Assembly (NCBI GenBank): GCA_026391595.1
Contig: JAPLDY010000070.1
Span: 1 to 49,394, forward strand
Direction of reading: 5' to 3'
Source: Bacteroidia bacterium
GTDB taxonomy: Bacteria > Bacteroidota > Bacteroidia > Bacteroidales > VadinHA17
Length of the DNA stretch: 49,394 nucleotides
Both the position numbers and the translations under genes were made by a program. The notes below the pieces were generated by a model. It saw only the letters and a list, made by a program, of their open reading frames with translations, was not told where the DNA came from and did no database searches. Below, in pieces: positions 1 to 49,394 of the stretch (position 1 is its first letter; each line of letters begins with the position of its first letter).

Positions 1-1467
1 GTGTTCAATGTTCGTGCCTATGGTGCCAAGGGAGATGGTGTTCAGCTTGACTCTCCGTCGGTAAATAAAGCTATTGAAGCTGCATCAAAAGCGGGAGGAG
101 GAACCGTATTCTTTCCTGCAGGTACTTATTTGTCGGGATCAATCCGGCTGAAAAGCAATATAGCCCTCTATCTCGATCAGGGAGCCATCATCGAGGCAAT
201 TCAGGATACTACTGCTTATGATAAAGCAGAGCCAAATGAATGGGGTGACAAATACAAATATCAGGATTTCGGACACAGCCATTGGCATAACAGCTTAATA
301 TGGGGCGAGGATCTTGAGAATATTTCCATTCTGGGCCCCGGTTTGATCTACGGAAAAGGACTCACCCGCTTTCTGCGTCAGGACAATCTTCCCAATTCAT
401 TGGGGAATAAAGCTATAGGCTTGAAGAATTGCCATAACGTCATTTTGCGTGATTTCTCAATTTTGCATGGGGGGCATTTCGGTATTCTGGCCACAGGCGT
501 TGATAATCTTACAATTGATAATCTTAAAATTGACACAAACCGCGACGGGATGGATATTGACTGCTGCCGCAATGTCAGGGTATCCAATTGCTATGTGAAT
601 TCTCCCTGGGATGATGCAATTTGTCTGAAGAGTTCCTTCGGGCTTGGATATGCCAGAGCTACAGAAGATGTGAACATCACCAATTGCTGGGTTTCCGGAG
701 GGTTCGAGGAAGGGACCGTACTCAATGATACATATAAACCCATTGGCACCGGCTACAGGGCCAATTTTACAGGTCGCATTAAATTTGGTACGGAATCGAA
801 TGGCGGCGGCTTCAAGAATGTGACCATCTCGAACTGTACCTTCGAAAGCTGTCAGGGATTGGCTCTGGAGGCAGTGGATGGTGCTCTCCTGGAGGATGTT
901 ACAATAACCAATATCACCATGCGCAACATCATCAGCGCTCCTATTTTTCTTCGTCTGGGAAGCCGTATGCGCGGACCTGAAGGCGTGCCGGTGGGTAAGC
1001 TGCGGAGGATAATTATCAGCAATATTGTGGCTTACGATACAAAACCCAACTATTGTTCAATCATTAGCGGTATTCCCGGTTTTGACATTGAAGATGTCCA
1101 GCTTAGCAATATACAGATTTACTGCACCGGAGGGGGATCCAAGGAAATGGCGGCCATTGAACCTCAGGAGCGTGAAAATGGCTACCCCGAACCTGGAATG
1201 TTCGGTTCCACTCCAGCGTATGGATTTTATATAAGACATGTCGACGGGATAGAATTTAACAATGTCCGGGTGAGTTACGACGGTGAAGAGGCACGCCCGG
1301 CATTCTCTCTCAATGATGTTAAAAATGCAGATTTTATGCATGTCAGGGCACAGCATGCAGATGGAGTTCCGGAGTTTGTACTCCGGAATGTGTTAAATTT
1401 CAGAACACATTTTACTTTCTCGGTCCCTGATACCATAGTGTCGAAAACTGACAAAACAATTTTATGA
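1..1467 (+). CDS. GH28-type right-handed beta-helix glycoside hydrolase, 5'-partial
   Basis: Polygalacturonase-like (GH28) beta-helix protein, presumably acting on pectic polysaccharide outside the cytoplasm. The reading frame is open from base 1 and starts directly in the N-terminal FNVRxYGAKGDG motif, so the real start and signal peptide lie upstream of the window; the GTG at base 1 is probably not the start. Counting from base 1, the conserved acidic residues are visible as NRDG (D182) and WDD (D204, D205). The classical GHG histidine motif reads TGR and the RIK motif reads ALEAV, so two family positions differ from characterised polygalacturonases. A run of NVTISNC-like beta-helix coils and the RLGSRMRGP stretch resemble a GH28 subgroup I associate with Bacteroidota. 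It overlaps the next gene by ATGA, indicating translational coupling. The exact substrate (galacturonan, rhamnogalacturonan or other) is not determined. Confidence 0.85.
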   Translation: MFNVRAYGAKGDGVQLDSPSVNKAIEAASKAGGGTVFFPAGTYLSGSIRLKSNIALYLDQGAIIEAIQDTTAYDKAEPNEWGDKYKYQDFGHSHWHNSLIWGEDLENISILGPGLIYGKGLTRFLRQDNLPNSLGNKAIGLKNCHNVILRDFSILHGGHFGILATGVDNLTIDNLKIDTNRDGMDIDCCRNVRVSNCYVNSPWDDAICLKSSFGLGYARATEDVNITNCWVSGGFEEGTVLNDTYKPIGTGYRANFTGRIKFGTESNGGGFKNVTISNCTFESCQGLALEAVDGALLEDVTITNITMRNIISAPIFLRLGSRMRGPEGVPVGKLRRIIISNIVAYDTKPNYCSIISGIPGFDIEDVQLSNIQIYCTGGGSKEMAAIEPQERENGYPEPGMFGSTPAYGFYIRHVDGIEFNNVRVSYDGEEARPAFSLNDVKNADFMHVRAQHADGVPEFVLRNVLNFRTHFTFSVPDTIVSKTDKTIL

Positions 1468-3815
1468 GAAAGATATCGGGCTCTCTGAATTCCTTTTGTC
1501 TTATCGGGACTCTGTTCCTGATGTTCGGAACATGTTTCTCAGGCAAAGCTCAGGTTACTCCATCATCTTCTGACGTTCCCGATTTTGATTTGTTTCGCAA
1601 TCCTCCTGCAGAGTTCAGGGGTGTTCGCTGGGGTGGATTCGGACTGAACAATCTGACCGATTCTTCAGCAGTAAGAAGCATCCGTTCAGGGGCTGAAACA
1701 AAATCGTGGGGATCAACCCTCCTTGGTCCCGGAGGCGGGCCGACAACCGGATTGTCTGAAGCATACATGACGGCATCAAGGCGCAAGCCAGGTGATGCGG
1801 GAGTAGCATACCTTAGTGAAGAGTATTTCCGGATTTATAAGCTGGCAATAGAGGAAGGTCTGAAACATAATTTCCCCGTCAGCACGCTATATGACGAATG
1901 GAATTATCCCAGCGGAATTGTTGGCGGACAATTTTATTCAAAATACCCTGAAGATGCGGCAAAGAGCCTGGAAATAATTGAAAAAAATATTGCAGGGCCG
2001 GCTAAAGCTGTGTTGGAGATCCCGAAAGATGGTATCTATGTCGGAGCAGTTCTTATGAATACAGATACATATGAAAGAAAGGATGTAAGCAAAAGTATAT
2101 CAGATAATAAATTGATTCAGTGCAAGATACCAAGAGGTAACTGGAAGCTGATGGGTTTCTGGCTAAATTCTGAATTTCGTCCTAATTCACAGAAAGGCGG
2201 CTTTGTCGATTATCTTTCCAAAGAGGCAGTTGCAAAATATCTTGCTTTAAATTTTGATCCTTATTATACGCATCTTAAAGAGTACTTCGGAACTGTCATA
2301 AAAAGGACTATTTATGATGAACCTGCCATGCACCTTTCAGATGGACGTATGTGGACAAAGAGTTTCAATAGTGAATTTGAAAAGAAGTATCACTTCTCGC
2401 CAATGATCTGGTATCCTGCGCTGTGGTATGATATTGGTCCGGAAACTGCAGCCGCCAGGAATGCCCTGCACGGTGTTCGTGCTGACATGTTCGCTGAAAA
2501 TTATATCGGGCAGATGGCTGAATGGTGTGCCGCCCATGGAATAAAATTAAGCGGCCATCTCGACCAGGAGGAGACCCGAAATCCTGTAGGTGTTAACGGC
2601 GACCTGATGAAAGCATTTAAATATCAGCAGATCCCCGGGCTGGACGATATTTATTTTGCAGGCAGAACAAATGTCGCCTACAAAATTGTTACTTCAGCAG
2701 CATACAATTATGACCGTCCGGAAGTGATAACAGAAACTTATGCAGCTTACCGGACAATATCAAACACTATTGCCATGAGGGTGGCACTTGACCAGCTCGC
2801 AATGGGGGTCAATATTCAGCTTTCCGTGACCGGAAAAACCCCTTTGATGGATCAGTTCCTGGGTCGTTCATGTTACATGCTTCAGGGTGGCAGGCATATT
2901 GCAGATATAGCGGTGGTATATCCTGTTGCTGCGCTGCAATCAGCCTATAGCTTCTCCGGCCCACCGACAGCAAGCCGTGCAGGTAGCGCCCCTGATATGT
3001 ACTATGCCTATGAAGGAGGAATAATCCCTCCGGAAATTGATTATATGAATCTTGGAGAAACACTGTTCAGGTCGCTCAGGCTCGATTATACATATCTCCA
3101 TCCCGAAGTGCTGATTGAGAAATGTACCGTCAACCAGAAAGAGCTAAGGTTAAATAACAAAGTGAACTATGAAGATTATAAGGTGATTATCCTGCCGGGT
3201 GGTGACACATTCTCAGCAGAAGCTGCTAAGAAAGTGCTCGAGTTCTATAGAAGCGGAGGGACTGTGATAGCTACAAGCATGCTCCCGAAAAAGTCGGCAG
3301 AATTTAACAGGGATAAAGAATTACACGGCATCATTACTGAAATATTTGGGATCTCTGAAGATAAGCCGATGACAACGGAAATAACAATTGTTACTGATGA
3401 TTTTACAAGTTATTTCAAGAACACCAATAAATCAGGAGGCCGTGGATATTTTGTTCCTCAGCCATACTATAATATATTAGCTGCTATACTTAAAGAGGTT
3501 ATTCCTGTAAAGGATGTTGATATACAGGCTCCTCCGGTGTGGCCGGTAAAAATGAATATTGCTTATGACGGGGCTCTGACATATCTGCATAAAGTGAAGG
3601 GAAACAAGAACATATACTATTTCTCAAACTCCTCAGATAACCCGGTTACCACAACTGTCGCTTTCAGGGGAGATAAAAACCTCGGATTATGGAACCCGCA
3701 TACAGGGGAAAGACATAGTGTGGAATTAAAAAAGGAAAATGTAAAAGGAGAAACCGTAACCATTGCAAAACTGGATCTTGATCCGGTATCAGCACTCTTC
3801 TTTGTCGAAAATTAG
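1464..3815 (+). CDS. GH106-like alpha-L-rhamnosidase family protein, secreted
   Basis: A 783-residue exported protein with an N-terminal signal peptide (hydrophobic stretch ending near GKAQ). The arrangement fits GH106-type proteins: an N-terminal FRNPPAEFRGVRWGG region, a YDEWNYPSG motif (D144, E145), a YDEPAMH motif (D285, E286) in the barrel, then a glutamine-amidotransferase-like alpha/beta segment (VIILPGGDTFSAEAA, about residues 575-610) and a short C-terminal beta domain. GH106 enzymes remove terminal alpha-L-rhamnose from rhamnogalacturonan and related glycans. This protein is shorter than many GH106 members and appears to lack a C-terminal carbohydrate-binding extension. It starts inside the stop codon of the GH28 gene, so both are one transcription unit. 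The family call rests on motif resemblance only; catalytic glutamates cannot be assigned with certainty. Confidence 0.65.
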   Translation: MRKISGSLNSFCLIGTLFLMFGTCFSGKAQVTPSSSDVPDFDLFRNPPAEFRGVRWGGFGLNNLTDSSAVRSIRSGAETKSWGSTLLGPGGGPTTGLSEAYMTASRRKPGDAGVAYLSEEYFRIYKLAIEEGLKHNFPVSTLYDEWNYPSGIVGGQFYSKYPEDAAKSLEIIEKNIAGPAKAVLEIPKDGIYVGAVLMNTDTYERKDVSKSISDNKLIQCKIPRGNWKLMGFWLNSEFRPNSQKGGFVDYLSKEAVAKYLALNFDPYYTHLKEYFGTVIKRTIYDEPAMHLSDGRMWTKSFNSEFEKKYHFSPMIWYPALWYDIGPETAAARNALHGVRADMFAENYIGQMAEWCAAHGIKLSGHLDQEETRNPVGVNGDLMKAFKYQQIPGLDDIYFAGRTNVAYKIVTSAAYNYDRPEVITETYAAYRTISNTIAMRVALDQLAMGVNIQLSVTGKTPLMDQFLGRSCYMLQGGRHIADIAVVYPVAALQSAYSFSGPPTASRAGSAPDMYYAYEGGIIPPEIDYMNLGETLFRSLRLDYTYLHPEVLIEKCTVNQKELRLNNKVNYEDYKVIILPGGDTFSAEAAKKVLEFYRSGGTVIATSMLPKKSAEFNRDKELHGIITEIFGISEDKPMTTEITIVTDDFTSYFKNTNKSGGRGYFVPQPYYNILAAILKEVIPVKDVDIQAPPVWPVKMNIAYDGALTYLHKVKGNKNIYYFSNSSDNPVTTTVAFRGDKNLGLWNPHTGERHSVELKKENVKGETVTIAKLDLDPVSALFFVEN

Positions 3816-3890
3816 ATAATAAATAATGAAATTAATTAGCCGGCAATCATTTTATGAAATTCCGGGAATGTCTTTCTTAAAAGAATTAAA

Positions 3891-5180
3891 ATGAAATCAA
3901 TCAGTTTTTTGGAGAATATCTTTAAGCGGATATTTGTTATATCAATCTTGCTGTCTGCCTGCTTTTATGCTTCAGGTCAGTTACTGCAATCTGAACAACC
4001 TGAAAAAGAAGGTCTTTCATCTGAACGGCTGAAACGTATTGATGCTGCAATGAACGATTATGTTCAGAATGGCAAGATGCCCGGAATGGTAACCATGGTC
4101 GTACGTCACGGAAAGGTGGTATACTTTAAGTCTTTCGGTATGAAAGATATTGAAGCGAAAAAGGAGATGACCAATGATGCCATTTTCCGGATTGCCTCAA
4201 TGTTGAAAGCCATTACCTCAGTTGCCTTAATGACTCTTTATGAGGAGGGTAAATTCCTTCTTACTGATCCTGTCTCAAAATTCATCCCTGAGTTTAAGAA
4301 CCCTAAAGTGGTTATGAGGTCGCCGGCTTCTGACAGCATTATTCTTGTGCCGGCTAAAAGTGAGATAACGATCCGTAACCTGCTAAATCATACTTCAGGG
4401 ATAACTTACGGCGATGCACTGCAGGGAAGGTACTACAGAGAGGCAGGTATGACCGTTGGGCTCACACCAACTGAAGGAACAATTGGTGAAATGATCAGAA
4501 AGCTGGGTTCGCTGCCACTTATTTCACATCCGGGTGAAGAATTTCATTACGGCATGTCGAGCGATGTGCTCGGATACCTCATTGAAGTGATCAGCAAAAT
4601 GCCGCTTGATGAGTTTCTCAGGACGAGAATTTTTGAACCTTTGAAGATGCAGGATACATATTTTACACTTCCGCCGGTCAAGTTCTCCCGCATGGCAACT
4701 CTGTATAAAAAAGGGAATGATGGCAAACTGGTTCCTGCTGCTGAGTATTTTAAATATCCCGGGATCCAGACCTATTTTTCGGGTGGTGCCGGACTAGTAT
4801 CCACTGCTACCGATTATTCACGCTTTGCACAAATGTTGTTAAATAAGGGTGAGCTTGAAGGTAAACGTATTCTCAGCCGTAAAACTATTGAACTCATGAC
4901 CTCTAATTCTATAAAAGATATAATGGTCAGCGATGGATTCCGCCGAAATGGCCTTGGTGATAAATTTGGATATGGTTTCGGGATAAGAACGGAAAGGGGT
5001 CTCTTTGATGAGCTGGAATCAATCGGTATATATGGATGGGACGGGGCTTTCTATACACGATTCTGGGTTGATCCGAAAGAAGATATGGTCGGGATCTTCT
5101 TATCGCAGGTTGATAATTACTGGACCGAAAAAATTATTGATAAGTTCAGGGTTCTTGTATACCAGGCGATTGCTGATTAG
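3891..5180 (+). CDS. Exported serine hydrolase of the beta-lactamase / class C (esterase) fold
   Basis: A 429-residue protein with a signal peptide (cleavage near ASGQ) and a penicillin-binding-protein/class C beta-lactamase fold. The SxxK active-site motif is present as SMLK (S103, K106). The usual YxN tyrosine is Y220 in HYGMSS, with the Asn not conserved, as in many esterase members. Phrases such as LLNHTSGITYG and GGAGLVSTATDYSRFAQML are typical of this large family. Known activities include esterases, D-amino peptidases and transesterases; real beta-lactamase activity is unlikely. Its place between polysaccharide hydrolases suggests removal of acyl groups from a glycan, but this is inference. 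A 75-base AT-rich spacer separates it from the GH106-like gene. Confidence 0.85.
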   Translation: MKSISFLENIFKRIFVISILLSACFYASGQLLQSEQPEKEGLSSERLKRIDAAMNDYVQNGKMPGMVTMVVRHGKVVYFKSFGMKDIEAKKEMTNDAIFRIASMLKAITSVALMTLYEEGKFLLTDPVSKFIPEFKNPKVVMRSPASDSIILVPAKSEITIRNLLNHTSGITYGDALQGRYYREAGMTVGLTPTEGTIGEMIRKLGSLPLISHPGEEFHYGMSSDVLGYLIEVISKMPLDEFLRTRIFEPLKMQDTYFTLPPVKFSRMATLYKKGNDGKLVPAAEYFKYPGIQTYFSGGAGLVSTATDYSRFAQMLLNKGELEGKRILSRKTIELMTSNSIKDIMVSDGFRRNGLGDKFGYGFGIRTERGLFDELESIGIYGWDGAFYTRFWVDPKEDMVGIFLSQVDNYWTEKIIDKFRVLVYQAIAD

Positions 5181-5289
5181 AGCAAATTATTTATACAGGG
5201 GATAGGACTGAAGTAAAATTTTATTATTTTTATATTTTAAAGTAATCGCGAAAGTTATCGTGTAAGTAAATCGTAAAAATTTAAGGATT

Positions 5290-6291
5290 ATGAAAAAGAT
5301 TGTTGTGGCAGGCGCCGGTGGATTTATTGGTGGACATCTTGTAAAAGAGCTTATCAGGAAAGGTAATACTGTAAGGGCGGTAGATATAAAGCCTCTGAAC
5401 GAGTGGTACCAGATTGCTGAAGGAGCTGATAACCTGGTCCTTGACCTGCGTCTAAGGGAAAACTGTTTTAAGGCTGTAAATGGTTATAATGAGGTTTTCA
5501 ATCTGGCCGCCGACATGGGAGGAATGGGCTTTATAGAAAACAATAAAGCTGCCTGTATGATCAGCGTCCTCATCAATACCCACCTTCTTATTGCTGCAAA
5601 GGAGTGCGGTATTGACAGGTTCTTCTATGCATCATCAGCTTGTGTATATAACGGGGATAAACAGACAGATACCAATAATCCCGGTCTCAAGGAATCAGAT
5701 GCTTATCCTGCCCTGGCTGAAGATGGTTACGGATGGGAAAAGCTTTTCAGCGAAAGAATGTGCCGTCATTTCCGTGAAGATTTCGGACTTACAACAAAGA
5801 TCGCAAGATTTCATAATGTTTACGGACCTCACGGGACATACGATGGTGGAAGGGAAAAGGCTCCTGCTGCGATCTGCCGTAAAGCAATCGACGCTCAGAT
5901 GACAGGCAGGAAAGAGATTGTTATCTGGGGCGACGGCCACCAGACCAGGAGCTTTATGTATATTGATGACTGCATCAAAGGGATTCAGGCCATTATGTAC
6001 AGCGACATAATTGAACCGCTTAACCTGGGCAGCAGTGAAATGGTATCTATAAATCAGCTTGTTGATATTGTTGAAGGAATAGCCGGTTTTAAGATGGAAC
6101 GGAAATATGATGCCGATGCGCCAAAGGGAGTTCGTGGACGAAACAGTGAAAATACTCTGATCAGGAAATATCTTGGATGGGAACCTTCAATACCACTGAA
6201 AGAAGGAATGAAAAAAACATACGACTGGATAAAGGAAGAAATGTCAAATCAGAAAAGAGAGAAAAAAGGAGTTAACCGTTTCAATAAGTAA
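5290..6291 (+). CDS. GDP-mannose 3,5-epimerase homologue (extended SDR family)
   Basis: A 333-residue cytoplasmic NAD-dependent epimerase of the extended short-chain dehydrogenase family. The N-terminal Rossmann motif GAGGFIGGHL and the catalytic YxxxK (Y147, K151) are intact. Several stretches are strikingly like plant GDP-D-mannose 3,5-epimerase, the enzyme that makes GDP-L-galactose and GDP-L-gulose: DMGGMGFI, RFFYASSACVY, RFHNVYGPHGT, GGREKAPAAICRKA, WGDGHQTRSFMYIDDC and GVRGRNS. It has no signal peptide. It is followed nine bases later by the nucleotidyltransferase/kinase fusion and preceded by a 109-base AT-rich spacer that may hold a promoter. A nucleotide-sugar epimerase within a polysaccharide-degradation cluster is unusual; it may serve salvage or glycan synthesis. 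The family is secure, the exact nucleotide sugar is not. Confidence 0.9.
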   Translation: MKKIVVAGAGGFIGGHLVKELIRKGNTVRAVDIKPLNEWYQIAEGADNLVLDLRLRENCFKAVNGYNEVFNLAADMGGMGFIENNKAACMISVLINTHLLIAAKECGIDRFFYASSACVYNGDKQTDTNNPGLKESDAYPALAEDGYGWEKLFSERMCRHFREDFGLTTKIARFHNVYGPHGTYDGGREKAPAAICRKAIDAQMTGRKEIVIWGDGHQTRSFMYIDDCIKGIQAIMYSDIIEPLNLGSSEMVSINQLVDIVEGIAGFKMERKYDADAPKGVRGRNSENTLIRKYLGWEPSIPLKEGMKKTYDWIKEEMSNQKREKKGVNRFNK

Positions 6292-6303
6292 ACAACGCTG
6301 TTG

Positions 6304-7440
6304 ATGGGCAGAAAAAAGGTTTTTGTGAGCGGTTGTTATGACCTGTTTCATGGCGGGCACATAGCATTTTTTAAGACGGCTTCGACTTATGGCGATTTAT
6401 ATGTCAGTATCGGAAGGGATGAGAATCTTCTTTTTCTGAAAGGGAAAAAACCAGTCTTTTCTGAAGAGGAACGGTTATATATCGTTAAATCAATAAGATA
6501 TGTTCACGATGCTTTTCTTGCAACCGGACTGGGAATGCTTGATTTTGAACCAGACCTTGAAAGGATCAAACCCGATATCTTTGTTGTGAATCATGAAGGC
6601 CATACTCCTGATAAGGTAAAACTCTGCACGAAGCTGGGAATAGAGTATATCGTTCTGGACAGGATCCCGGAACCAGGTCTTCCGGCCCGCTCAAGTTCAG
6701 GTACCAAAAGAGATCTCAGGTTCCCTTTCCGGTTATGTCTGGCCGGCGGATGGATCGATCAGCCATGGGTATCCGGGATACATCCGGGATCAGTCGTGGT
6801 AGCACAGATATGGCCGACGATCGATTTCAATGACCGTTCGGGTCTTGCAACAAGCTCCAGGAAAGTGGGCATTGAGATATGGGGCGACAGGTATCCCGAA
6901 GGTGATCACAGGCAGAACGCAAAGCTGCTCTTTGGTGCAGAAAATCCTCCGGGCAAAAAATATATATCAGGCTCCCAGGATCATATCGGGCTTCTGTATC
7001 CCGGAATAAACAGGTTGTTTTACAATGGCGGCTACTGGCCCGAAAAAATCGATTCGACAATCGATCCCGCGACCTGTGAATGGCTGTCAGAGGTGCTGCA
7101 TCTCGTTCCTCTTGAACCACGTCCTGACGGATACGATCCCCTTAAGGTTATGAACCTTGAGGAGCCTTATGTGAAAGAACTTGGGAAATCCGGCGACAAT
7201 TGCTGGGAAGCCATTCTTAATAAAGATGTAACAGGGTTGGGTAAAGCAGTTAAGGATACTTTCCTCTCCTGGAAGAAAATATTACCTCTCACTGTACCTG
7301 AGTGGGTTATGAATGAAATGGAAACAAAATATTTTCCATATTATCCGGGCGCAATAACATCGGGCAGCGGTGGTGGTTATGTAATCGTTGTATCAGAGAG
7401 ACCTGTTCAGGGAGCTGTAAGGATAAAAGTCAGATACTAA
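6304..7440 (+). CDS. Cytidylyltransferase-like / GHMP-kinase-like fusion protein
   Basis: A two-domain cytoplasmic protein of 378 residues. Residues 1-135 are a nucleotidyltransferase of the cytidylyltransferase/HldE-C type, with the HxGH motif (HGGH, H16-H19) and an RSSSGTK motif (129-135) in the place of the ISSTxIR signature. Residues about 140-378 resemble GHMP sugar kinases of the HddA type: RLCLAGGWIDQP (from 143), GSQDHIG (from 223) and a C-terminal SGSGGGY loop (from 353). The ATP-binding motif 2 reads GLATSSR rather than the usual PxxxGLGSSA, and the kinase part is shorter than stand-alone HddA proteins, so activity needs proof. By analogy to bifunctional Fkp and HldE proteins it could phosphorylate and then nucleotidylate a free sugar. 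I chose the ATG at 6304 over the TTG just before it. It sits behind the GDP-mannose-epimerase homologue. Confidence 0.75.
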   Translation: MGRKKVFVSGCYDLFHGGHIAFFKTASTYGDLYVSIGRDENLLFLKGKKPVFSEEERLYIVKSIRYVHDAFLATGLGMLDFEPDLERIKPDIFVVNHEGHTPDKVKLCTKLGIEYIVLDRIPEPGLPARSSSGTKRDLRFPFRLCLAGGWIDQPWVSGIHPGSVVVAQIWPTIDFNDRSGLATSSRKVGIEIWGDRYPEGDHRQNAKLLFGAENPPGKKYISGSQDHIGLLYPGINRLFYNGGYWPEKIDSTIDPATCEWLSEVLHLVPLEPRPDGYDPLKVMNLEEPYVKELGKSGDNCWEAILNKDVTGLGKAVKDTFLSWKKILPLTVPEWVMNEMETKYFPYYPGAITSGSGGGYVIVVSERPVQGAVRIKVRY

Positions 7441-7489
7441 AAAGATAAAAGACAAAACATAAAATTAAAAATTTAAAAGCTTAGAGATT

Positions 7490-9007
7490 ATGAAAACGAA
7501 CCTCTTCAAACAATTAAGCATGTCGAGCCTGCTGGCAATGATCCTGTCATTGACTCTGACTGCACAGAAGGGAAAACTCCCTATTGCTGAAGGACCCTAT
7601 AAGCCTTCAGATGATTCATTTATTCAGTACCAGTATCCCGATTGGTTCCGCGATGCAAAACTTGGATTCTGGGCACACTGGGGCCCACAGGCTGTGCCGC
7701 GCCAGGGAGACTGGTATGCAAAGCGAATGTACCAGGAGGGCGGTGATGCCTATAAGTATCACCTGGAACATTATGGACACCCCTCCGTTTTCGGATATAA
7801 GGATATCATACCTCTCTGGAAGGCAGAGAAATGGGATCCGGATAAACTGATGGAACTTTATAAAAAAACCGGAGCAAAGTATTTTGTAAGCATGGGTACA
7901 CACCATGATAATTTTTTCCTTTGGGACTCTAAGATACATAAGTGGAATGCCGTAAATATGGGCCCAAAAAAGGATGTTGTCGGCTTATGGCAGGAGGCAG
8001 CAAAAAAACAGGGAATGAAGTTTGGCGTTTCAGAACATCTCGGAGCCAGCTACACCTGGTTCCAGACTGCTCATCTGGCTGACAAGCAGGGTCCGAAGGC
8101 AGGTGTGCCCTATGACGGCGCTGATCCGAAATACAACGATCTGTATCATGCCCCTGCAACTACTGATGATAAGGGATGGCTTACAAACAACCTTGTCTTT
8201 CAGATCGAATGGTTCAGCAGCATAAAAGAGCTGATAGATAATTATCACCCTGATCTTCTCTATTCAGACAGCCAGATGCCTTTTGAAGATGTCGGACGCA
8301 GTCTTATCGCACACTACTATAATCAGGATATAACAAAGAACAACGGAACCCCTGGCGTGGTTTACACGTGCAAGCAGCAATCAGGAGGGAAATGGGTGCA
8401 GGATGTCGAGCGCGGCGTTCTTGACACTGTAAGCCCATACCCCTGGCAAACAGACACTTCTATCGGCGACTGGTATTACCGCACCGGGCAGAAATACAAA
8501 ACTGCAAATGAGGTTATACAGATGCTGGTTGATATCGTAAGCAAGAACGGAAACCTTCTGATAAATGTAGTTCAGACACCCGAGGGTGATCTTGAACCTG
8601 ATATGCTCCAGATACTTGACGGGATAGGAGTGTGGACCGCTGCAAACGGTGAAGGTATTTATGGCACCCGCCCCTGGAAGACCTATGGCGAAAAATCACC
8701 GGAGGCAAGGGCAGTCAAGCCAGGGAGATTCAACGAAAACTATAAATTCAATTCAAAGGATATTCGTTTTACAACAAAAGATGGAATACTCTATGCTTTT
8801 TGCCTGGGGACTCCTTCCGGAGATATCCTGATTAAATCGCTTGCCAAAAGTTCAAAATTCACCTCATCTCCGGTGGGCTCTGTTAGAATGCTAGGAAGCA
8901 ATCTGAAGCTAAAATGGTCGCAGACAGAATCCGGAATGGTGATTAAAAAACCGTCTGCACTTCCCGCATGGCAGGTTATAGGATTTAAAATCGAGTTTAA
9001 GAAATAA
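7490..9007 (+). CDS. Secreted GH29 alpha-L-fucosidase family enzyme
   Basis: A 505-residue exported GH29 enzyme with a signal peptide (cleavage near LTAQ). The N-terminal barrel carries hallmark fucosidase stretches: WFRDAKLGFWAHWGPQ, GAKYFVSMGTHHDNFFLWDS and KFGVSEHLGASYTW. The nucleophile aspartate is predicted as D260 in LLYSDSQMP. The C-terminal part is a beta-sandwich. GH29 enzymes release terminal alpha-L-fucose; some act on alpha-L-galactose, which has the same ring configuration plus a 6-hydroxyl. In this cluster the target may be a pectin or xyloglucan side chain. It lies 49 bases after the kinase fusion in a very AT-rich spacer, and 54 bases before the GH2 gene, in an apparent operon. 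The family call is strong, the sugar specificity is not decided. Confidence 0.92.
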   Translation: MKTNLFKQLSMSSLLAMILSLTLTAQKGKLPIAEGPYKPSDDSFIQYQYPDWFRDAKLGFWAHWGPQAVPRQGDWYAKRMYQEGGDAYKYHLEHYGHPSVFGYKDIIPLWKAEKWDPDKLMELYKKTGAKYFVSMGTHHDNFFLWDSKIHKWNAVNMGPKKDVVGLWQEAAKKQGMKFGVSEHLGASYTWFQTAHLADKQGPKAGVPYDGADPKYNDLYHAPATTDDKGWLTNNLVFQIEWFSSIKELIDNYHPDLLYSDSQMPFEDVGRSLIAHYYNQDITKNNGTPGVVYTCKQQSGGKWVQDVERGVLDTVSPYPWQTDTSIGDWYYRTGQKYKTANEVIQMLVDIVSKNGNLLINVVQTPEGDLEPDMLQILDGIGVWTAANGEGIYGTRPWKTYGEKSPEARAVKPGRFNENYKFNSKDIRFTTKDGILYAFCLGTPSGDILIKSLAKSSKFTSSPVGSVRMLGSNLKLKWSQTESGMVIKKPSALPAWQVIGFKIEFKK

Positions 9008-9061
9008 TAACAGAATCAGGTCCAGGGCTTAATGAGTGCAAGGTTATTCTAAAAAAAAGCT

Positions 9062-11557
9062 ATGAAAAGGTACGCTATCCTTCTCAGTCTTATACTGATC
9101 CACATTTCTAATTCTAATGTCTGGTCGTCAGTACCGGAACCCCGCCAGCATTTGCTGATTGACAGAGATTGGAAGTTCATCAATTCAGATGTTGCCGGTG
9201 CTGAAAAGCAGAACTTTGATGACGCGAAATGGAAGACACTTAATCTTCCTCACGACTGGAGCATCGAAGGCGAGTTTAAGGAAGATGCAATTACGAAAGG
9301 CCCTGGCGGTTATCTTCCGGCAGGCATAGGGTGGTACCGTAAACATTTAACTATATCCTCAATATCAAAAGATCAGCAATTCTGGATTGAATTCGATGGT
9401 GTTTATATGAACAGCGATGTCTGGATAAACGGACAGCATCTGGGTAAACATCCTTATGGCTATACAGGTTTTTATTATGACCTTACTCCTTATATTAAGA
9501 GAGGGGAGAACATATTGGCTGTAAGGGTCGATAATTCCCTTCAGCCCAACAGCCGGTGGTATTCAGGTTCCGGAATATACCGCCACGTGTGGCTGAATAT
9601 AGCCGGACCTGTGCATATTGCCCAATGGGGAACTTACATTACAACTCCACAAACTGAATCGATCTCTGCAAATGTTGAAGTTCGCACTTCAATTGAAAAC
9701 AGTCTGAAGGTCAGTAAGAAAGCTGTTTTAAGATCGGTCTTAAGAAACAGCTCAGGTAAGGAGGTTGCGGTTACAGAGACACCTCTGACTATTGCTCCAT
9801 CCGGCAAAACCGAGGTTGAACAATCCATCAAAGTTGATTCACCTGAATTATGGTCTACTGAAACACCATCTTTATATACATTGCATTCAGTTCTGCTGGA
9901 GGGAACAAGATCTATTGACAACTACATTTCGACCTTTGGTATTCGCAAGATAGATTTTGATACGGATAAAGGATTTTTCCTTAACGGGAACCATGTTAAG
10001 ATGAATGGAGTGTGTCTCCATCACGATGCAGGTTGCCTGGGCGCGGCAGTGCCCGAACAGGCGTGGGTAAGGAGGTTACAGCTATTAAAAGATATGGGGT
10101 GTAATGCCATCCGGACGTCACATAATCCGCCGGCTCCCGAATTTCTTGACCTTTGTGATAAGATGGGATTCCTGGTTATGGATGAAGCTTTCGATGAATG
10201 GGTTGAGGCGAAAGGTCAGATACAATATGGATACCATAAATATTTTGCAGAATGTTCACAGTCTGATCTGGTTTCCATGATCCACAGGGACAGGAATCAT
10301 CCTTCAGTTGTGATATGGAGCGCCGGTAATGAAGTGCCTGATCAGGTAGTTGAGAACGGCAGTGAAGTGCTCCTGAAATTAATTGAAACGTTTCACAGGG
10401 AAGATCCGACTCGTCCAGTTACTCAGGCAAATGACAGGATCGCTGCCGGTGACGGTCCGGCAAAACTTCCTTTTCTTGAAATGCTGGATATTGTCGGTTA
10501 TAATTATGTTGACCGCTGGTTTGAACGGAGGGAGTTATATTACAGCATTGACCGGCATGATCATCCGGAATGGAAAATGATAGGAACGGAAAATGTTTCA
10601 GTAGGTGGTCTTCGCGGACAATATTCTGTTGGGACTGACCAGTCAGACAGAAGACCCGGCCGTTCAAGAGATTACAGACTGGGGATGATCCAGGCTGAGC
10701 AGCTATGGAAATTTACTTCAGTGAATGATTATGTAATTGGTGATTTTATGTGGACGGGAATAGATTATCTTGGTGAAGCCGGCTGGCCGAATAAGAATTC
10801 AAGTTCCGGTGTAATAGATCTTTGCGGCTTTCCAAAAGACGGCTATTATTTTTATCAGAGCCAATGGACAAAAAAACCAATGGTTCACCTTCTGCCTCAT
10901 TGGAACTGGTCGGGCAATGAAGGGAAAGTTATTCCTGTAATTGCATATACAAATTGCGACACTGTAGAACTTTTCCTTAATGGAAAGTCATTTGGTAAAA
11001 AATCCTATGTATTTCCTCAGCAGGGTCATTCGAAATCCTGGAATGGATATGCGAGTCCATATATTCCACCCACGACTTCTGATCTGCATCTTTCATGGGA
11101 TGTTCCGTATGATCCTGGTACCCTTAAAGCGATTGGCCGGAAAAATGGTAAAATCATCGTAGAAGAGGTGCGGACAACTTCATCTCCTGAAGCAATCCGA
11201 TTGACAACTGACAGAGATAGAATAAATGCTGATATGCAGGATATTGTAAATGTAAAAGTTGAAATAATCGACAAGGATGGACTGGTCGTTCCAAATGCAA
11301 ATAATTCTGTAGAATTTAAGGTCGAAGGCGAAGGGATCCTGATAGGGAGCGATAATGGTAATCCACAGGATAAAACGCCGATGAAAAGCAGGCAGCGAAA
11401 TGCATTTAACGGACTGGCACTAGCCGTGATCCAGGCTACTGCAAAAAGCGGGAATATCCGTATAACTGCTCTCTCTCCTGATCTCAAAGAAGCTGTTATT
11501 CAGGTTGTTTCGTATAAACCTGACAAAAGTGTAGATGCTGTCGCCGGTATTCGATAG
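9062..11557 (+). CDS. Secreted GH2 beta-galactosidase-type enzyme
   Basis: An 831-residue exported GH2 protein with an N-terminal signal peptide (cleavage near VWSS). Domain order: sugar-binding jelly roll (about 30-200, with LPHDWSIEGEF), an immunoglobulin-like domain (about 205-305), the TIM barrel (about 310-600), then C-terminal beta domains including a DUF4982-like segment and an invasin-like Ig fold. The acid/base glutamate is E424 in VIWSAGNE and the nucleophile E510 in MIGTEN. NAIRTSHNPPAPEFLDLCD is a typical GH2 stretch. The likely activity is beta-galactosidase, but beta-glucuronidase or another GH2 activity is possible. It is the last hydrolase before the LacI-type regulator, and its substrate should be a side chain of the polysaccharide attacked by its neighbours. 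Confidence 0.9.
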   Translation: MKRYAILLSLILIHISNSNVWSSVPEPRQHLLIDRDWKFINSDVAGAEKQNFDDAKWKTLNLPHDWSIEGEFKEDAITKGPGGYLPAGIGWYRKHLTISSISKDQQFWIEFDGVYMNSDVWINGQHLGKHPYGYTGFYYDLTPYIKRGENILAVRVDNSLQPNSRWYSGSGIYRHVWLNIAGPVHIAQWGTYITTPQTESISANVEVRTSIENSLKVSKKAVLRSVLRNSSGKEVAVTETPLTIAPSGKTEVEQSIKVDSPELWSTETPSLYTLHSVLLEGTRSIDNYISTFGIRKIDFDTDKGFFLNGNHVKMNGVCLHHDAGCLGAAVPEQAWVRRLQLLKDMGCNAIRTSHNPPAPEFLDLCDKMGFLVMDEAFDEWVEAKGQIQYGYHKYFAECSQSDLVSMIHRDRNHPSVVIWSAGNEVPDQVVENGSEVLLKLIETFHREDPTRPVTQANDRIAAGDGPAKLPFLEMLDIVGYNYVDRWFERRELYYSIDRHDHPEWKMIGTENVSVGGLRGQYSVGTDQSDRRPGRSRDYRLGMIQAEQLWKFTSVNDYVIGDFMWTGIDYLGEAGWPNKNSSSGVIDLCGFPKDGYYFYQSQWTKKPMVHLLPHWNWSGNEGKVIPVIAYTNCDTVELFLNGKSFGKKSYVFPQQGHSKSWNGYASPYIPPTTSDLHLSWDVPYDPGTLKAIGRKNGKIIVEEVRTTSSPEAIRLTTDRDRINADMQDIVNVKVEIIDKDGLVVPNANNSVEFKVEGEGILIGSDNGNPQDKTPMKSRQRNAFNGLALAVIQATAKSGNIRITALSPDLKEAVIQVVSYKPDKSVDAVAGIR

Positions 11558-11675
11558 TTGCTTATGCCTGCTTTACAACAGACAATGGCCGGATTGAAAA
11601 TAGATTGATGGAAATATGAAGAGTAATTGCACGGAATAACACGCAACTCTATAAGATATATTTATTCCTTAAAAA

Positions 11676-12695
11676 GTGGTTAACATCAGACAATCTGATA
11701 TTGCAAAAAAGCTTAATGTTTCAAGGGTCACGGTTTCAAAGGGATTACGTGATCATCCCGACATTTCCCCGGCAATGAAGAAGAAAATTATTGAAACAGC
11801 CCGGAAGATGGGATATGTTCCAAACCTGATTGCCCGCCAGCTCAATTCACGAAGGACTTTTACCATCGGAATTGTTGTTCCTGACCTGGAGAACAGTTTC
11901 TTCTCCTTTGTTGTAGATACAATGATCGATTATGCCACTGAGCATAATTACCATGTAATCCTTACGGTCTCCCGTGAGAAAGAAAATATAGAGAAACAGA
12001 ATATCGAAAACCTAATCGGAATGAGGGTAGATGGGCTGCTTGTATGTCTTTCACAGGAAACAACAGACAAACAGATATTTACAACGGCAGGGAAAATGAA
12101 AATCCCGCTTGTGTTTTTTGACAGGGCTTTTGAAAACATGAAATTCTCCAGAGTGGTATTTAACGATAAACAGGGAGCTGCAATCTCGCTGAACAGGATC
12201 ATACAGGAGGGATATACCAGAATAGCCAGCTTCTCAGGATTTTCAGCAACAAATATCGGTAAGGCGCGGACTGAAGGATTTATTGAAACCCTTTCAAAAA
12301 ATAAAATTCCGGTCAGAAAAGAATGGATCATTGAGGGTGGCTTTGAGGTGAACGACGGATACGAGTCATTTAAAAAACTAAATAGTTCTGGGAATCTGCC
12401 TGAGGTCATCTTTACAGTAAATGACAGGGTAGCCCTTGGCGCCTATAAAGCTGTAAAGGAGGCCGGGCTTAAAATCCCGGAAGATATTGGTATATTCGGA
12501 TATGGCTTCAATGAAATCACTGACTTTTTTAATCCTCAGCTTACGGTAATTAATCAGGATCCAAGGAAACTGGGACTCGAAGCTGTCAGGCTTCTTGTTA
12601 ATGAAATAGAGAAAAAAACAAAAAAAGGTTTGACAAAAATAAATATCGAAGAAGAGTTTATATGGCGAAAATCAGTTAAACGAAAAAAAATATAG
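11676..12695 (+). CDS. LacI-family transcriptional regulator
   Basis: A 339-residue DNA-binding regulator. The N-terminal helix-turn-helix (residues 4-23, SDIAKKLNVSRVTVSKGL) is followed by the hinge helix region (NLIARQLNSRRT) and a periplasmic-binding-protein-like effector domain that begins at FTIGIVVPDLENSFF. Such proteins bind a sugar or sugar phosphate and control nearby catabolic genes. The start is a GTG; no in-frame ATG lies at the right distance before the HTH and the reading matches family N-termini directly. It follows the GH2 gene after 118 bases and precedes the SGNH gene by four bases, so it is probably co-transcribed with the latter. It is the natural candidate regulator of the upstream glycoside-hydrolase cluster, although no operator could be identified with confidence. 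Confidence 0.93.
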   Translation: MVNIRQSDIAKKLNVSRVTVSKGLRDHPDISPAMKKKIIETARKMGYVPNLIARQLNSRRTFTIGIVVPDLENSFFSFVVDTMIDYATEHNYHVILTVSREKENIEKQNIENLIGMRVDGLLVCLSQETTDKQIFTTAGKMKIPLVFFDRAFENMKFSRVVFNDKQGAAISLNRIIQEGYTRIASFSGFSATNIGKARTEGFIETLSKNKIPVRKEWIIEGGFEVNDGYESFKKLNSSGNLPEVIFTVNDRVALGAYKAVKEAGLKIPEDIGIFGYGFNEITDFFNPQLTVINQDPRKLGLEAVRLLVNEIEKKTKKGLTKINIEEEFIWRKSVKRKKI

Positions 12696-12699
12696 ACAC

Positions 12700-13470
12700 A
12701 TGGAAAAACAGTACAATTCACGCCGGAGCTTTCTTAAAAAAGCTGCCCTGGGCACTCTTGCCGCAATAAGCATTCCTGAAATAATTTCTGCTTCTGTTCC
12801 GAAAAAGAGCAAGAAGAAAATTGAGCTCCTGAAAGACCAGACCATACTTTTCCAGGGCGACTCAATTACCGACGCCGGCAGGAGCAGGGATGAAACAGGA
12901 TTCAACAATCCGAAGGCCCTTGGAACAGGTTATGCCATGCTGACGGCCGTACAGCTTCTTGAAGAGTATGCCGAACTTAACCTGAAGGTATATAATAAAG
13001 GTATATCAGGAAATAAGGTCTATCAGCTTGCTGAACGATGGGATAAGGACTGTATTGACCTGAAGCCCGATGTGCTGAGTATCCTGATAGGAGTAAATGA
13101 TTTCTGGCATAAGCTGAATGGCAGTTACAACGGAACGATCGAAATTTACCGTAATGATTTTATTGCGCTCCTGGAAAGAACAAAGAAGGCTCTTCCAAAC
13201 GTGAAGCTGGTTATATGCGAACCATACGCAATCGCCGGTGTAAAAGCTGTCAACGAAAAATGGTTCCCCGATTTCTATGAATACCAGAAAGCTGCAAGGG
13301 AGATCGCTGATAAATTCGGTGTAATATTTGTTCCTTTCCAGTCGGTTTATGATGAAGCAATCAAAAGGGCTGCTGCATCCTACTGGACAGCTGATGGCGT
13401 TCATGCAGCTCTGCCGGGTGCACAGCTTATGGCGGAAGCCTGGCTTGAAACAATTAAGAATTTTGATTGA
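12700..13470 (+). CDS. SGNH/GDSL hydrolase with Tat-type signal, likely carbohydrate acetylesterase
   Basis: A 256-residue exported esterase. The N-terminus SRRSFLKKAALGTLAAIS is a twin-arginine (Tat) signal. Block I of the SGNH family is GDSITD (S55), block III is IGVNDFWH, and block V is DGVH (D232, H235), so the catalytic set is complete. Members close to this pattern include rhamnogalacturonan acetylesterases and other carbohydrate esterases that remove acetyl groups from pectin or xylan. The gene starts four bases after the LacI-type regulator and ends the + strand cluster; the following histidine kinase gene is convergent. Deacetylation of the polysaccharide whose backbone is cut by the upstream GH28 protein is a reasonable inference, not shown by the sequence. 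Confidence 0.88.
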   Translation: MEKQYNSRRSFLKKAALGTLAAISIPEIISASVPKKSKKKIELLKDQTILFQGDSITDAGRSRDETGFNNPKALGTGYAMLTAVQLLEEYAELNLKVYNKGISGNKVYQLAERWDKDCIDLKPDVLSILIGVNDFWHKLNGSYNGTIEIYRNDFIALLERTKKALPNVKLVICEPYAIAGVKAVNEKWFPDFYEYQKAAREIADKFGVIFVPFQSVYDEAIKRAAASYWTADGVHAALPGAQLMAEAWLETIKNFD

Positions 13471-13522
13471 CATTTATTATAGATGTCAGGCTAACGCATT
13501 GATTCTTAACGTTTAAGCAAAT

Positions 13523-13543
13523 AGAACCTTTTTCTGGCTCTTA
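13523..13543 (-). terminator. Weak hairpin at the end of the sensor kinase gene
   Basis: Read on the - strand, the stop codon of the histidine kinase runs into a six-pair stem (AGAGCC with GGTTCT, one G-U pair) around an A-rich loop, followed by a modest T-containing stretch. It lies at the convergent junction with the SGNH gene. It could help end transcription, but the stem is short and the T-tract is poor. Confidence 0.25.
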
Positions 13544-16500
13544 GAGATGTTTATTGAAGGGTATGGTGAAGAAGAATGAACTTCCATCTCCGGGGTTACT
13601 CTTAACCCAGATTGCCCCATTGTTCTTTTCGATAAATTCCTTGCAGATTATCAGGCCTAATCCTGTCCCTCCTTCGCCATTTGTCCCTTTATTACTGAAA
13701 TTTGAATCAATTCTGAAAAGTTTTCCCTGATCTTCAGGACTTATTCCGATTCCATTGTCGCGGATCTCTATCTGAAGGTCCTGATCCTTTTCCATGAGAG
13801 AAATCCATATCTTCCCATTTTCCGGGGTGAACTTAATAGCATTTGTAATCAGATTGCGGAGAACCATCTCAACCATGTTTTTGTCGGCATATCCATTTAT
13901 GCCTGATAGAAACTGTTTGTCAATGGTTATGTTTTTTTGAGCGAGATTTGGCTGGAGCAGATTTAAAGTATCTTCAATAATTGATGAAACATTTATTTCA
14001 ACCGGCTCAAAGGTCATTTTGTTTCTTTGGGTCCGTGACCAGTTCAGGAGGTTTTCTACAAGAGAGTAAAGCTGATGGGAAGAATCATGGATTGTCCTGG
14101 CATAAAACTTCTGATCATCGTTATTACTTTCTTTTAATTCTTCAAGCAGCATATCGGATATCGGCAAAAGGGATTGAAAAGGACTTCTCAGGTCATGTGC
14201 AATAATTGAAAAAAACTTATCTTTTGTAGAATTAAGCTGCTGCAGCTGATCTTTTTGATTATTGAGTATTTTAGACTGTTCTTCAATATATTTTTGCTTT
14301 TCAATAACCTGATCGAGACTCTCCTTCAGTTTATGGGTCCGGTCATTGACTTTTGTCTCGAGTTCAGCATTATATCGTTTCAATAATGAGATCCTGTAGA
14401 AATAATATCCGACAGCAGAGGCAGAAAGAACAAACATAATTATACCAGGGAACCACCATGTCTTCCAGAATGGAGGGACTACCCTGATTTTTAAAATGCG
14501 TGGTTCCGGATTCCATAATCCATCCCCATTGGCAGCTTCAACAATGAATGAATAATCCCCTCCGTTCAGATTGGAATAGGAAGCAAAGTTCCTTATTCCC
14601 GAAGAGTAATTCCAATCTTTTTCAAGAGGCATAAGCTTATATCTGAACAGATTACTTTTAGGATCGGAAAAGTGAAGGGCAGCAAATTCAATTGAAACCA
14701 GACTGTGCTTATAAGATAAGGTCAGCAAATTAGTTTCATTGATAGCCTTATCAAGAACCGTTTTATCCTTGATTTTCTCACCTATCCCAACTTCGTGGTT
14801 ATAAATTTTAAGTTGGGTGAAAGCTATTCTAGGCGGATATGGATTGCTTTTGATTGAATCAGGTGTGAAGATGTTAAATCCCTGAACACCACCGAAATAG
14901 AACTCGCCTGATTTATTTTTATATGATGCAAATTCTCTGAAATGTTCGCCCTGTAAGCCATCCTGGCTGCCAAATTTCAGGACTTTGAACGATCTTGGAT
15001 TCAATATTGCTCCTTTGCATTTTACCAGACCTGCGCCTGTGCTCACCCAGAGATTCTGACTGTTATCTTCAAGTACATCCAGTATGGCATTAGAGGGAAG
15101 TCCCTGATCTATTCCTGAATAAATCAGCGAATTGGTCTGTAAATCAACATAGTAGAGCCCTTTATTAGTACCTACCCACAAATTCTTTTTTGAGTCAACA
15201 TAAATGTCTTTTATTGTTGTTGAAAAGTACTCTGAATATGTTTTCACAAATTCATTTGTCTCCCTGTCAAAGCGATAAATGCCAGCTCCGGCGGTCCCTG
15301 CCCAGATATTGTTCTCATTGTCCTGGTACAAGGTTAAAACTTCAATGTTTAATTTATGGTGTATAAATTTCTGCGACCCCTTTTTAAGAAAATCAACACC
15401 TTTATCTGTTCCAATCCATAAATTCTCCTCACTGTCGAGAACGAGCGAACGGATTAAATTACTTGAGATGGAATTAGGCGAATTTTTTTCCGGGCTGTAA
15501 TGTGTAATCTGTCCGGATTTAATCTGGAAGTAATCTAGCCCGGAGTTGTAGTATCCAATCCAGAGATTCCCATCTGATTCCCTGGCAAGTGTCTTTACAT
15601 TCACGCCTGCAAGGGAATTCCTGTTTTGCGGTTCTGGTTTATATTGTCTGAATTTTCGGGTATACCTGTTAAAACAGAAAAGACCGCCTTCTTCAGTGCC
15701 GATCCAGATATTTTCATCATCACAATCGGTGAAACAATTGATCATTTTTGCAAAAAACATTGTCTCCTCATCAGAAAGATTGTACAGGTGAAATGGTTTG
15801 CGTCTGAAGTCAGTATAACCGACACCGAAAGAAAAGTTCCCCGTCCACATTACTTCATTCGGATCAATGAAAATATCATAAATCGAATTGCTTCTCGAGG
15901 TTGAAGGAAGCGGATCTATCTGTTTTATCAGAGTAAGGGTATCTGTCCCGGCTTTCTGAAAGAAGACGCCAAGACGGCAGCCAACCCAGATATTCCCATA
16001 TCTGTCATTAATTATTTTTCTGATACGGAAACTTAGATTATTCGTGCTATCAGGAAATATATGGACAAGGCTCGAATCGGCAGTATTGAATTTGAATATT
16101 CCATTATCCTGTGTTCCTGCCCAGAGTATATTATGCTCATCTTTATAAAGGCAATTAACCTGATTTTTCACTTCAGCCGATAATTTGAATTTTGGAATTG
16201 TCGAACAGGTTTTGCTATTAATGTCATAGACATAAAGCCCGTCATTTCTTGTTCCAAACCAAAGTTTCCCGCCATCATACAGAAGTGAGATAATTGTAAA
16301 TTCTTTTTCCGGTTTAAAAGGATATGATGTAAAAGAGTCATTTTCACTGTCATATGAGAAGAGCCCCTTTTCACAGCCTATCCAGATCATTCCGTCTTTT
16401 CCCTCCTCTATAGCAAAAACCCTTCCTGTCAGTTCTGTACCTCTTGAAGTATCGCATTGTTCAATTCTGTCAGATGTAAAATTATACCTGAACAATGAAT

Positions 16501-16840
16501 AGGTGCCAATAAACAGATTACCTCCTGAATCATTCTTAATTACGCTGACCTGAGATGTTCTTGCCTGATTGCCAATAAGATGATCCTGCGCGTAATACTT
16601 CATTTTCAGCCCATCGTACCGGCATAGGCCATCATTTGTTCCAAACCACATAAAACCATATTTATCCATCGTAACCGCATTTACCTTATTATTGGGTAAA
16701 CCGTCTTCAAGAGTGAGATAACGGAACAGCAGATTAGTGGGATCAACTCCCTGTGATGAGGCAGTTACATTGAAATAACATAGGATTAAAAGAAGGGGGG
16801 ATCTTTTAATCAGGAGGAAGGTGAAATTAGCCGGTTTCAA
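13541..16840 (-). CDS. Two-component propeller sensor histidine kinase (no receiver or AraC domain)
   Basis: A 1099-residue membrane sensor. After a signal peptide (residues about 1-30) come many repeats of the two-component propeller type (Reg_prop; NNLWVGT/ENIWIGT phrases) forming the extracytoplasmic sensor up to about residue 700. A Y_Y_Y domain follows (about 725-790), then one membrane span (about 797-817), a coiled coil, a HisKA domain with the phosphorylated histidine H882 in IIAHDLRSPF, and a HATPase domain with N, G1 and G2 boxes (RNLITNAIKFTP, IRDNGIGIS, GTGLGL). It ends at FTIPFNKHL, directly after the ATPase domain. Classical Bacteroides hybrid sensors continue with a receiver and an AraC-type HTH; these are absent and no response regulator lies in the window. 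It probably senses a glycan fragment in the periplasm and signals to a regulator elsewhere. Confidence 0.93.
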   Translation of the reverse strand: MKPANFTFLLIKRSPLLLILCYFNVTASSQGVDPTNLLFRYLTLEDGLPNNKVNAVTMDKYGFMWFGTNDGLCRYDGLKMKYYAQDHLIGNQARTSQVSVIKNDSGGNLFIGTYSLFRYNFTSDRIEQCDTSRGTELTGRVFAIEEGKDGMIWIGCEKGLFSYDSENDSFTSYPFKPEKEFTIISLLYDGGKLWFGTRNDGLYVYDINSKTCSTIPKFKLSAEVKNQVNCLYKDEHNILWAGTQDNGIFKFNTADSSLVHIFPDSTNNLSFRIRKIINDRYGNIWVGCRLGVFFQKAGTDTLTLIKQIDPLPSTSRSNSIYDIFIDPNEVMWTGNFSFGVGYTDFRRKPFHLYNLSDEETMFFAKMINCFTDCDDENIWIGTEEGGLFCFNRYTRKFRQYKPEPQNRNSLAGVNVKTLARESDGNLWIGYYNSGLDYFQIKSGQITHYSPEKNSPNSISSNLIRSLVLDSEENLWIGTDKGVDFLKKGSQKFIHHKLNIEVLTLYQDNENNIWAGTAGAGIYRFDRETNEFVKTYSEYFSTTIKDIYVDSKKNLWVGTNKGLYYVDLQTNSLIYSGIDQGLPSNAILDVLEDNSQNLWVSTGAGLVKCKGAILNPRSFKVLKFGSQDGLQGEHFREFASYKNKSGEFYFGGVQGFNIFTPDSIKSNPYPPRIAFTQLKIYNHEVGIGEKIKDKTVLDKAINETNLLTLSYKHSLVSIEFAALHFSDPKSNLFRYKLMPLEKDWNYSSGIRNFASYSNLNGGDYSFIVEAANGDGLWNPEPRILKIRVVPPFWKTWWFPGIIMFVLSASAVGYYFYRISLLKRYNAELETKVNDRTHKLKESLDQVIEKQKYIEEQSKILNNQKDQLQQLNSTKDKFFSIIAHDLRSPFQSLLPISDMLLEELKESNNDDQKFYARTIHDSSHQLYSLVENLLNWSRTQRNKMTFEPVEINVSSIIEDTLNLLQPNLAQKNITIDKQFLSGINGYADKNMVEMVLRNLITNAIKFTPENGKIWISLMEKDQDLQIEIRDNGIGISPEDQGKLFRIDSNFSNKGTNGEGGTGLGLIICKEFIEKNNGAIWVKSNPGDGSSFFFTIPFNKHL

Positions 16841-16859
16841 TCTTAGAAATTTCTTACCG

Positions 16860-16867
16860 CAAATATA
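16860..16867 (-). promoter_or_regulatory. Candidate -7 box for the sensor kinase gene
   Basis: On the - strand the octamer TATATTTG matches the Bacteroidota -7 consensus TAnnTTTG and lies 20 bases before the kinase start codon. The upstream -33 element is not clear (a TTTC about 18 bases further upstream is the best candidate). This would give a very short leader. The assignment is by consensus match only. Confidence 0.3.
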
Positions 16868-16924
16868 AAAATTAATTAAGCTTTAGAAATTCGAAAAGTG
16901 TATTTGCAGTTATCAATTCTGGAA

Positions 16925-18394
16925 TTAACTTTCAAAATATACCTTCCCCTTCTCCAGTGCATTCCTCAGATCGCTATAGGGAAGTTCCCGTATTCCATAA
17001 TTTTTCGTTGCACATAATGCTGCTGCCGTTCCTGCTGCCTGACCTTGTCCCATGCAACACACTGTATTTCTTGTTGACATATGTGCCTGGAAGTCTGATG
17101 TGATGAGCATCCCGGCAGCGAGAAGATTGTCAATACCTTTAACCCTCAATGCCTTGTATGGCACGCCATATGTTCCACCGTTCTTTATCTGGTACCGGGG
17201 TGCTGAATCGTGGAATCCATAGACCATAATATCATCATCAAAATGTTTTGCCTCTATAACATCTGTCAGCGAAATATCATAATCGCAGGTGATTGTCCTG
17301 CCGCGCCTGATATTCAGTGAAGGGCTTGTCCTGGCAATAAATGCATTCTCGCATCCAGGGAGGTATTTTCTGAAAAGCTCCAGTGTCTTGTACTGATTCT
17401 GCCTGATAATGAGTTCTGCTTTGGCAACTTCATCCCTGTTTGTTGGGCTGACCGGAAGCTTATAATTTACTTTTATGAACATCAGGTAATTATCATGTAC
17501 AGTAGTCGTAATCAATCCTGCTCCAAGTTTGACCACTCCATCGACAAATTCCTGTGGCAGTTTACCCTTTATTGTATAACCGCTCTCACTTCCGAACCTG
17601 ATGATCTGCCCCTCCTTCCCGTCTCGTATCCCATAGGCCAGGTCACCCAGTGCATTGTTTTTCACAAGATAAGCATACAGTTTTTCAATATTCACATTTC
17701 CAAGCGCCATACTGTTACATACAGGATGATCATTCAACTCTTTGAATTCCGCTCCGGCATAAGCAGATAGATCTCCGTAAGCAGTGCTGTCTATGAAACA
17801 TTTACCTTTGAACAGTTCCCTTCCCATCCTGCTCTGGGTAATCACACCCTCTATTAATGTACCTTTCTTTGCTGCCCCGGCTACAAGGGTATTCGTGAAT
17901 ATGCCTACTCCCGCTTCTGAAAGCATTTCGAGTACTACCAGCTTATATAATTCAGTGTCGATGGCAGTGCAGACATCATCATAGTCGATCTTCCCGGTTA
18001 CATCACCATGTCCTGTGGTTCCTCCGACAGGAAGCAGACGGTCGATTATCTCCTGGGCAATGCCTTTGACAACCTGTCTCTTTTCTACACCCGGAAAAAC
18101 CTTCCAAAGGTTGAAGAAGCTGTGCAGGGCAGTTCCGCCTTCAACAACTGTTCCTCCGGTATATCCTTTTCCTTCCAGCAAGGCAGTTTTTGCTCCATTT
18201 CTTGCTGCAGCAATTGCAGCGACCACACCTGCAGTACCTCCGCCGGCCACAACCACATCGAATTCTTTAACCGGATATTTCCTGACATCTTCCTTCCCGG
18301 ATAATTGGTCGACCGGATATGAAAGTGACTTACCTGCAGCAGGCACTGCTAAACCCGCCATCATCAAATTTTTTGAAAAGTTCCTTCGGTCCAT
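16925..18394 (-). CDS. FAD-dependent oxidoreductase with Tat-like signal
   Basis: A 489-residue flavoprotein of the FAD_oxidored type (glucose-inhibited-division/succinate-dehydrogenase-like fold). The N-terminal DRRNFSKNLMMAG stretch looks like a Tat signal, fitting export of a cofactor-loaded protein. The dinucleotide-binding motif is AGGGTAGVVAA (G51-G56), followed by LLEGKGYTGGT. The C-terminal GIDNLLAAGMLITSDFQAHMSTRNTVCCMGQGQAAGTAAALC stretch, quoted here only as the family-typical end region, closes the FAD site around residues 425-470. Such proteins are common next to polysaccharide loci in Bacteroidota and related phyla, but their substrates are mostly unknown. It lies 84 bases upstream of the kinase gene on the same strand and is divergent from the cupin gene. 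Confidence 0.85.
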   Translation of the reverse strand: MDRRNFSKNLMMAGLAVPAAGKSLSYPVDQLSGKEDVRKYPVKEFDVVVAGGGTAGVVAAIAAARNGAKTALLEGKGYTGGTVVEGGTALHSFFNLWKVFPGVEKRQVVKGIAQEIIDRLLPVGGTTGHGDVTGKIDYDDVCTAIDTELYKLVVLEMLSEAGVGIFTNTLVAGAAKKGTLIEGVITQSRMGRELFKGKCFIDSTAYGDLSAYAGAEFKELNDHPVCNSMALGNVNIEKLYAYLVKNNALGDLAYGIRDGKEGQIIRFGSESGYTIKGKLPQEFVDGVVKLGAGLITTTVHDNYLMFIKVNYKLPVSPTNRDEVAKAELIIRQNQYKTLELFRKYLPGCENAFIARTSPSLNIRRGRTITCDYDISLTDVIEAKHFDDDIMVYGFHDSAPRYQIKNGGTYGVPYKALRVKGIDNLLAAGMLITSDFQAHMSTRNTVCCMGQGQAAGTAAALCATKNYGIRELPYSDLRNALEKGKVYFES

Positions 18395-18586
18395 AATTTT
18401 AGCTTTATTTCACGTTAAATTTATCAGTTTAAAGAATTACTTGCACATCTGCTGCAATAAATGTCAGGCATAATCCATAAAAAAAGTTAAAAGCATGTAA
18501 ATTCAGCATGTTTTGAGCGTTCTATTATATATTTTGGTAAATTGAATTCCTAAAATTACAATAGTTTATTCTTATCTGATCCGGCT

Positions 18587-19387
18587 ATGAAAATCAGAAT
18601 TCATGCGACAATGAAAGCTTGCCTGACGGCAATCTTATCTCTGTTTATATTATCATCATCGATAGCGCAAAAAACTCTCAATTCAGGTGTTTATGAGTGG
18701 AAGAACCTAAAAGCCAAAGGAAAATACGGCATTCAGGTAAGAAATATTCTGAAGAGCCCGACACGCTCCCTCGGGATGTTTGAAATAAATGCATTTACAT
18801 TAATTGGTGGCTATTCTGTTAAGGAATACCGGATTAAAGAGGGTATTGATGAACTTATCATAATCAAGGAGGGTTCAGCAGTCATTTCTGTAAATGAAAG
18901 AACCGAAAGGCTTGGTGAAGGAAGCATAGTGGTTGCCTCCCAGGGTGATGTAATTAAGATACTGAACGGTGCGAAAAATGACCTCACTTTCTATTCATTT
19001 AAATTCAAACCACGGCAGTCAGCAGGTATGACACCTATCAGCAAAAAAACTGAACCGTTCATAAAAGACTGGAACGATATTGAATACAAAGTAAATGCTA
19101 ACGGCGGAAGACGTGATATTATACAGCAGCCCGTCACTGCCCTGAAAGAGTTGGAAATGCATACAACCCAGCTTAAGGAAGGTCTTCCCAGTCACACCGC
19201 TCACACGCATCCCGATGAAGAGATCATCCTTGTGCGATTCGGTAAGGTGGAGGAATCGATAAAAGGCAATCCCTTTCAGAGCGGACCGGGATCGATAATA
19301 TTTCTTAGCAACGATGATGATCATGGTATCCGCAATGTTGATACCGGCCCTTGTGAATATTATGCTATAAGGTGGCTCACATATTGA
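18587..19387 (+). CDS. Secreted bicupin-type protein
   Basis: A 266-residue protein with a signal peptide (cleavage near SSIAQ) and two cupin-like halves. The first half carries GIDELIIIKEGSAVISVNE and GEGSIVVASQGD. The second carries the better conserved metal-binding pattern PSHTAHTHPDEEIILVRFG with FLSNDDDHGIRN, which supplies His and Glu ligands. Cupins can be isomerases, dioxygenases or sugar-binding proteins; which applies here is not visible. Two start codons are possible (18587 and 18611); both keep the signal peptide. It starts a short + strand group with the NagA-like amidohydrolase and the TIM-barrel protein and is divergent from the flavoprotein, with which it shares a 192-base spacer. 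Confidence 0.8.
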   Translation: MKIRIHATMKACLTAILSLFILSSSIAQKTLNSGVYEWKNLKAKGKYGIQVRNILKSPTRSLGMFEINAFTLIGGYSVKEYRIKEGIDELIIIKEGSAVISVNERTERLGEGSIVVASQGDVIKILNGAKNDLTFYSFKFKPRQSAGMTPISKKTEPFIKDWNDIEYKVNANGGRRDIIQQPVTALKELEMHTTQLKEGLPSHTAHTHPDEEIILVRFGKVEESIKGNPFQSGPGSIIFLSNDDDHGIRNVDTGPCEYYAIRWLTY

Positions 19388-19425
19388 ATCATCATTTATA
19401 AAAGTGCAGTACAATTAAAATACAT

Positions 19426-20682
19426 ATGTGCAGAAACTTCATCAATAAAGTATTTTATATTAAGTTTTTTGTATTTATCCTGTTCTCTGCATCAGCTTGT
19501 AGCGGTGATAATCAGGAGATAGCAGGCCTTTTGTATTCTGATAATAAACCTGTTTCTGTCGGAATAAGTGATGGAAGGATAACCTCTGTAAAACATATTG
19601 GTAAACTGCCCGCTGATATCCATGACATTTTTATTGCCCCCGGATTTATCGATAACCAGGTAAATGGTTTTGCTGGAGTATCATTCACTTTCGGAGGAGG
19701 TGAACTGACACCGGAAGGTGTTAAGAAAGCTACAATCGAGCTTTGGAAAACAGGAGTAACTACTTATCTGCCAACGCTTACCACTAACAGTCATGAGCTG
19801 CTTTTAAAGAATTTTACTCTCCTTGCAGGGGTGATTGATGATCCTGATCTCCTCGGTTCCATTCCCGGCTTTCACCTTGAAGGACCTTATATTTCACCTG
19901 TAGATGGATTCAGGGGTGCCCATCCGAAGATTTATGTGCGCCAGCCCGACTGGACTGAATTTCTTGAACTCAACAAAGCCGCCGGGAATAGAATTATCCA
20001 GGTTACGATTGCACCTGAAGTTGAGGGTGCTTTAGATTTCATTTCCAAATGCAGGAGTGCCGGCATTATTGTAGCCCTTGGACATCATAATGGCGATGCA
20101 CAATCAATTACTGCGGCAATTGACCAGGGAGCGGCTATTGCAACACATCTCGGCAACGGATGCGCAAATATGATCAACAGGCATCTGAATCCACTGTGGC
20201 CGCAATTGTCAGACGACCGGCTTATGATAAGCATCATAGGTGACGGCTTTCATCTTAATCCTGAAGAGATAAGAGTTTTCTATAAGGTCAAAGGACCGGA
20301 AAAAACAATTATCACGTCTGATGTGACAAGTTACACTGCTTTGCCTCCCGGCAAGTTCGTAAATGCCGAGGGAGACTCTCTTGAGCTGACACGCGAAGGA
20401 ATGGTAAGGTATCCTGCCCAGAATGTGCTTGCCGGTTCAGCTTTACCTTTGAAGAAAGGCATAGCAAATGTGATGAAGGTCACCGGTTGTACCGTGGAAG
20501 AGGCCGTTAATATGGCAACCAGAAATCCGGCAAAACTATACGGATGGAGTGACCGCGGCATTATCGGGCCGGGTAAACGTGCTGATCTTGTGTTATTTAA
20601 AATAGTTGATAATGAAATTGTCATTATGAGAACAATTGTAAGCGGCAAAGTAGTCTACGACAGGAATACCATCATAAAATAA
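19426..20682 (+). CDS. Lipid-anchored NagA-like amidohydrolase
   Basis: A 418-residue amidohydrolase resembling N-acetylglucosamine-6-phosphate deacetylase. The metal and catalytic pattern is present: PGFIDNQVNG (Gln/Asn version as in the E. coli type), HLEGPYIS (E152), LGHHNG (H220), ATHLGNG (H241) and TSDVTS with D299 as the general acid/base. The FNAM loop next to the second histidine, which helps bind the phosphorylated amino sugar in NagA, is replaced by GNGCAN. The N-terminus is a lipoprotein signal with lipobox SASAC (C25). An extracytoplasmic location is odd for an enzyme of sugar-phosphate metabolism and suggests a different substrate, perhaps an N-acetylated or amide-bearing sugar. 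It sits 38 bases after the cupin gene and 35 bases before the TIM-barrel gene. Confidence 0.82.
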   Translation: MCRNFINKVFYIKFFVFILFSASACSGDNQEIAGLLYSDNKPVSVGISDGRITSVKHIGKLPADIHDIFIAPGFIDNQVNGFAGVSFTFGGGELTPEGVKKATIELWKTGVTTYLPTLTTNSHELLLKNFTLLAGVIDDPDLLGSIPGFHLEGPYISPVDGFRGAHPKIYVRQPDWTEFLELNKAAGNRIIQVTIAPEVEGALDFISKCRSAGIIVALGHHNGDAQSITAAIDQGAAIATHLGNGCANMINRHLNPLWPQLSDDRLMISIIGDGFHLNPEEIRVFYKVKGPEKTIITSDVTSYTALPPGKFVNAEGDSLELTREGMVRYPAQNVLAGSALPLKKGIANVMKVTGCTVEEAVNMATRNPAKLYGWSDRGIIGPGKRADLVLFKIVDNEIVIMRTIVSGKVVYDRNTIIK

Positions 20683-20717
20683 TAGTTCAATCTAATTAAT
20701 TAATAATTGAGTTATAT

Positions 20718-21701
20718 ATGAAAAATTCACCCATCTCAAGGCGCAGGTTCCTTGGCACTACTGCAGCAGCTGCAGCAGCATTTGCAATAATACCTGTCGA
20801 TGCACTGGCAATACCCAAAAAGAACAAGAAGCCCAATTCCAAAGTTGGTGGCGTCCAGCTGGGATGCACCACATACAGCTATCGCGGTATGCCGCATAGG
20901 GTTGATGATGTTATCCAATACCTTCTGCTGGCAGGGATCACCCAGATAGAGCTTAGAAGCGTTGCCGAGGAGGACCTCGGACTCCCTTCACTACCTCCCA
21001 GGCCTCGCGGCCAGGACATCTCTGAAAAGGAAAAGGCTGATTATGCCAAAGCTGCTGACGAATTAAGAGAAAAGCAGCGCCAGTGGAGGCTGTCACTTCC
21101 AATGTCGAGATATGATGACATGCGCAAAAAATTCAATAATGCAGGTATAAAAGTGAACATCGCGAAGTTAACACCTTCATCCTGGTCAGATGAAGAGATA
21201 GACTATGCATACAATGCAGCAAAAACTCTTGGTTCAATAGGGATTACCGATGAGTACAGCGACATGGCGATCAAGCGCCTTGGCAAGTTTGCTGAAAAGC
21301 ATCACAGTCTGGCCATGTATCATACTCACCAGCAGCCTGCTGAACCCGGTTTTTCTTTCGATACCATGTTCACATATTCTCCGGCAAACTACCTGAACCT
21401 GGATGCCGGTCATTATTTCGGAGCAACAGGGTTACATCCAAACGATGTTATCACCAAGTATCATAATAAGATGCGGAGTATTCATATCAAGGATAAAACT
21501 GGTCCGAAGAGCACACCTGCAGGCGCCAATATGCCATTTGGAAAAGGAGAGACTCCCATTGCTGATATTCTTCTTCTTCTTAAGAAAGAGAAATGGCCGA
21601 TCAACGTTGATGTCGAGCTTGAGTATCAGATACCAGAAGGCTCTGATGCTGCAAAGGAAACAGCAAAAAGCATTGAATATATGAGGAATATCCTGGAATA
21701 A
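20718..21701 (+). CDS. Tat-exported xylose-isomerase-like TIM-barrel protein
   Basis: A 327-residue protein of the sugar-phosphate isomerase/epimerase (AP endonuclease 2) family. The N-terminus SRRRFLGTTAAAAAAF is a Tat signal. The barrel includes LGCTTYSYRGMP, ITQIELRSV, LAMYHTHQQ, YLNLDAGHYFG, SIHIKDKTG and PINVDVELEY, which supply the usual His, Asp and Glu metal ligands on the barrel rim. Exported members of this fold occur in Bacteroidota clusters with Gfo/Idh/MocA oxidoreductases, where some act on 3-keto sugars by epimerisation or elimination. The true reaction here is unknown. It ends the + strand group, 12 bases before the convergent end of the LolA-like gene. Confidence 0.85.
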   Translation: MKNSPISRRRFLGTTAAAAAAFAIIPVDALAIPKKNKKPNSKVGGVQLGCTTYSYRGMPHRVDDVIQYLLLAGITQIELRSVAEEDLGLPSLPPRPRGQDISEKEKADYAKAADELREKQRQWRLSLPMSRYDDMRKKFNNAGIKVNIAKLTPSSWSDEEIDYAYNAAKTLGSIGITDEYSDMAIKRLGKFAEKHHSLAMYHTHQQPAEPGFSFDTMFTYSPANYLNLDAGHYFGATGLHPNDVITKYHNKMRSIHIKDKTGPKSTPAGANMPFGKGETPIADILLLLKKEKWPINVDVELEYQIPEGSDAAKETAKSIEYMRNILE

Positions 21702-21723
21702 GAAAATACCTCATTATTTGAGG
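21702..21723 (-). terminator. Possible terminator of the envelope-transport operon
   Basis: Read on the - strand, CCTCA pairs with TGAGG around a five-base loop that includes the TAA stop of the LolA-like gene, and is followed by the T-rich stretch TATTTTCTTATT. The stem has only five pairs. On the + strand no T-tract follows, so it would act for the - strand operon only. Confidence 0.35.
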
Positions 21724-22457
21724 GATGCCTTTGAGAATATAGTTGCAGGAATAATTTCATCAAGCTTGATGGATTCTATGATAAACTGAGTGCCATCCCC
21801 GGTTTTAAGCATATCCTTATACACTACTTTCATCGGATACCATCGTCCCTGAATTCTTGTAATATTGTACAGCTGAGTCCTTTTCAGCAGTTTGCCGCTT
21901 TTTCCAAAAAGCTCTTCTTTAAGAGGAATGCTACGCTCCTGGTCGACCCATAGCTTTCTTACTTCATATGCTTCGCCTTTGTTTACGGCATTCAGCTGAA
22001 GGATCCAGCACTTCCGGTTTTGCAGCGTATCGGATCCTGTGACCGATGCATTATAATGACTTGAAAGTCCGGGATCTTCCATCATATCTTCATAAGACAG
22101 ATCGGAACCCATTACCGACTGCCGGAGCATTTGCCCGGTTATCTGTATAATCCTGTCAGTAGAAGGGGAGAAGATCCACAGCTTATCTTCCAGCTTCAGC
22201 ATTTTTGTGCCTTTCTCCCTTGCTGGATTTGTATATTCCGTGAAAGCTTTTTCTTCACCTTCAGCCCAGGATTTAAATTCAATTGTCCTGCTGCCCCTGG
22301 CACCGCTTATCACCATTTTTACCGTCATTATTTGTGTTTTGGCTGAGAGGTTTTTATCTATGAGATTGAGGATCTCTTTACCTGAAGGTTGTGAGAATAG
22401 CGGTACCATCAGGAATATTGTTATCAGGGTAAGAAATGTTCTCATTTTATGTGTCAA
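21714..22457 (-). CDS. LolA-like outer-membrane lipoprotein-sorting family protein
   Basis: A 247-residue periplasmic protein with a signal peptide (cleavage near LFSQ). It matches the LolA-like 'outer membrane lipoprotein-sorting protein' type: TVKMVISGARGSRTIEFKSW, KMLKLEDKLWIFSPSTDRI, LRQSVMGSDLSYEDMMED and KLWVDQERSIPLKEELF are its conserved strands, forming an open half-barrel that can hold a lipid. The start at 22457 has an alternative four codons later, which gives the tidier signal peptide. It is the last gene of the - strand operon, six bases after the second permease. The context suggests it carries a lipid or lipoprotein from the inner-membrane ABC complex towards the outer membrane. 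Confidence 0.85.
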   Translation of the reverse strand: MTHKMRTFLTLITIFLMVPLFSQPSGKEILNLIDKNLSAKTQIMTVKMVISGARGSRTIEFKSWAEGEEKAFTEYTNPAREKGTKMLKLEDKLWIFSPSTDRIIQITGQMLRQSVMGSDLSYEDMMEDPGLSSHYNASVTGSDTLQNRKCWILQLNAVNKGEAYEVRKLWVDQERSIPLKEELFGKSGKLLKRTQLYNITRIQGRWYPMKVVYKDMLKTGDGTQFIIESIKLDEIIPATIFSKASLK

Positions 22458-22463
22458 CTTTTT

Positions 22464-23741
22464 TTATTGTAATTGAAGCTCTTTGAAAAGCCTTGCTGTT
22501 TGTCTTCTATAGATACCTATTCCCGAGAGCATTGTCCCTATCAGGGTTGCCAGTATGCCGGGAATAAATCCAATATAATATGCTTCCGTAGTAATTCTCG
22601 TTCTGAAGACTCCCGGCATAAGCATTGTTGCATTCTGCATGGCGCCGCTGAGATCAAGGCCTTTTTGCTGTAAGAGGTAAGAGAGTGCCAGTCCTGCTGC
22701 TGAACCAATGATTGAACCTGATATACCGATAAAAAGTGATTCAGCTATCATCGAACGGTAAACATGTCCTTTTTCTTCACCCATAGCCAGCCTGAGTCCA
22801 ACTTCTCCATATCTTCTAAGTCCTCCGACAAGTCCTGCATTCCAGAGTACCACGGACAGGACAAGAATAAAAACAAAACTTATAATTCCTACGACACCAT
22901 CCATAAGATCGATCATCCCTCCAAGATCATTCTGATCACGTAACCTTATCATTACCGGTGCAAATTCATTATTATCTGCCTGATGATTGTTGTTGAATGA
23001 TGTCATCAGCTCTGTTGCCTTCGCATCATCATAATAATCAATATCATTGAATCCAAGTATCTCATTGCAGGCATCTTCCATATCGAGTGCTTTTCTTGCA
23101 TCCGAAATATCCATGATGACAGATCCTCTGTCCAGCGCTGAAATGCCATAACTTATTGTTCCGGAAACAGTATAATTGCTAATCGTCATTCCCCCGAACA
23201 TGGTTGAACCTATAAAAGTAACCTTGTCGAGGAGGCTTATCCCGAGCTTTTTTGCAAATGTATGACTGACAAGTATTTCTCCGGGACCCCGAGGAAGCTG
23301 ACCTTCAATAAGTATTTTATTCAGGTTGAGCCTTTCAGCTTCACCTGATCTTGAATCGAAAAAATTAACAGCAAGCCCGGCAAAAGGACCCTGGCTCTTT
23401 GTTTCGCCTGCACTGTCAGGCAGATCGAGCAGTCCTCCGAACTCAATCCTTTCAACCCATGAAACAGAAGGATAATCTCTTCTCAGTTCAGAAAGGATCT
23501 CCTGCGTACCGGTGAGTGAAAGGTCGACAGGGATCTGATCCATACTTTCCCTGTATGCTTTTGTAATTACCTTTACATGACCTGTAGATAGTTTGGCGTT
23601 CATATTAATTGAGTCGCCCAGAACGCCATTTATCCATGTTGTCAGGAGAACGGTCAGCATTACGCCCAGTGCGACGACTATCAGCGGCAACCGGCTCCTG
23701 TGGCTGTCCCTGAGCAAACCTTTTATTAGAAACTTGATCAT
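22464..23741 (-). CDS. ABC transporter permease, FtsX/MacB/LolCE type (second)
   Basis: A 425-residue inner-membrane permease. It has one N-terminal membrane span (RLPLIVVALGVMLTVLLTTWI), a large periplasmic MacB-like domain (about 40-280), and three C-terminal spans of the FtsX domain (VVGIISFVFILVLSVVLW, SLFIGISGSIIGSAAGLALSY, GFIPGILATLIGTMLSGIGIY; given in pieces as seen). The cytoplasmic loop GLRRYGEVGLRLAMGEEKGH contains the coupling helix that contacts the ATPase. Its start overlaps the stop of the first permease by ATGA, so the two are translationally coupled and likely form a heterodimer. Proteins of this type extract or push lipids, lipoproteins or peptides; they are not classic import permeases. 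Confidence 0.9.
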   Translation of the reverse strand: MIKFLIKGLLRDSHRSRLPLIVVALGVMLTVLLTTWINGVLGDSINMNAKLSTGHVKVITKAYRESMDQIPVDLSLTGTQEILSELRRDYPSVSWVERIEFGGLLDLPDSAGETKSQGPFAGLAVNFFDSRSGEAERLNLNKILIEGQLPRGPGEILVSHTFAKKLGISLLDKVTFIGSTMFGGMTISNYTVSGTISYGISALDRGSVIMDISDARKALDMEDACNEILGFNDIDYYDDAKATELMTSFNNNHQADNNEFAPVMIRLRDQNDLGGMIDLMDGVVGIISFVFILVLSVVLWNAGLVGGLRRYGEVGLRLAMGEEKGHVYRSMIAESLFIGISGSIIGSAAGLALSYLLQQKGLDLSGAMQNATMLMPGVFRTRITTEAYYIGFIPGILATLIGTMLSGIGIYRRQTARLFKELQLQ

Positions 23742-24913
23742 TGAATTTTCCCCCTTAATGCTTCAGTTGGTTTCATCCCTGCGATTTTTCTGGATGGTAT
23801 AAAACTCACGATGGTCGTCGTGATCAGAATAATCAGAGTCATTGTAATTATAGTCCCTGCTGCATAAGCCGGAAAGATCTTTTCCGCTATGGTAAGCCCA
23901 TATCCCTCAATGCCTTTTGGCATTCCGAATCCCTTTTTTGCCACCATATATAATATAGGTGTCCCCCAGACTGCAGCAGCAATAACCGAAAGTATTGAAT
24001 GCATTGCACCTTCAACCGTAAAAAGCCATACTACCTGCCAGCGGGTCATTCCAAGGGCAACATATGTTCCTATTTCCTTTTGCCTCCTGAATATGGTAAG
24101 CACCTGTGTATCAAATACTGCAAGCAAAGCAAGTGACAGAAGAATTATATAAACAACAATTCCTCCAACACCTTTTGCTTTAATGATCGTGTCGATCTCC
24201 ATGAACAGGCTGTCATAGCCCTTATGGATCCACCCCGGTACAGTCGGGACCGATATTAATCCCTGTTTAAGGATAATATATGTGACCTGATCTCCAATCC
24301 CGGTCATTTTCTGCAAGTTATCAAGCGATACCCATACCTGATTGTTATCAATTTCAGGGACGTTCGTATGGAATATCCCTGCAATTCTTATCTCTGCCGC
24401 ATCAAAAGTTCCGTTCGCATCCCTCCATCTTATTGTTACAAGATCTCCCATGCCAAGTCTTGTGGCCTTTGCCATCCTGGTTCCGATCAATGCATTTATA
24501 ACTGCTGAATCAACTTTGAGATCAGCTGTCGGCATCTGAATAATATTCTGGGAAGGATCAATCCCTTTCATCAGGATGTTTCTCATTCTGCCTTCAGGGT
24601 AAACTGAAGCCTGTGTCACCAGTACAGGTACAGCCTGTCCATCCCTGCAGAGCTGACCGATCTCAGCAGGCAGATTACCATGTCCGTCGTTCAGACTTAG
24701 CGGATCGTATGGATCATATAGTTCATGCCAGTATTCACCTCCTCCCACTTCCCAGTTAATCATGTCCCTCTTTGCCTGCCGGTTCCATCCTTCAATGACA
24801 CCCGACTGGAATACAATCATAAAAAGTGCAAGTGAAAGGACAAAGACATTGAGCCAGGTTCTGAGACCTGCCCCCATCAGATTTTTGAAAGCAAGTTTAA
24901 AAGCGAGCATCAT
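23738..24913 (-). CDS. ABC transporter permease, FtsX/MacB/LolCE type (first)
   Basis: A 391-residue permease with the same layout as its neighbour: N-terminal membrane span (WLNVFVLSLALFMIVFQSG), periplasmic MacB-like domain (about 40-240) and three C-terminal spans of the FtsX domain. The coupling loop carries IFRRQKEIGTYVALGMTRWQ, the typical contact motif for the LolD-type ATPase. The pairing of two different permeases with one ATPase and a LolA-like protein parallels LolCDE, although sequence alone does not show that lipoproteins are the cargo. It starts nine bases after the ATPase gene ends. Confidence 0.9.
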   Translation of the reverse strand: MMLAFKLAFKNLMGAGLRTWLNVFVLSLALFMIVFQSGVIEGWNRQAKRDMINWEVGGGEYWHELYDPYDPLSLNDGHGNLPAEIGQLCRDGQAVPVLVTQASVYPEGRMRNILMKGIDPSQNIIQMPTADLKVDSAVINALIGTRMAKATRLGMGDLVTIRWRDANGTFDAAEIRIAGIFHTNVPEIDNNQVWVSLDNLQKMTGIGDQVTYIILKQGLISVPTVPGWIHKGYDSLFMEIDTIIKAKGVGGIVVYIILLSLALLAVFDTQVLTIFRRQKEIGTYVALGMTRWQVVWLFTVEGAMHSILSVIAAAVWGTPILYMVAKKGFGMPKGIEGYGLTIAEKIFPAYAAGTIITMTLIILITTTIVSFIPSRKIAGMKPTEALRGKIQ

Positions 24914-24922
24914 TGCTTTGTT

Positions 24923-25621
24923 TTATTGTTTAACAGTTTCATCGTGCGATACCTTGCCATCAATCAGAGTTATCTTCCGCTTCAGATAACTGATCACCTT
25001 ATCGTCATGAGTGGCAAAGATGAAAGTTGTTTTAAGCTCATTGTTCAGCTTCTCCATTGTCTTCAGGATGTGATGTGAATTATCAGCATCAAGGTTGGCG
25101 GTAGGCTCATCGGCCAGAACTATTTCCGGATGTTTTACCATCGCCCTGGCAATTGCAACTCTCTGGCATTCACCACCTGACAATTGTGCCGGCCTGGATT
25201 TTATCTTGTCAGTGAGGCCTACCCATTCCAAAGCTTCATGCACTGCTTTTTCCCTTTCGCCTGATGTCATTTTCAGAAGTAGAAGTGGAAATTCAGTATT
25301 CTCAAACACCGTATAAACAGGCAGCAGGTTGTATGTCTGAAAGATAAACCCCATGTGTCTCCTTCGCATCAGTGCAGCTTTTCCGGGCGACAGATCCTTA
25401 CTTGAATTTCCCAGGATGATTGCGTCACCATCGCTCGGATTATCAAGCAATCCAATGATATTCAGCAAAGTTGTCTTACCGGAACCGGATGGCCCGACGA
25501 CTCCAGAAAATTCACCTTTAGAGAAAGTGAGGTTTATTCCGCTGAGTGCCGTGAATTCACTTAATCCCATAGGGAATCTTTTCGTCAGATCCTTCACATT
25601 AATGATTTCCGAATTATTCAT
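24923..25621 (-). CDS. LolD/MacB-type ABC transporter ATP-binding protein
   Basis: A 232-residue ATPase. Walker A is GPSGSGKT (43-50), the signature is LSGGECQRVAIARA, Walker B is IVLADEPTANLD and the H-loop reads FATHDDKV. The Q-loop region MGFIFQTYNLLPVYTVFEN is typical of the LolD/MacB group that works with FtsX-type permeases. It is encoded first of the four transport genes and sits downstream of a 7-bp tandem repeat. The likely role is to power the two permeases encoded next to it. Confidence 0.94.
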   Translation of the reverse strand: MNNSEIINVKDLTKRFPMGLSEFTALSGINLTFSKGEFSGVVGPSGSGKTTLLNIIGLLDNPSDGDAIILGNSSKDLSPGKAALMRRRHMGFIFQTYNLLPVYTVFENTEFPLLLLKMTSGEREKAVHEALEWVGLTDKIKSRPAQLSGGECQRVAIARAMVKHPEIVLADEPTANLDADNSHHILKTMEKLNNELKTTFIFATHDDKVISYLKRKITLIDGKVSHDETVKQ

Positions 25622-25698
25622 TATATGATTTTTAAATTATCGAAACCTTTATAAGCTACTTGTTTCCAGTTTCTGATTGCTTGTCATTGTTACATGGT

Positions 25699-25765
25699 TA
25701 ACCAGTAACCAGTAACCAGTAACCAGTAACCAGTAACCAGTAACCAGTAACCAGTAACCAGTAAC
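25699..25765. repeat. Perfect 7-bp tandem repeat, nine copies
   Basis: Nine uninterrupted copies of TAACCAG (25699-25761), ending in a partial TAAC. It lies in the 154-base spacer between the outer-membrane barrel gene, whose stop codon is at 25776, and the start of the ATPase gene at 25621. On the transcribed strand it reads CTGGTTA repeats and lies 78 to 144 bases upstream of the ATPase start. Simple repeats of this type can change length by slipped-strand replication. Confidence 0.97.
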
Positions 25766-25775
25766 ATAACATCCT

Positions 25776-26918
25776 TCAATAATTATATACAATCATCACC
25801 TGCCCTCCGTATCCTGCAAACATATTTGGTCCTGTACCATAATTAAAAATCCGGAAATCTGACGGATTCCAGAATCCAATAAGATTTATCCCCAGGTTAT
25901 CAAAGGTAAACGAAAGATTTGCAAACCTGTATAATCCATTGTTTTTCCAGTCATAGAAGCATATAGTGCTGACCCTGGTTATTATTGATAAAGGCATGGT
26001 CAGTGAAATTCCGGTAAATGTCAAATCATTGCCACCGGAAAGAAGCTTTTCTGAGGAATTGATGAACATCTGTTCGGCAGTTATGTTGAGGCCGTCACCT
26101 ATTCCGATAGTGTAATCGGCACCTATGGTAGCAGCACTGCTGAAGGGAGGTATCTCATTCTGTTTTTGATATGTCACTGAACTTTCAAACCATAAGCCTA
26201 CACCCAGGTCAAGCTTAAAATCAAAGCCCAGCCTGTTTTCCTGGAAAAACCTACTGCCTGTAACCGGTGGCTGCCATGCATCCGGGAATTCTCCTTCCCT
26301 GTTATGATATGTGAAAGCAAGTTCACCTTTCGGAACAGGTAACTGAACTCTGCCGCCAATCTCCGGCCGATGAGCTTTTGAAGGAACTGCTTCCCATCCT
26401 TTCGTGGCTTTGTTCCCATATAGGGTCCATAACCAGATATTTGCATTATTATTAAAATAATACTTGCCCAGAATGCCGTAAACGGCTTTTGTCAGCCCGA
26501 GAGGATCGCGCGGATCAATCCTGTCGAACCACATCAGCGGCCTCAGCATTGAGGCAGACCCGAAGTTGATCTTTTGAAGCCCTGCACGTATCTCAAATCG
26601 TTCGCCGGAAAATCTTAGCCAGAACCTATAAAAGTTTGCATCCGCATCTAATATCCCTGTTGAATCAGGCAGTTTTGAATAGGTAAGATAACCGTCACCA
26701 GAAAGCTCTCCTTCGAGAGTATATTTTTTATTGACAGGAAGATTCAGCGACAGCTTTGGAATATACCTGATACCTCCCTGTAAGTTCGTACCATCAGAAT
26801 TGTTAACAGTAATCCAGCCTGCAGCCTGACCGTTGAATTTAAGAATTTGTCCTTCAGAATACTGGAACGCCGTAAGGCAAATTATTAGAGGTATGATATT
26901 CTTCAGCCTTGCTGACAT
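25776..26918 (-). CDS. Outer-membrane beta-barrel protein of unknown function
   Basis: A 380-residue exported protein rich in alternating hydrophobic strands with aromatic girdle residues, for example KYTLEGELSGDGYLTY, FYRFWLRFSGERFEIRAGL, GLWFESSVTYQKQ and LYRFANLSFTFDNLGINLIG, ending in an aromatic C-terminal strand (QVMIVYNY) as expected of a porin-like barrel. The ATG at 26918 was chosen because it gives a clean signal peptide (cleavage near EGQ); the longer open frame upstream to 27026 has no export signal. It is encoded ahead of the ABC transporter genes on the same strand, separated by the tandem repeat. It may form the outer-membrane end of the transport route or be its cargo. No specific family name can be given. 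Confidence 0.75.
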   Translation of the reverse strand: MSARLKNIIPLIICLTAFQYSEGQILKFNGQAAGWITVNNSDGTNLQGGIRYIPKLSLNLPVNKKYTLEGELSGDGYLTYSKLPDSTGILDADANFYRFWLRFSGERFEIRAGLQKINFGSASMLRPLMWFDRIDPRDPLGLTKAVYGILGKYYFNNNANIWLWTLYGNKATKGWEAVPSKAHRPEIGGRVQLPVPKGELAFTYHNREGEFPDAWQPPVTGSRFFQENRLGFDFKLDLGVGLWFESSVTYQKQNEIPPFSSAATIGADYTIGIGDGLNITAEQMFINSSEKLLSGGNDLTFTGISLTMPLSIITRVSTICFYDWKNNGLYRFANLSFTFDNLGINLIGFWNPSDFRIFNYGTGPNMFAGYGGQVMIVYNY

Positions 26919-27170
26919 TTGTATCTTGTCTTTATACCGAAAAGTATTTTGGATATTAAAATTATGCAAAAAACTGCTGTGCGTTGTTAAAAAATGTGAA
27001 AAGCTGATAAGTTTTACCTGAATCATGAATTGCAGACCTTCATTAATATTTATTTATTCAAAAAATCATTAGATTTATAGAATTGATTTGACCAATAATT
27101 TACTTCATGATTTAATAATAATTGGACATCTGCAGAATAATATTTATTTGCATTTTTTGCAATTTTCTTT

Positions 27171-28214
27171 ATGAATAGTTCAATAATACGTCGTGATTTT
27201 ATCAAGACTGTGACAGCCGGATCAATAACTCTCGGACTAACCGATAAATTTGCTGATTCAGTGTTATTTCCGGATCCGGACTCGAGACGTATTGGTATTA
27301 TTGGTCTTGACACTTCCCATAGCGTAGCGTTTACAAAAGCGCTGAATGATCCTTCAGCCGATCCGGCTTTCCTGGGATACAAAGTTGTTGCGGCATATCC
27401 TAAAGGGAGCAATGACATAAAGAGCAGCGTCGACAGGATCCCGGGCTATACTGAAGATGTTAAAAAGCTGGGAGTTGAGATTGTAAATACAATTGATAAT
27501 CTTCTTCCAAAAGTTGATTGTGTTCTTCTCGAAACTAATGACGGCAGACTTCACCTCGGGCAGGCTATCCCGGTTCTGAAGTCGGGAAAAAGGATGTTCA
27601 TTGATAAGCCTGTAGCAGCATCACTCTCTGATACAATTGCCATTTATGATGCAGCCAAGTACTACAAAGTTCCCGTATTTTCTTCATCATCCCTGAGGTA
27701 CATAGATGGAGTTAAGGAGATATCGGGAGGCTCGATCGGGAAAATCCTTGGCGCAGACACTTATAGTCCGGCAACACTGGAGCCCACGCACCCCGACCTT
27801 TTCTGGTATGGTGTACACGGAGTAGAAACTCTCTTTACAGTCATGGGAACTGGCTGTAAAACCGTAACCCGCACATTCACTGAAGAATTTGATAAGGTAG
27901 TTGGCACCTGGAAAGATGGCAGGATTGGAACATTCAGGGGCATTCGTTCAGGCAAATCAGATTATGGGGGAACAGTTTTCGGAGAAAAAGGTATTGCTGT
28001 ACTGGGTAAATACAGCGGATATAATCCTTTGTTGCTTAAGATAGTTGAGTTTTTCAGCAACGGTATACTTCCGGTGAGCCCTGAAGAGACGATTGAGATA
28101 TTTGCATTTATGGCTGCTGCAGATGAGAGCAAAATGAAGGGAGGTATTCCTGTCGAAACAGAAAAATTGCTGGCAAAGGCAAGGAAGCAAGCGATGAAAA
28201 TTAAATTCGAATGA
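27171..28214 (+). CDS. Gfo/Idh/MocA-family oxidoreductase with Tat-like signal (first)
   Basis: A 347-residue NAD(P)-binding protein. The N-terminus IRRDFIKTVTAGSITLGL is a Tat-like signal. The Rossmann region begins RRIGIIGLDTSHSVAF; the standard GxGxxG is altered to GIIGLDTSH, which is seen in a subgroup of the family. The catalytic-domain motif equivalent to EKP reads IDKPVAA. The conserved C-terminal substrate region includes WYGVHGVETLFTVMG, with the histidine expected near the sugar C3 position. Family members oxidise or reduce sugars, inositols and related compounds. The next gene encodes a second member, with a 46-base gap. The exact substrate is unknown. Confidence 0.86.
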   Translation: MNSSIIRRDFIKTVTAGSITLGLTDKFADSVLFPDPDSRRIGIIGLDTSHSVAFTKALNDPSADPAFLGYKVVAAYPKGSNDIKSSVDRIPGYTEDVKKLGVEIVNTIDNLLPKVDCVLLETNDGRLHLGQAIPVLKSGKRMFIDKPVAASLSDTIAIYDAAKYYKVPVFSSSSLRYIDGVKEISGGSIGKILGADTYSPATLEPTHPDLFWYGVHGVETLFTVMGTGCKTVTRTFTEEFDKVVGTWKDGRIGTFRGIRSGKSDYGGTVFGEKGIAVLGKYSGYNPLLLKIVEFFSNGILPVSPEETIEIFAFMAAADESKMKGGIPVETEKLLAKARKQAMKIKFE

Positions 28215-28260
28215 GGATATCAATAATAAATAATATTCTAACCACTTAATAACCCTAATA

Positions 28261-29628
28261 ATGACAAACAGACGAGATTTTATCAGGAAAAGCGCACTTG
28301 GAACTGCCGCTATCACATTAGGCGGGATGAAGCTCAGCGCAAAGTCGTACAAATCGATCCAGGGATCAAACGACCGTGTGACTGTTGCCGTAATTGGAAT
28401 CGGCGGACAGGGTGGCACGCACATTAACAGCTTCTGCGGAATGAAGGATAGCAAGAATGTCCGCCTCAAAACTCTTTGTGATGCAGACGAAAAGTTCTTT
28501 CCATCCCGTGTCAAAACTGTCGAGTCCAGGACAGGTGAGACACCAACAACAGTATGGGACATGAGAAGAGTACTTGAGGATAAGGAAATAGATGCTGTTT
28601 CATTTGCAGTGCCAAACTTCTGGCATGCACTCGGAACCATTTGGGCCTGCCAGGCAGGGAAACATGTGTATGTTGAAAAGCCTGCCACTTATGGAGTTTT
28701 CGAAGGCCGCAAAATGGTTGAAGCAGCACGCAAATACAACGTTCGTGTTCAGACAGGTCTTCAAAACCGCTCCATCCCTGGTGTGATGGAAGCTATGAAA
28801 TTTCTTCATGACGGTGGAATTGGTGAAGTCTACATGGCAAAGGGAACCTGCTACAAACCCCGCGATTCTTTTGGAATAGCCAAAGACAGCGAACCACCAG
28901 CCACATTACACTATGATTATTGGTTGGGACCAGTTCAGTGGCAGCCGTATAATGAGAAGAAAGTTCATTACAACTGGCATTGGCATTGGGCAACAGGTGG
29001 AGGCGACACAGCCAACCAGGGTCCTCACCAGTTCGATGTGGCTCGCTGGGGTCTGAACAAGAATGAACATCCGGTTGAAATATATTCAATGGGCAATATT
29101 TTTGGAATTAAACCTGAAGAATGTTCGCAGGAAACACCCAATACCCAAAGTTCACTGTTCAAGTATAAAGACGGCAAGATCCTTGAGTTCGAAACACGCG
29201 GCCGCTTTACCAATGGCGAAGCGGGACTTGATATTCGCATTGGGAATATGTTTTACGGTACTGATGGTTATGTCGAGGTTGACGGTGGAACCTGGAAAGC
29301 CTACAGGAAACGCGAGAATAAACCATTTGCAGGTTCAGGTGTTGATGAAAGACCGACAGATCCTACCTTCATGGCACCTCCCGGAGGCGGAGGCCATTAT
29401 GGTAACTTCATCGATGCGATAAGGTCGGGCAAAAATGAAGACTTGCATTGTGATATTCTGGAAGGTTATATGTCGGCATGTCTTCCTGCCCTTGCAAATA
29501 TTTCTTACAGGGTTGGAAGAAGACTTCTCTTTGACGGAACGACCGAAAAATTCATCAAGGATAAGGCTGCCGATAAGCTTCTTACGCGCAACTACCGTGA
29601 ACCATATATCGTTCCGAAAGTAGTATAA
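28261..29628 (+). CDS. Gfo/Idh/MocA-family oxidoreductase with Tat signal (second)
   Basis: A 455-residue oxidoreductase with a Tat signal (NRRDFIRKSALGTAAITLGG), a Rossmann motif VAVIGIGGQGGTH and the EKP motif in VYVEKPATY. The C-terminal domain includes HYNWHWHWATGGGDTANQGPH in the substrate pocket area, a pattern seen in large periplasmic members of Bacteroidota and Planctomycetota. Exported, cofactor-loaded enzymes of this kind have been linked to oxidation of sugars at C3 before non-hydrolytic glycosidic cleavage. With the first oxidoreductase, the following TIM-barrel protein and the GH3 enzyme it forms a + strand group. Which glycoside is used is not visible. Confidence 0.9.
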   Translation: MTNRRDFIRKSALGTAAITLGGMKLSAKSYKSIQGSNDRVTVAVIGIGGQGGTHINSFCGMKDSKNVRLKTLCDADEKFFPSRVKTVESRTGETPTTVWDMRRVLEDKEIDAVSFAVPNFWHALGTIWACQAGKHVYVEKPATYGVFEGRKMVEAARKYNVRVQTGLQNRSIPGVMEAMKFLHDGGIGEVYMAKGTCYKPRDSFGIAKDSEPPATLHYDYWLGPVQWQPYNEKKVHYNWHWHWATGGGDTANQGPHQFDVARWGLNKNEHPVEIYSMGNIFGIKPEECSQETPNTQSSLFKYKDGKILEFETRGRFTNGEAGLDIRIGNMFYGTDGYVEVDGGTWKAYRKRENKPFAGSGVDERPTDPTFMAPPGGGGHYGNFIDAIRSGKNEDLHCDILEGYMSACLPALANISYRVGRRLLFDGTTEKFIKDKAADKLLTRNYREPYIVPKVV

Positions 29629-29635
29629 AAATTAT

Positions 29636-29692
29636 TAGCCCCCCAACCCCTCCCGCTTCTCCGCCGATTGGCGGATTCGCGCGACAGGGGTA
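29636..29692. repeat. GC-rich bipartite hairpin, dispersed-repeat-like
   Basis: This spacer is far more GC-rich than its surroundings. It has a C-rich left part (CCCCCCAACCCC), an inner perfect stem TCCGCC/GGCGGA with loop GATT (29660-29675), and an outer stem CCCCT/AGGGG (29647-29651 with 29686-29690), with a further imperfect CCCGC/GCGCG pairing between them. Such palindromic intergenic elements occur in many copies in some Bacteroidota genomes. Whether this one is repeated cannot be seen in one window; no second copy was noticed here. Confidence 0.5.
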
Positions 29693-29730
29693 TATTTATA
29701 GATTGAAAGATAAACTATAAACGAAATATT

Positions 29731-30621
29731 ATGAAAAACGAACTATCACGCCGCCAGTTCATCCAGAAAAGCCTGGGGGCAGGTGTTGCCCTTGCATTTT
29801 TGAAAGATCTCCCTGAACTGTTAATGACAGCATCCAGGGGAATGAAGCTGGGTTTGGTAACCTACCAGTGGGGCAGGGACTGGGATCTCCCGACACTTAT
29901 AGCCAACTGCGAAAAGACCGGACTGCTTGGCGTTGAGCTGAGAATCCAGCATGCACATAAAGTTGAGACAAACCTCAATGCTGCCCAGCGTGCAGAAGTG
30001 AAAAAGAGATTTGCTGACAGTGCAGTAACCTGCGTGGGGTATGGGGCTAACTTTGAATATCATAGTCCCGATCCAAAAACACTGAAAGAGAATATTGACG
30101 GTACCAAGGAATATATCAAGCTTTGCAAGGATATAGGAGCAACAGGTATAAAGGTGAAGCCCAATTATTTGCCGCCCGAAGTGCCGAGGGAAAAAACGAT
30201 TGCCCAGATCGCTGGTTCACTTAATGAATGCGGAAAATTTGCTCAGGATTATGGTCAGCTGGTCAGAGTCGAATGCCATGGCAACATAACCCAGGAGATC
30301 TCTAATATGAAAGCTATCTTTGATCAGGTTACCGAGAAGAACGTAAAAATGTGCTGGAATTGCAACGATCAGGATCTTCTTCCACCGGGACTGGAAACCA
30401 ACTTCAATTCAGTTAAAAAATACTTTGGAGATACTGTCCATGTGAGGGAACTGAATGTGGGAGATTATCCATATCAGCAGCTCATGGATCTTTTCACCGG
30501 AATGAAATATTCCGGCTGGATACTTCTTGAGGCACGCACTGAACCTGCCGACAGGATTGCAGCAATGATTGAACAGAATACAATATTCAATGAGATGATC
30601 GGGAAATCTAAAAAGAAATAA
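29731..30621 (+). CDS. Tat-exported sugar isomerase/epimerase-like TIM-barrel protein
   Basis: A 296-residue protein of the xylose-isomerase-like TIM-barrel family with a Tat signal (SRRQFIQKSLGAGVALAF). Barrel strands with ligand residues include LLGVELRIQHAH, IGATGIKVKPNY, VRVECHGN, MCWNCND and GWILLEARTE. Glutamate, histidine and asparagine occupy the positions expected for a metal site. In combination with Gfo/Idh/MocA enzymes, proteins of this fold can act on keto-sugar intermediates, for example by 2-epimerisation or by beta-elimination. It follows the GC-rich hairpin spacer and precedes the GH3 gene by ten bases, so it is probably co-transcribed with it. Confidence 0.85.
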   Translation: MKNELSRRQFIQKSLGAGVALAFLKDLPELLMTASRGMKLGLVTYQWGRDWDLPTLIANCEKTGLLGVELRIQHAHKVETNLNAAQRAEVKKRFADSAVTCVGYGANFEYHSPDPKTLKENIDGTKEYIKLCKDIGATGIKVKPNYLPPEVPREKTIAQIAGSLNECGKFAQDYGQLVRVECHGNITQEISNMKAIFDQVTEKNVKMCWNCNDQDLLPPGLETNFNSVKKYFGDTVHVRELNVGDYPYQQLMDLFTGMKYSGWILLEARTEPADRIAAMIEQNTIFNEMIGKSKKK

Positions 30622-30631
30622 GAAAGAGATA

Positions 30632-32449
30632 ATGAATATAGGTCCAATTATTGGAGGCAGGATAAGAACATTTATCCTGCTTTCATTATTAAGTCCGGTG
30701 ATTCTTGTTTCATGCGGCAAGGTCTACCAGAATCCAAAAGCCGGCGTAAATGCCAGGGTTGAAGATCTTATGAAAAGGATGACTCTCGATGAAAAGATCG
30801 GTCAGATGACACAGATAGAGAGGGGTTACAAAGATGTCGATTCGGTGATCAGGGAGCTGTGCCTTGGATCAGTTCTAAGCGGCGGCGGAAGCGTACCAAC
30901 GCCAAATACCCCTGAAAGCTGGATGAAAATGTACAGATCGATGCAGGAAAGCGCTATGTCGACACGTTTGCAAATACCTATTATATATGGTGTCGATGCG
31001 GTGCATGGCCATAATAATGTGTTGGGCGCTGTGATCTTTCCGCATAATATAGGATTGGGTTGTTCACGTGATCCGGAACTGGTTAAGAAAGTTGCCGAAC
31101 TGACAGCAATGGAAATAAGGGCAACCGGACTCGACTGGACCTTCAGTCCTTGCGTTGCAATTCCTCAGGATATCCGGTGGGGCAGAACCTATGAAGGTTT
31201 TGGCGAGACGGCAGAGCTCCAGGTGATGATGGCCGCTCCTTCAGTTACAGGCTATCAGGGCGAAAAACTGGGGACACAATATCGTGTTCTGGCGTGTGCC
31301 AAACACTATATTGGTGATGGTGCAACTACCGGAGGCAAGGATCAGGGAATTGCGGAGATATCTGAGGAACAGCTCAGGAAAGTTTTCCTGCCCGGATACA
31401 TTAAGGCAATAGAAGCTGGTGTTGGTTCGGTAATGGTTTCATACAGTACCTGGAACGGAGTAAAATGCCATGCTAACAAATTCCTTGTGACGGATCTCCT
31501 TAAAAATGAACTTAAGTTTGAAGGTTTTGTAGTTTCCGACTGGGAAGGCGTGAAGCAGTGTGCTCCTGATTTCAAGGAAGCTATAAAGCTGAGTGTTAAT
31601 GCTGGCCTCGATATGTTTATGGAACCATACAGGACACCTCAATTCGTAAAGCTTCTCAGGGAGCTTGTGAATGATGGAGACGTGACGCAGGAAAGAATTG
31701 ATGATGCCGTAAGAAGGATCCTCACTGTGAAATTCAAAATGGGATTGTTTGAAAATCCTTTTCCGGTAGCGGCACTGGCTGACTCTCTCGGAAATGATTA
31801 TCACAGGAAAGTTGCACGCCGGGCAGTACGCGAATCATTGGTATTGCTAAAAAATGAAAAACAGGTGCTCCCCCTGTCTAAAACAACCGGTAAAGTGCTT
31901 GTAGCAGGTCCCAGATCAAATGATATCGGTTCACAATGCGGAGGATGGACAATCTCGTGGCAGGGGAAGAGTGGTCCAACGACTAAGGGGACTACTATTC
32001 TTGAAGCTGTAAAAAGCGTAAAAGGAGAGACGAATGTATTGTTTTCTGAAGATGGATCTTCAAAGGAAAAGGCAGATTATGCAATAGTAGTTATTGGTGA
32101 AACACCATATGCTGAAGGCGCCGGTGACAGTCAGACTCTCTCATTAAAACCTGAAGATCTGAAGGTTATAGATAATGTTAAGAAGCTTAAGATCCCGTAC
32201 GTGGTCATACTGATAAGTGGCCGGCCACTGATCCTGGATAATATAATTAAAGAGTCTCCGGCTGTCGTTGTATGCTGGCTTCCCGGAACTGAGGCTGCAG
32301 GTATAACAGATGTGATCTTTGGCGATTTTGACTTTAAAGGCAAACTGTCCCATACCTGGCCTGTATCTATTGAGCAGGAACCGATCAATTTCGGCGATGC
32401 TGATTATACACCACTATTCCCTTATGGTTTTGGATTGACAATGAGATAG
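30632..32449 (+). CDS. Lipoprotein GH3 beta-glucosidase-type enzyme
   Basis: A 605-residue GH3 enzyme with a lipoprotein signal (lipobox LVSC, C28). The N-terminal TIM barrel contains DLMKRMTLDEKIGQMTQ, IYGVDAVHGHNNV, ACAKHYIGDG and the nucleophile motif FVVSDWEGV (D303). The C-terminal alpha/beta sandwich holds RRAVRESLVLLKNE and TPYAEGAGDS with the likely acid/base region, and the protein ends at PYGFGLTM, so a fibronectin-III domain is missing, as in shorter members. It most likely removes beta-linked glucose from oligosaccharides at the cell envelope. It ends the group of exported oxidoreductases and may supply or finish their substrates. Confidence 0.92.
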   Translation: MNIGPIIGGRIRTFILLSLLSPVILVSCGKVYQNPKAGVNARVEDLMKRMTLDEKIGQMTQIERGYKDVDSVIRELCLGSVLSGGGSVPTPNTPESWMKMYRSMQESAMSTRLQIPIIYGVDAVHGHNNVLGAVIFPHNIGLGCSRDPELVKKVAELTAMEIRATGLDWTFSPCVAIPQDIRWGRTYEGFGETAELQVMMAAPSVTGYQGEKLGTQYRVLACAKHYIGDGATTGGKDQGIAEISEEQLRKVFLPGYIKAIEAGVGSVMVSYSTWNGVKCHANKFLVTDLLKNELKFEGFVVSDWEGVKQCAPDFKEAIKLSVNAGLDMFMEPYRTPQFVKLLRELVNDGDVTQERIDDAVRRILTVKFKMGLFENPFPVAALADSLGNDYHRKVARRAVRESLVLLKNEKQVLPLSKTTGKVLVAGPRSNDIGSQCGGWTISWQGKSGPTTKGTTILEAVKSVKGETNVLFSEDGSSKEKADYAIVVIGETPYAEGAGDSQTLSLKPEDLKVIDNVKKLKIPYVVILISGRPLILDNIIKESPAVVVCWLPGTEAAGITDVIFGDFDFKGKLSHTWPVSIEQEPINFGDADYTPLFPYGFGLTMR

Positions 32450-32469
32450 TATAATAAGTTGTATTATAC
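32449..32469. terminator. Perfect AT-rich hairpin between convergent genes
   Basis: An eight-pair perfect inverted repeat, GTATAATA/TATTATAC with loop AGTTG, spans the end of the GH3 stop codon and the stop codon of the glpR-like gene. It has no T-tract on either side, so if it ends transcription it would do so as a bidirectional or factor-aided signal. Confidence 0.35.
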
Positions 32470-33231
32470 CAGAGTAACCTCAATACCTTTTTCACGGATT
32501 ATCTCAACAAAATTTGCAGGTGCTCCGGAGTCAGTTATGATGTGATGTATTCTGTTGAAATTGCAGATCTTGCCGAATCCGCGTTTTCCGAATTTGGTGG
32601 AGTCTGCCAGAACGATAACCTCCTGGGCGGCATCCAGCATATATTGATTGAGATGAGCCTCTCCGATGTTGCTGGTTGTAAGTCCGGCATCCAGGTCAAT
32701 CCCGTCAACCCCTATGAACAGTTTATTGCATACCATTTCGCTAAGAAGGCTTTCTGCATATGGTCCAATAACGGTTGCTGAGCTTTTTCGCATAGACCCT
32801 CCAAGCTGGATTATTTCGACATTGGGTTTATAACAAAGAGTCAGGGATACCTTCACTGATGGGGTGATCACTGTCAGTGGTTCTGTCATTGTTATCTTCT
32901 GCGCGAATACCAGCACTGTAGTCCCTGATGCAATGATAATCCTGTCATTATTCTTCAGCAGCAGGTTTGCAGCTTCACCAATTCGATTCTTCTCATTGAC
33001 CTGGACTTTCTCCTTCTCGTCAATATGCCTGTCGTTGATCAAAGAGCTGATAGGGCTTGCGCTTCCATGACTCCTGTAAAGCAGTTTCCTGTCTTCAAGT
33101 TCTTTCAAATCCTTTCGGATCGTTACTTCCGAAACACTCAGACGTTCGCTCAGATCCTGTACCCTTACGTAGCCTTCCTTTTCCAGTTCGGCTAATATGA
33201 TCTTATGTCTTTGGGCTATATTTCTCATCAT
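32464..33231 (-). CDS. glpR: DeoR-family regulator, GlpR-like
   Basis: A 255-residue repressor. The N-terminal HTH lies at about residues 20-42 (VQDLSERLSVSEVTIRKDL) followed by the DeoR signature region LEDRKLLYRSHGSA. The C-terminal sensor domain has IASGTTVLVFAQ, the phosphate-binding-type loop ending in the GGSMRKSS stretch, FIGVDGIDLDAGLTT and VLADSTKFGKRG, all typical of DeoR/GlpR members that bind phosphorylated effectors. It is divergent from the glycerol-3-phosphate dehydrogenase gene, so control by glycerol-3-phosphate is a sound inference. DeoR members for other sugar phosphates look alike, so the gene symbol rests on context. Confidence 0.85.
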   Translation of the reverse strand: MMRNIAQRHKIILAELEKEGYVRVQDLSERLSVSEVTIRKDLKELEDRKLLYRSHGSASPISSLINDRHIDEKEKVQVNEKNRIGEAANLLLKNNDRIIIASGTTVLVFAQKITMTEPLTVITPSVKVSLTLCYKPNVEIIQLGGSMRKSSATVIGPYAESLLSEMVCNKLFIGVDGIDLDAGLTTSNIGEAHLNQYMLDAAQEVIVLADSTKFGKRGFGKICNFNRIHHIITDSGAPANFVEIIREKGIEVTLV

Positions 33232-33264
33232 TTCTTTGTCTGGCTATAATTCCGGAATTTATAA

Positions 33265-33272
33265 CAAAGGTA
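33265..33272 (-). promoter_or_regulatory. Candidate -7 box for the glpR-like gene
   Basis: On the - strand TACCTTTG matches TAnnTTTG and lies 33 bases before the regulator start codon. No convincing TTTG element is found about 20 bases further upstream, so this is a tentative match. Confidence 0.3.
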
Positions 33273-33287
33273 TAAAATTAATAATCA

Positions 33288-33306
33288 GTATATAATTTTA
33301 ATATAC
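33288..33306. promoter_or_regulatory. Inverted repeat, possible GlpR-type operator
   Basis: GTATAT and ATATAC are separated by seven bases, giving a 19-base dyad in the spacer between the divergent glpR-like and glpD genes. Its position just upstream of the candidate regulator promoter suits an operator. It does not match the E. coli GlpR operator, and an AT-rich dyad can arise by chance in this region. Confidence 0.25.
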
Positions 33307-33459
33307 AGAAGGTGGGGTTATATGCAGGATAATAACTAAATATAGTTAAAATAAAAGAAAATAAGTTACGAATTATTTTAAATACTTTCAATTATATTTT
33401 GATTTATTAAAAAGAGGATTTATTTTTACCCCACATTTCCTTATCAACTAACCTGTTTT

Positions 33460-35058
33460 ATGAACAATAATATAGCACCATCAAAATTGGATCGCGAATA
33501 TTTTTTAACACTGCTGAGAGACTCTGCGATGCAATGGGATTTCATTGTTATCGGAGGAGGTGCAACTGGTCTGGGTATTGCAGTAGATGCAGCAAGCAGG
33601 GGTTACAAAACAGTACTGCTTGAGCAGTCAGACTTTGCAAAGGCTACTTCCAGCCGCAGCACAAAGCTGGTCCATGGCGGAGTCCGGTACCTTCAGAATG
33701 GAGATGTGGCACTGGTCAGAGAAGCTCTCCGTGAAAGAGGTATTCTAAAGAAAAATGCCCCTCATCTGGTTAAGGATCAGCGATTTATTATTGGCAATTA
33801 TAAATGGTGGGAGAGACCTTTTTATACTATTGGTCTGACAGTATATGACCTGTTATCGGGTAAATTAACTCTTGGACGCTCTCTGCCAATGAGCAAAAAG
33901 AACGTGATTAAAAATATACCTCAGATCGTACAGAAAAACCTTAAAGGGGGAGTAGTTTACCATGACGGACAATTTGATGACTCCAGGCTGGCAGTTAACC
34001 TGATGCAAACCGCTGTTGAAAAAGGAGCCATTGTAGTGAATTACTGCAAAGCAATACGCCTGTTGAAAGATATTGAAGGTAAAGTGGCCGGAGTTGTGGC
34101 TGAAAATGTACTTGAAGGCGGAAGTTTCGATTTGAAAGGAACTTGCATAATAAATGCCACCGGAATCTTTGTAGACAATATAATTAAAATGGATGACCCG
34201 GAGGAAAAACCGCTGGTACGACCAAGCCAGGGGATCCATCTTGTGGTCGATAAATCGTTTCTGGGCGGGGAGGATGCAATTATGGTCCCAAAAACCAGCG
34301 ATGGCCGCGTAATGTTCGGTGTTCCATGGCATAACCGGGTAATCCTGGGCACAACGGATATCCCTGTAAGGGAATTCGTCCTTGAGCCTAAAGCCCTGGA
34401 AGAAGAAGTCGATTTTATTCTCGAGACTGCCGGCCGATATCTTACCAAAAAACCTCAGAGAAAGGATGTCCTTTGTGTTTATGCCGGCTTACGGCCGCTG
34501 GCTGCGCCGAAAAAGAATGCTGATGAAACCAAAACGAAGGAGATATCACGCAGTCATAAGTTATTGGCTTCCCCGTCTGGACTGGTGACAATTACAGGCG
34601 GCAAGTGGACCACCTATCGCCTTATGGCCCAGGATACTGTTAATTTAGCTCTTAAAACAAAAAAACTGCCATTTAAGGCATGTCAGACAAAGAACCTTAA
34701 GATACATGGATACAGAGAAGGTTCTTTCAATGACGACTGGCTGAATATATATGGCAGTGATCAGGACGGGATTCTCAAGTTACAGAAGGAGAATCCGGCA
34801 TACGGAGAAAAGCTGCACAGGGATTTTGATTTTACTGTTGGGGAAGTTGTGTGGGCTGTGAGAAAAGAAATGGCCAGAACTGTCGATGATGTACTTGCAA
34901 GAAGAGTCCGTGCCCTGTACCTCGATACAAGAGCTTCAATAGAGATGGCACCACGGGTTGCGGCAATAATGGCAGAAGAACTTAACAAAGACAGGAACTG
35001 GGAAAAACGACAGATTGAAGAATATACTGAAATGGCGAAAGCCTATGTTATATCATGA
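33460..35058 (+). CDS. glpD: FAD-dependent glycerol-3-phosphate dehydrogenase
   Basis: A 532-residue flavoenzyme that oxidises glycerol-3-phosphate to dihydroxyacetone phosphate at the inner face of the membrane and passes electrons to quinone. The FAD motif is IVIGGGATGLGIAVDAASRG, followed by the diagnostic SSRSTKLVHGGVRYL region. Other conserved parts are YHDGQFDDSRL, GIHLVVDK, GVPWHNRVILGTTD, and the C-terminal GlpD domain with EVVWAVRKEMARTVDDVLARR. Length fits the single-subunit enzyme. It is divergent from the glpR-like regulator and lies in the same direction as the transporter and phosphodiesterase genes, which supports a role in glycerophosphodiester catabolism. Confidence 0.95.
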   Translation: MNNNIAPSKLDREYFLTLLRDSAMQWDFIVIGGGATGLGIAVDAASRGYKTVLLEQSDFAKATSSRSTKLVHGGVRYLQNGDVALVREALRERGILKKNAPHLVKDQRFIIGNYKWWERPFYTIGLTVYDLLSGKLTLGRSLPMSKKNVIKNIPQIVQKNLKGGVVYHDGQFDDSRLAVNLMQTAVEKGAIVVNYCKAIRLLKDIEGKVAGVVAENVLEGGSFDLKGTCIINATGIFVDNIIKMDDPEEKPLVRPSQGIHLVVDKSFLGGEDAIMVPKTSDGRVMFGVPWHNRVILGTTDIPVREFVLEPKALEEEVDFILETAGRYLTKKPQRKDVLCVYAGLRPLAAPKKNADETKTKEISRSHKLLASPSGLVTITGGKWTTYRLMAQDTVNLALKTKKLPFKACQTKNLKIHGYREGSFNDDWLNIYGSDQDGILKLQKENPAYGEKLHRDFDFTVGEVVWAVRKEMARTVDDVLARRVRALYLDTRASIEMAPRVAAIMAEELNKDRNWEKRQIEEYTEMAKAYVIS

Positions 35059-35093
35059 TTTCTTTGGGCTCCACAATTTAAAAAGATGAGGTG

Positions 35094-36845
35094 ATGGAAT
35101 CTGTTTTGACTTCAATTACTATCAGATCAGCACAATCGAAAGCATTTTTCTCTTTTGCACTGGCCGGATCCATGTTGATCCCATCAGCTGTCAGAGCACA
35201 GAAACCGCAAATCAAAAGACCTAATATAATCATCATTCTATCTGATGATATGGGTTATTCAGATATAGGTTGTTTTGGTTCTGAAATAAAAACACCAAAC
35301 ATTGACCGGTTGGCAAACAATGGAGTCCGGTTCACACACTTCTATAATAATGCCCGGTCGAGTCCAAGCCGGGCATCCCTGCTTACCGGACTGTATGCGC
35401 ACCAGGCTGAAATGGGACATCTGGCAACGGCAGCTCCGCATGAGGAAGAAGGTTACAGGGATGAATTAAGCAAGAATGCTGTTACCCTTGCAGAAGTGCT
35501 CAGGCAAAACGGGTACTCCACATACATGACCGGCAAGTGGCATTTGACAAGGGAGATGACTGCAACGGGAGACAGAAGCAACTGGCCTCTTCAGCGCGGT
35601 TTCGACCGCTACTTCGGGACTCTCAACGGATCAGGAAGTTTTTATGATCCGGGAACACTTATCAGCAATAATACTTTAATTGCACCGGGGAAGGATTTTT
35701 ATTATACAGACGCCATTAGTGATTCTACCGTAAAATTTATCATGCAGCATCCCGAGGATAAGCCATTTTTCTTTTATGTTGCATATACTGCTGCTCACTG
35801 GCCCCTTCATGCACCTGAAAAGGAAATTGAAAAATACAAAGGAGTATATGACATTGGATGGGATTCATTAAGGGTACTGCGGTTCAATAAGCTTAAGAAA
35901 CTTGGTATAATAGGTGAAGAGTGTGTATTGACTGACAGAGGGGTGGATGTCCCGGCATGGAAAGATGAACCGATGAAGGAATGGCAGGCCCGCAGGATGG
36001 AAGTCTATGCAGCAATGATAGATATTATGGATCAGGGAATTGGAAGAATTATTTCAGCCCTCGAGAAGAAAGGCGAACTTGAGAACACAATTATTTTCTT
36101 CATGCAGGATAACGGAGGCTGTGCTGAACCCCAGGGAACAAAGCAACCGGAAGTTCCATTGACTGAGGAGCAGAAGATCCTTAAACCAATTCCTGATGAT
36201 GCTATTTTACCTGTAAGAAGGTCTGAATATACCCGCGACGGACATTACATCAGGAGTGGGCGCGGAGTGATGGCAGGTGCTGCTGACACCTGGGTAGCGT
36301 ATGGTGAAGAGTGGGCAAATGTAAGCAATACACCTTTCAGACTATACAAACAATGGGTACATGAAGGTGGCATCGCAACTCCGTTAGTAGTTTACTGGCC
36401 TGCCGGAATAAATAACAAAGGAACTCTTAATAAAGAGGTTTCTCACCTTATTGATATATTGCCAACCTGTCTGGAAATTACAGGAGCTTCATATCCTGCC
36501 CATTTCAATGGTAAAGAGATCATCCCATATGAAGGAAAGAGTCTTGTCCCGGCATTGAAGAATAAGAAAATCAAACACGATTTCCTGATATGGGAACATT
36601 GCGCCAACAGGGCAATCCGGATTGGTAAATGGAAACTGGTAGCCAAAGTACAGAAGCAGATGGAATTTACATCGGCTGATGAAAATTCATGGGAACTGTA
36701 TAATCTTGAGAAAGATCCTTCGGAAACAAATAACCTGGCAGATAAATATCCCGGCAAAGTGAAGAAGATGGCACAGAGATGGGAGAAGGAAGCAATAAGG
36801 ATAAAAATGAAACCATGGCCCTGGAATAAAGAAACAAATTTGTAA
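35094..36845 (+). CDS. Secreted sulfatase (formylglycine-dependent, serine-type)
   Basis: A 583-residue exported sulfatase of the alkaline-phosphatase superfamily (S1 type). A signal peptide ends near VRAQ. The metal-binding ILSDDMGYSD (D51, D52) is intact. The active-site signature reads SSPSRASLLTG with the first serine S89, i.e. the Ser-type version that needs an anaerobic sulfatase-maturing radical-SAM enzyme; none is encoded in the window. MTGKWHL and FMQDNGGC provide further conserved site residues. It is unexpected between glpD and glpT. It may desulfate a sulfated glycerol-containing glycan or lipid; a phosphonate or phosphate diesterase of the same superfamily is a less likely alternative. 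The ATG at 35094 is preferred over the adjacent GTG at 35091. Confidence 0.9.
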   Translation: MESVLTSITIRSAQSKAFFSFALAGSMLIPSAVRAQKPQIKRPNIIIILSDDMGYSDIGCFGSEIKTPNIDRLANNGVRFTHFYNNARSSPSRASLLTGLYAHQAEMGHLATAAPHEEEGYRDELSKNAVTLAEVLRQNGYSTYMTGKWHLTREMTATGDRSNWPLQRGFDRYFGTLNGSGSFYDPGTLISNNTLIAPGKDFYYTDAISDSTVKFIMQHPEDKPFFFYVAYTAAHWPLHAPEKEIEKYKGVYDIGWDSLRVLRFNKLKKLGIIGEECVLTDRGVDVPAWKDEPMKEWQARRMEVYAAMIDIMDQGIGRIISALEKKGELENTIIFFMQDNGGCAEPQGTKQPEVPLTEEQKILKPIPDDAILPVRRSEYTRDGHYIRSGRGVMAGAADTWVAYGEEWANVSNTPFRLYKQWVHEGGIATPLVVYWPAGINNKGTLNKEVSHLIDILPTCLEITGASYPAHFNGKEIIPYEGKSLVPALKNKKIKHDFLIWEHCANRAIRIGKWKLVAKVQKQMEFTSADENSWELYNLEKDPSETNNLADKYPGKVKKMAQRWEKEAIRIKMKPWPWNKETNL

Positions 36846-36920
36846 CCGGATACAGGACGAATACAATAAGCTTTTATTTATAATTGCATCCTGAAAAACT
36901 GAAAGATTAAGAAATACCAG

Positions 36921-38378
36921 ATGATCAATTTCCTTAAACCTCCGCCTCCAAAGGATCTTCTTCCACAAGAGAAGATTGATTCCGAATATAAGAAGATGAG
37001 GCTCAAGGTATTTTTAGGCGCATTTCTGGGTTATGCGGGCTATTATCTTGTCAGGAAAAATCTTGCACTGGCAATACCCGGAATGATCCAGCCGGTAGCA
37101 AGCGGAGGATTGGGCTATACCAAACTGGAACTGGGTACAGCTCTCTCAGCTGTTTCCATTGCATACGCATTCAGTAAATTTTTAATGGGGGCAGTTTCAG
37201 ACAGATCCGATGTCAGAAAATTTCTGGTAATCGGATTAATCCTCTCAGCACTGCTGATGATGTCAGTTGGACTATTCTCATTCGCTACAAGTTCAGTTGC
37301 AATTATTTTCGTGTTCATGCTGATTATAGGATGGCTTTCCGGAATGGGATGGCCTCCCTGCGGCAGAGTTATGGTACACTGGTTCTCTCATAACGAGAGA
37401 AGCTTTAAAATGTCAATTTGGAATACATCGCATACGTTTGGAAGCGGATTGATGGGTAATCTTGCCGCCGTTGGAACAGTTCTCATTGGCGGCTTCTTTT
37501 TGGTTGATATCGGAGGCGGTGTCATTGTGGACCAGAGCTGGAGGGCTGTTTTTGTGTTCCCAAGCGCAATAGCTTTGATTATAGCTGTTTTCTGCTGGTG
37601 GGCTTTGAGAGATACACCCCAATCCTGTGGATTGCCGCCTATAGATCAGTATAGAAATGATGTCACTGCATCAAAGGAGATGAGTTCCGACGCAAAAATC
37701 CCCCTCTCCGAATTATTTGTAAAATACATATTCAAGAATAAGATTCTCTGGCTGATTGCACTGGCAAACATATTTGTATATCTGGTCCGGTATGGTATCG
37801 GCGACTGGTCCCCGACATATTGTCAGGAGTCAGGTCTGTTAACCAGCGCACAGAGTAAAATGGCCTTTTCACTGCATAATTATGCCGGCATACCGGGAAC
37901 AATTGTATGCGGATTGATTTCTTCAAAACTTTTTAAGGGAAGGTGCGCTCCGGCCAATGTGATATATATGTTGCTTGTCGTAGTCTTTATTGTTTTGTAT
38001 TGGAAAGCTGCGCCTGTAGCATCTTTTTTAGCTGAGACATTTTCCAGAGATCTGGTTTCTACCCAGGTGGCTGTTGTCTACTCTGCTTTAATAGGAATAG
38101 GCTTCTTTATTTATGGTCCTGTTGCACTTATTGGTGTACAGGCTGTCAACCTGGTTCCCAAAAATGCAGCCGGAACAGCTGCCGGATTTGTCGGGTTATT
38201 CGGATATCTGGTCGGCGATGCTCTCTTATCAAAAATTGTGATCGGAGCAGTTGCCGATAACGTTCATTTAGGCTGGGGAGCAGCTTTCTGGATTTTCATA
38301 ATCGGCAGTATTCTGGCGGCAGTTTTTTCCGCAACAACCTGGAAAAGAGAAAAAGCTGCCTTTGCTCTAAATAAATAA
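36921..38378 (+). CDS. glpT: Glycerol-3-phosphate transporter (MFS, OPA family)
   Basis: A 485-residue inner-membrane protein with about twelve membrane spans, of the organophosphate:phosphate antiporter group. The N-terminal FLGYAGYYLVRKN carries the arginine-bearing YYLxRKN motif that binds phosphate in GlpT/UhpT. The inner loop AVSDRSDVRKF, the phrase GMGWPPCGRVMVHWFS and LVRYGIGDWSPTYCQE in the second half are typical of GlpT. It exchanges cytoplasmic phosphate for external glycerol-3-phosphate. A related OPA substrate cannot be excluded, but the neighbouring glpD and GDPD genes make glycerol-3-phosphate the most likely one. The HAD gene follows six bases later. Confidence 0.93.
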   Translation: MINFLKPPPPKDLLPQEKIDSEYKKMRLKVFLGAFLGYAGYYLVRKNLALAIPGMIQPVASGGLGYTKLELGTALSAVSIAYAFSKFLMGAVSDRSDVRKFLVIGLILSALLMMSVGLFSFATSSVAIIFVFMLIIGWLSGMGWPPCGRVMVHWFSHNERSFKMSIWNTSHTFGSGLMGNLAAVGTVLIGGFFLVDIGGGVIVDQSWRAVFVFPSAIALIIAVFCWWALRDTPQSCGLPPIDQYRNDVTASKEMSSDAKIPLSELFVKYIFKNKILWLIALANIFVYLVRYGIGDWSPTYCQESGLLTSAQSKMAFSLHNYAGIPGTIVCGLISSKLFKGRCAPANVIYMLLVVVFIVLYWKAAPVASFLAETFSRDLVSTQVAVVYSALIGIGFFIYGPVALIGVQAVNLVPKNAAGTAAGFVGLFGYLVGDALLSKIVIGAVADNVHLGWGAAFWIFIIGSILAAVFSATTWKREKAAFALNK

Positions 38379-38383
38379 GGAAT

Positions 38384-39313
38384 ATGAAGAGAAAACTATT
38401 AATTTATTTATTATCAGCTTTTTGCCTATTCTCAGGACTGAATGCCCAGGTATATCGGCCTGTTAAAGGCTGGTCAAGGGAGATTAATGATAAGCTTGAA
38501 AGTTTTTTGAACTCGACAATCTCAATTAAGGAAAGGAAAGTCGCAGTATTTGATGGCGACGGAACAACTTTTGGGCAGGTCCCATATTACCTGGCTGATG
38601 AGGCTCTTTATCAATATGGTGATGATGTATTGAAAAAAAGAAATGATAAGTCGGCAAAAGAGAAGCTCGCAATTCTCGAAAGAATGGTACAGAATGGAGA
38701 TAATGTAAGTAAACCATATGTTGAAGACAGGGTCCATTTCCTGACAGGACTGACTACTGAAGAAATTGAAGCTATTGGCTATAGCTGTTATCTGAATTCA
38801 TATAAGGGTAAATTCTTTCCTGAGATGAAAGAGCTTATAGCCAACCTTAAGCAGTATGGTTTCGAAGTATGGATACTGACAGCTTCACCGGAGATACTTT
38901 ATCAGAAGTTCTTTGCCGATGAACTGGGTCTGTCAAATATAAATATAGTTGGAGCCAAGTGTGTCATAAAGGATGGAAGGACAACAGATGAAATAATCCC
39001 GCCAATACCACAGGATGATGGCAAAGCCCGGGCAATAGAAACATTTATCAAGGCACGCCCTCTGATTGTCGGAGGCAACAGCCGCGGCGACATGGACATG
39101 CTGAATGAATCATTCGGGTTAAAAATTGTCGTGAACCCGGATGAAGTAACCGTCAGGGGCAAGGAAGATGGTCCGATGAATGGATTCACAGTTAAATCGT
39201 ACTGGGAAAAAGAGGGTGCATTGATCGTCAAATGCAACGATGTTGCTGATACTGCGGTAAAATTCCATACAGCAGACTGGAAGATAAGGACCAACAAGGC
39301 GAATCCAAAATGA
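38384..39313 (+). CDS. Exported HAD-superfamily phosphatase
   Basis: A 309-residue phosphatase with a signal peptide (cleavage near LNAQ). Motif I is VFDGDGT (nucleophile D57, D59), motif II is WILTASPE, and motif IV is VGGNSRGDMDML. The layout resembles PSP-type HAD enzymes such as periplasmic phosphorylcholine phosphatase and other small-molecule phosphomonoesterases. With the GDPD lipoprotein next door, it could remove phosphate from a product of diester cleavage or from glycerol-3-phosphate itself. The substrate is inference. It starts six bases after glpT and 51 bases before the GDPD start, in one apparent transcription unit. Confidence 0.85.
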   Translation: MKRKLLIYLLSAFCLFSGLNAQVYRPVKGWSREINDKLESFLNSTISIKERKVAVFDGDGTTFGQVPYYLADEALYQYGDDVLKKRNDKSAKEKLAILERMVQNGDNVSKPYVEDRVHFLTGLTTEEIEAIGYSCYLNSYKGKFFPEMKELIANLKQYGFEVWILTASPEILYQKFFADELGLSNINIVGAKCVIKDGRTTDEIIPPIPQDDGKARAIETFIKARPLIVGGNSRGDMDMLNESFGLKIVVNPDEVTVRGKEDGPMNGFTVKSYWEKEGALIVKCNDVADTAVKFHTADWKIRTNKANPK

Positions 39314-39364
39314 TTATTGATAATCTGGTAAAACAAGTTGAAAAAGATATTAGAAAAGTTAATC

Positions 39365-40522
39365 ATGAATAAAATAGTATTGGCAATATCAATTCTTCTG
39401 GTTGCTGCCTGCTCCTGTCAGCAGCATAAAAGTGAAACTAAAATGAAAGAAGTTCAGAAATATATGCCCGATAATGCAGTTATTGCTCATCGTGGGACAA
39501 TATACTGGGCTCCCGAACTCACCGAACCTGCATTTCGCTGGGCCAGGAACGCAGGTGCTGATTATGTTGAACTCGATGTGCAAAGATCAAAGGACGGCGT
39601 ACTGATTATAATGCATGACCGGACTTTCAACAGGACAACCGATGTGGCTCAGAAATTTCCGGGAAGGGAGAAGGAAACAATCGACTTATTTACCTGTGAG
39701 GAAATAATGAAGCTGGATGCCGGAAGTACATTCAATACCAAGTTCCCTGACCGTGCGCGCAGCAGCTATAAAAACCTTGATGTCCTCGTTTTTGAAGATG
39801 TCTTTCAGATCGCTGCAGGCAACAGGATTAAGAGAAATCCCGATGGAAGCCGTGCTTTTCATCTGGATGCTGCTGGCAAATATGTCTTTGAATATGAACC
39901 CGATCCGGCAGATAATGGCCACAGACCTGGTGTATACATTGAATACAAAGACCCTGACAGCTACCCCGGACTTGAAGAACAGGCTTACGCCGAGCTGGCC
40001 CGGTTCGGATGGAACCCGCTGGAGGGAGAGGTAATTAAGGATAATGTCCCATTTTATATAGATGGGAAGGTCAACGTTGGGAATACTAAAGGTAAAATCC
40101 TTAATCAGACCTTTTCGCGTCCTAGCATGCTGATCCTTCAGAAAGTATTCAAAGAGCAAGTTCCTACAAGCTTCCTGATAGGCAATACAAAAACCAACGA
40201 CTTTGCTAAGGTAGAGGTAATGGATGAAATAGTAAATTTTGCCCTATCCTCCGGAGCCCAGTATATCGGGACAAACCTGGGAGATGAAAATGACGGACTG
40301 TCACCGGAATTTTCTAAGAAAATTCATGCTGTAGGCTTAAAAGCAAACGCCTATTCTTTCAATACTATTGAGCAAATGGAAAAATATCTCCCCCTGCTTG
40401 AAGGCATGATAACCAACCGTGCGGATCTGACAATTTATTTTTATTGCGAACGCGGAGTAAGAGAAAATAAAACAACACAAACACCTGAAGAAGTACTGAT
40501 TCAGCTTGGATATAATATTTGA
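39365..40522 (+). CDS. glpQ: Lipoprotein glycerophosphodiester phosphodiesterase (GDPD)
   Basis: A 385-residue GDPD-family enzyme that cleaves glycerophosphodiesters to glycerol-3-phosphate and an alcohol. The N-terminus is a lipoprotein signal (VAAC, C16), which is why the ATG at 39365 is chosen over a TTG at 39338. The catalytic and metal-binding set is complete: H42 in AHRG, E69 and D71 in VELDV, and H84 in MHDRTF. FEYEPDP and YIEYKDPD strands complete the TIM barrel, and DLFTCEEIMKLDAGSTF is family-typical. As an envelope enzyme it would feed glycerol-3-phosphate to the GlpT-like transporter and then GlpD. The symbol rests on family and context; substrate range is unknown. Confidence 0.9.
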   Translation: MNKIVLAISILLVAACSCQQHKSETKMKEVQKYMPDNAVIAHRGTIYWAPELTEPAFRWARNAGADYVELDVQRSKDGVLIIMHDRTFNRTTDVAQKFPGREKETIDLFTCEEIMKLDAGSTFNTKFPDRARSSYKNLDVLVFEDVFQIAAGNRIKRNPDGSRAFHLDAAGKYVFEYEPDPADNGHRPGVYIEYKDPDSYPGLEEQAYAELARFGWNPLEGEVIKDNVPFYIDGKVNVGNTKGKILNQTFSRPSMLILQKVFKEQVPTSFLIGNTKTNDFAKVEVMDEIVNFALSSGAQYIGTNLGDENDGLSPEFSKKIHAVGLKANAYSFNTIEQMEKYLPLLEGMITNRADLTIYFYCERGVRENKTTQTPEEVLIQLGYNI

Positions 40523-40535
40523 TTGGGAAAGAATA

Positions 40536-42506
40536 GTGAGGAAAATTAAGAAAGCGGACTTTGTTTTAAAACTGGCAACGATCTTTGTGATCATTGGCGT
40601 TGGGATTAGTTTTAACAGTTGTAATAACGATAATAAAGTAGATGATAAGCTGCTTAAGATTACCGGCGTCTCAATCCCTTCAAGCCTCGATATTGTTGCA
40701 GATGGTGAAATTACCCTTACCGGTAAAGGATTTGAAGTTGGCGATCTGATAGTATTTACTCTGAAAGGTGACGCAGGAACAGAATATACAAGTACTGTCA
40801 CCTCTGTAACTGCTTCGACTGTAACCTTCACATTGCCGGATGGCATCTCTTCAGGAATATATACAATCAGCGTGGAAAGAGGGGATGAAAGCCTTGCTCT
40901 TGGAACAGTTACGATAAATGTGCTTGCCAATCTTGACATCCCCGATATCAGCGGGATGACTGTAAAGGGAGTAGTATATTGCGATGGGTATGGCCTTCCC
41001 GGAGTAGTTGTTTCTGACGGTTTTGAAGTTTCTACCACGGATGCCAGCGGGATCTATTACCTGCCCTCACAAAAGAAGAACGGATATGTATTTATATCAG
41101 TTCCCGGCAACTATGAGGTTTCCAGCAGCAACAATATTCCCCAGTTCTTTAAAAGGCTTACAGGTGGAAGCAGTGTGGAACAGAAGGACTTTTCATTATA
41201 CCATGCTGATAACAGCAAGCATGTCGTCCTGACAATGGCAGACTGGCACCTTGCAAACCGGAATGATGACCTGTCACAATTCAGCAGCGGTTTTCTGGCT
41301 GATGTCAACTCACTGATCAGCAGCTATAAGGCAGCCGGAACAAAAGTATACGGGCTTACCCTTGGTGATATGACCTGGGACCTCTATTGGTATGAGAACA
41401 ATTACGCTCTTCCTCAATACCTGGTGCAAATGAATATGATCAACTGTACAATGTTTAATATAATGGGTAATCATGATAATGATCCTTACTGTGCAGGAGA
41501 CTTGCCGGCTGAGGCCAAATTCAGGACTTATATAGGCCCGACTTATTATTCGTTCAATCTTGGCAGCGTACATTATATTGTTCTTGATGATATCCAATAT
41601 ATAAATACCAGCGGCGCTCAGGGAGTAATAGGGGACCGTGACTATTACGATATTATAACTTCCGACCAGATGATTTGGCTTTCAAAAGACCTTGCGACTC
41701 TTACCGACAAGAGTAAGCCGGTGATTATTGCAATACATGCTGCTCTTTATAAAAATCCATCACTCGATGCTAATGGCAATCAGTTGAATACAATCGATCT
41801 TTTGAACGGAAGTTCTTTAATATCAACATTACAGGGTTTCACCAATGTCCATATATTGAGCGGACATACGCATATCAATTTTACTGCTGAGCAAAGCATC
41901 TCATTGATGGAGCATAATACAGCCGCTGTGTGTGCTACCTGGTGGTGGACAGGTAAGAGCGGATATGCCGGAAACCAAATCTGCAAGGATGGGAGCCCCG
42001 GAGGATATGGTGTGTGGGAGATTAACGGGACAGACGTAAGGTGGTATTATAAAAGTATAGGCAAGGATAAGAATTACCAGTTCAGGTCCTATGATCGGAA
42101 CCAGGTTCTGATTACAGCTGCAAATTTTGCTCCTAACTCCACCGATGCAGCTCTGGCCCCGTATGCCGGTGTCTATGCATCTCCAGGCACGTCCAACGAG
42201 GTTTTATTAAATGTATGGGGATATGATCCCGGATGGAAAATTGAAGTTAAGGAAGGCAGTACCAATCTTGCTGTCGAGAGGATTTATGCTATGGATCCGC
42301 TGCATATTATCTCCTATGAAGCTAAGAGGCTGAATGCCGGCGCAATTCCGACCAGCTCATTTGTCACCTGCAATACGGCTCATCTGTTCAGGGTTACAGC
42401 AGCGAATCCTGCTTCAACGCTGGATATTAAAGTAACTGACCATTTCGGCAATGTTTACAGCGAGACAATGTCGCGACCTAAAATATTTACATATTTAATG
42501 CAATAA
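40536..42506 (+). CDS. Lipoprotein calcineurin-like metallophosphoesterase with N-terminal IPT-like and regulatory beta domains
   Basis: A 656-residue envelope protein. The GTG at 40536 gives a lipoprotein signal (FNSC, C29) and starts 13 bases after the GDPD gene; the TTG at 40506 would overlap that gene. An IPT/TIG-like beta domain (about 40-135) and a carboxypeptidase-regulatory-like domain (about 145-215) precede the phosphoesterase domain. That domain has DWH (D236, H238), GDMTWD, GNHDND (N312, H313), a HAALY histidine and GHTH (H444, H446), a full two-metal site. A C-terminal beta-sandwich follows (about 500-656). Family members cleave phosphomonoesters or diesters, including lipid and nucleotide types. 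Its setting between GDPD and SusC suggests surface processing of a phosphate-containing polymer or head group. Confidence 0.88.
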   Translation: MRKIKKADFVLKLATIFVIIGVGISFNSCNNDNKVDDKLLKITGVSIPSSLDIVADGEITLTGKGFEVGDLIVFTLKGDAGTEYTSTVTSVTASTVTFTLPDGISSGIYTISVERGDESLALGTVTINVLANLDIPDISGMTVKGVVYCDGYGLPGVVVSDGFEVSTTDASGIYYLPSQKKNGYVFISVPGNYEVSSSNNIPQFFKRLTGGSSVEQKDFSLYHADNSKHVVLTMADWHLANRNDDLSQFSSGFLADVNSLISSYKAAGTKVYGLTLGDMTWDLYWYENNYALPQYLVQMNMINCTMFNIMGNHDNDPYCAGDLPAEAKFRTYIGPTYYSFNLGSVHYIVLDDIQYINTSGAQGVIGDRDYYDIITSDQMIWLSKDLATLTDKSKPVIIAIHAALYKNPSLDANGNQLNTIDLLNGSSLISTLQGFTNVHILSGHTHINFTAEQSISLMEHNTAAVCATWWWTGKSGYAGNQICKDGSPGGYGVWEINGTDVRWYYKSIGKDKNYQFRSYDRNQVLITAANFAPNSTDAALAPYAGVYASPGTSNEVLLNVWGYDPGWKIEVKEGSTNLAVERIYAMDPLHIISYEAKRLNAGAIPTSSFVTCNTAHLFRVTAANPASTLDIKVTDHFGNVYSETMSRPKIFTYLMQ

Positions 42507-42536
42507 CCAATTTATAAATAACTAAATACCTTAATT

Positions 42537-45500
42537 ATGAAATTTAAACCAGATCTGAAGATTATTCTTGCCGCGTTGATGCTGCTGGTATTTACTTTAC
42601 CGGCAATATCACAGGGCAGGGAGATTAAAGGAACAGTGTTTGAGACTGACGGATTGACACCTGTAGTGGGTGCTACCGTCATGGTCAAGGGCACTTCTAC
42701 CGGCGCCTATAGTGATGCTAAAGGTGCCTATGCCATAAGGGTTACGGGCGATAACCCTGTACTGGTATTTCAATTCCTTGGTTATGTCAGCCAGGAGATA
42801 ACAGTAGGAGGCCAGTCCGTTATTGATGTTGTAATGAAGCTGGAAGCTGTTCAGCTTGAAGGAGTCATTGTGACTGCCCTCGGCCTTACCCGTGAGGAGA
42901 AATCCCTGGGGTATGCAGTTACCAAAGTAAATAATGAACTTATTACACAGGTTGAAACAAGAAACTGGCTTAACGGAATGTCAGGGAAAGTCGCAGGTCT
43001 TAATACCAGCGGAGCCAATTCAGGTCCTATCGGGTCAATGCGTGTTACTCTCCGTGGTGATCAGTCACTAAACTATGGCAGTAATGAGGCTCTTTTTATT
43101 GTTGACGGTGTTCCTGTAAGATCAGGTACTACTGCAACATCATCAAGCAGTAGTTATACGAACTCAGGATCGGATTTCCCTGTTGACTTTGGTAACGGAG
43201 CGAGCGATATTAATCCTGAAGATATTGAGAATGTCACTGTATTAAAGGGCCCGGCAGCTACTGCGCTTTATGGTTCACGTGCCGCTAACGGAGCTATCGT
43301 AATTACCACAAAATCCGGACGTAAAGACAGAGGTATCGGTGTTGTTGTCAACTCTTCAGTTTCTGTTGAAACAGCCGGCTATTGGCCTGATTTCCAGACT
43401 GAATACGGTTCAGGCAGCGACATGGGAATTAACGAATACAACTTCTGGACCCTCGATCCGAGCCTGGTTGGAACTTCCGATTATCCTGCAAGAAACCTTT
43501 CCCGTTATGCCTGGGGTGAAAAATTTGATCAGGAAAAACTGCGTTATCAATATGCAGGCAAAGATTGGGAAGGTGGTACAGTATCAGCAACTCCTTTCGT
43601 TTATCAGGATGACTGGTTTACCGGGATCTTCAAAAGCGGTGTTACTTATGACAATAACATTTCCATAAGCGGTAGCGACGGAGCAGGTAAGAATGTCCGT
43701 TTTTCAATGACCGATACCAGGAATGAATGGATACTTCCAAACACCGGATTCAAGAAGCAATCGTATTCAATCTCTTTTGAATCCCCTGTTAACAAGTTTA
43801 TCAAGTTCAACACAAAAGTCAATTATTATCGCACTGACAGTGAGAATATGCCAATGGCAGGTTATCACCAGACAACTGTAATGTACGACCTGATGTGGGG
43901 CTATAATTCAAACTCGATGAATGACTGGAAGAGTGAGTACTTTAACGGGAGATTTAATGCGATAAACAGGAACGCGACAATTTCAGAAGGTGGACACAGC
44001 CTCGTATTTGCCGGTACCGGATCATATAATCCATACAGAGTTCTCTACGAAGAGCTGAATTCAACAAATAAGGACAGGGTATTTGGTTCTGCAGGCTTTA
44101 CGATTGATTTATTGAAAGGCCTTACTCTTGATATTAAATCAGGAATGGATATGGGAGTTGAGTTTCGTACACAGAGGAAACCCAAAATGACTTTTGGATG
44201 GGAGAATGGATTTTACAGGGAACAATCATTTACCAACTATGAATTCAATACTGATTTCCTTCTGAAATATAAAAAGGACTTTTTCGGTAATAAACTTACT
44301 ACCCAGACTGCATTCGGAGGGAATAACATGACAACTCAGTATTTGAGTAATTCTGTTCAGCTTAATGAACTGGATATTGAAGGTGTTTATCATACATCAA
44401 ATGTTCCGACAGGGATTAATCCAAATCCATCAAATTACAGAAGTTCAAAGATCATCAATAGTTTATATGGCTTTGTTTCATTGGGATGGGATAATAAATT
44501 CTATCTCGATCTGACAGGCCGAAATGACTGGTCCAGTACTCTTTCCCCCGGTAACTGGTCGTACTTCTACCCTTCGGTTGCTGCAAGTATTCTGTTAGAC
44601 CAGGTATTTAATTTCAAGACATATGTTCCTGCTATTTCATTTGCAAAACTGCGTCTTTCATGGGCAAACGTAGGTAATGATACAAGTCCGTATTCACTCG
44701 ATCAGTATTATTCTGCTGCTGCAATCAGTGGCGGATATACTTTGCCATCAACCATTCCTGACCCGATGATCAAACCTGAGAATGTAGCCAGCTGGGAAGT
44801 CGGTCTCGACGCGAAATTCTTTAAAAATCGTCTGGGCTTCGATCTGGCTCTGTATACCTCAGCGACCACAAACCAGATTGTATCAATAGATATAGACCCG
44901 ATAATAGGGGCATCTTCCATGAAGATAAATGCAGGCGAGATCAATAATAAAGGTATCGAGCTGGCATTATATGCAACTCCGGTAAGTATTAATGGTTTTA
45001 CCTGGGATTTGAGTCTTAACTGGTCAAAAAACATCAATACGCTTGTCAGCTTGCAGGGTGACTGGGATCCTACCAAACCACTGGAGACGGACATGGGAAC
45101 AACTATCGGAGGAAGACTTCATGATTACTCTTATGTAGGAGGTGAGATGCACCAGTTATATGGCTTCGCACTTAAAAAAACACCTGAAGGATCATATTAT
45201 CTTGACGACGACGGGAACAAAGTTGATTGTTCCGGACAGGTTATTATTGATGCAACCACCGGATTGCCATCAGTAGTTTCTACAGCAGATAATTTTCTTG
45301 GCAAAGTAAATCCTGACTGGAGGGGCGGTTTCAGCTCTGCGCTCAGATATAAGAGTTTTGCACTGAATATGTCGTTCTCATACCAGTATGGTGGTAACAG
45401 ATTTTCGGTCACTGACGGAATCCTGGCATATCAGGGGAAACTGAAAAACTCACTTGAAGGTCGTTATGATGGACTGGTTGCAGAAGGAGTTAACCTGATT

Positions 45501-45869
45501 ACAACCAATACCGATGGTTCTACAGAGTGTCAGGTAAATAACGCCATTACAAGCAGTATTTACACCTATTATCAGGCTATTACTCTTGACCGTTATAATG
45601 GTGAATCTCATACTTATAGTACCTCTTTCCTGAAATTCAAAGAGGCCAGGCTTGAATATAACCTTCCTGCCCGGATCTGCGCTAAAACCAAAGTACTTCA
45701 GGGAGCTGCTATTGCAATATATGCGACCAATATTTTCAGCTGGGACAAATGGCCTCAGTTTGATCCGGAAGCAGGTATGCTGACAGGTACAAACGTCTTT
45801 GAAGGTATTGAGGCTGGTGCATTTCCAATGACGCGTACACAAGGCCTTAACTTAAGATTATCATTTTAA
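42537..45869 (+). CDS. susC: SusC/RagA-type TonB-dependent outer-membrane transporter
   Basis: A 1110-residue outer-membrane importer. A signal peptide (cleavage near ISQ) is followed by a carboxypeptidase-regulatory-like domain (about 28-105, GREIKGTVFETDG), the TonB box region (about 108-118, EGVIVTALGL), the plug with LNGMSGKVAGLNT and EALFIVDGVPV, and a beta-barrel that ends in an aromatic strand (LNLRLSF). There is no extra N-terminal STN domain, so it is not a FecA-like transducer. SusC proteins import glycan or peptide fragments larger than porins pass, together with a SusD lid. It begins 30 bases after the metallophosphoesterase gene, so its cargo is probably a phosphate-containing compound. 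The symbol names the family, not a proven starch role. Confidence 0.97.
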   Translation: MKFKPDLKIILAALMLLVFTLPAISQGREIKGTVFETDGLTPVVGATVMVKGTSTGAYSDAKGAYAIRVTGDNPVLVFQFLGYVSQEITVGGQSVIDVVMKLEAVQLEGVIVTALGLTREEKSLGYAVTKVNNELITQVETRNWLNGMSGKVAGLNTSGANSGPIGSMRVTLRGDQSLNYGSNEALFIVDGVPVRSGTTATSSSSSYTNSGSDFPVDFGNGASDINPEDIENVTVLKGPAATALYGSRAANGAIVITTKSGRKDRGIGVVVNSSVSVETAGYWPDFQTEYGSGSDMGINEYNFWTLDPSLVGTSDYPARNLSRYAWGEKFDQEKLRYQYAGKDWEGGTVSATPFVYQDDWFTGIFKSGVTYDNNISISGSDGAGKNVRFSMTDTRNEWILPNTGFKKQSYSISFESPVNKFIKFNTKVNYYRTDSENMPMAGYHQTTVMYDLMWGYNSNSMNDWKSEYFNGRFNAINRNATISEGGHSLVFAGTGSYNPYRVLYEELNSTNKDRVFGSAGFTIDLLKGLTLDIKSGMDMGVEFRTQRKPKMTFGWENGFYREQSFTNYEFNTDFLLKYKKDFFGNKLTTQTAFGGNNMTTQYLSNSVQLNELDIEGVYHTSNVPTGINPNPSNYRSSKIINSLYGFVSLGWDNKFYLDLTGRNDWSSTLSPGNWSYFYPSVAASILLDQVFNFKTYVPAISFAKLRLSWANVGNDTSPYSLDQYYSAAAISGGYTLPSTIPDPMIKPENVASWEVGLDAKFFKNRLGFDLALYTSATTNQIVSIDIDPIIGASSMKINAGEINNKGIELALYATPVSINGFTWDLSLNWSKNINTLVSLQGDWDPTKPLETDMGTTIGGRLHDYSYVGGEMHQLYGFALKKTPEGSYYLDDDGNKVDCSGQVIIDATTGLPSVVSTADNFLGKVNPDWRGGFSSALRYKSFALNMSFSYQYGGNRFSVTDGILAYQGKLKNSLEGRYDGLVAEGVNLITTNTDGSTECQVNNAITSSIYTYYQAITLDRYNGESHTYSTSFLKFKEARLEYNLPARICAKTKVLQGAAIAIYATNIFSWDKWPQFDPEAGMLTGTNVFEGIEAGAFPMTRTQGLNLRLSF

Positions 45870-45887
45870 TTATAAAACTGATAAGAA

Positions 45888-47465
45888 ATGAAAAAAATAG
45901 CATTTATAATAATATGTGGTCTTGTACTTGGATTATCCAACTCCTGTACCAAAAATTTTGAGGAGATAAATACCAATCCAAACAAAACACTTGTTGGCAT
46001 GATTCAGGCATCCGGGCTCTTTGAGCCTATCCTGTATAATTCTGCCAACCAGTGGTTGAATCGTACCTGGTACTACAATAATGAACTCATTCAGTTTACT
46101 GCTTTTACAGGTGGTGTTACCAGGAGAGAGCATCAGTATTTTCTGGAAGAATCAAGGGACTGGGCTGGTTTTTGGAATCACTATGCAACTTATGGGAACA
46201 ATATTAACCATATGTATCAGCTTGCTCAGGAACAGGATGATAAATCTCTGGAAGCTATTGCACTGACATTTAAAGTATTGTTCTTTTCAAACATGACAGA
46301 CATGTTTGGGAGTGTTCCTTATAAAGAAGCCTTTACGGGAAGAGAAGTCGGAGGAACCCTTACTCCGAAATTCAACACTCAGAAAGAGGTATATGAATTC
46401 ATGTTTGCCGACCTTGAAAAAGCAAATGATATCTATGCGACTGATCCTGTATTCCTTAAAGTAACCATGGATGGTATGTATAAAGGCAACATGGCAGCCT
46501 GGAGGAAATTCAACAATTCTTTGTATTTAAGGCTGTTATGCAGGGTAAGCGGTCGAAGTGAAATGAATGTCGGAACCAAAATGACAGAGATACTGAGCGA
46601 CCCGGTCAAATACCCGGTCTTTACGTCAAACCTGGACAATGCTGCTGTCACTTTTACAGGCAGCGATCCTTACCTGAGTAATTTTGGAACAACAACTGAA
46701 AGCGAATTCACATCCAGCGGCAGGAAACTTACAAAACAGCTTATCGGCATGACTGTTCAGACAGATCTGAGCGGCAATCAGATATATGTTGATCCTCGCT
46801 TGCCTATTATTGGCAAGAAGAATAACATTGTTGCTGTCAATCCTCTTAATATCTGGATAGGAACAAAATCGGGATGTACTGATCAGGAAAGAAGCACGGT
46901 TGACATAGGAACCTCATGGCTGAACTATAAGGTCTTCTGCAGAAAAAATGCTCCTGCAACATATATGGACTATGCAGAGGTTCAGTTCATTCTTGCTGAA
47001 GCTGCACTGAAAGGCTGGATATCAGGAGGAGCATCTGCTGCCAAAAATTATTATGAGGCAGGCGTAAGGGCTTCAATGGGAAAATGGTCTGCAGAAGGAG
47101 CCCTTCTGACTCCGGCAGTAACCATCACTACGGGAGATGTCAGTACATATCTTGCATCACCTCTTGGCTCGTGGGACCTGGCCACAAACAAGGAAGCATT
47201 TCTGGGTAACCAGAAGTATCTTGCCCTTTTCTGGGTAGGGATGGAAGCATACCACGAATATCGCAGGACCGGATATCCTGTTCTGACAATAGGAGAGGGA
47301 ACTATTTACAATGACAATATTCTCCCTACACGTTTCGGATATCCCAATACGACAATGTCAACAAACGCTGCCAATGCCAGTACTGCATTGCAGGTTATGG
47401 GAGGTGATAATGATATGAAGACACCAGTATGGTGGAGCAGGCAGGCAATTACTGGAGGTAAATAA
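45888..47465 (+). CDS. susD: SusD/RagB-like surface lipoprotein (SusD-like_2 type)
   Basis: A 525-residue surface lipoprotein with lipobox LSNSC (C20), the substrate-binding lid of the preceding SusC. The early NTNPNKT motif and FEPILYNSANQW, the helical TPR-like region (ALTFKVLFFSNMTDMFGSVPY) and YMDYAEVQFILAEAAL near residue 360 are typical of the SusD-like_2 group. It lies 18 bases after SusC and 11 bases before the BACON gene. Its ligand cannot be read from sequence; the genes upstream point to a glycerol- and phosphate-containing molecule or glycan. The family name is used for the symbol. Confidence 0.95.
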   Translation: MKKIAFIIICGLVLGLSNSCTKNFEEINTNPNKTLVGMIQASGLFEPILYNSANQWLNRTWYYNNELIQFTAFTGGVTRREHQYFLEESRDWAGFWNHYATYGNNINHMYQLAQEQDDKSLEAIALTFKVLFFSNMTDMFGSVPYKEAFTGREVGGTLTPKFNTQKEVYEFMFADLEKANDIYATDPVFLKVTMDGMYKGNMAAWRKFNNSLYLRLLCRVSGRSEMNVGTKMTEILSDPVKYPVFTSNLDNAAVTFTGSDPYLSNFGTTTESEFTSSGRKLTKQLIGMTVQTDLSGNQIYVDPRLPIIGKKNNIVAVNPLNIWIGTKSGCTDQERSTVDIGTSWLNYKVFCRKNAPATYMDYAEVQFILAEAALKGWISGGASAAKNYYEAGVRASMGKWSAEGALLTPAVTITTGDVSTYLASPLGSWDLATNKEAFLGNQKYLALFWVGMEAYHEYRRTGYPVLTIGEGTIYNDNILPTRFGYPNTTMSTNAANASTALQVMGGDNDMKTPVWWSRQAITGGK

Positions 47466-47476
47466 GGAGCTAAAAA

Positions 47477-48721
47477 ATGAAAAACAAAATAGATATGAAA
47501 ACAAATAATTTCTTCAGATTGAAGAGCGCAGGAACACTGCTTCTGGCACTGTTCTTTTCTGCATGGTTATTCCCCTCTTGTGAAGAAGAACAGGTCAGCG
47601 ATCCATACTTCAGTATCGAAGGCAATCCAACCGGGCTGACTGTACCCAAGGCCGGGATCACACACAGCTTTACGGTCCGTTCAAATCGCCCATGGCAGCT
47701 TATTGCCCAGAGTGAAGGAGATTGGGTAAAAATTTTCCCCAGTGAAGGCGATGATGATGGCATCTTCAAGATAATAGTCAGCGAGAACGCTTCATTTGAT
47801 GCCCGTACTATGGACTATGCTATAATCGTCGGTGGTGAAGAACAACCTGTTCTGTTCCGCGTCGATCAGCAACCTAATGTTCCGTATATAACAGTACCGG
47901 CGACAGTGACAATTCCTTCTGCAGGAGGTGATGTGACAATAAATGTTACATCAAATGTGAGCTGGACATATTCGATTAGCGGTGCTAGCTGGCTGACGCA
48001 GAAATCGGTAACAGCAACCCAGATCGTACTGACTTCAGCACAGAATACAAGCATTGACCCGAGGTCAGCTACCATGACCCTAACAACTACAGGTTATGCA
48101 GTCTCTGTAAATGTAACACTTACACAATCACCAGGGACGGTGGTCCTGGAAGAGAATTTCAACTGGCTGAATTATGGTAATGTTGTCTTCTATACGACCA
48201 CAGGTGAAACAATTATTTCTTCCTGGACACAGGCAGAGAAAGATAAAGGTTGGACCTCCAGCATCAACACGACTTCAGGAAGCGGCAATACTCCTCTGTG
48301 TTATGCAAGGGTAGGATTTGTAAAACTCGGTAAAACGGGCTATGGAGGCGACCTTATTTCTCCTAAACTGACCAAGCTTACAGGAACTCAAAATCTTACC
48401 GTGACGTTCAAAGCAATTCCTTACATGACTGCGGCAGGTACGAAGGATGACAATATTCTTAAAGTCAGTGTTGTAGGGCCGGGAACAGTAAGTCAAAGTC
48501 AGTTTACAATCGGAAACTGGCCGGTTTATCCCACTTCAGGAGCAGATACATATTGTATTGCTTTATGGAACGATCCTGCAGCAACTCGTACATTTACAGT
48601 CACCGGAGCTACATCTGATACTCAGATAAAGTTCCTTGGTTATGACTATTATCTTGTAGGTGTAGGAGCTGGTAAGAACAGGATTTTCCTCGACGACATC
48701 AAAGTGGAAATTGTACCATAA
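47477..48721 (+). CDS. BACON-domain surface lipoprotein
   Basis: A 414-residue lipoprotein that follows SusD, the usual place of a surface glycan-binding protein. A likely lipidation cysteine is C35 in FPSC. Two BACON-type beta-sandwich domains follow: about 50-133 (SNRPWQLIAQSEGDWVKIFP) and about 136-222 (SNVSWTYSISGASWL), each with the tryptophan and DARTM/DPRSAT spacing typical of the family. The C-terminal half (about 225-414) is an unassigned beta-rich domain of the choice-of-anchor/jelly-roll kind. An AAGGAG motif seven bases before the ATG at 47477 decides the start; this is one of the few clear Shine-Dalgarno sites here. Its role is probably to catch the ligand at the cell surface. 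Confidence 0.85.
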   Translation: MKNKIDMKTNNFFRLKSAGTLLLALFFSAWLFPSCEEEQVSDPYFSIEGNPTGLTVPKAGITHSFTVRSNRPWQLIAQSEGDWVKIFPSEGDDDGIFKIIVSENASFDARTMDYAIIVGGEEQPVLFRVDQQPNVPYITVPATVTIPSAGGDVTINVTSNVSWTYSISGASWLTQKSVTATQIVLTSAQNTSIDPRSATMTLTTTGYAVSVNVTLTQSPGTVVLEENFNWLNYGNVVFYTTTGETIISSWTQAEKDKGWTSSINTTSGSGNTPLCYARVGFVKLGKTGYGGDLISPKLTKLTGTQNLTVTFKAIPYMTAAGTKDDNILKVSVVGPGTVSQSQFTIGNWPVYPTSGADTYCIALWNDPAATRTFTVTGATSDTQIKFLGYDYYLVGVGAGKNRIFLDDIKVEIVP

Positions 48722-48745
48722 ACATTTGCCACAGATTAAGGAAAA

Positions 48746-48782
48746 GGGCAGCAGATTTTTCTGCTGCTCTTTTTATTTTTTT
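48746..48782 (+). terminator. Rho-independent terminator after the SusCD operon
   Basis: GGGCAGCAG pairs with CTGCTGCTC (one G-U pair) around loop ATTTTT, with an A-run before and a long T-run after the stem. It lies 24 bases after the BACON gene stop and closes the operon. It is the clearest terminator in the window. Confidence 0.85.
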
Positions 48783-48927
48783 GATAGTGTTTATGGTTCA
48801 GGAAGGGGATTCCTTAATTATCACCTGAAAATAAAATTGCTTTAAATCTTATTATCTTTTAACTTTACATATATCCCTCTCTGTAAAGCAATTTTATGTT
48901 TGGTATCAACAATAAATTCCCCGATCG

Positions 48928-49394
48928 ATGGCTGCAATAAATGAAGATCTTATTCTTAAGGTTTTTGAGGAAATGGTTAAAAACCGGCCTTCTCTTTCAA
49001 AGTACGTTCCTGAAAAAGAAGAGGATGAAGAGATTGATTACCGGGTCATGGCCGACCTGGTCATCAAGAATTTTCCCTGGCCCGTAGGTGTAGAGCTCAG
49101 GAGGCTTTTCTCAGGTTCGATGCGCCAGCCGGGACGGCTAAGGCTCGACCAGATCTTCAAAACTCTGGAAAGGACGATCCAATTCGTGAGCTTCGTGATG
49201 GTTTGCCAGGTTTGGTATGATGTTCAGCAGAAAAAAATCACTCTGCCCGACCAGGTCAGGAGTGAGTTTACAAACAGGTTCCTGCTTCTTTCAATGGGCA
49301 ATTTTTGTTGGCTGATAAGAGCTCTGGCCACAGCTTATACCGAAAAGAATGTCACCTGGTTCCTTCCGGAAATGAATGAACAATTCGATAAAAA
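48928..49394 (+). CDS. Unrecognised protein, 3'-partial
   Basis: An open frame of 155 codons starting at ATG 48928 and running off the window end without a stop. It has no signal peptide or membrane span. It begins MAAINEDLILKVFEEMVKNR, then has acidic KEEDEEID, and amphipathic, probably helical stretches including FPWPVGVELRRLFSG, LDQIFKTLERTIQFVSFVMV and NRFLLLSMGNFCWLIRALATAY. I do not recognise the family. It follows the terminator and a 145-base AT-rich leader, so it is separately transcribed from the SusCD operon. Codon use looks like its neighbours. The reading frame without stops over 467 bases with coherent protein character supports it as a real gene. Confidence 0.7.
   Translation, partial: MAAINEDLILKVFEEMVKNRPSLSKYVPEKEEDEEIDYRVMADLVIKNFPWPVGVELRRLFSGSMRQPGRLRLDQIFKTLERTIQFVSFVMVCQVWYDVQQKKITLPDQVRSEFTNRFLLLSMGNFCWLIRALATAYTEKNVTWFLPEMNEQFDK

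Follow-up and report, generated by a model that had tools for sequence, protein, structure and literature searches.

A cluster of ten genes lies in the window, the whole 49,394-nucleotide stretch of DNA that was analysed, with a regulator gene on the reverse strand and nine genes on the forward strand leading from glpD to a BACON-domain gene:

32464..33231, - strand, DeoR/GlpR-family repressor-like regulator (PF00455 159 bits, PF08220 60 bits)
33361..33400, + strand, possible regulator site or promoter element, tentative (a footprint of 9 sister loci recurs here in diverged form)
33460..35058, + strand, GlpD, FAD-dependent glycerol-3-phosphate dehydrogenase (PF01266, PF16901)
35091..36845, + strand, sulfatase-family exported hydrolase, 584 aa (PF00884 211 bits)
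36921..38378, + strand, GlpT-type organophosphate:phosphate antiporter (TIGR00712 glpT as best family)
38384..39313, + strand, exported HAD-IB phosphatase, probably periplasmic (PF12710)
39338..40522, + strand, GlpQ-like glycerophosphodiester phosphodiesterase (GDPD) lipoprotein (PF03009 88 bits)
40506..42506, + strand, calcineurin-like metallophosphoesterase (MPE) lipoprotein with MetallophosN/C domains
42537..45869, + strand, SusC, TonB-linked outer-membrane transporter (TIGR04056 555 bits, over the cut-off of 368)
45888..47465, + strand, SusD-like lipoprotein, predicted at the surface (PF12771 270 bits)
47477..48721, + strand, BACON-domain lipoprotein, probable surface binding protein (PF13004, two stretches)
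48741..48774, + strand, Rho-independent-terminator-like hairpin (stem of 15 pairs followed by a T-run)

The genes named in the earlier note were all recovered at these positions by Pfam and NCBIfam searches, but its gene list had missed the sulfatase-family gene between glpD and glpT. The short gaps and closing terminator it had described were borne out, with -17 to 75 bp between the nine forward-strand genes (from the listed ORF starts) and with the strongest terminator-like site of that strand found directly past the BACON gene; we infer that the nine are transcribed together. Across positions 30000-49394, 20 terminator-like sites were found against 15.2 +/- 3.6 in shuffles, so the weaker sites within genes mean little. 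The regulator gene is divergent from the run, and past it lies a GH3 gene (30632-32449), convergent with the regulator, for which a NagZ role was rejected as the protein is without the KH-x-PG motif. Among the ten, there were no CAZyme Pfam families (glycoside hydrolase or lyase) at E<=0.001, no phosphate-sensing genes (Pfam, NCBIfam) and no choline or ethanolamine catabolic genes (Pfam).

The regulator had AgaR as its best NCBIfam family (226 bits, below the cut-off of 260), fell under the GlpR equivalog cut-offs (NF008154, 124.7 bits against 331; NF041397, 181.3 against 300) and was 78-82% identical to its counterparts in 9 sister loci. Against a position weight matrix built from the 9 sister-locus sites, the candidate site at 33361 ranked second or third in the window; its score was 11.5-17.6 bits, depending on motif length, where the 9 sister sites themselves scored 37-61 bits. 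An AgaR-type operator was rejected for the window, where the consensus fitted with 4 mismatches and 62% of shuffles did equally well; the same consensus fitted some sister loci. GlpD, the sole match in the source genome at E<=1e-60, scored 290 bits with NCBIfam PRK12266, below the cut-off of 360, and GlpT scored 505 bits with TIGR00712 (cut-off 632.55), being 78-82% identical to GlpT of the closest sister loci.

The GDPD, whose likely start is the ATG at 39365, keeps 9 of the 10 Ca2+ and substrate residues of Bacillus subtilis GlpQ: H43, R44, E70, D72, H85, E152, Q188, F190 and Y259 correspond to H51, R52, E78, D80, H93, E202, Q257, F259 and Y339, and F279 is replaced by I358. Another family, pf13653, found in PhoA1 of the Flavobacterium johnsoniae locus PUSII, is presumably a second GDPD-type family. 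The GDPD is probably periplasmic, since its sister proteins have few acidic residues past the lipobox cysteine, which makes the MPE the likely surface enzyme. The MPE (likely start GTG 40536) is itself probably at the surface; its predicted model best matched the glycerophosphodiesterase GpdQ, tied with Lmo2642, and phmmer searches of the PDB returned nothing at 0.001. SusC and SusD form a tandem pair with an 18-bp gap, and the BACON lipoprotein, whose C-terminal part has no assigned domain, has EEEQ directly past its lipobox cysteine; lipoprotein signals suggest a surface location for SusD and the BACON protein, as they do for the MPE. The HAD phosphatase was 66-76% identical to 15 relatives, and its weak model (pLDDT 67) matched the folds of 4ovy, 4gxt and the phosphorylcholine phosphatase 4as2. 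The sulfatase, with 7all (1.8e-125) and the Pseudomonas arylsulfatase 1hdh as best solved relatives, carries the active-site motif SSPSR where the sister loci have CSPSR, and so fits C/S-x-P-x-R, the type I sulfatase maturation motif. It is an optional part of the locus: out of 269 GDPD relatives the best 80 were compared, and at least 7 of their loci have it.

These 80 relatives in named genomes came from an alignment scan of genome contigs with ORFs filtered for overlap, a filter that hid SusD of locus L092, making gene counts in relatives lower bounds. A single-protein scan of the contigs found no relative where the alignment scan did, and a broad sample of 395 genomes gave none besides the window, a soft negative since the alignment scan gave Flavobacteriaceae relatives. 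A search for conserved gene order, as proposed in the earlier note, recovered HAD-GDPD-MPE-SusC-SusD-BACON in at least 6 of the 80 best of 269, with SusC and SusD 74-81% identical to those of the window and some frames broken; in two further loci of the 80 the sequence ends inside SusC. This recurrence argues that the order is more than chance. Further arrangements that place MPE and SusCD next to glp genes also recur, and on a Proteiniphilum contig the same slot holds a different SusCD pair. The linkage of glp genes to SusCD in relatives, which the earlier note made half of its refuting test, was seen in several of them but not in L080, L086 and L126, where SusCD is missing; L126, the nearest relative at the same chromosomal site, keeps only GlpD and GDPD, which counts against the linkage. 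Conversely, L171-L173 have MPE-SusC-SusD without glp genes.

SusCD systems are a main route of large-nutrient uptake in Bacteroidota, and the majority of those with an assigned role handle glycans. The window shares with canonical CAZyme polysaccharide utilisation loci (PULs) the tandem SusC/SusD, but differs in having no linked glycoside hydrolases or lyases among its ten genes. We consider it probable that this is a PUL-like uptake operon for glycerophosphodiester-containing molecules, with phosphodiesterases replacing glycosidases. The reading in the earlier note, of a SusCD-equipped glycerophosphodiester system at the surface, is supported in part, through the order kept by relatives, the re-pairing of SusCD with glp, GDPD and MPE genes, the conserved catalytic residues and the predicted placing of the proteins; it needs correcting in that the GDPD is probably periplasmic and the sulfatase had been overlooked. 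In the proposed mechanism, the BACON and SusD lipoproteins would bind the substrate at the surface, the MPE would cleave it to shorter pieces and the SusC/SusD pair would import these using TonB energy. The HAD phosphatase and, where present, the sulfatase would then trim substituents in the periplasm, where the GDPD would free sn-glycerol-3-phosphate (G3P) to cross the inner membrane via GlpT and be converted by GlpD to dihydroxyacetone phosphate (DHAP), all under control of the divergent DeoR/GlpR-type regulator. The proteobacterial glp regulon consists of GlpR, GlpD, GlpT and GlpQ and leads from diester through G3P to DHAP. The window has the same predicted route and the GlpQ active-site residues, but adds SusCD and surface lipoproteins in one co-directional run, and its GlpT, GlpD and GlpR all score under the NCBIfam equivalog cut-offs.

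A possible alternative, though one we hold less probable, is scavenging of phospholipid head groups, in which SusCD would import lysolipids or deacylated phospholipids (glycerophosphocholine, -ethanolamine, -glycerol or -inositol), the MPE would act as a diesterase resembling phospholipase C or GpdQ, and phosphocholine or phosphoethanolamine would lose its phosphate to the HAD enzyme. Such small molecules should, however, pass porins, and some other Bacteroidales glp-GDPD loci do have Porin_O_P in place of SusCD. These GlpT-GDPD-Porin_O_P loci (L033, L035, L042; the first two also with GlpR and GlpD or GlpABC) share the core and the GDPD family with the window (37-43% identity) but have the porin after the GDPD where the window has MPE-SusC-SusD-BACON. 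Porin and SusCD as mutually exclusive slots did not reach significance (both in 0 of 80 loci against an expectation of 2.25; P 0.067; the loci are related to one another, and the porin count is a lower bound from one query); porin-like ORFs of L043 and L044 matched no Pfam family. The want of choline or ethanolamine genes among the ten, the weak HAD model and the NamZ and amidase neighbours of sister loci, which point to the cell wall, also speak against head-group scavenging.

Rather unlikely, in our view, is scavenging of phosphorus, with Pi under starvation as the goal, released by the HAD phosphatase, and glycerol as a by-product. It has a precedent in F. johnsoniae, where the PusCD loci PUSI and PUSII combine a SusCD pair with phosphodiesterases that are exported, or with PhoA1, and have Pi depletion as their sole inducer (PMC8115612). 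PUSI has a PF00149 enzyme and PhoA1 of PUSII carries pf13653, all six PusCD clusters adjoin phosphatases and diesterases, and inner-membrane organophosphate transporters occur across the set, the diester substrates being the authors' inference (PMC8115612). The claim in the earlier note that the locus extends the SusCD idea to phosphodiester polymers is therefore not new in kind. The window likewise sets a SusCD pair beside exported phosphodiesterases and phosphatases (MPE, GDPD, HAD) rather than CAZymes, but differs in its added G3P catabolic set, DeoR/GlpR-type regulator, HAD, BACON protein and sulfatase, whereas glycerol, GlpT and G3P do not occur in the text of PMC8115612. The presence of glpD and glpT in the run with such a regulator points to carbon or G3P control, and the ten include no phosphate-sensing gene. 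Among the papers listed in literature searches, none concerned a SusCD locus linked to glp genes or acting on teichoic acid, a weak negative where the terms matched loosely.

We regard it as improbable that a simple glp operon is followed here by an ordinary PUL, one acting on a polysaccharide that is sulfated or carries glycerol-phosphate, the two sharing no substrate. The sulfatase, the glp-free L171-L173 and the SusCD-free L126 would fit this reading, but it is opposed by the lack of glycoside hydrolases and lyases among the ten genes, by a SusCD/MPE-glp linkage that recurs in several arrangements with different SusCD pairs, and by the sulfatase being optional.

For the glycerophosphodiester uptake operon, the most likely substrate, tentatively, is wall teichoic acid of the poly(sn-glycerol-3-phosphate) type, or oligomers of it, originating in Gram-positive necromass; phospholipid-derived glycerophosphodiesters are a close rival in second place, and a glycan decorated with glycerol-phosphate is a less likely third. 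What tips the balance slightly towards wall teichoic acid is a NamZ muramidase gene that adjoins glpR or glpD in 10 sister loci; in sister loci NamZ, on the same strand as glpR, and amidase genes continue from glpR. The source genome has three NamZ_N genes, all on other contigs, with no link to the operon shown. It is doubtful whether the locus is a 'teichoic-acid utilisation locus' in the full sense, with which a Gram-negative bacterium would use SusCD to strip, import and burn this polymer beside peptidoglycan-degrading enzymes. If the operon does couple SusCD to G3P catabolism, it would show that phosphodiester polymers can serve Bacteroidota as a carbon source, and polymers of Gram-positive walls might be recycled by this route. 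If the teichoic-acid reading is true, the system should use the wall teichoic acid made by B. subtilis 168 but not the lipoteichoic acid of that strain, which has the opposite stereochemistry. Wall teichoic acid turnover in B. subtilis involves exo-acting GlpQ, with PhoD, and is stereospecific for sn-glycerol-3-phosphate (PMC7086022), and the window similarly pairs one GlpQ-type enzyme, predicted to be exo-acting, with one second phosphodiesterase.

The predicted operon at 32464-48721 comprises ten genes, identified from window ORFs and profile matches, with one divergent regulator (minus strand) and a nine-gene co-directional run in the following order:

minus strand, DeoR/GlpR-type regulator
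plus strand, GlpD, the sn-glycerol-3-phosphate (G3P) dehydrogenase
35091-36845, plus strand, sulfatase-family protein
plus strand, GlpT, G3P antiporter type
plus strand, exported HAD phosphatase (HAD)
plus strand, GlpQ-like glycerophosphodiester phosphodiesterase (GDPD), likely true start ATG 39365
plus strand, metallophosphoesterase (MPE) with MetallophosN/C domains, likely true start GTG 40536
plus strand, SusC
plus strand, SusD, family PF12771
plus strand, BACON-domain lipoprotein (BACON)

The GDPD and MPE starts were chosen by comparison with sister proteins. The genes named in the earlier note, and their order, were correct, but its list was incomplete as the sulfatase-family gene had been overlooked; the short gaps and closing terminator that it described were seen, with intergenic gaps of no more than 75 bp and a 15-pair terminator-like hairpin directly 3' of the BACON gene. 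The window sulfatase is S-type, with sister loci carrying C-type lipoprotein versions or none. A lipoprotein GH3 lacking the NagZ motif lies at 30632-32449, convergent with the regulator. The window is an entire contig of a 3.64 Mb host genome (95.5% complete), in which the GDPD family has one match, GlpD has one match at E<=1e-60, and GlpK is encoded on a different contig from the operon.

Among 393 genomes of the order, 10 other than that of the window had GDPD relatives at E<=1e-20, some of them partial matches. No match better than 2.7e-12 was found in 35 sampled genomes of the same genus, and a phylum sample of 395 genomes gave no relative except in the window's own genome, a soft negative. 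Scanning named genomes yielded 269 GDPD relatives, and the loci (L numbers) of the best 80 were annotated with one query per gene; counts over these 80 are lower bounds, with flanks of about 10 kb often reaching contig ends. GlpT was present in at least 61 of the 80, GlpD or GlpA in at least 46, and any of the three in at least 63; HAD was present in at least 22, MPE in at least 17, SusC in at least 15, Porin_O_P in at least 12, SusD in at least 10 (11 with a hidden ORF of L092), and sulfatase and BACON in at least seven each. Bacteroidota-like GDPD genes also occur in L106 (a record titled Bifidobacterium breve) and L115 (Neisseriaceae bacterium PsAf), through either mislabelled or contaminating contigs or gene transfer.

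The gene order proposed for checking in relatives, HAD-GDPD-MPE followed by SusC, SusD and BACON, was kept in six of these best 80 of 269 loci (L081, L083, L088, L091, L098 and L100), and the contigs of L085 and L087 stop within SusC. These loci are 78-82% identical to the window in GlpR and GlpT, 70-73% in HAD, 62-65% in GDPD, 74-78% in SusC and 78-81% in SusD. Broken frames, which may reflect MAG error or decay, affect MPE (L081, L083, L098), SusC (L083, L100), BACON (L098) and GlpT (L086).

The glp-SusCD linkage held in several relatives, but not in L126, L080 or L086, where SusCD is absent. Flanking genes of L126 match those of the window at 87%, 88% and 94% identity, and between them lie GlpD (78%), GDPD (67%) and a DUF6807 protein, with no GlpR, sulfatase, GlpT, HAD, MPE, SusC, SusD or BACON at this site and no SusD match at E<=1e-20 in the genome; the other genes were thus gained in the window lineage or lost in that of L126. 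L126:3-10877 and window 28261-49394 represent the same chromosomal site, where L126 has the locus in either a reduced or an ancestral form. In L080 and L086, glp-HAD-GDPD is present without MPE or SusCD, and no close SusD was found elsewhere in their genomes; the SusCD of L089 is unrelated to the window's (31%).

The same parts also occur in other arrangements. L092 (a Tannerella sp. MAG) has GlpR|GlpD-GlpT-GDPD-MPE-SusC-SusD-BACON without HAD (SusC 53%), and in L132 and L135 MPE-SusC-SusD is divergent from GlpD-GlpT-GDPD (SusC 57-59%). In Proteiniphilum L094, GlpR|GlpD-GlpT-HAD-GDPD-MPE is retained, but the SusC is distant (23%), the SusD is of PF07980 type and a further protein has a BACON match below the family cut-off; the L093 contig stops within its SusC. 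L074, in genome G258 from another family of the order, has HAD|GlpR|GlpD-GlpT-MPE-SusC-SusD-second MPE-BACON (GlpT 77%, SusC 71%, SusD 75%) and no linked GDPD, the sole GDPD family match of G258 lying away from this locus. In L033 and L035, GlpR|GlpD or GlpABC-GlpT-GDPD is followed by Porin_O_P. The glp-free MPE-SusC-SusD of L171-L173 is possibly a separate phosphodiester SusCD family; its SusD is of PF07980 type, with lipoprotein-like genes downstream (L171 has BACON domains there, L173 weak ones and L172 none). L169:8391-12789 lacks SusCD, and its MPE homologue is flanked by a phosphodiester glycosidase (NAGPA) on one side and an alkaline phosphatase on the other. L055:2951-9085 holds, in a row, GlpR|GlpD, a short GDPD, a PF13685 gene (sn-glycerol-1-phosphate dehydrogenase-like), a GlpT-like transporter and HAD, possibly a glycerol-1-phosphate arm.

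Comparative genomics supports a recurrent unit predicted to act as a SusCD operon for glycerol-phosphate diesters; the SusCD-equipped glycerophosphodiester system of the earlier note is upheld as a recurrent gene linkage, but not as a fixed unit. Its presentation of SusCD for phosphodiesters as a new idea does not stand, since the PusCD loci of Flavobacterium johnsoniae, as described in PMC8115612, make this already known in kind. Compared with those PusCD loci, the window operon is distinct in its built-in G3P catabolic set and regulator. Among the open-licence papers listed in our searches, none concerned such a glycerol-phosphate SusCD locus.

Localisation was assessed by tallying D/E over the nine positions that follow the lipobox Cys, using proteins from L080-L101, L074, L132 and L135, with score floors of 400 bits (GDPD and MPE), 500 (SusD) and 250 (BACON) that excluded lower-scoring pieces. 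The tally was 0.74 for GDPD (Cys found in 19/21), 3.27 for MPE (11/13), 2.33 for SusD (9/9) and 3.83 for BACON (6/7). In one-sided Mann-Whitney tests GDPD was below MPE (P 7.5e-6), SusD (P 1.5e-4) and BACON (P 1.0e-4), values that are only indicative because the sequences are related. The window's own tails, counted by eye, agree (GDPD 1, MPE 3, SusD 2, BACON 4). For Capnocytophaga, PMC5080379 gives the export signal as K-(D/E)2 or Q-A-(D/E)2. This contrast suggests that MPE, SusD and BACON are probably surface-exposed and GDPD probably periplasmic. By eye, HAD and the window sulfatase have a signal peptide and no lipobox.

Neighbouring genes tilt the predicted substrate towards cell-wall material, although their adjacency could be the synteny of one clade. 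A NamZ-type muramidase gene directly follows glpR on the same strand in eight loci (L081, L083, L085, L086, L091, L098, L100 and L101), with -4 to 714 bp between the two genes. It adjoins glpD divergently in L080 and L089, neither of which showed a glpR ORF. In L080, L083, L086, L089, L098 and L100, NamZ is followed by a gene for an N-acetylmuramoyl-L-alanine amidase. No NamZ gene was found in L126, L090, L092 or the Proteiniphilum loci. At L086:1164-5895, the one locus where domains were checked, the NamZ exo-muramidase is fused to a GHL10 domain, and equivalents occur in nine other sister loci. In the window, GH3 occupies the position of the sister loci's NamZ, and the three NamZ_N genes of its genome all lie on other contigs.
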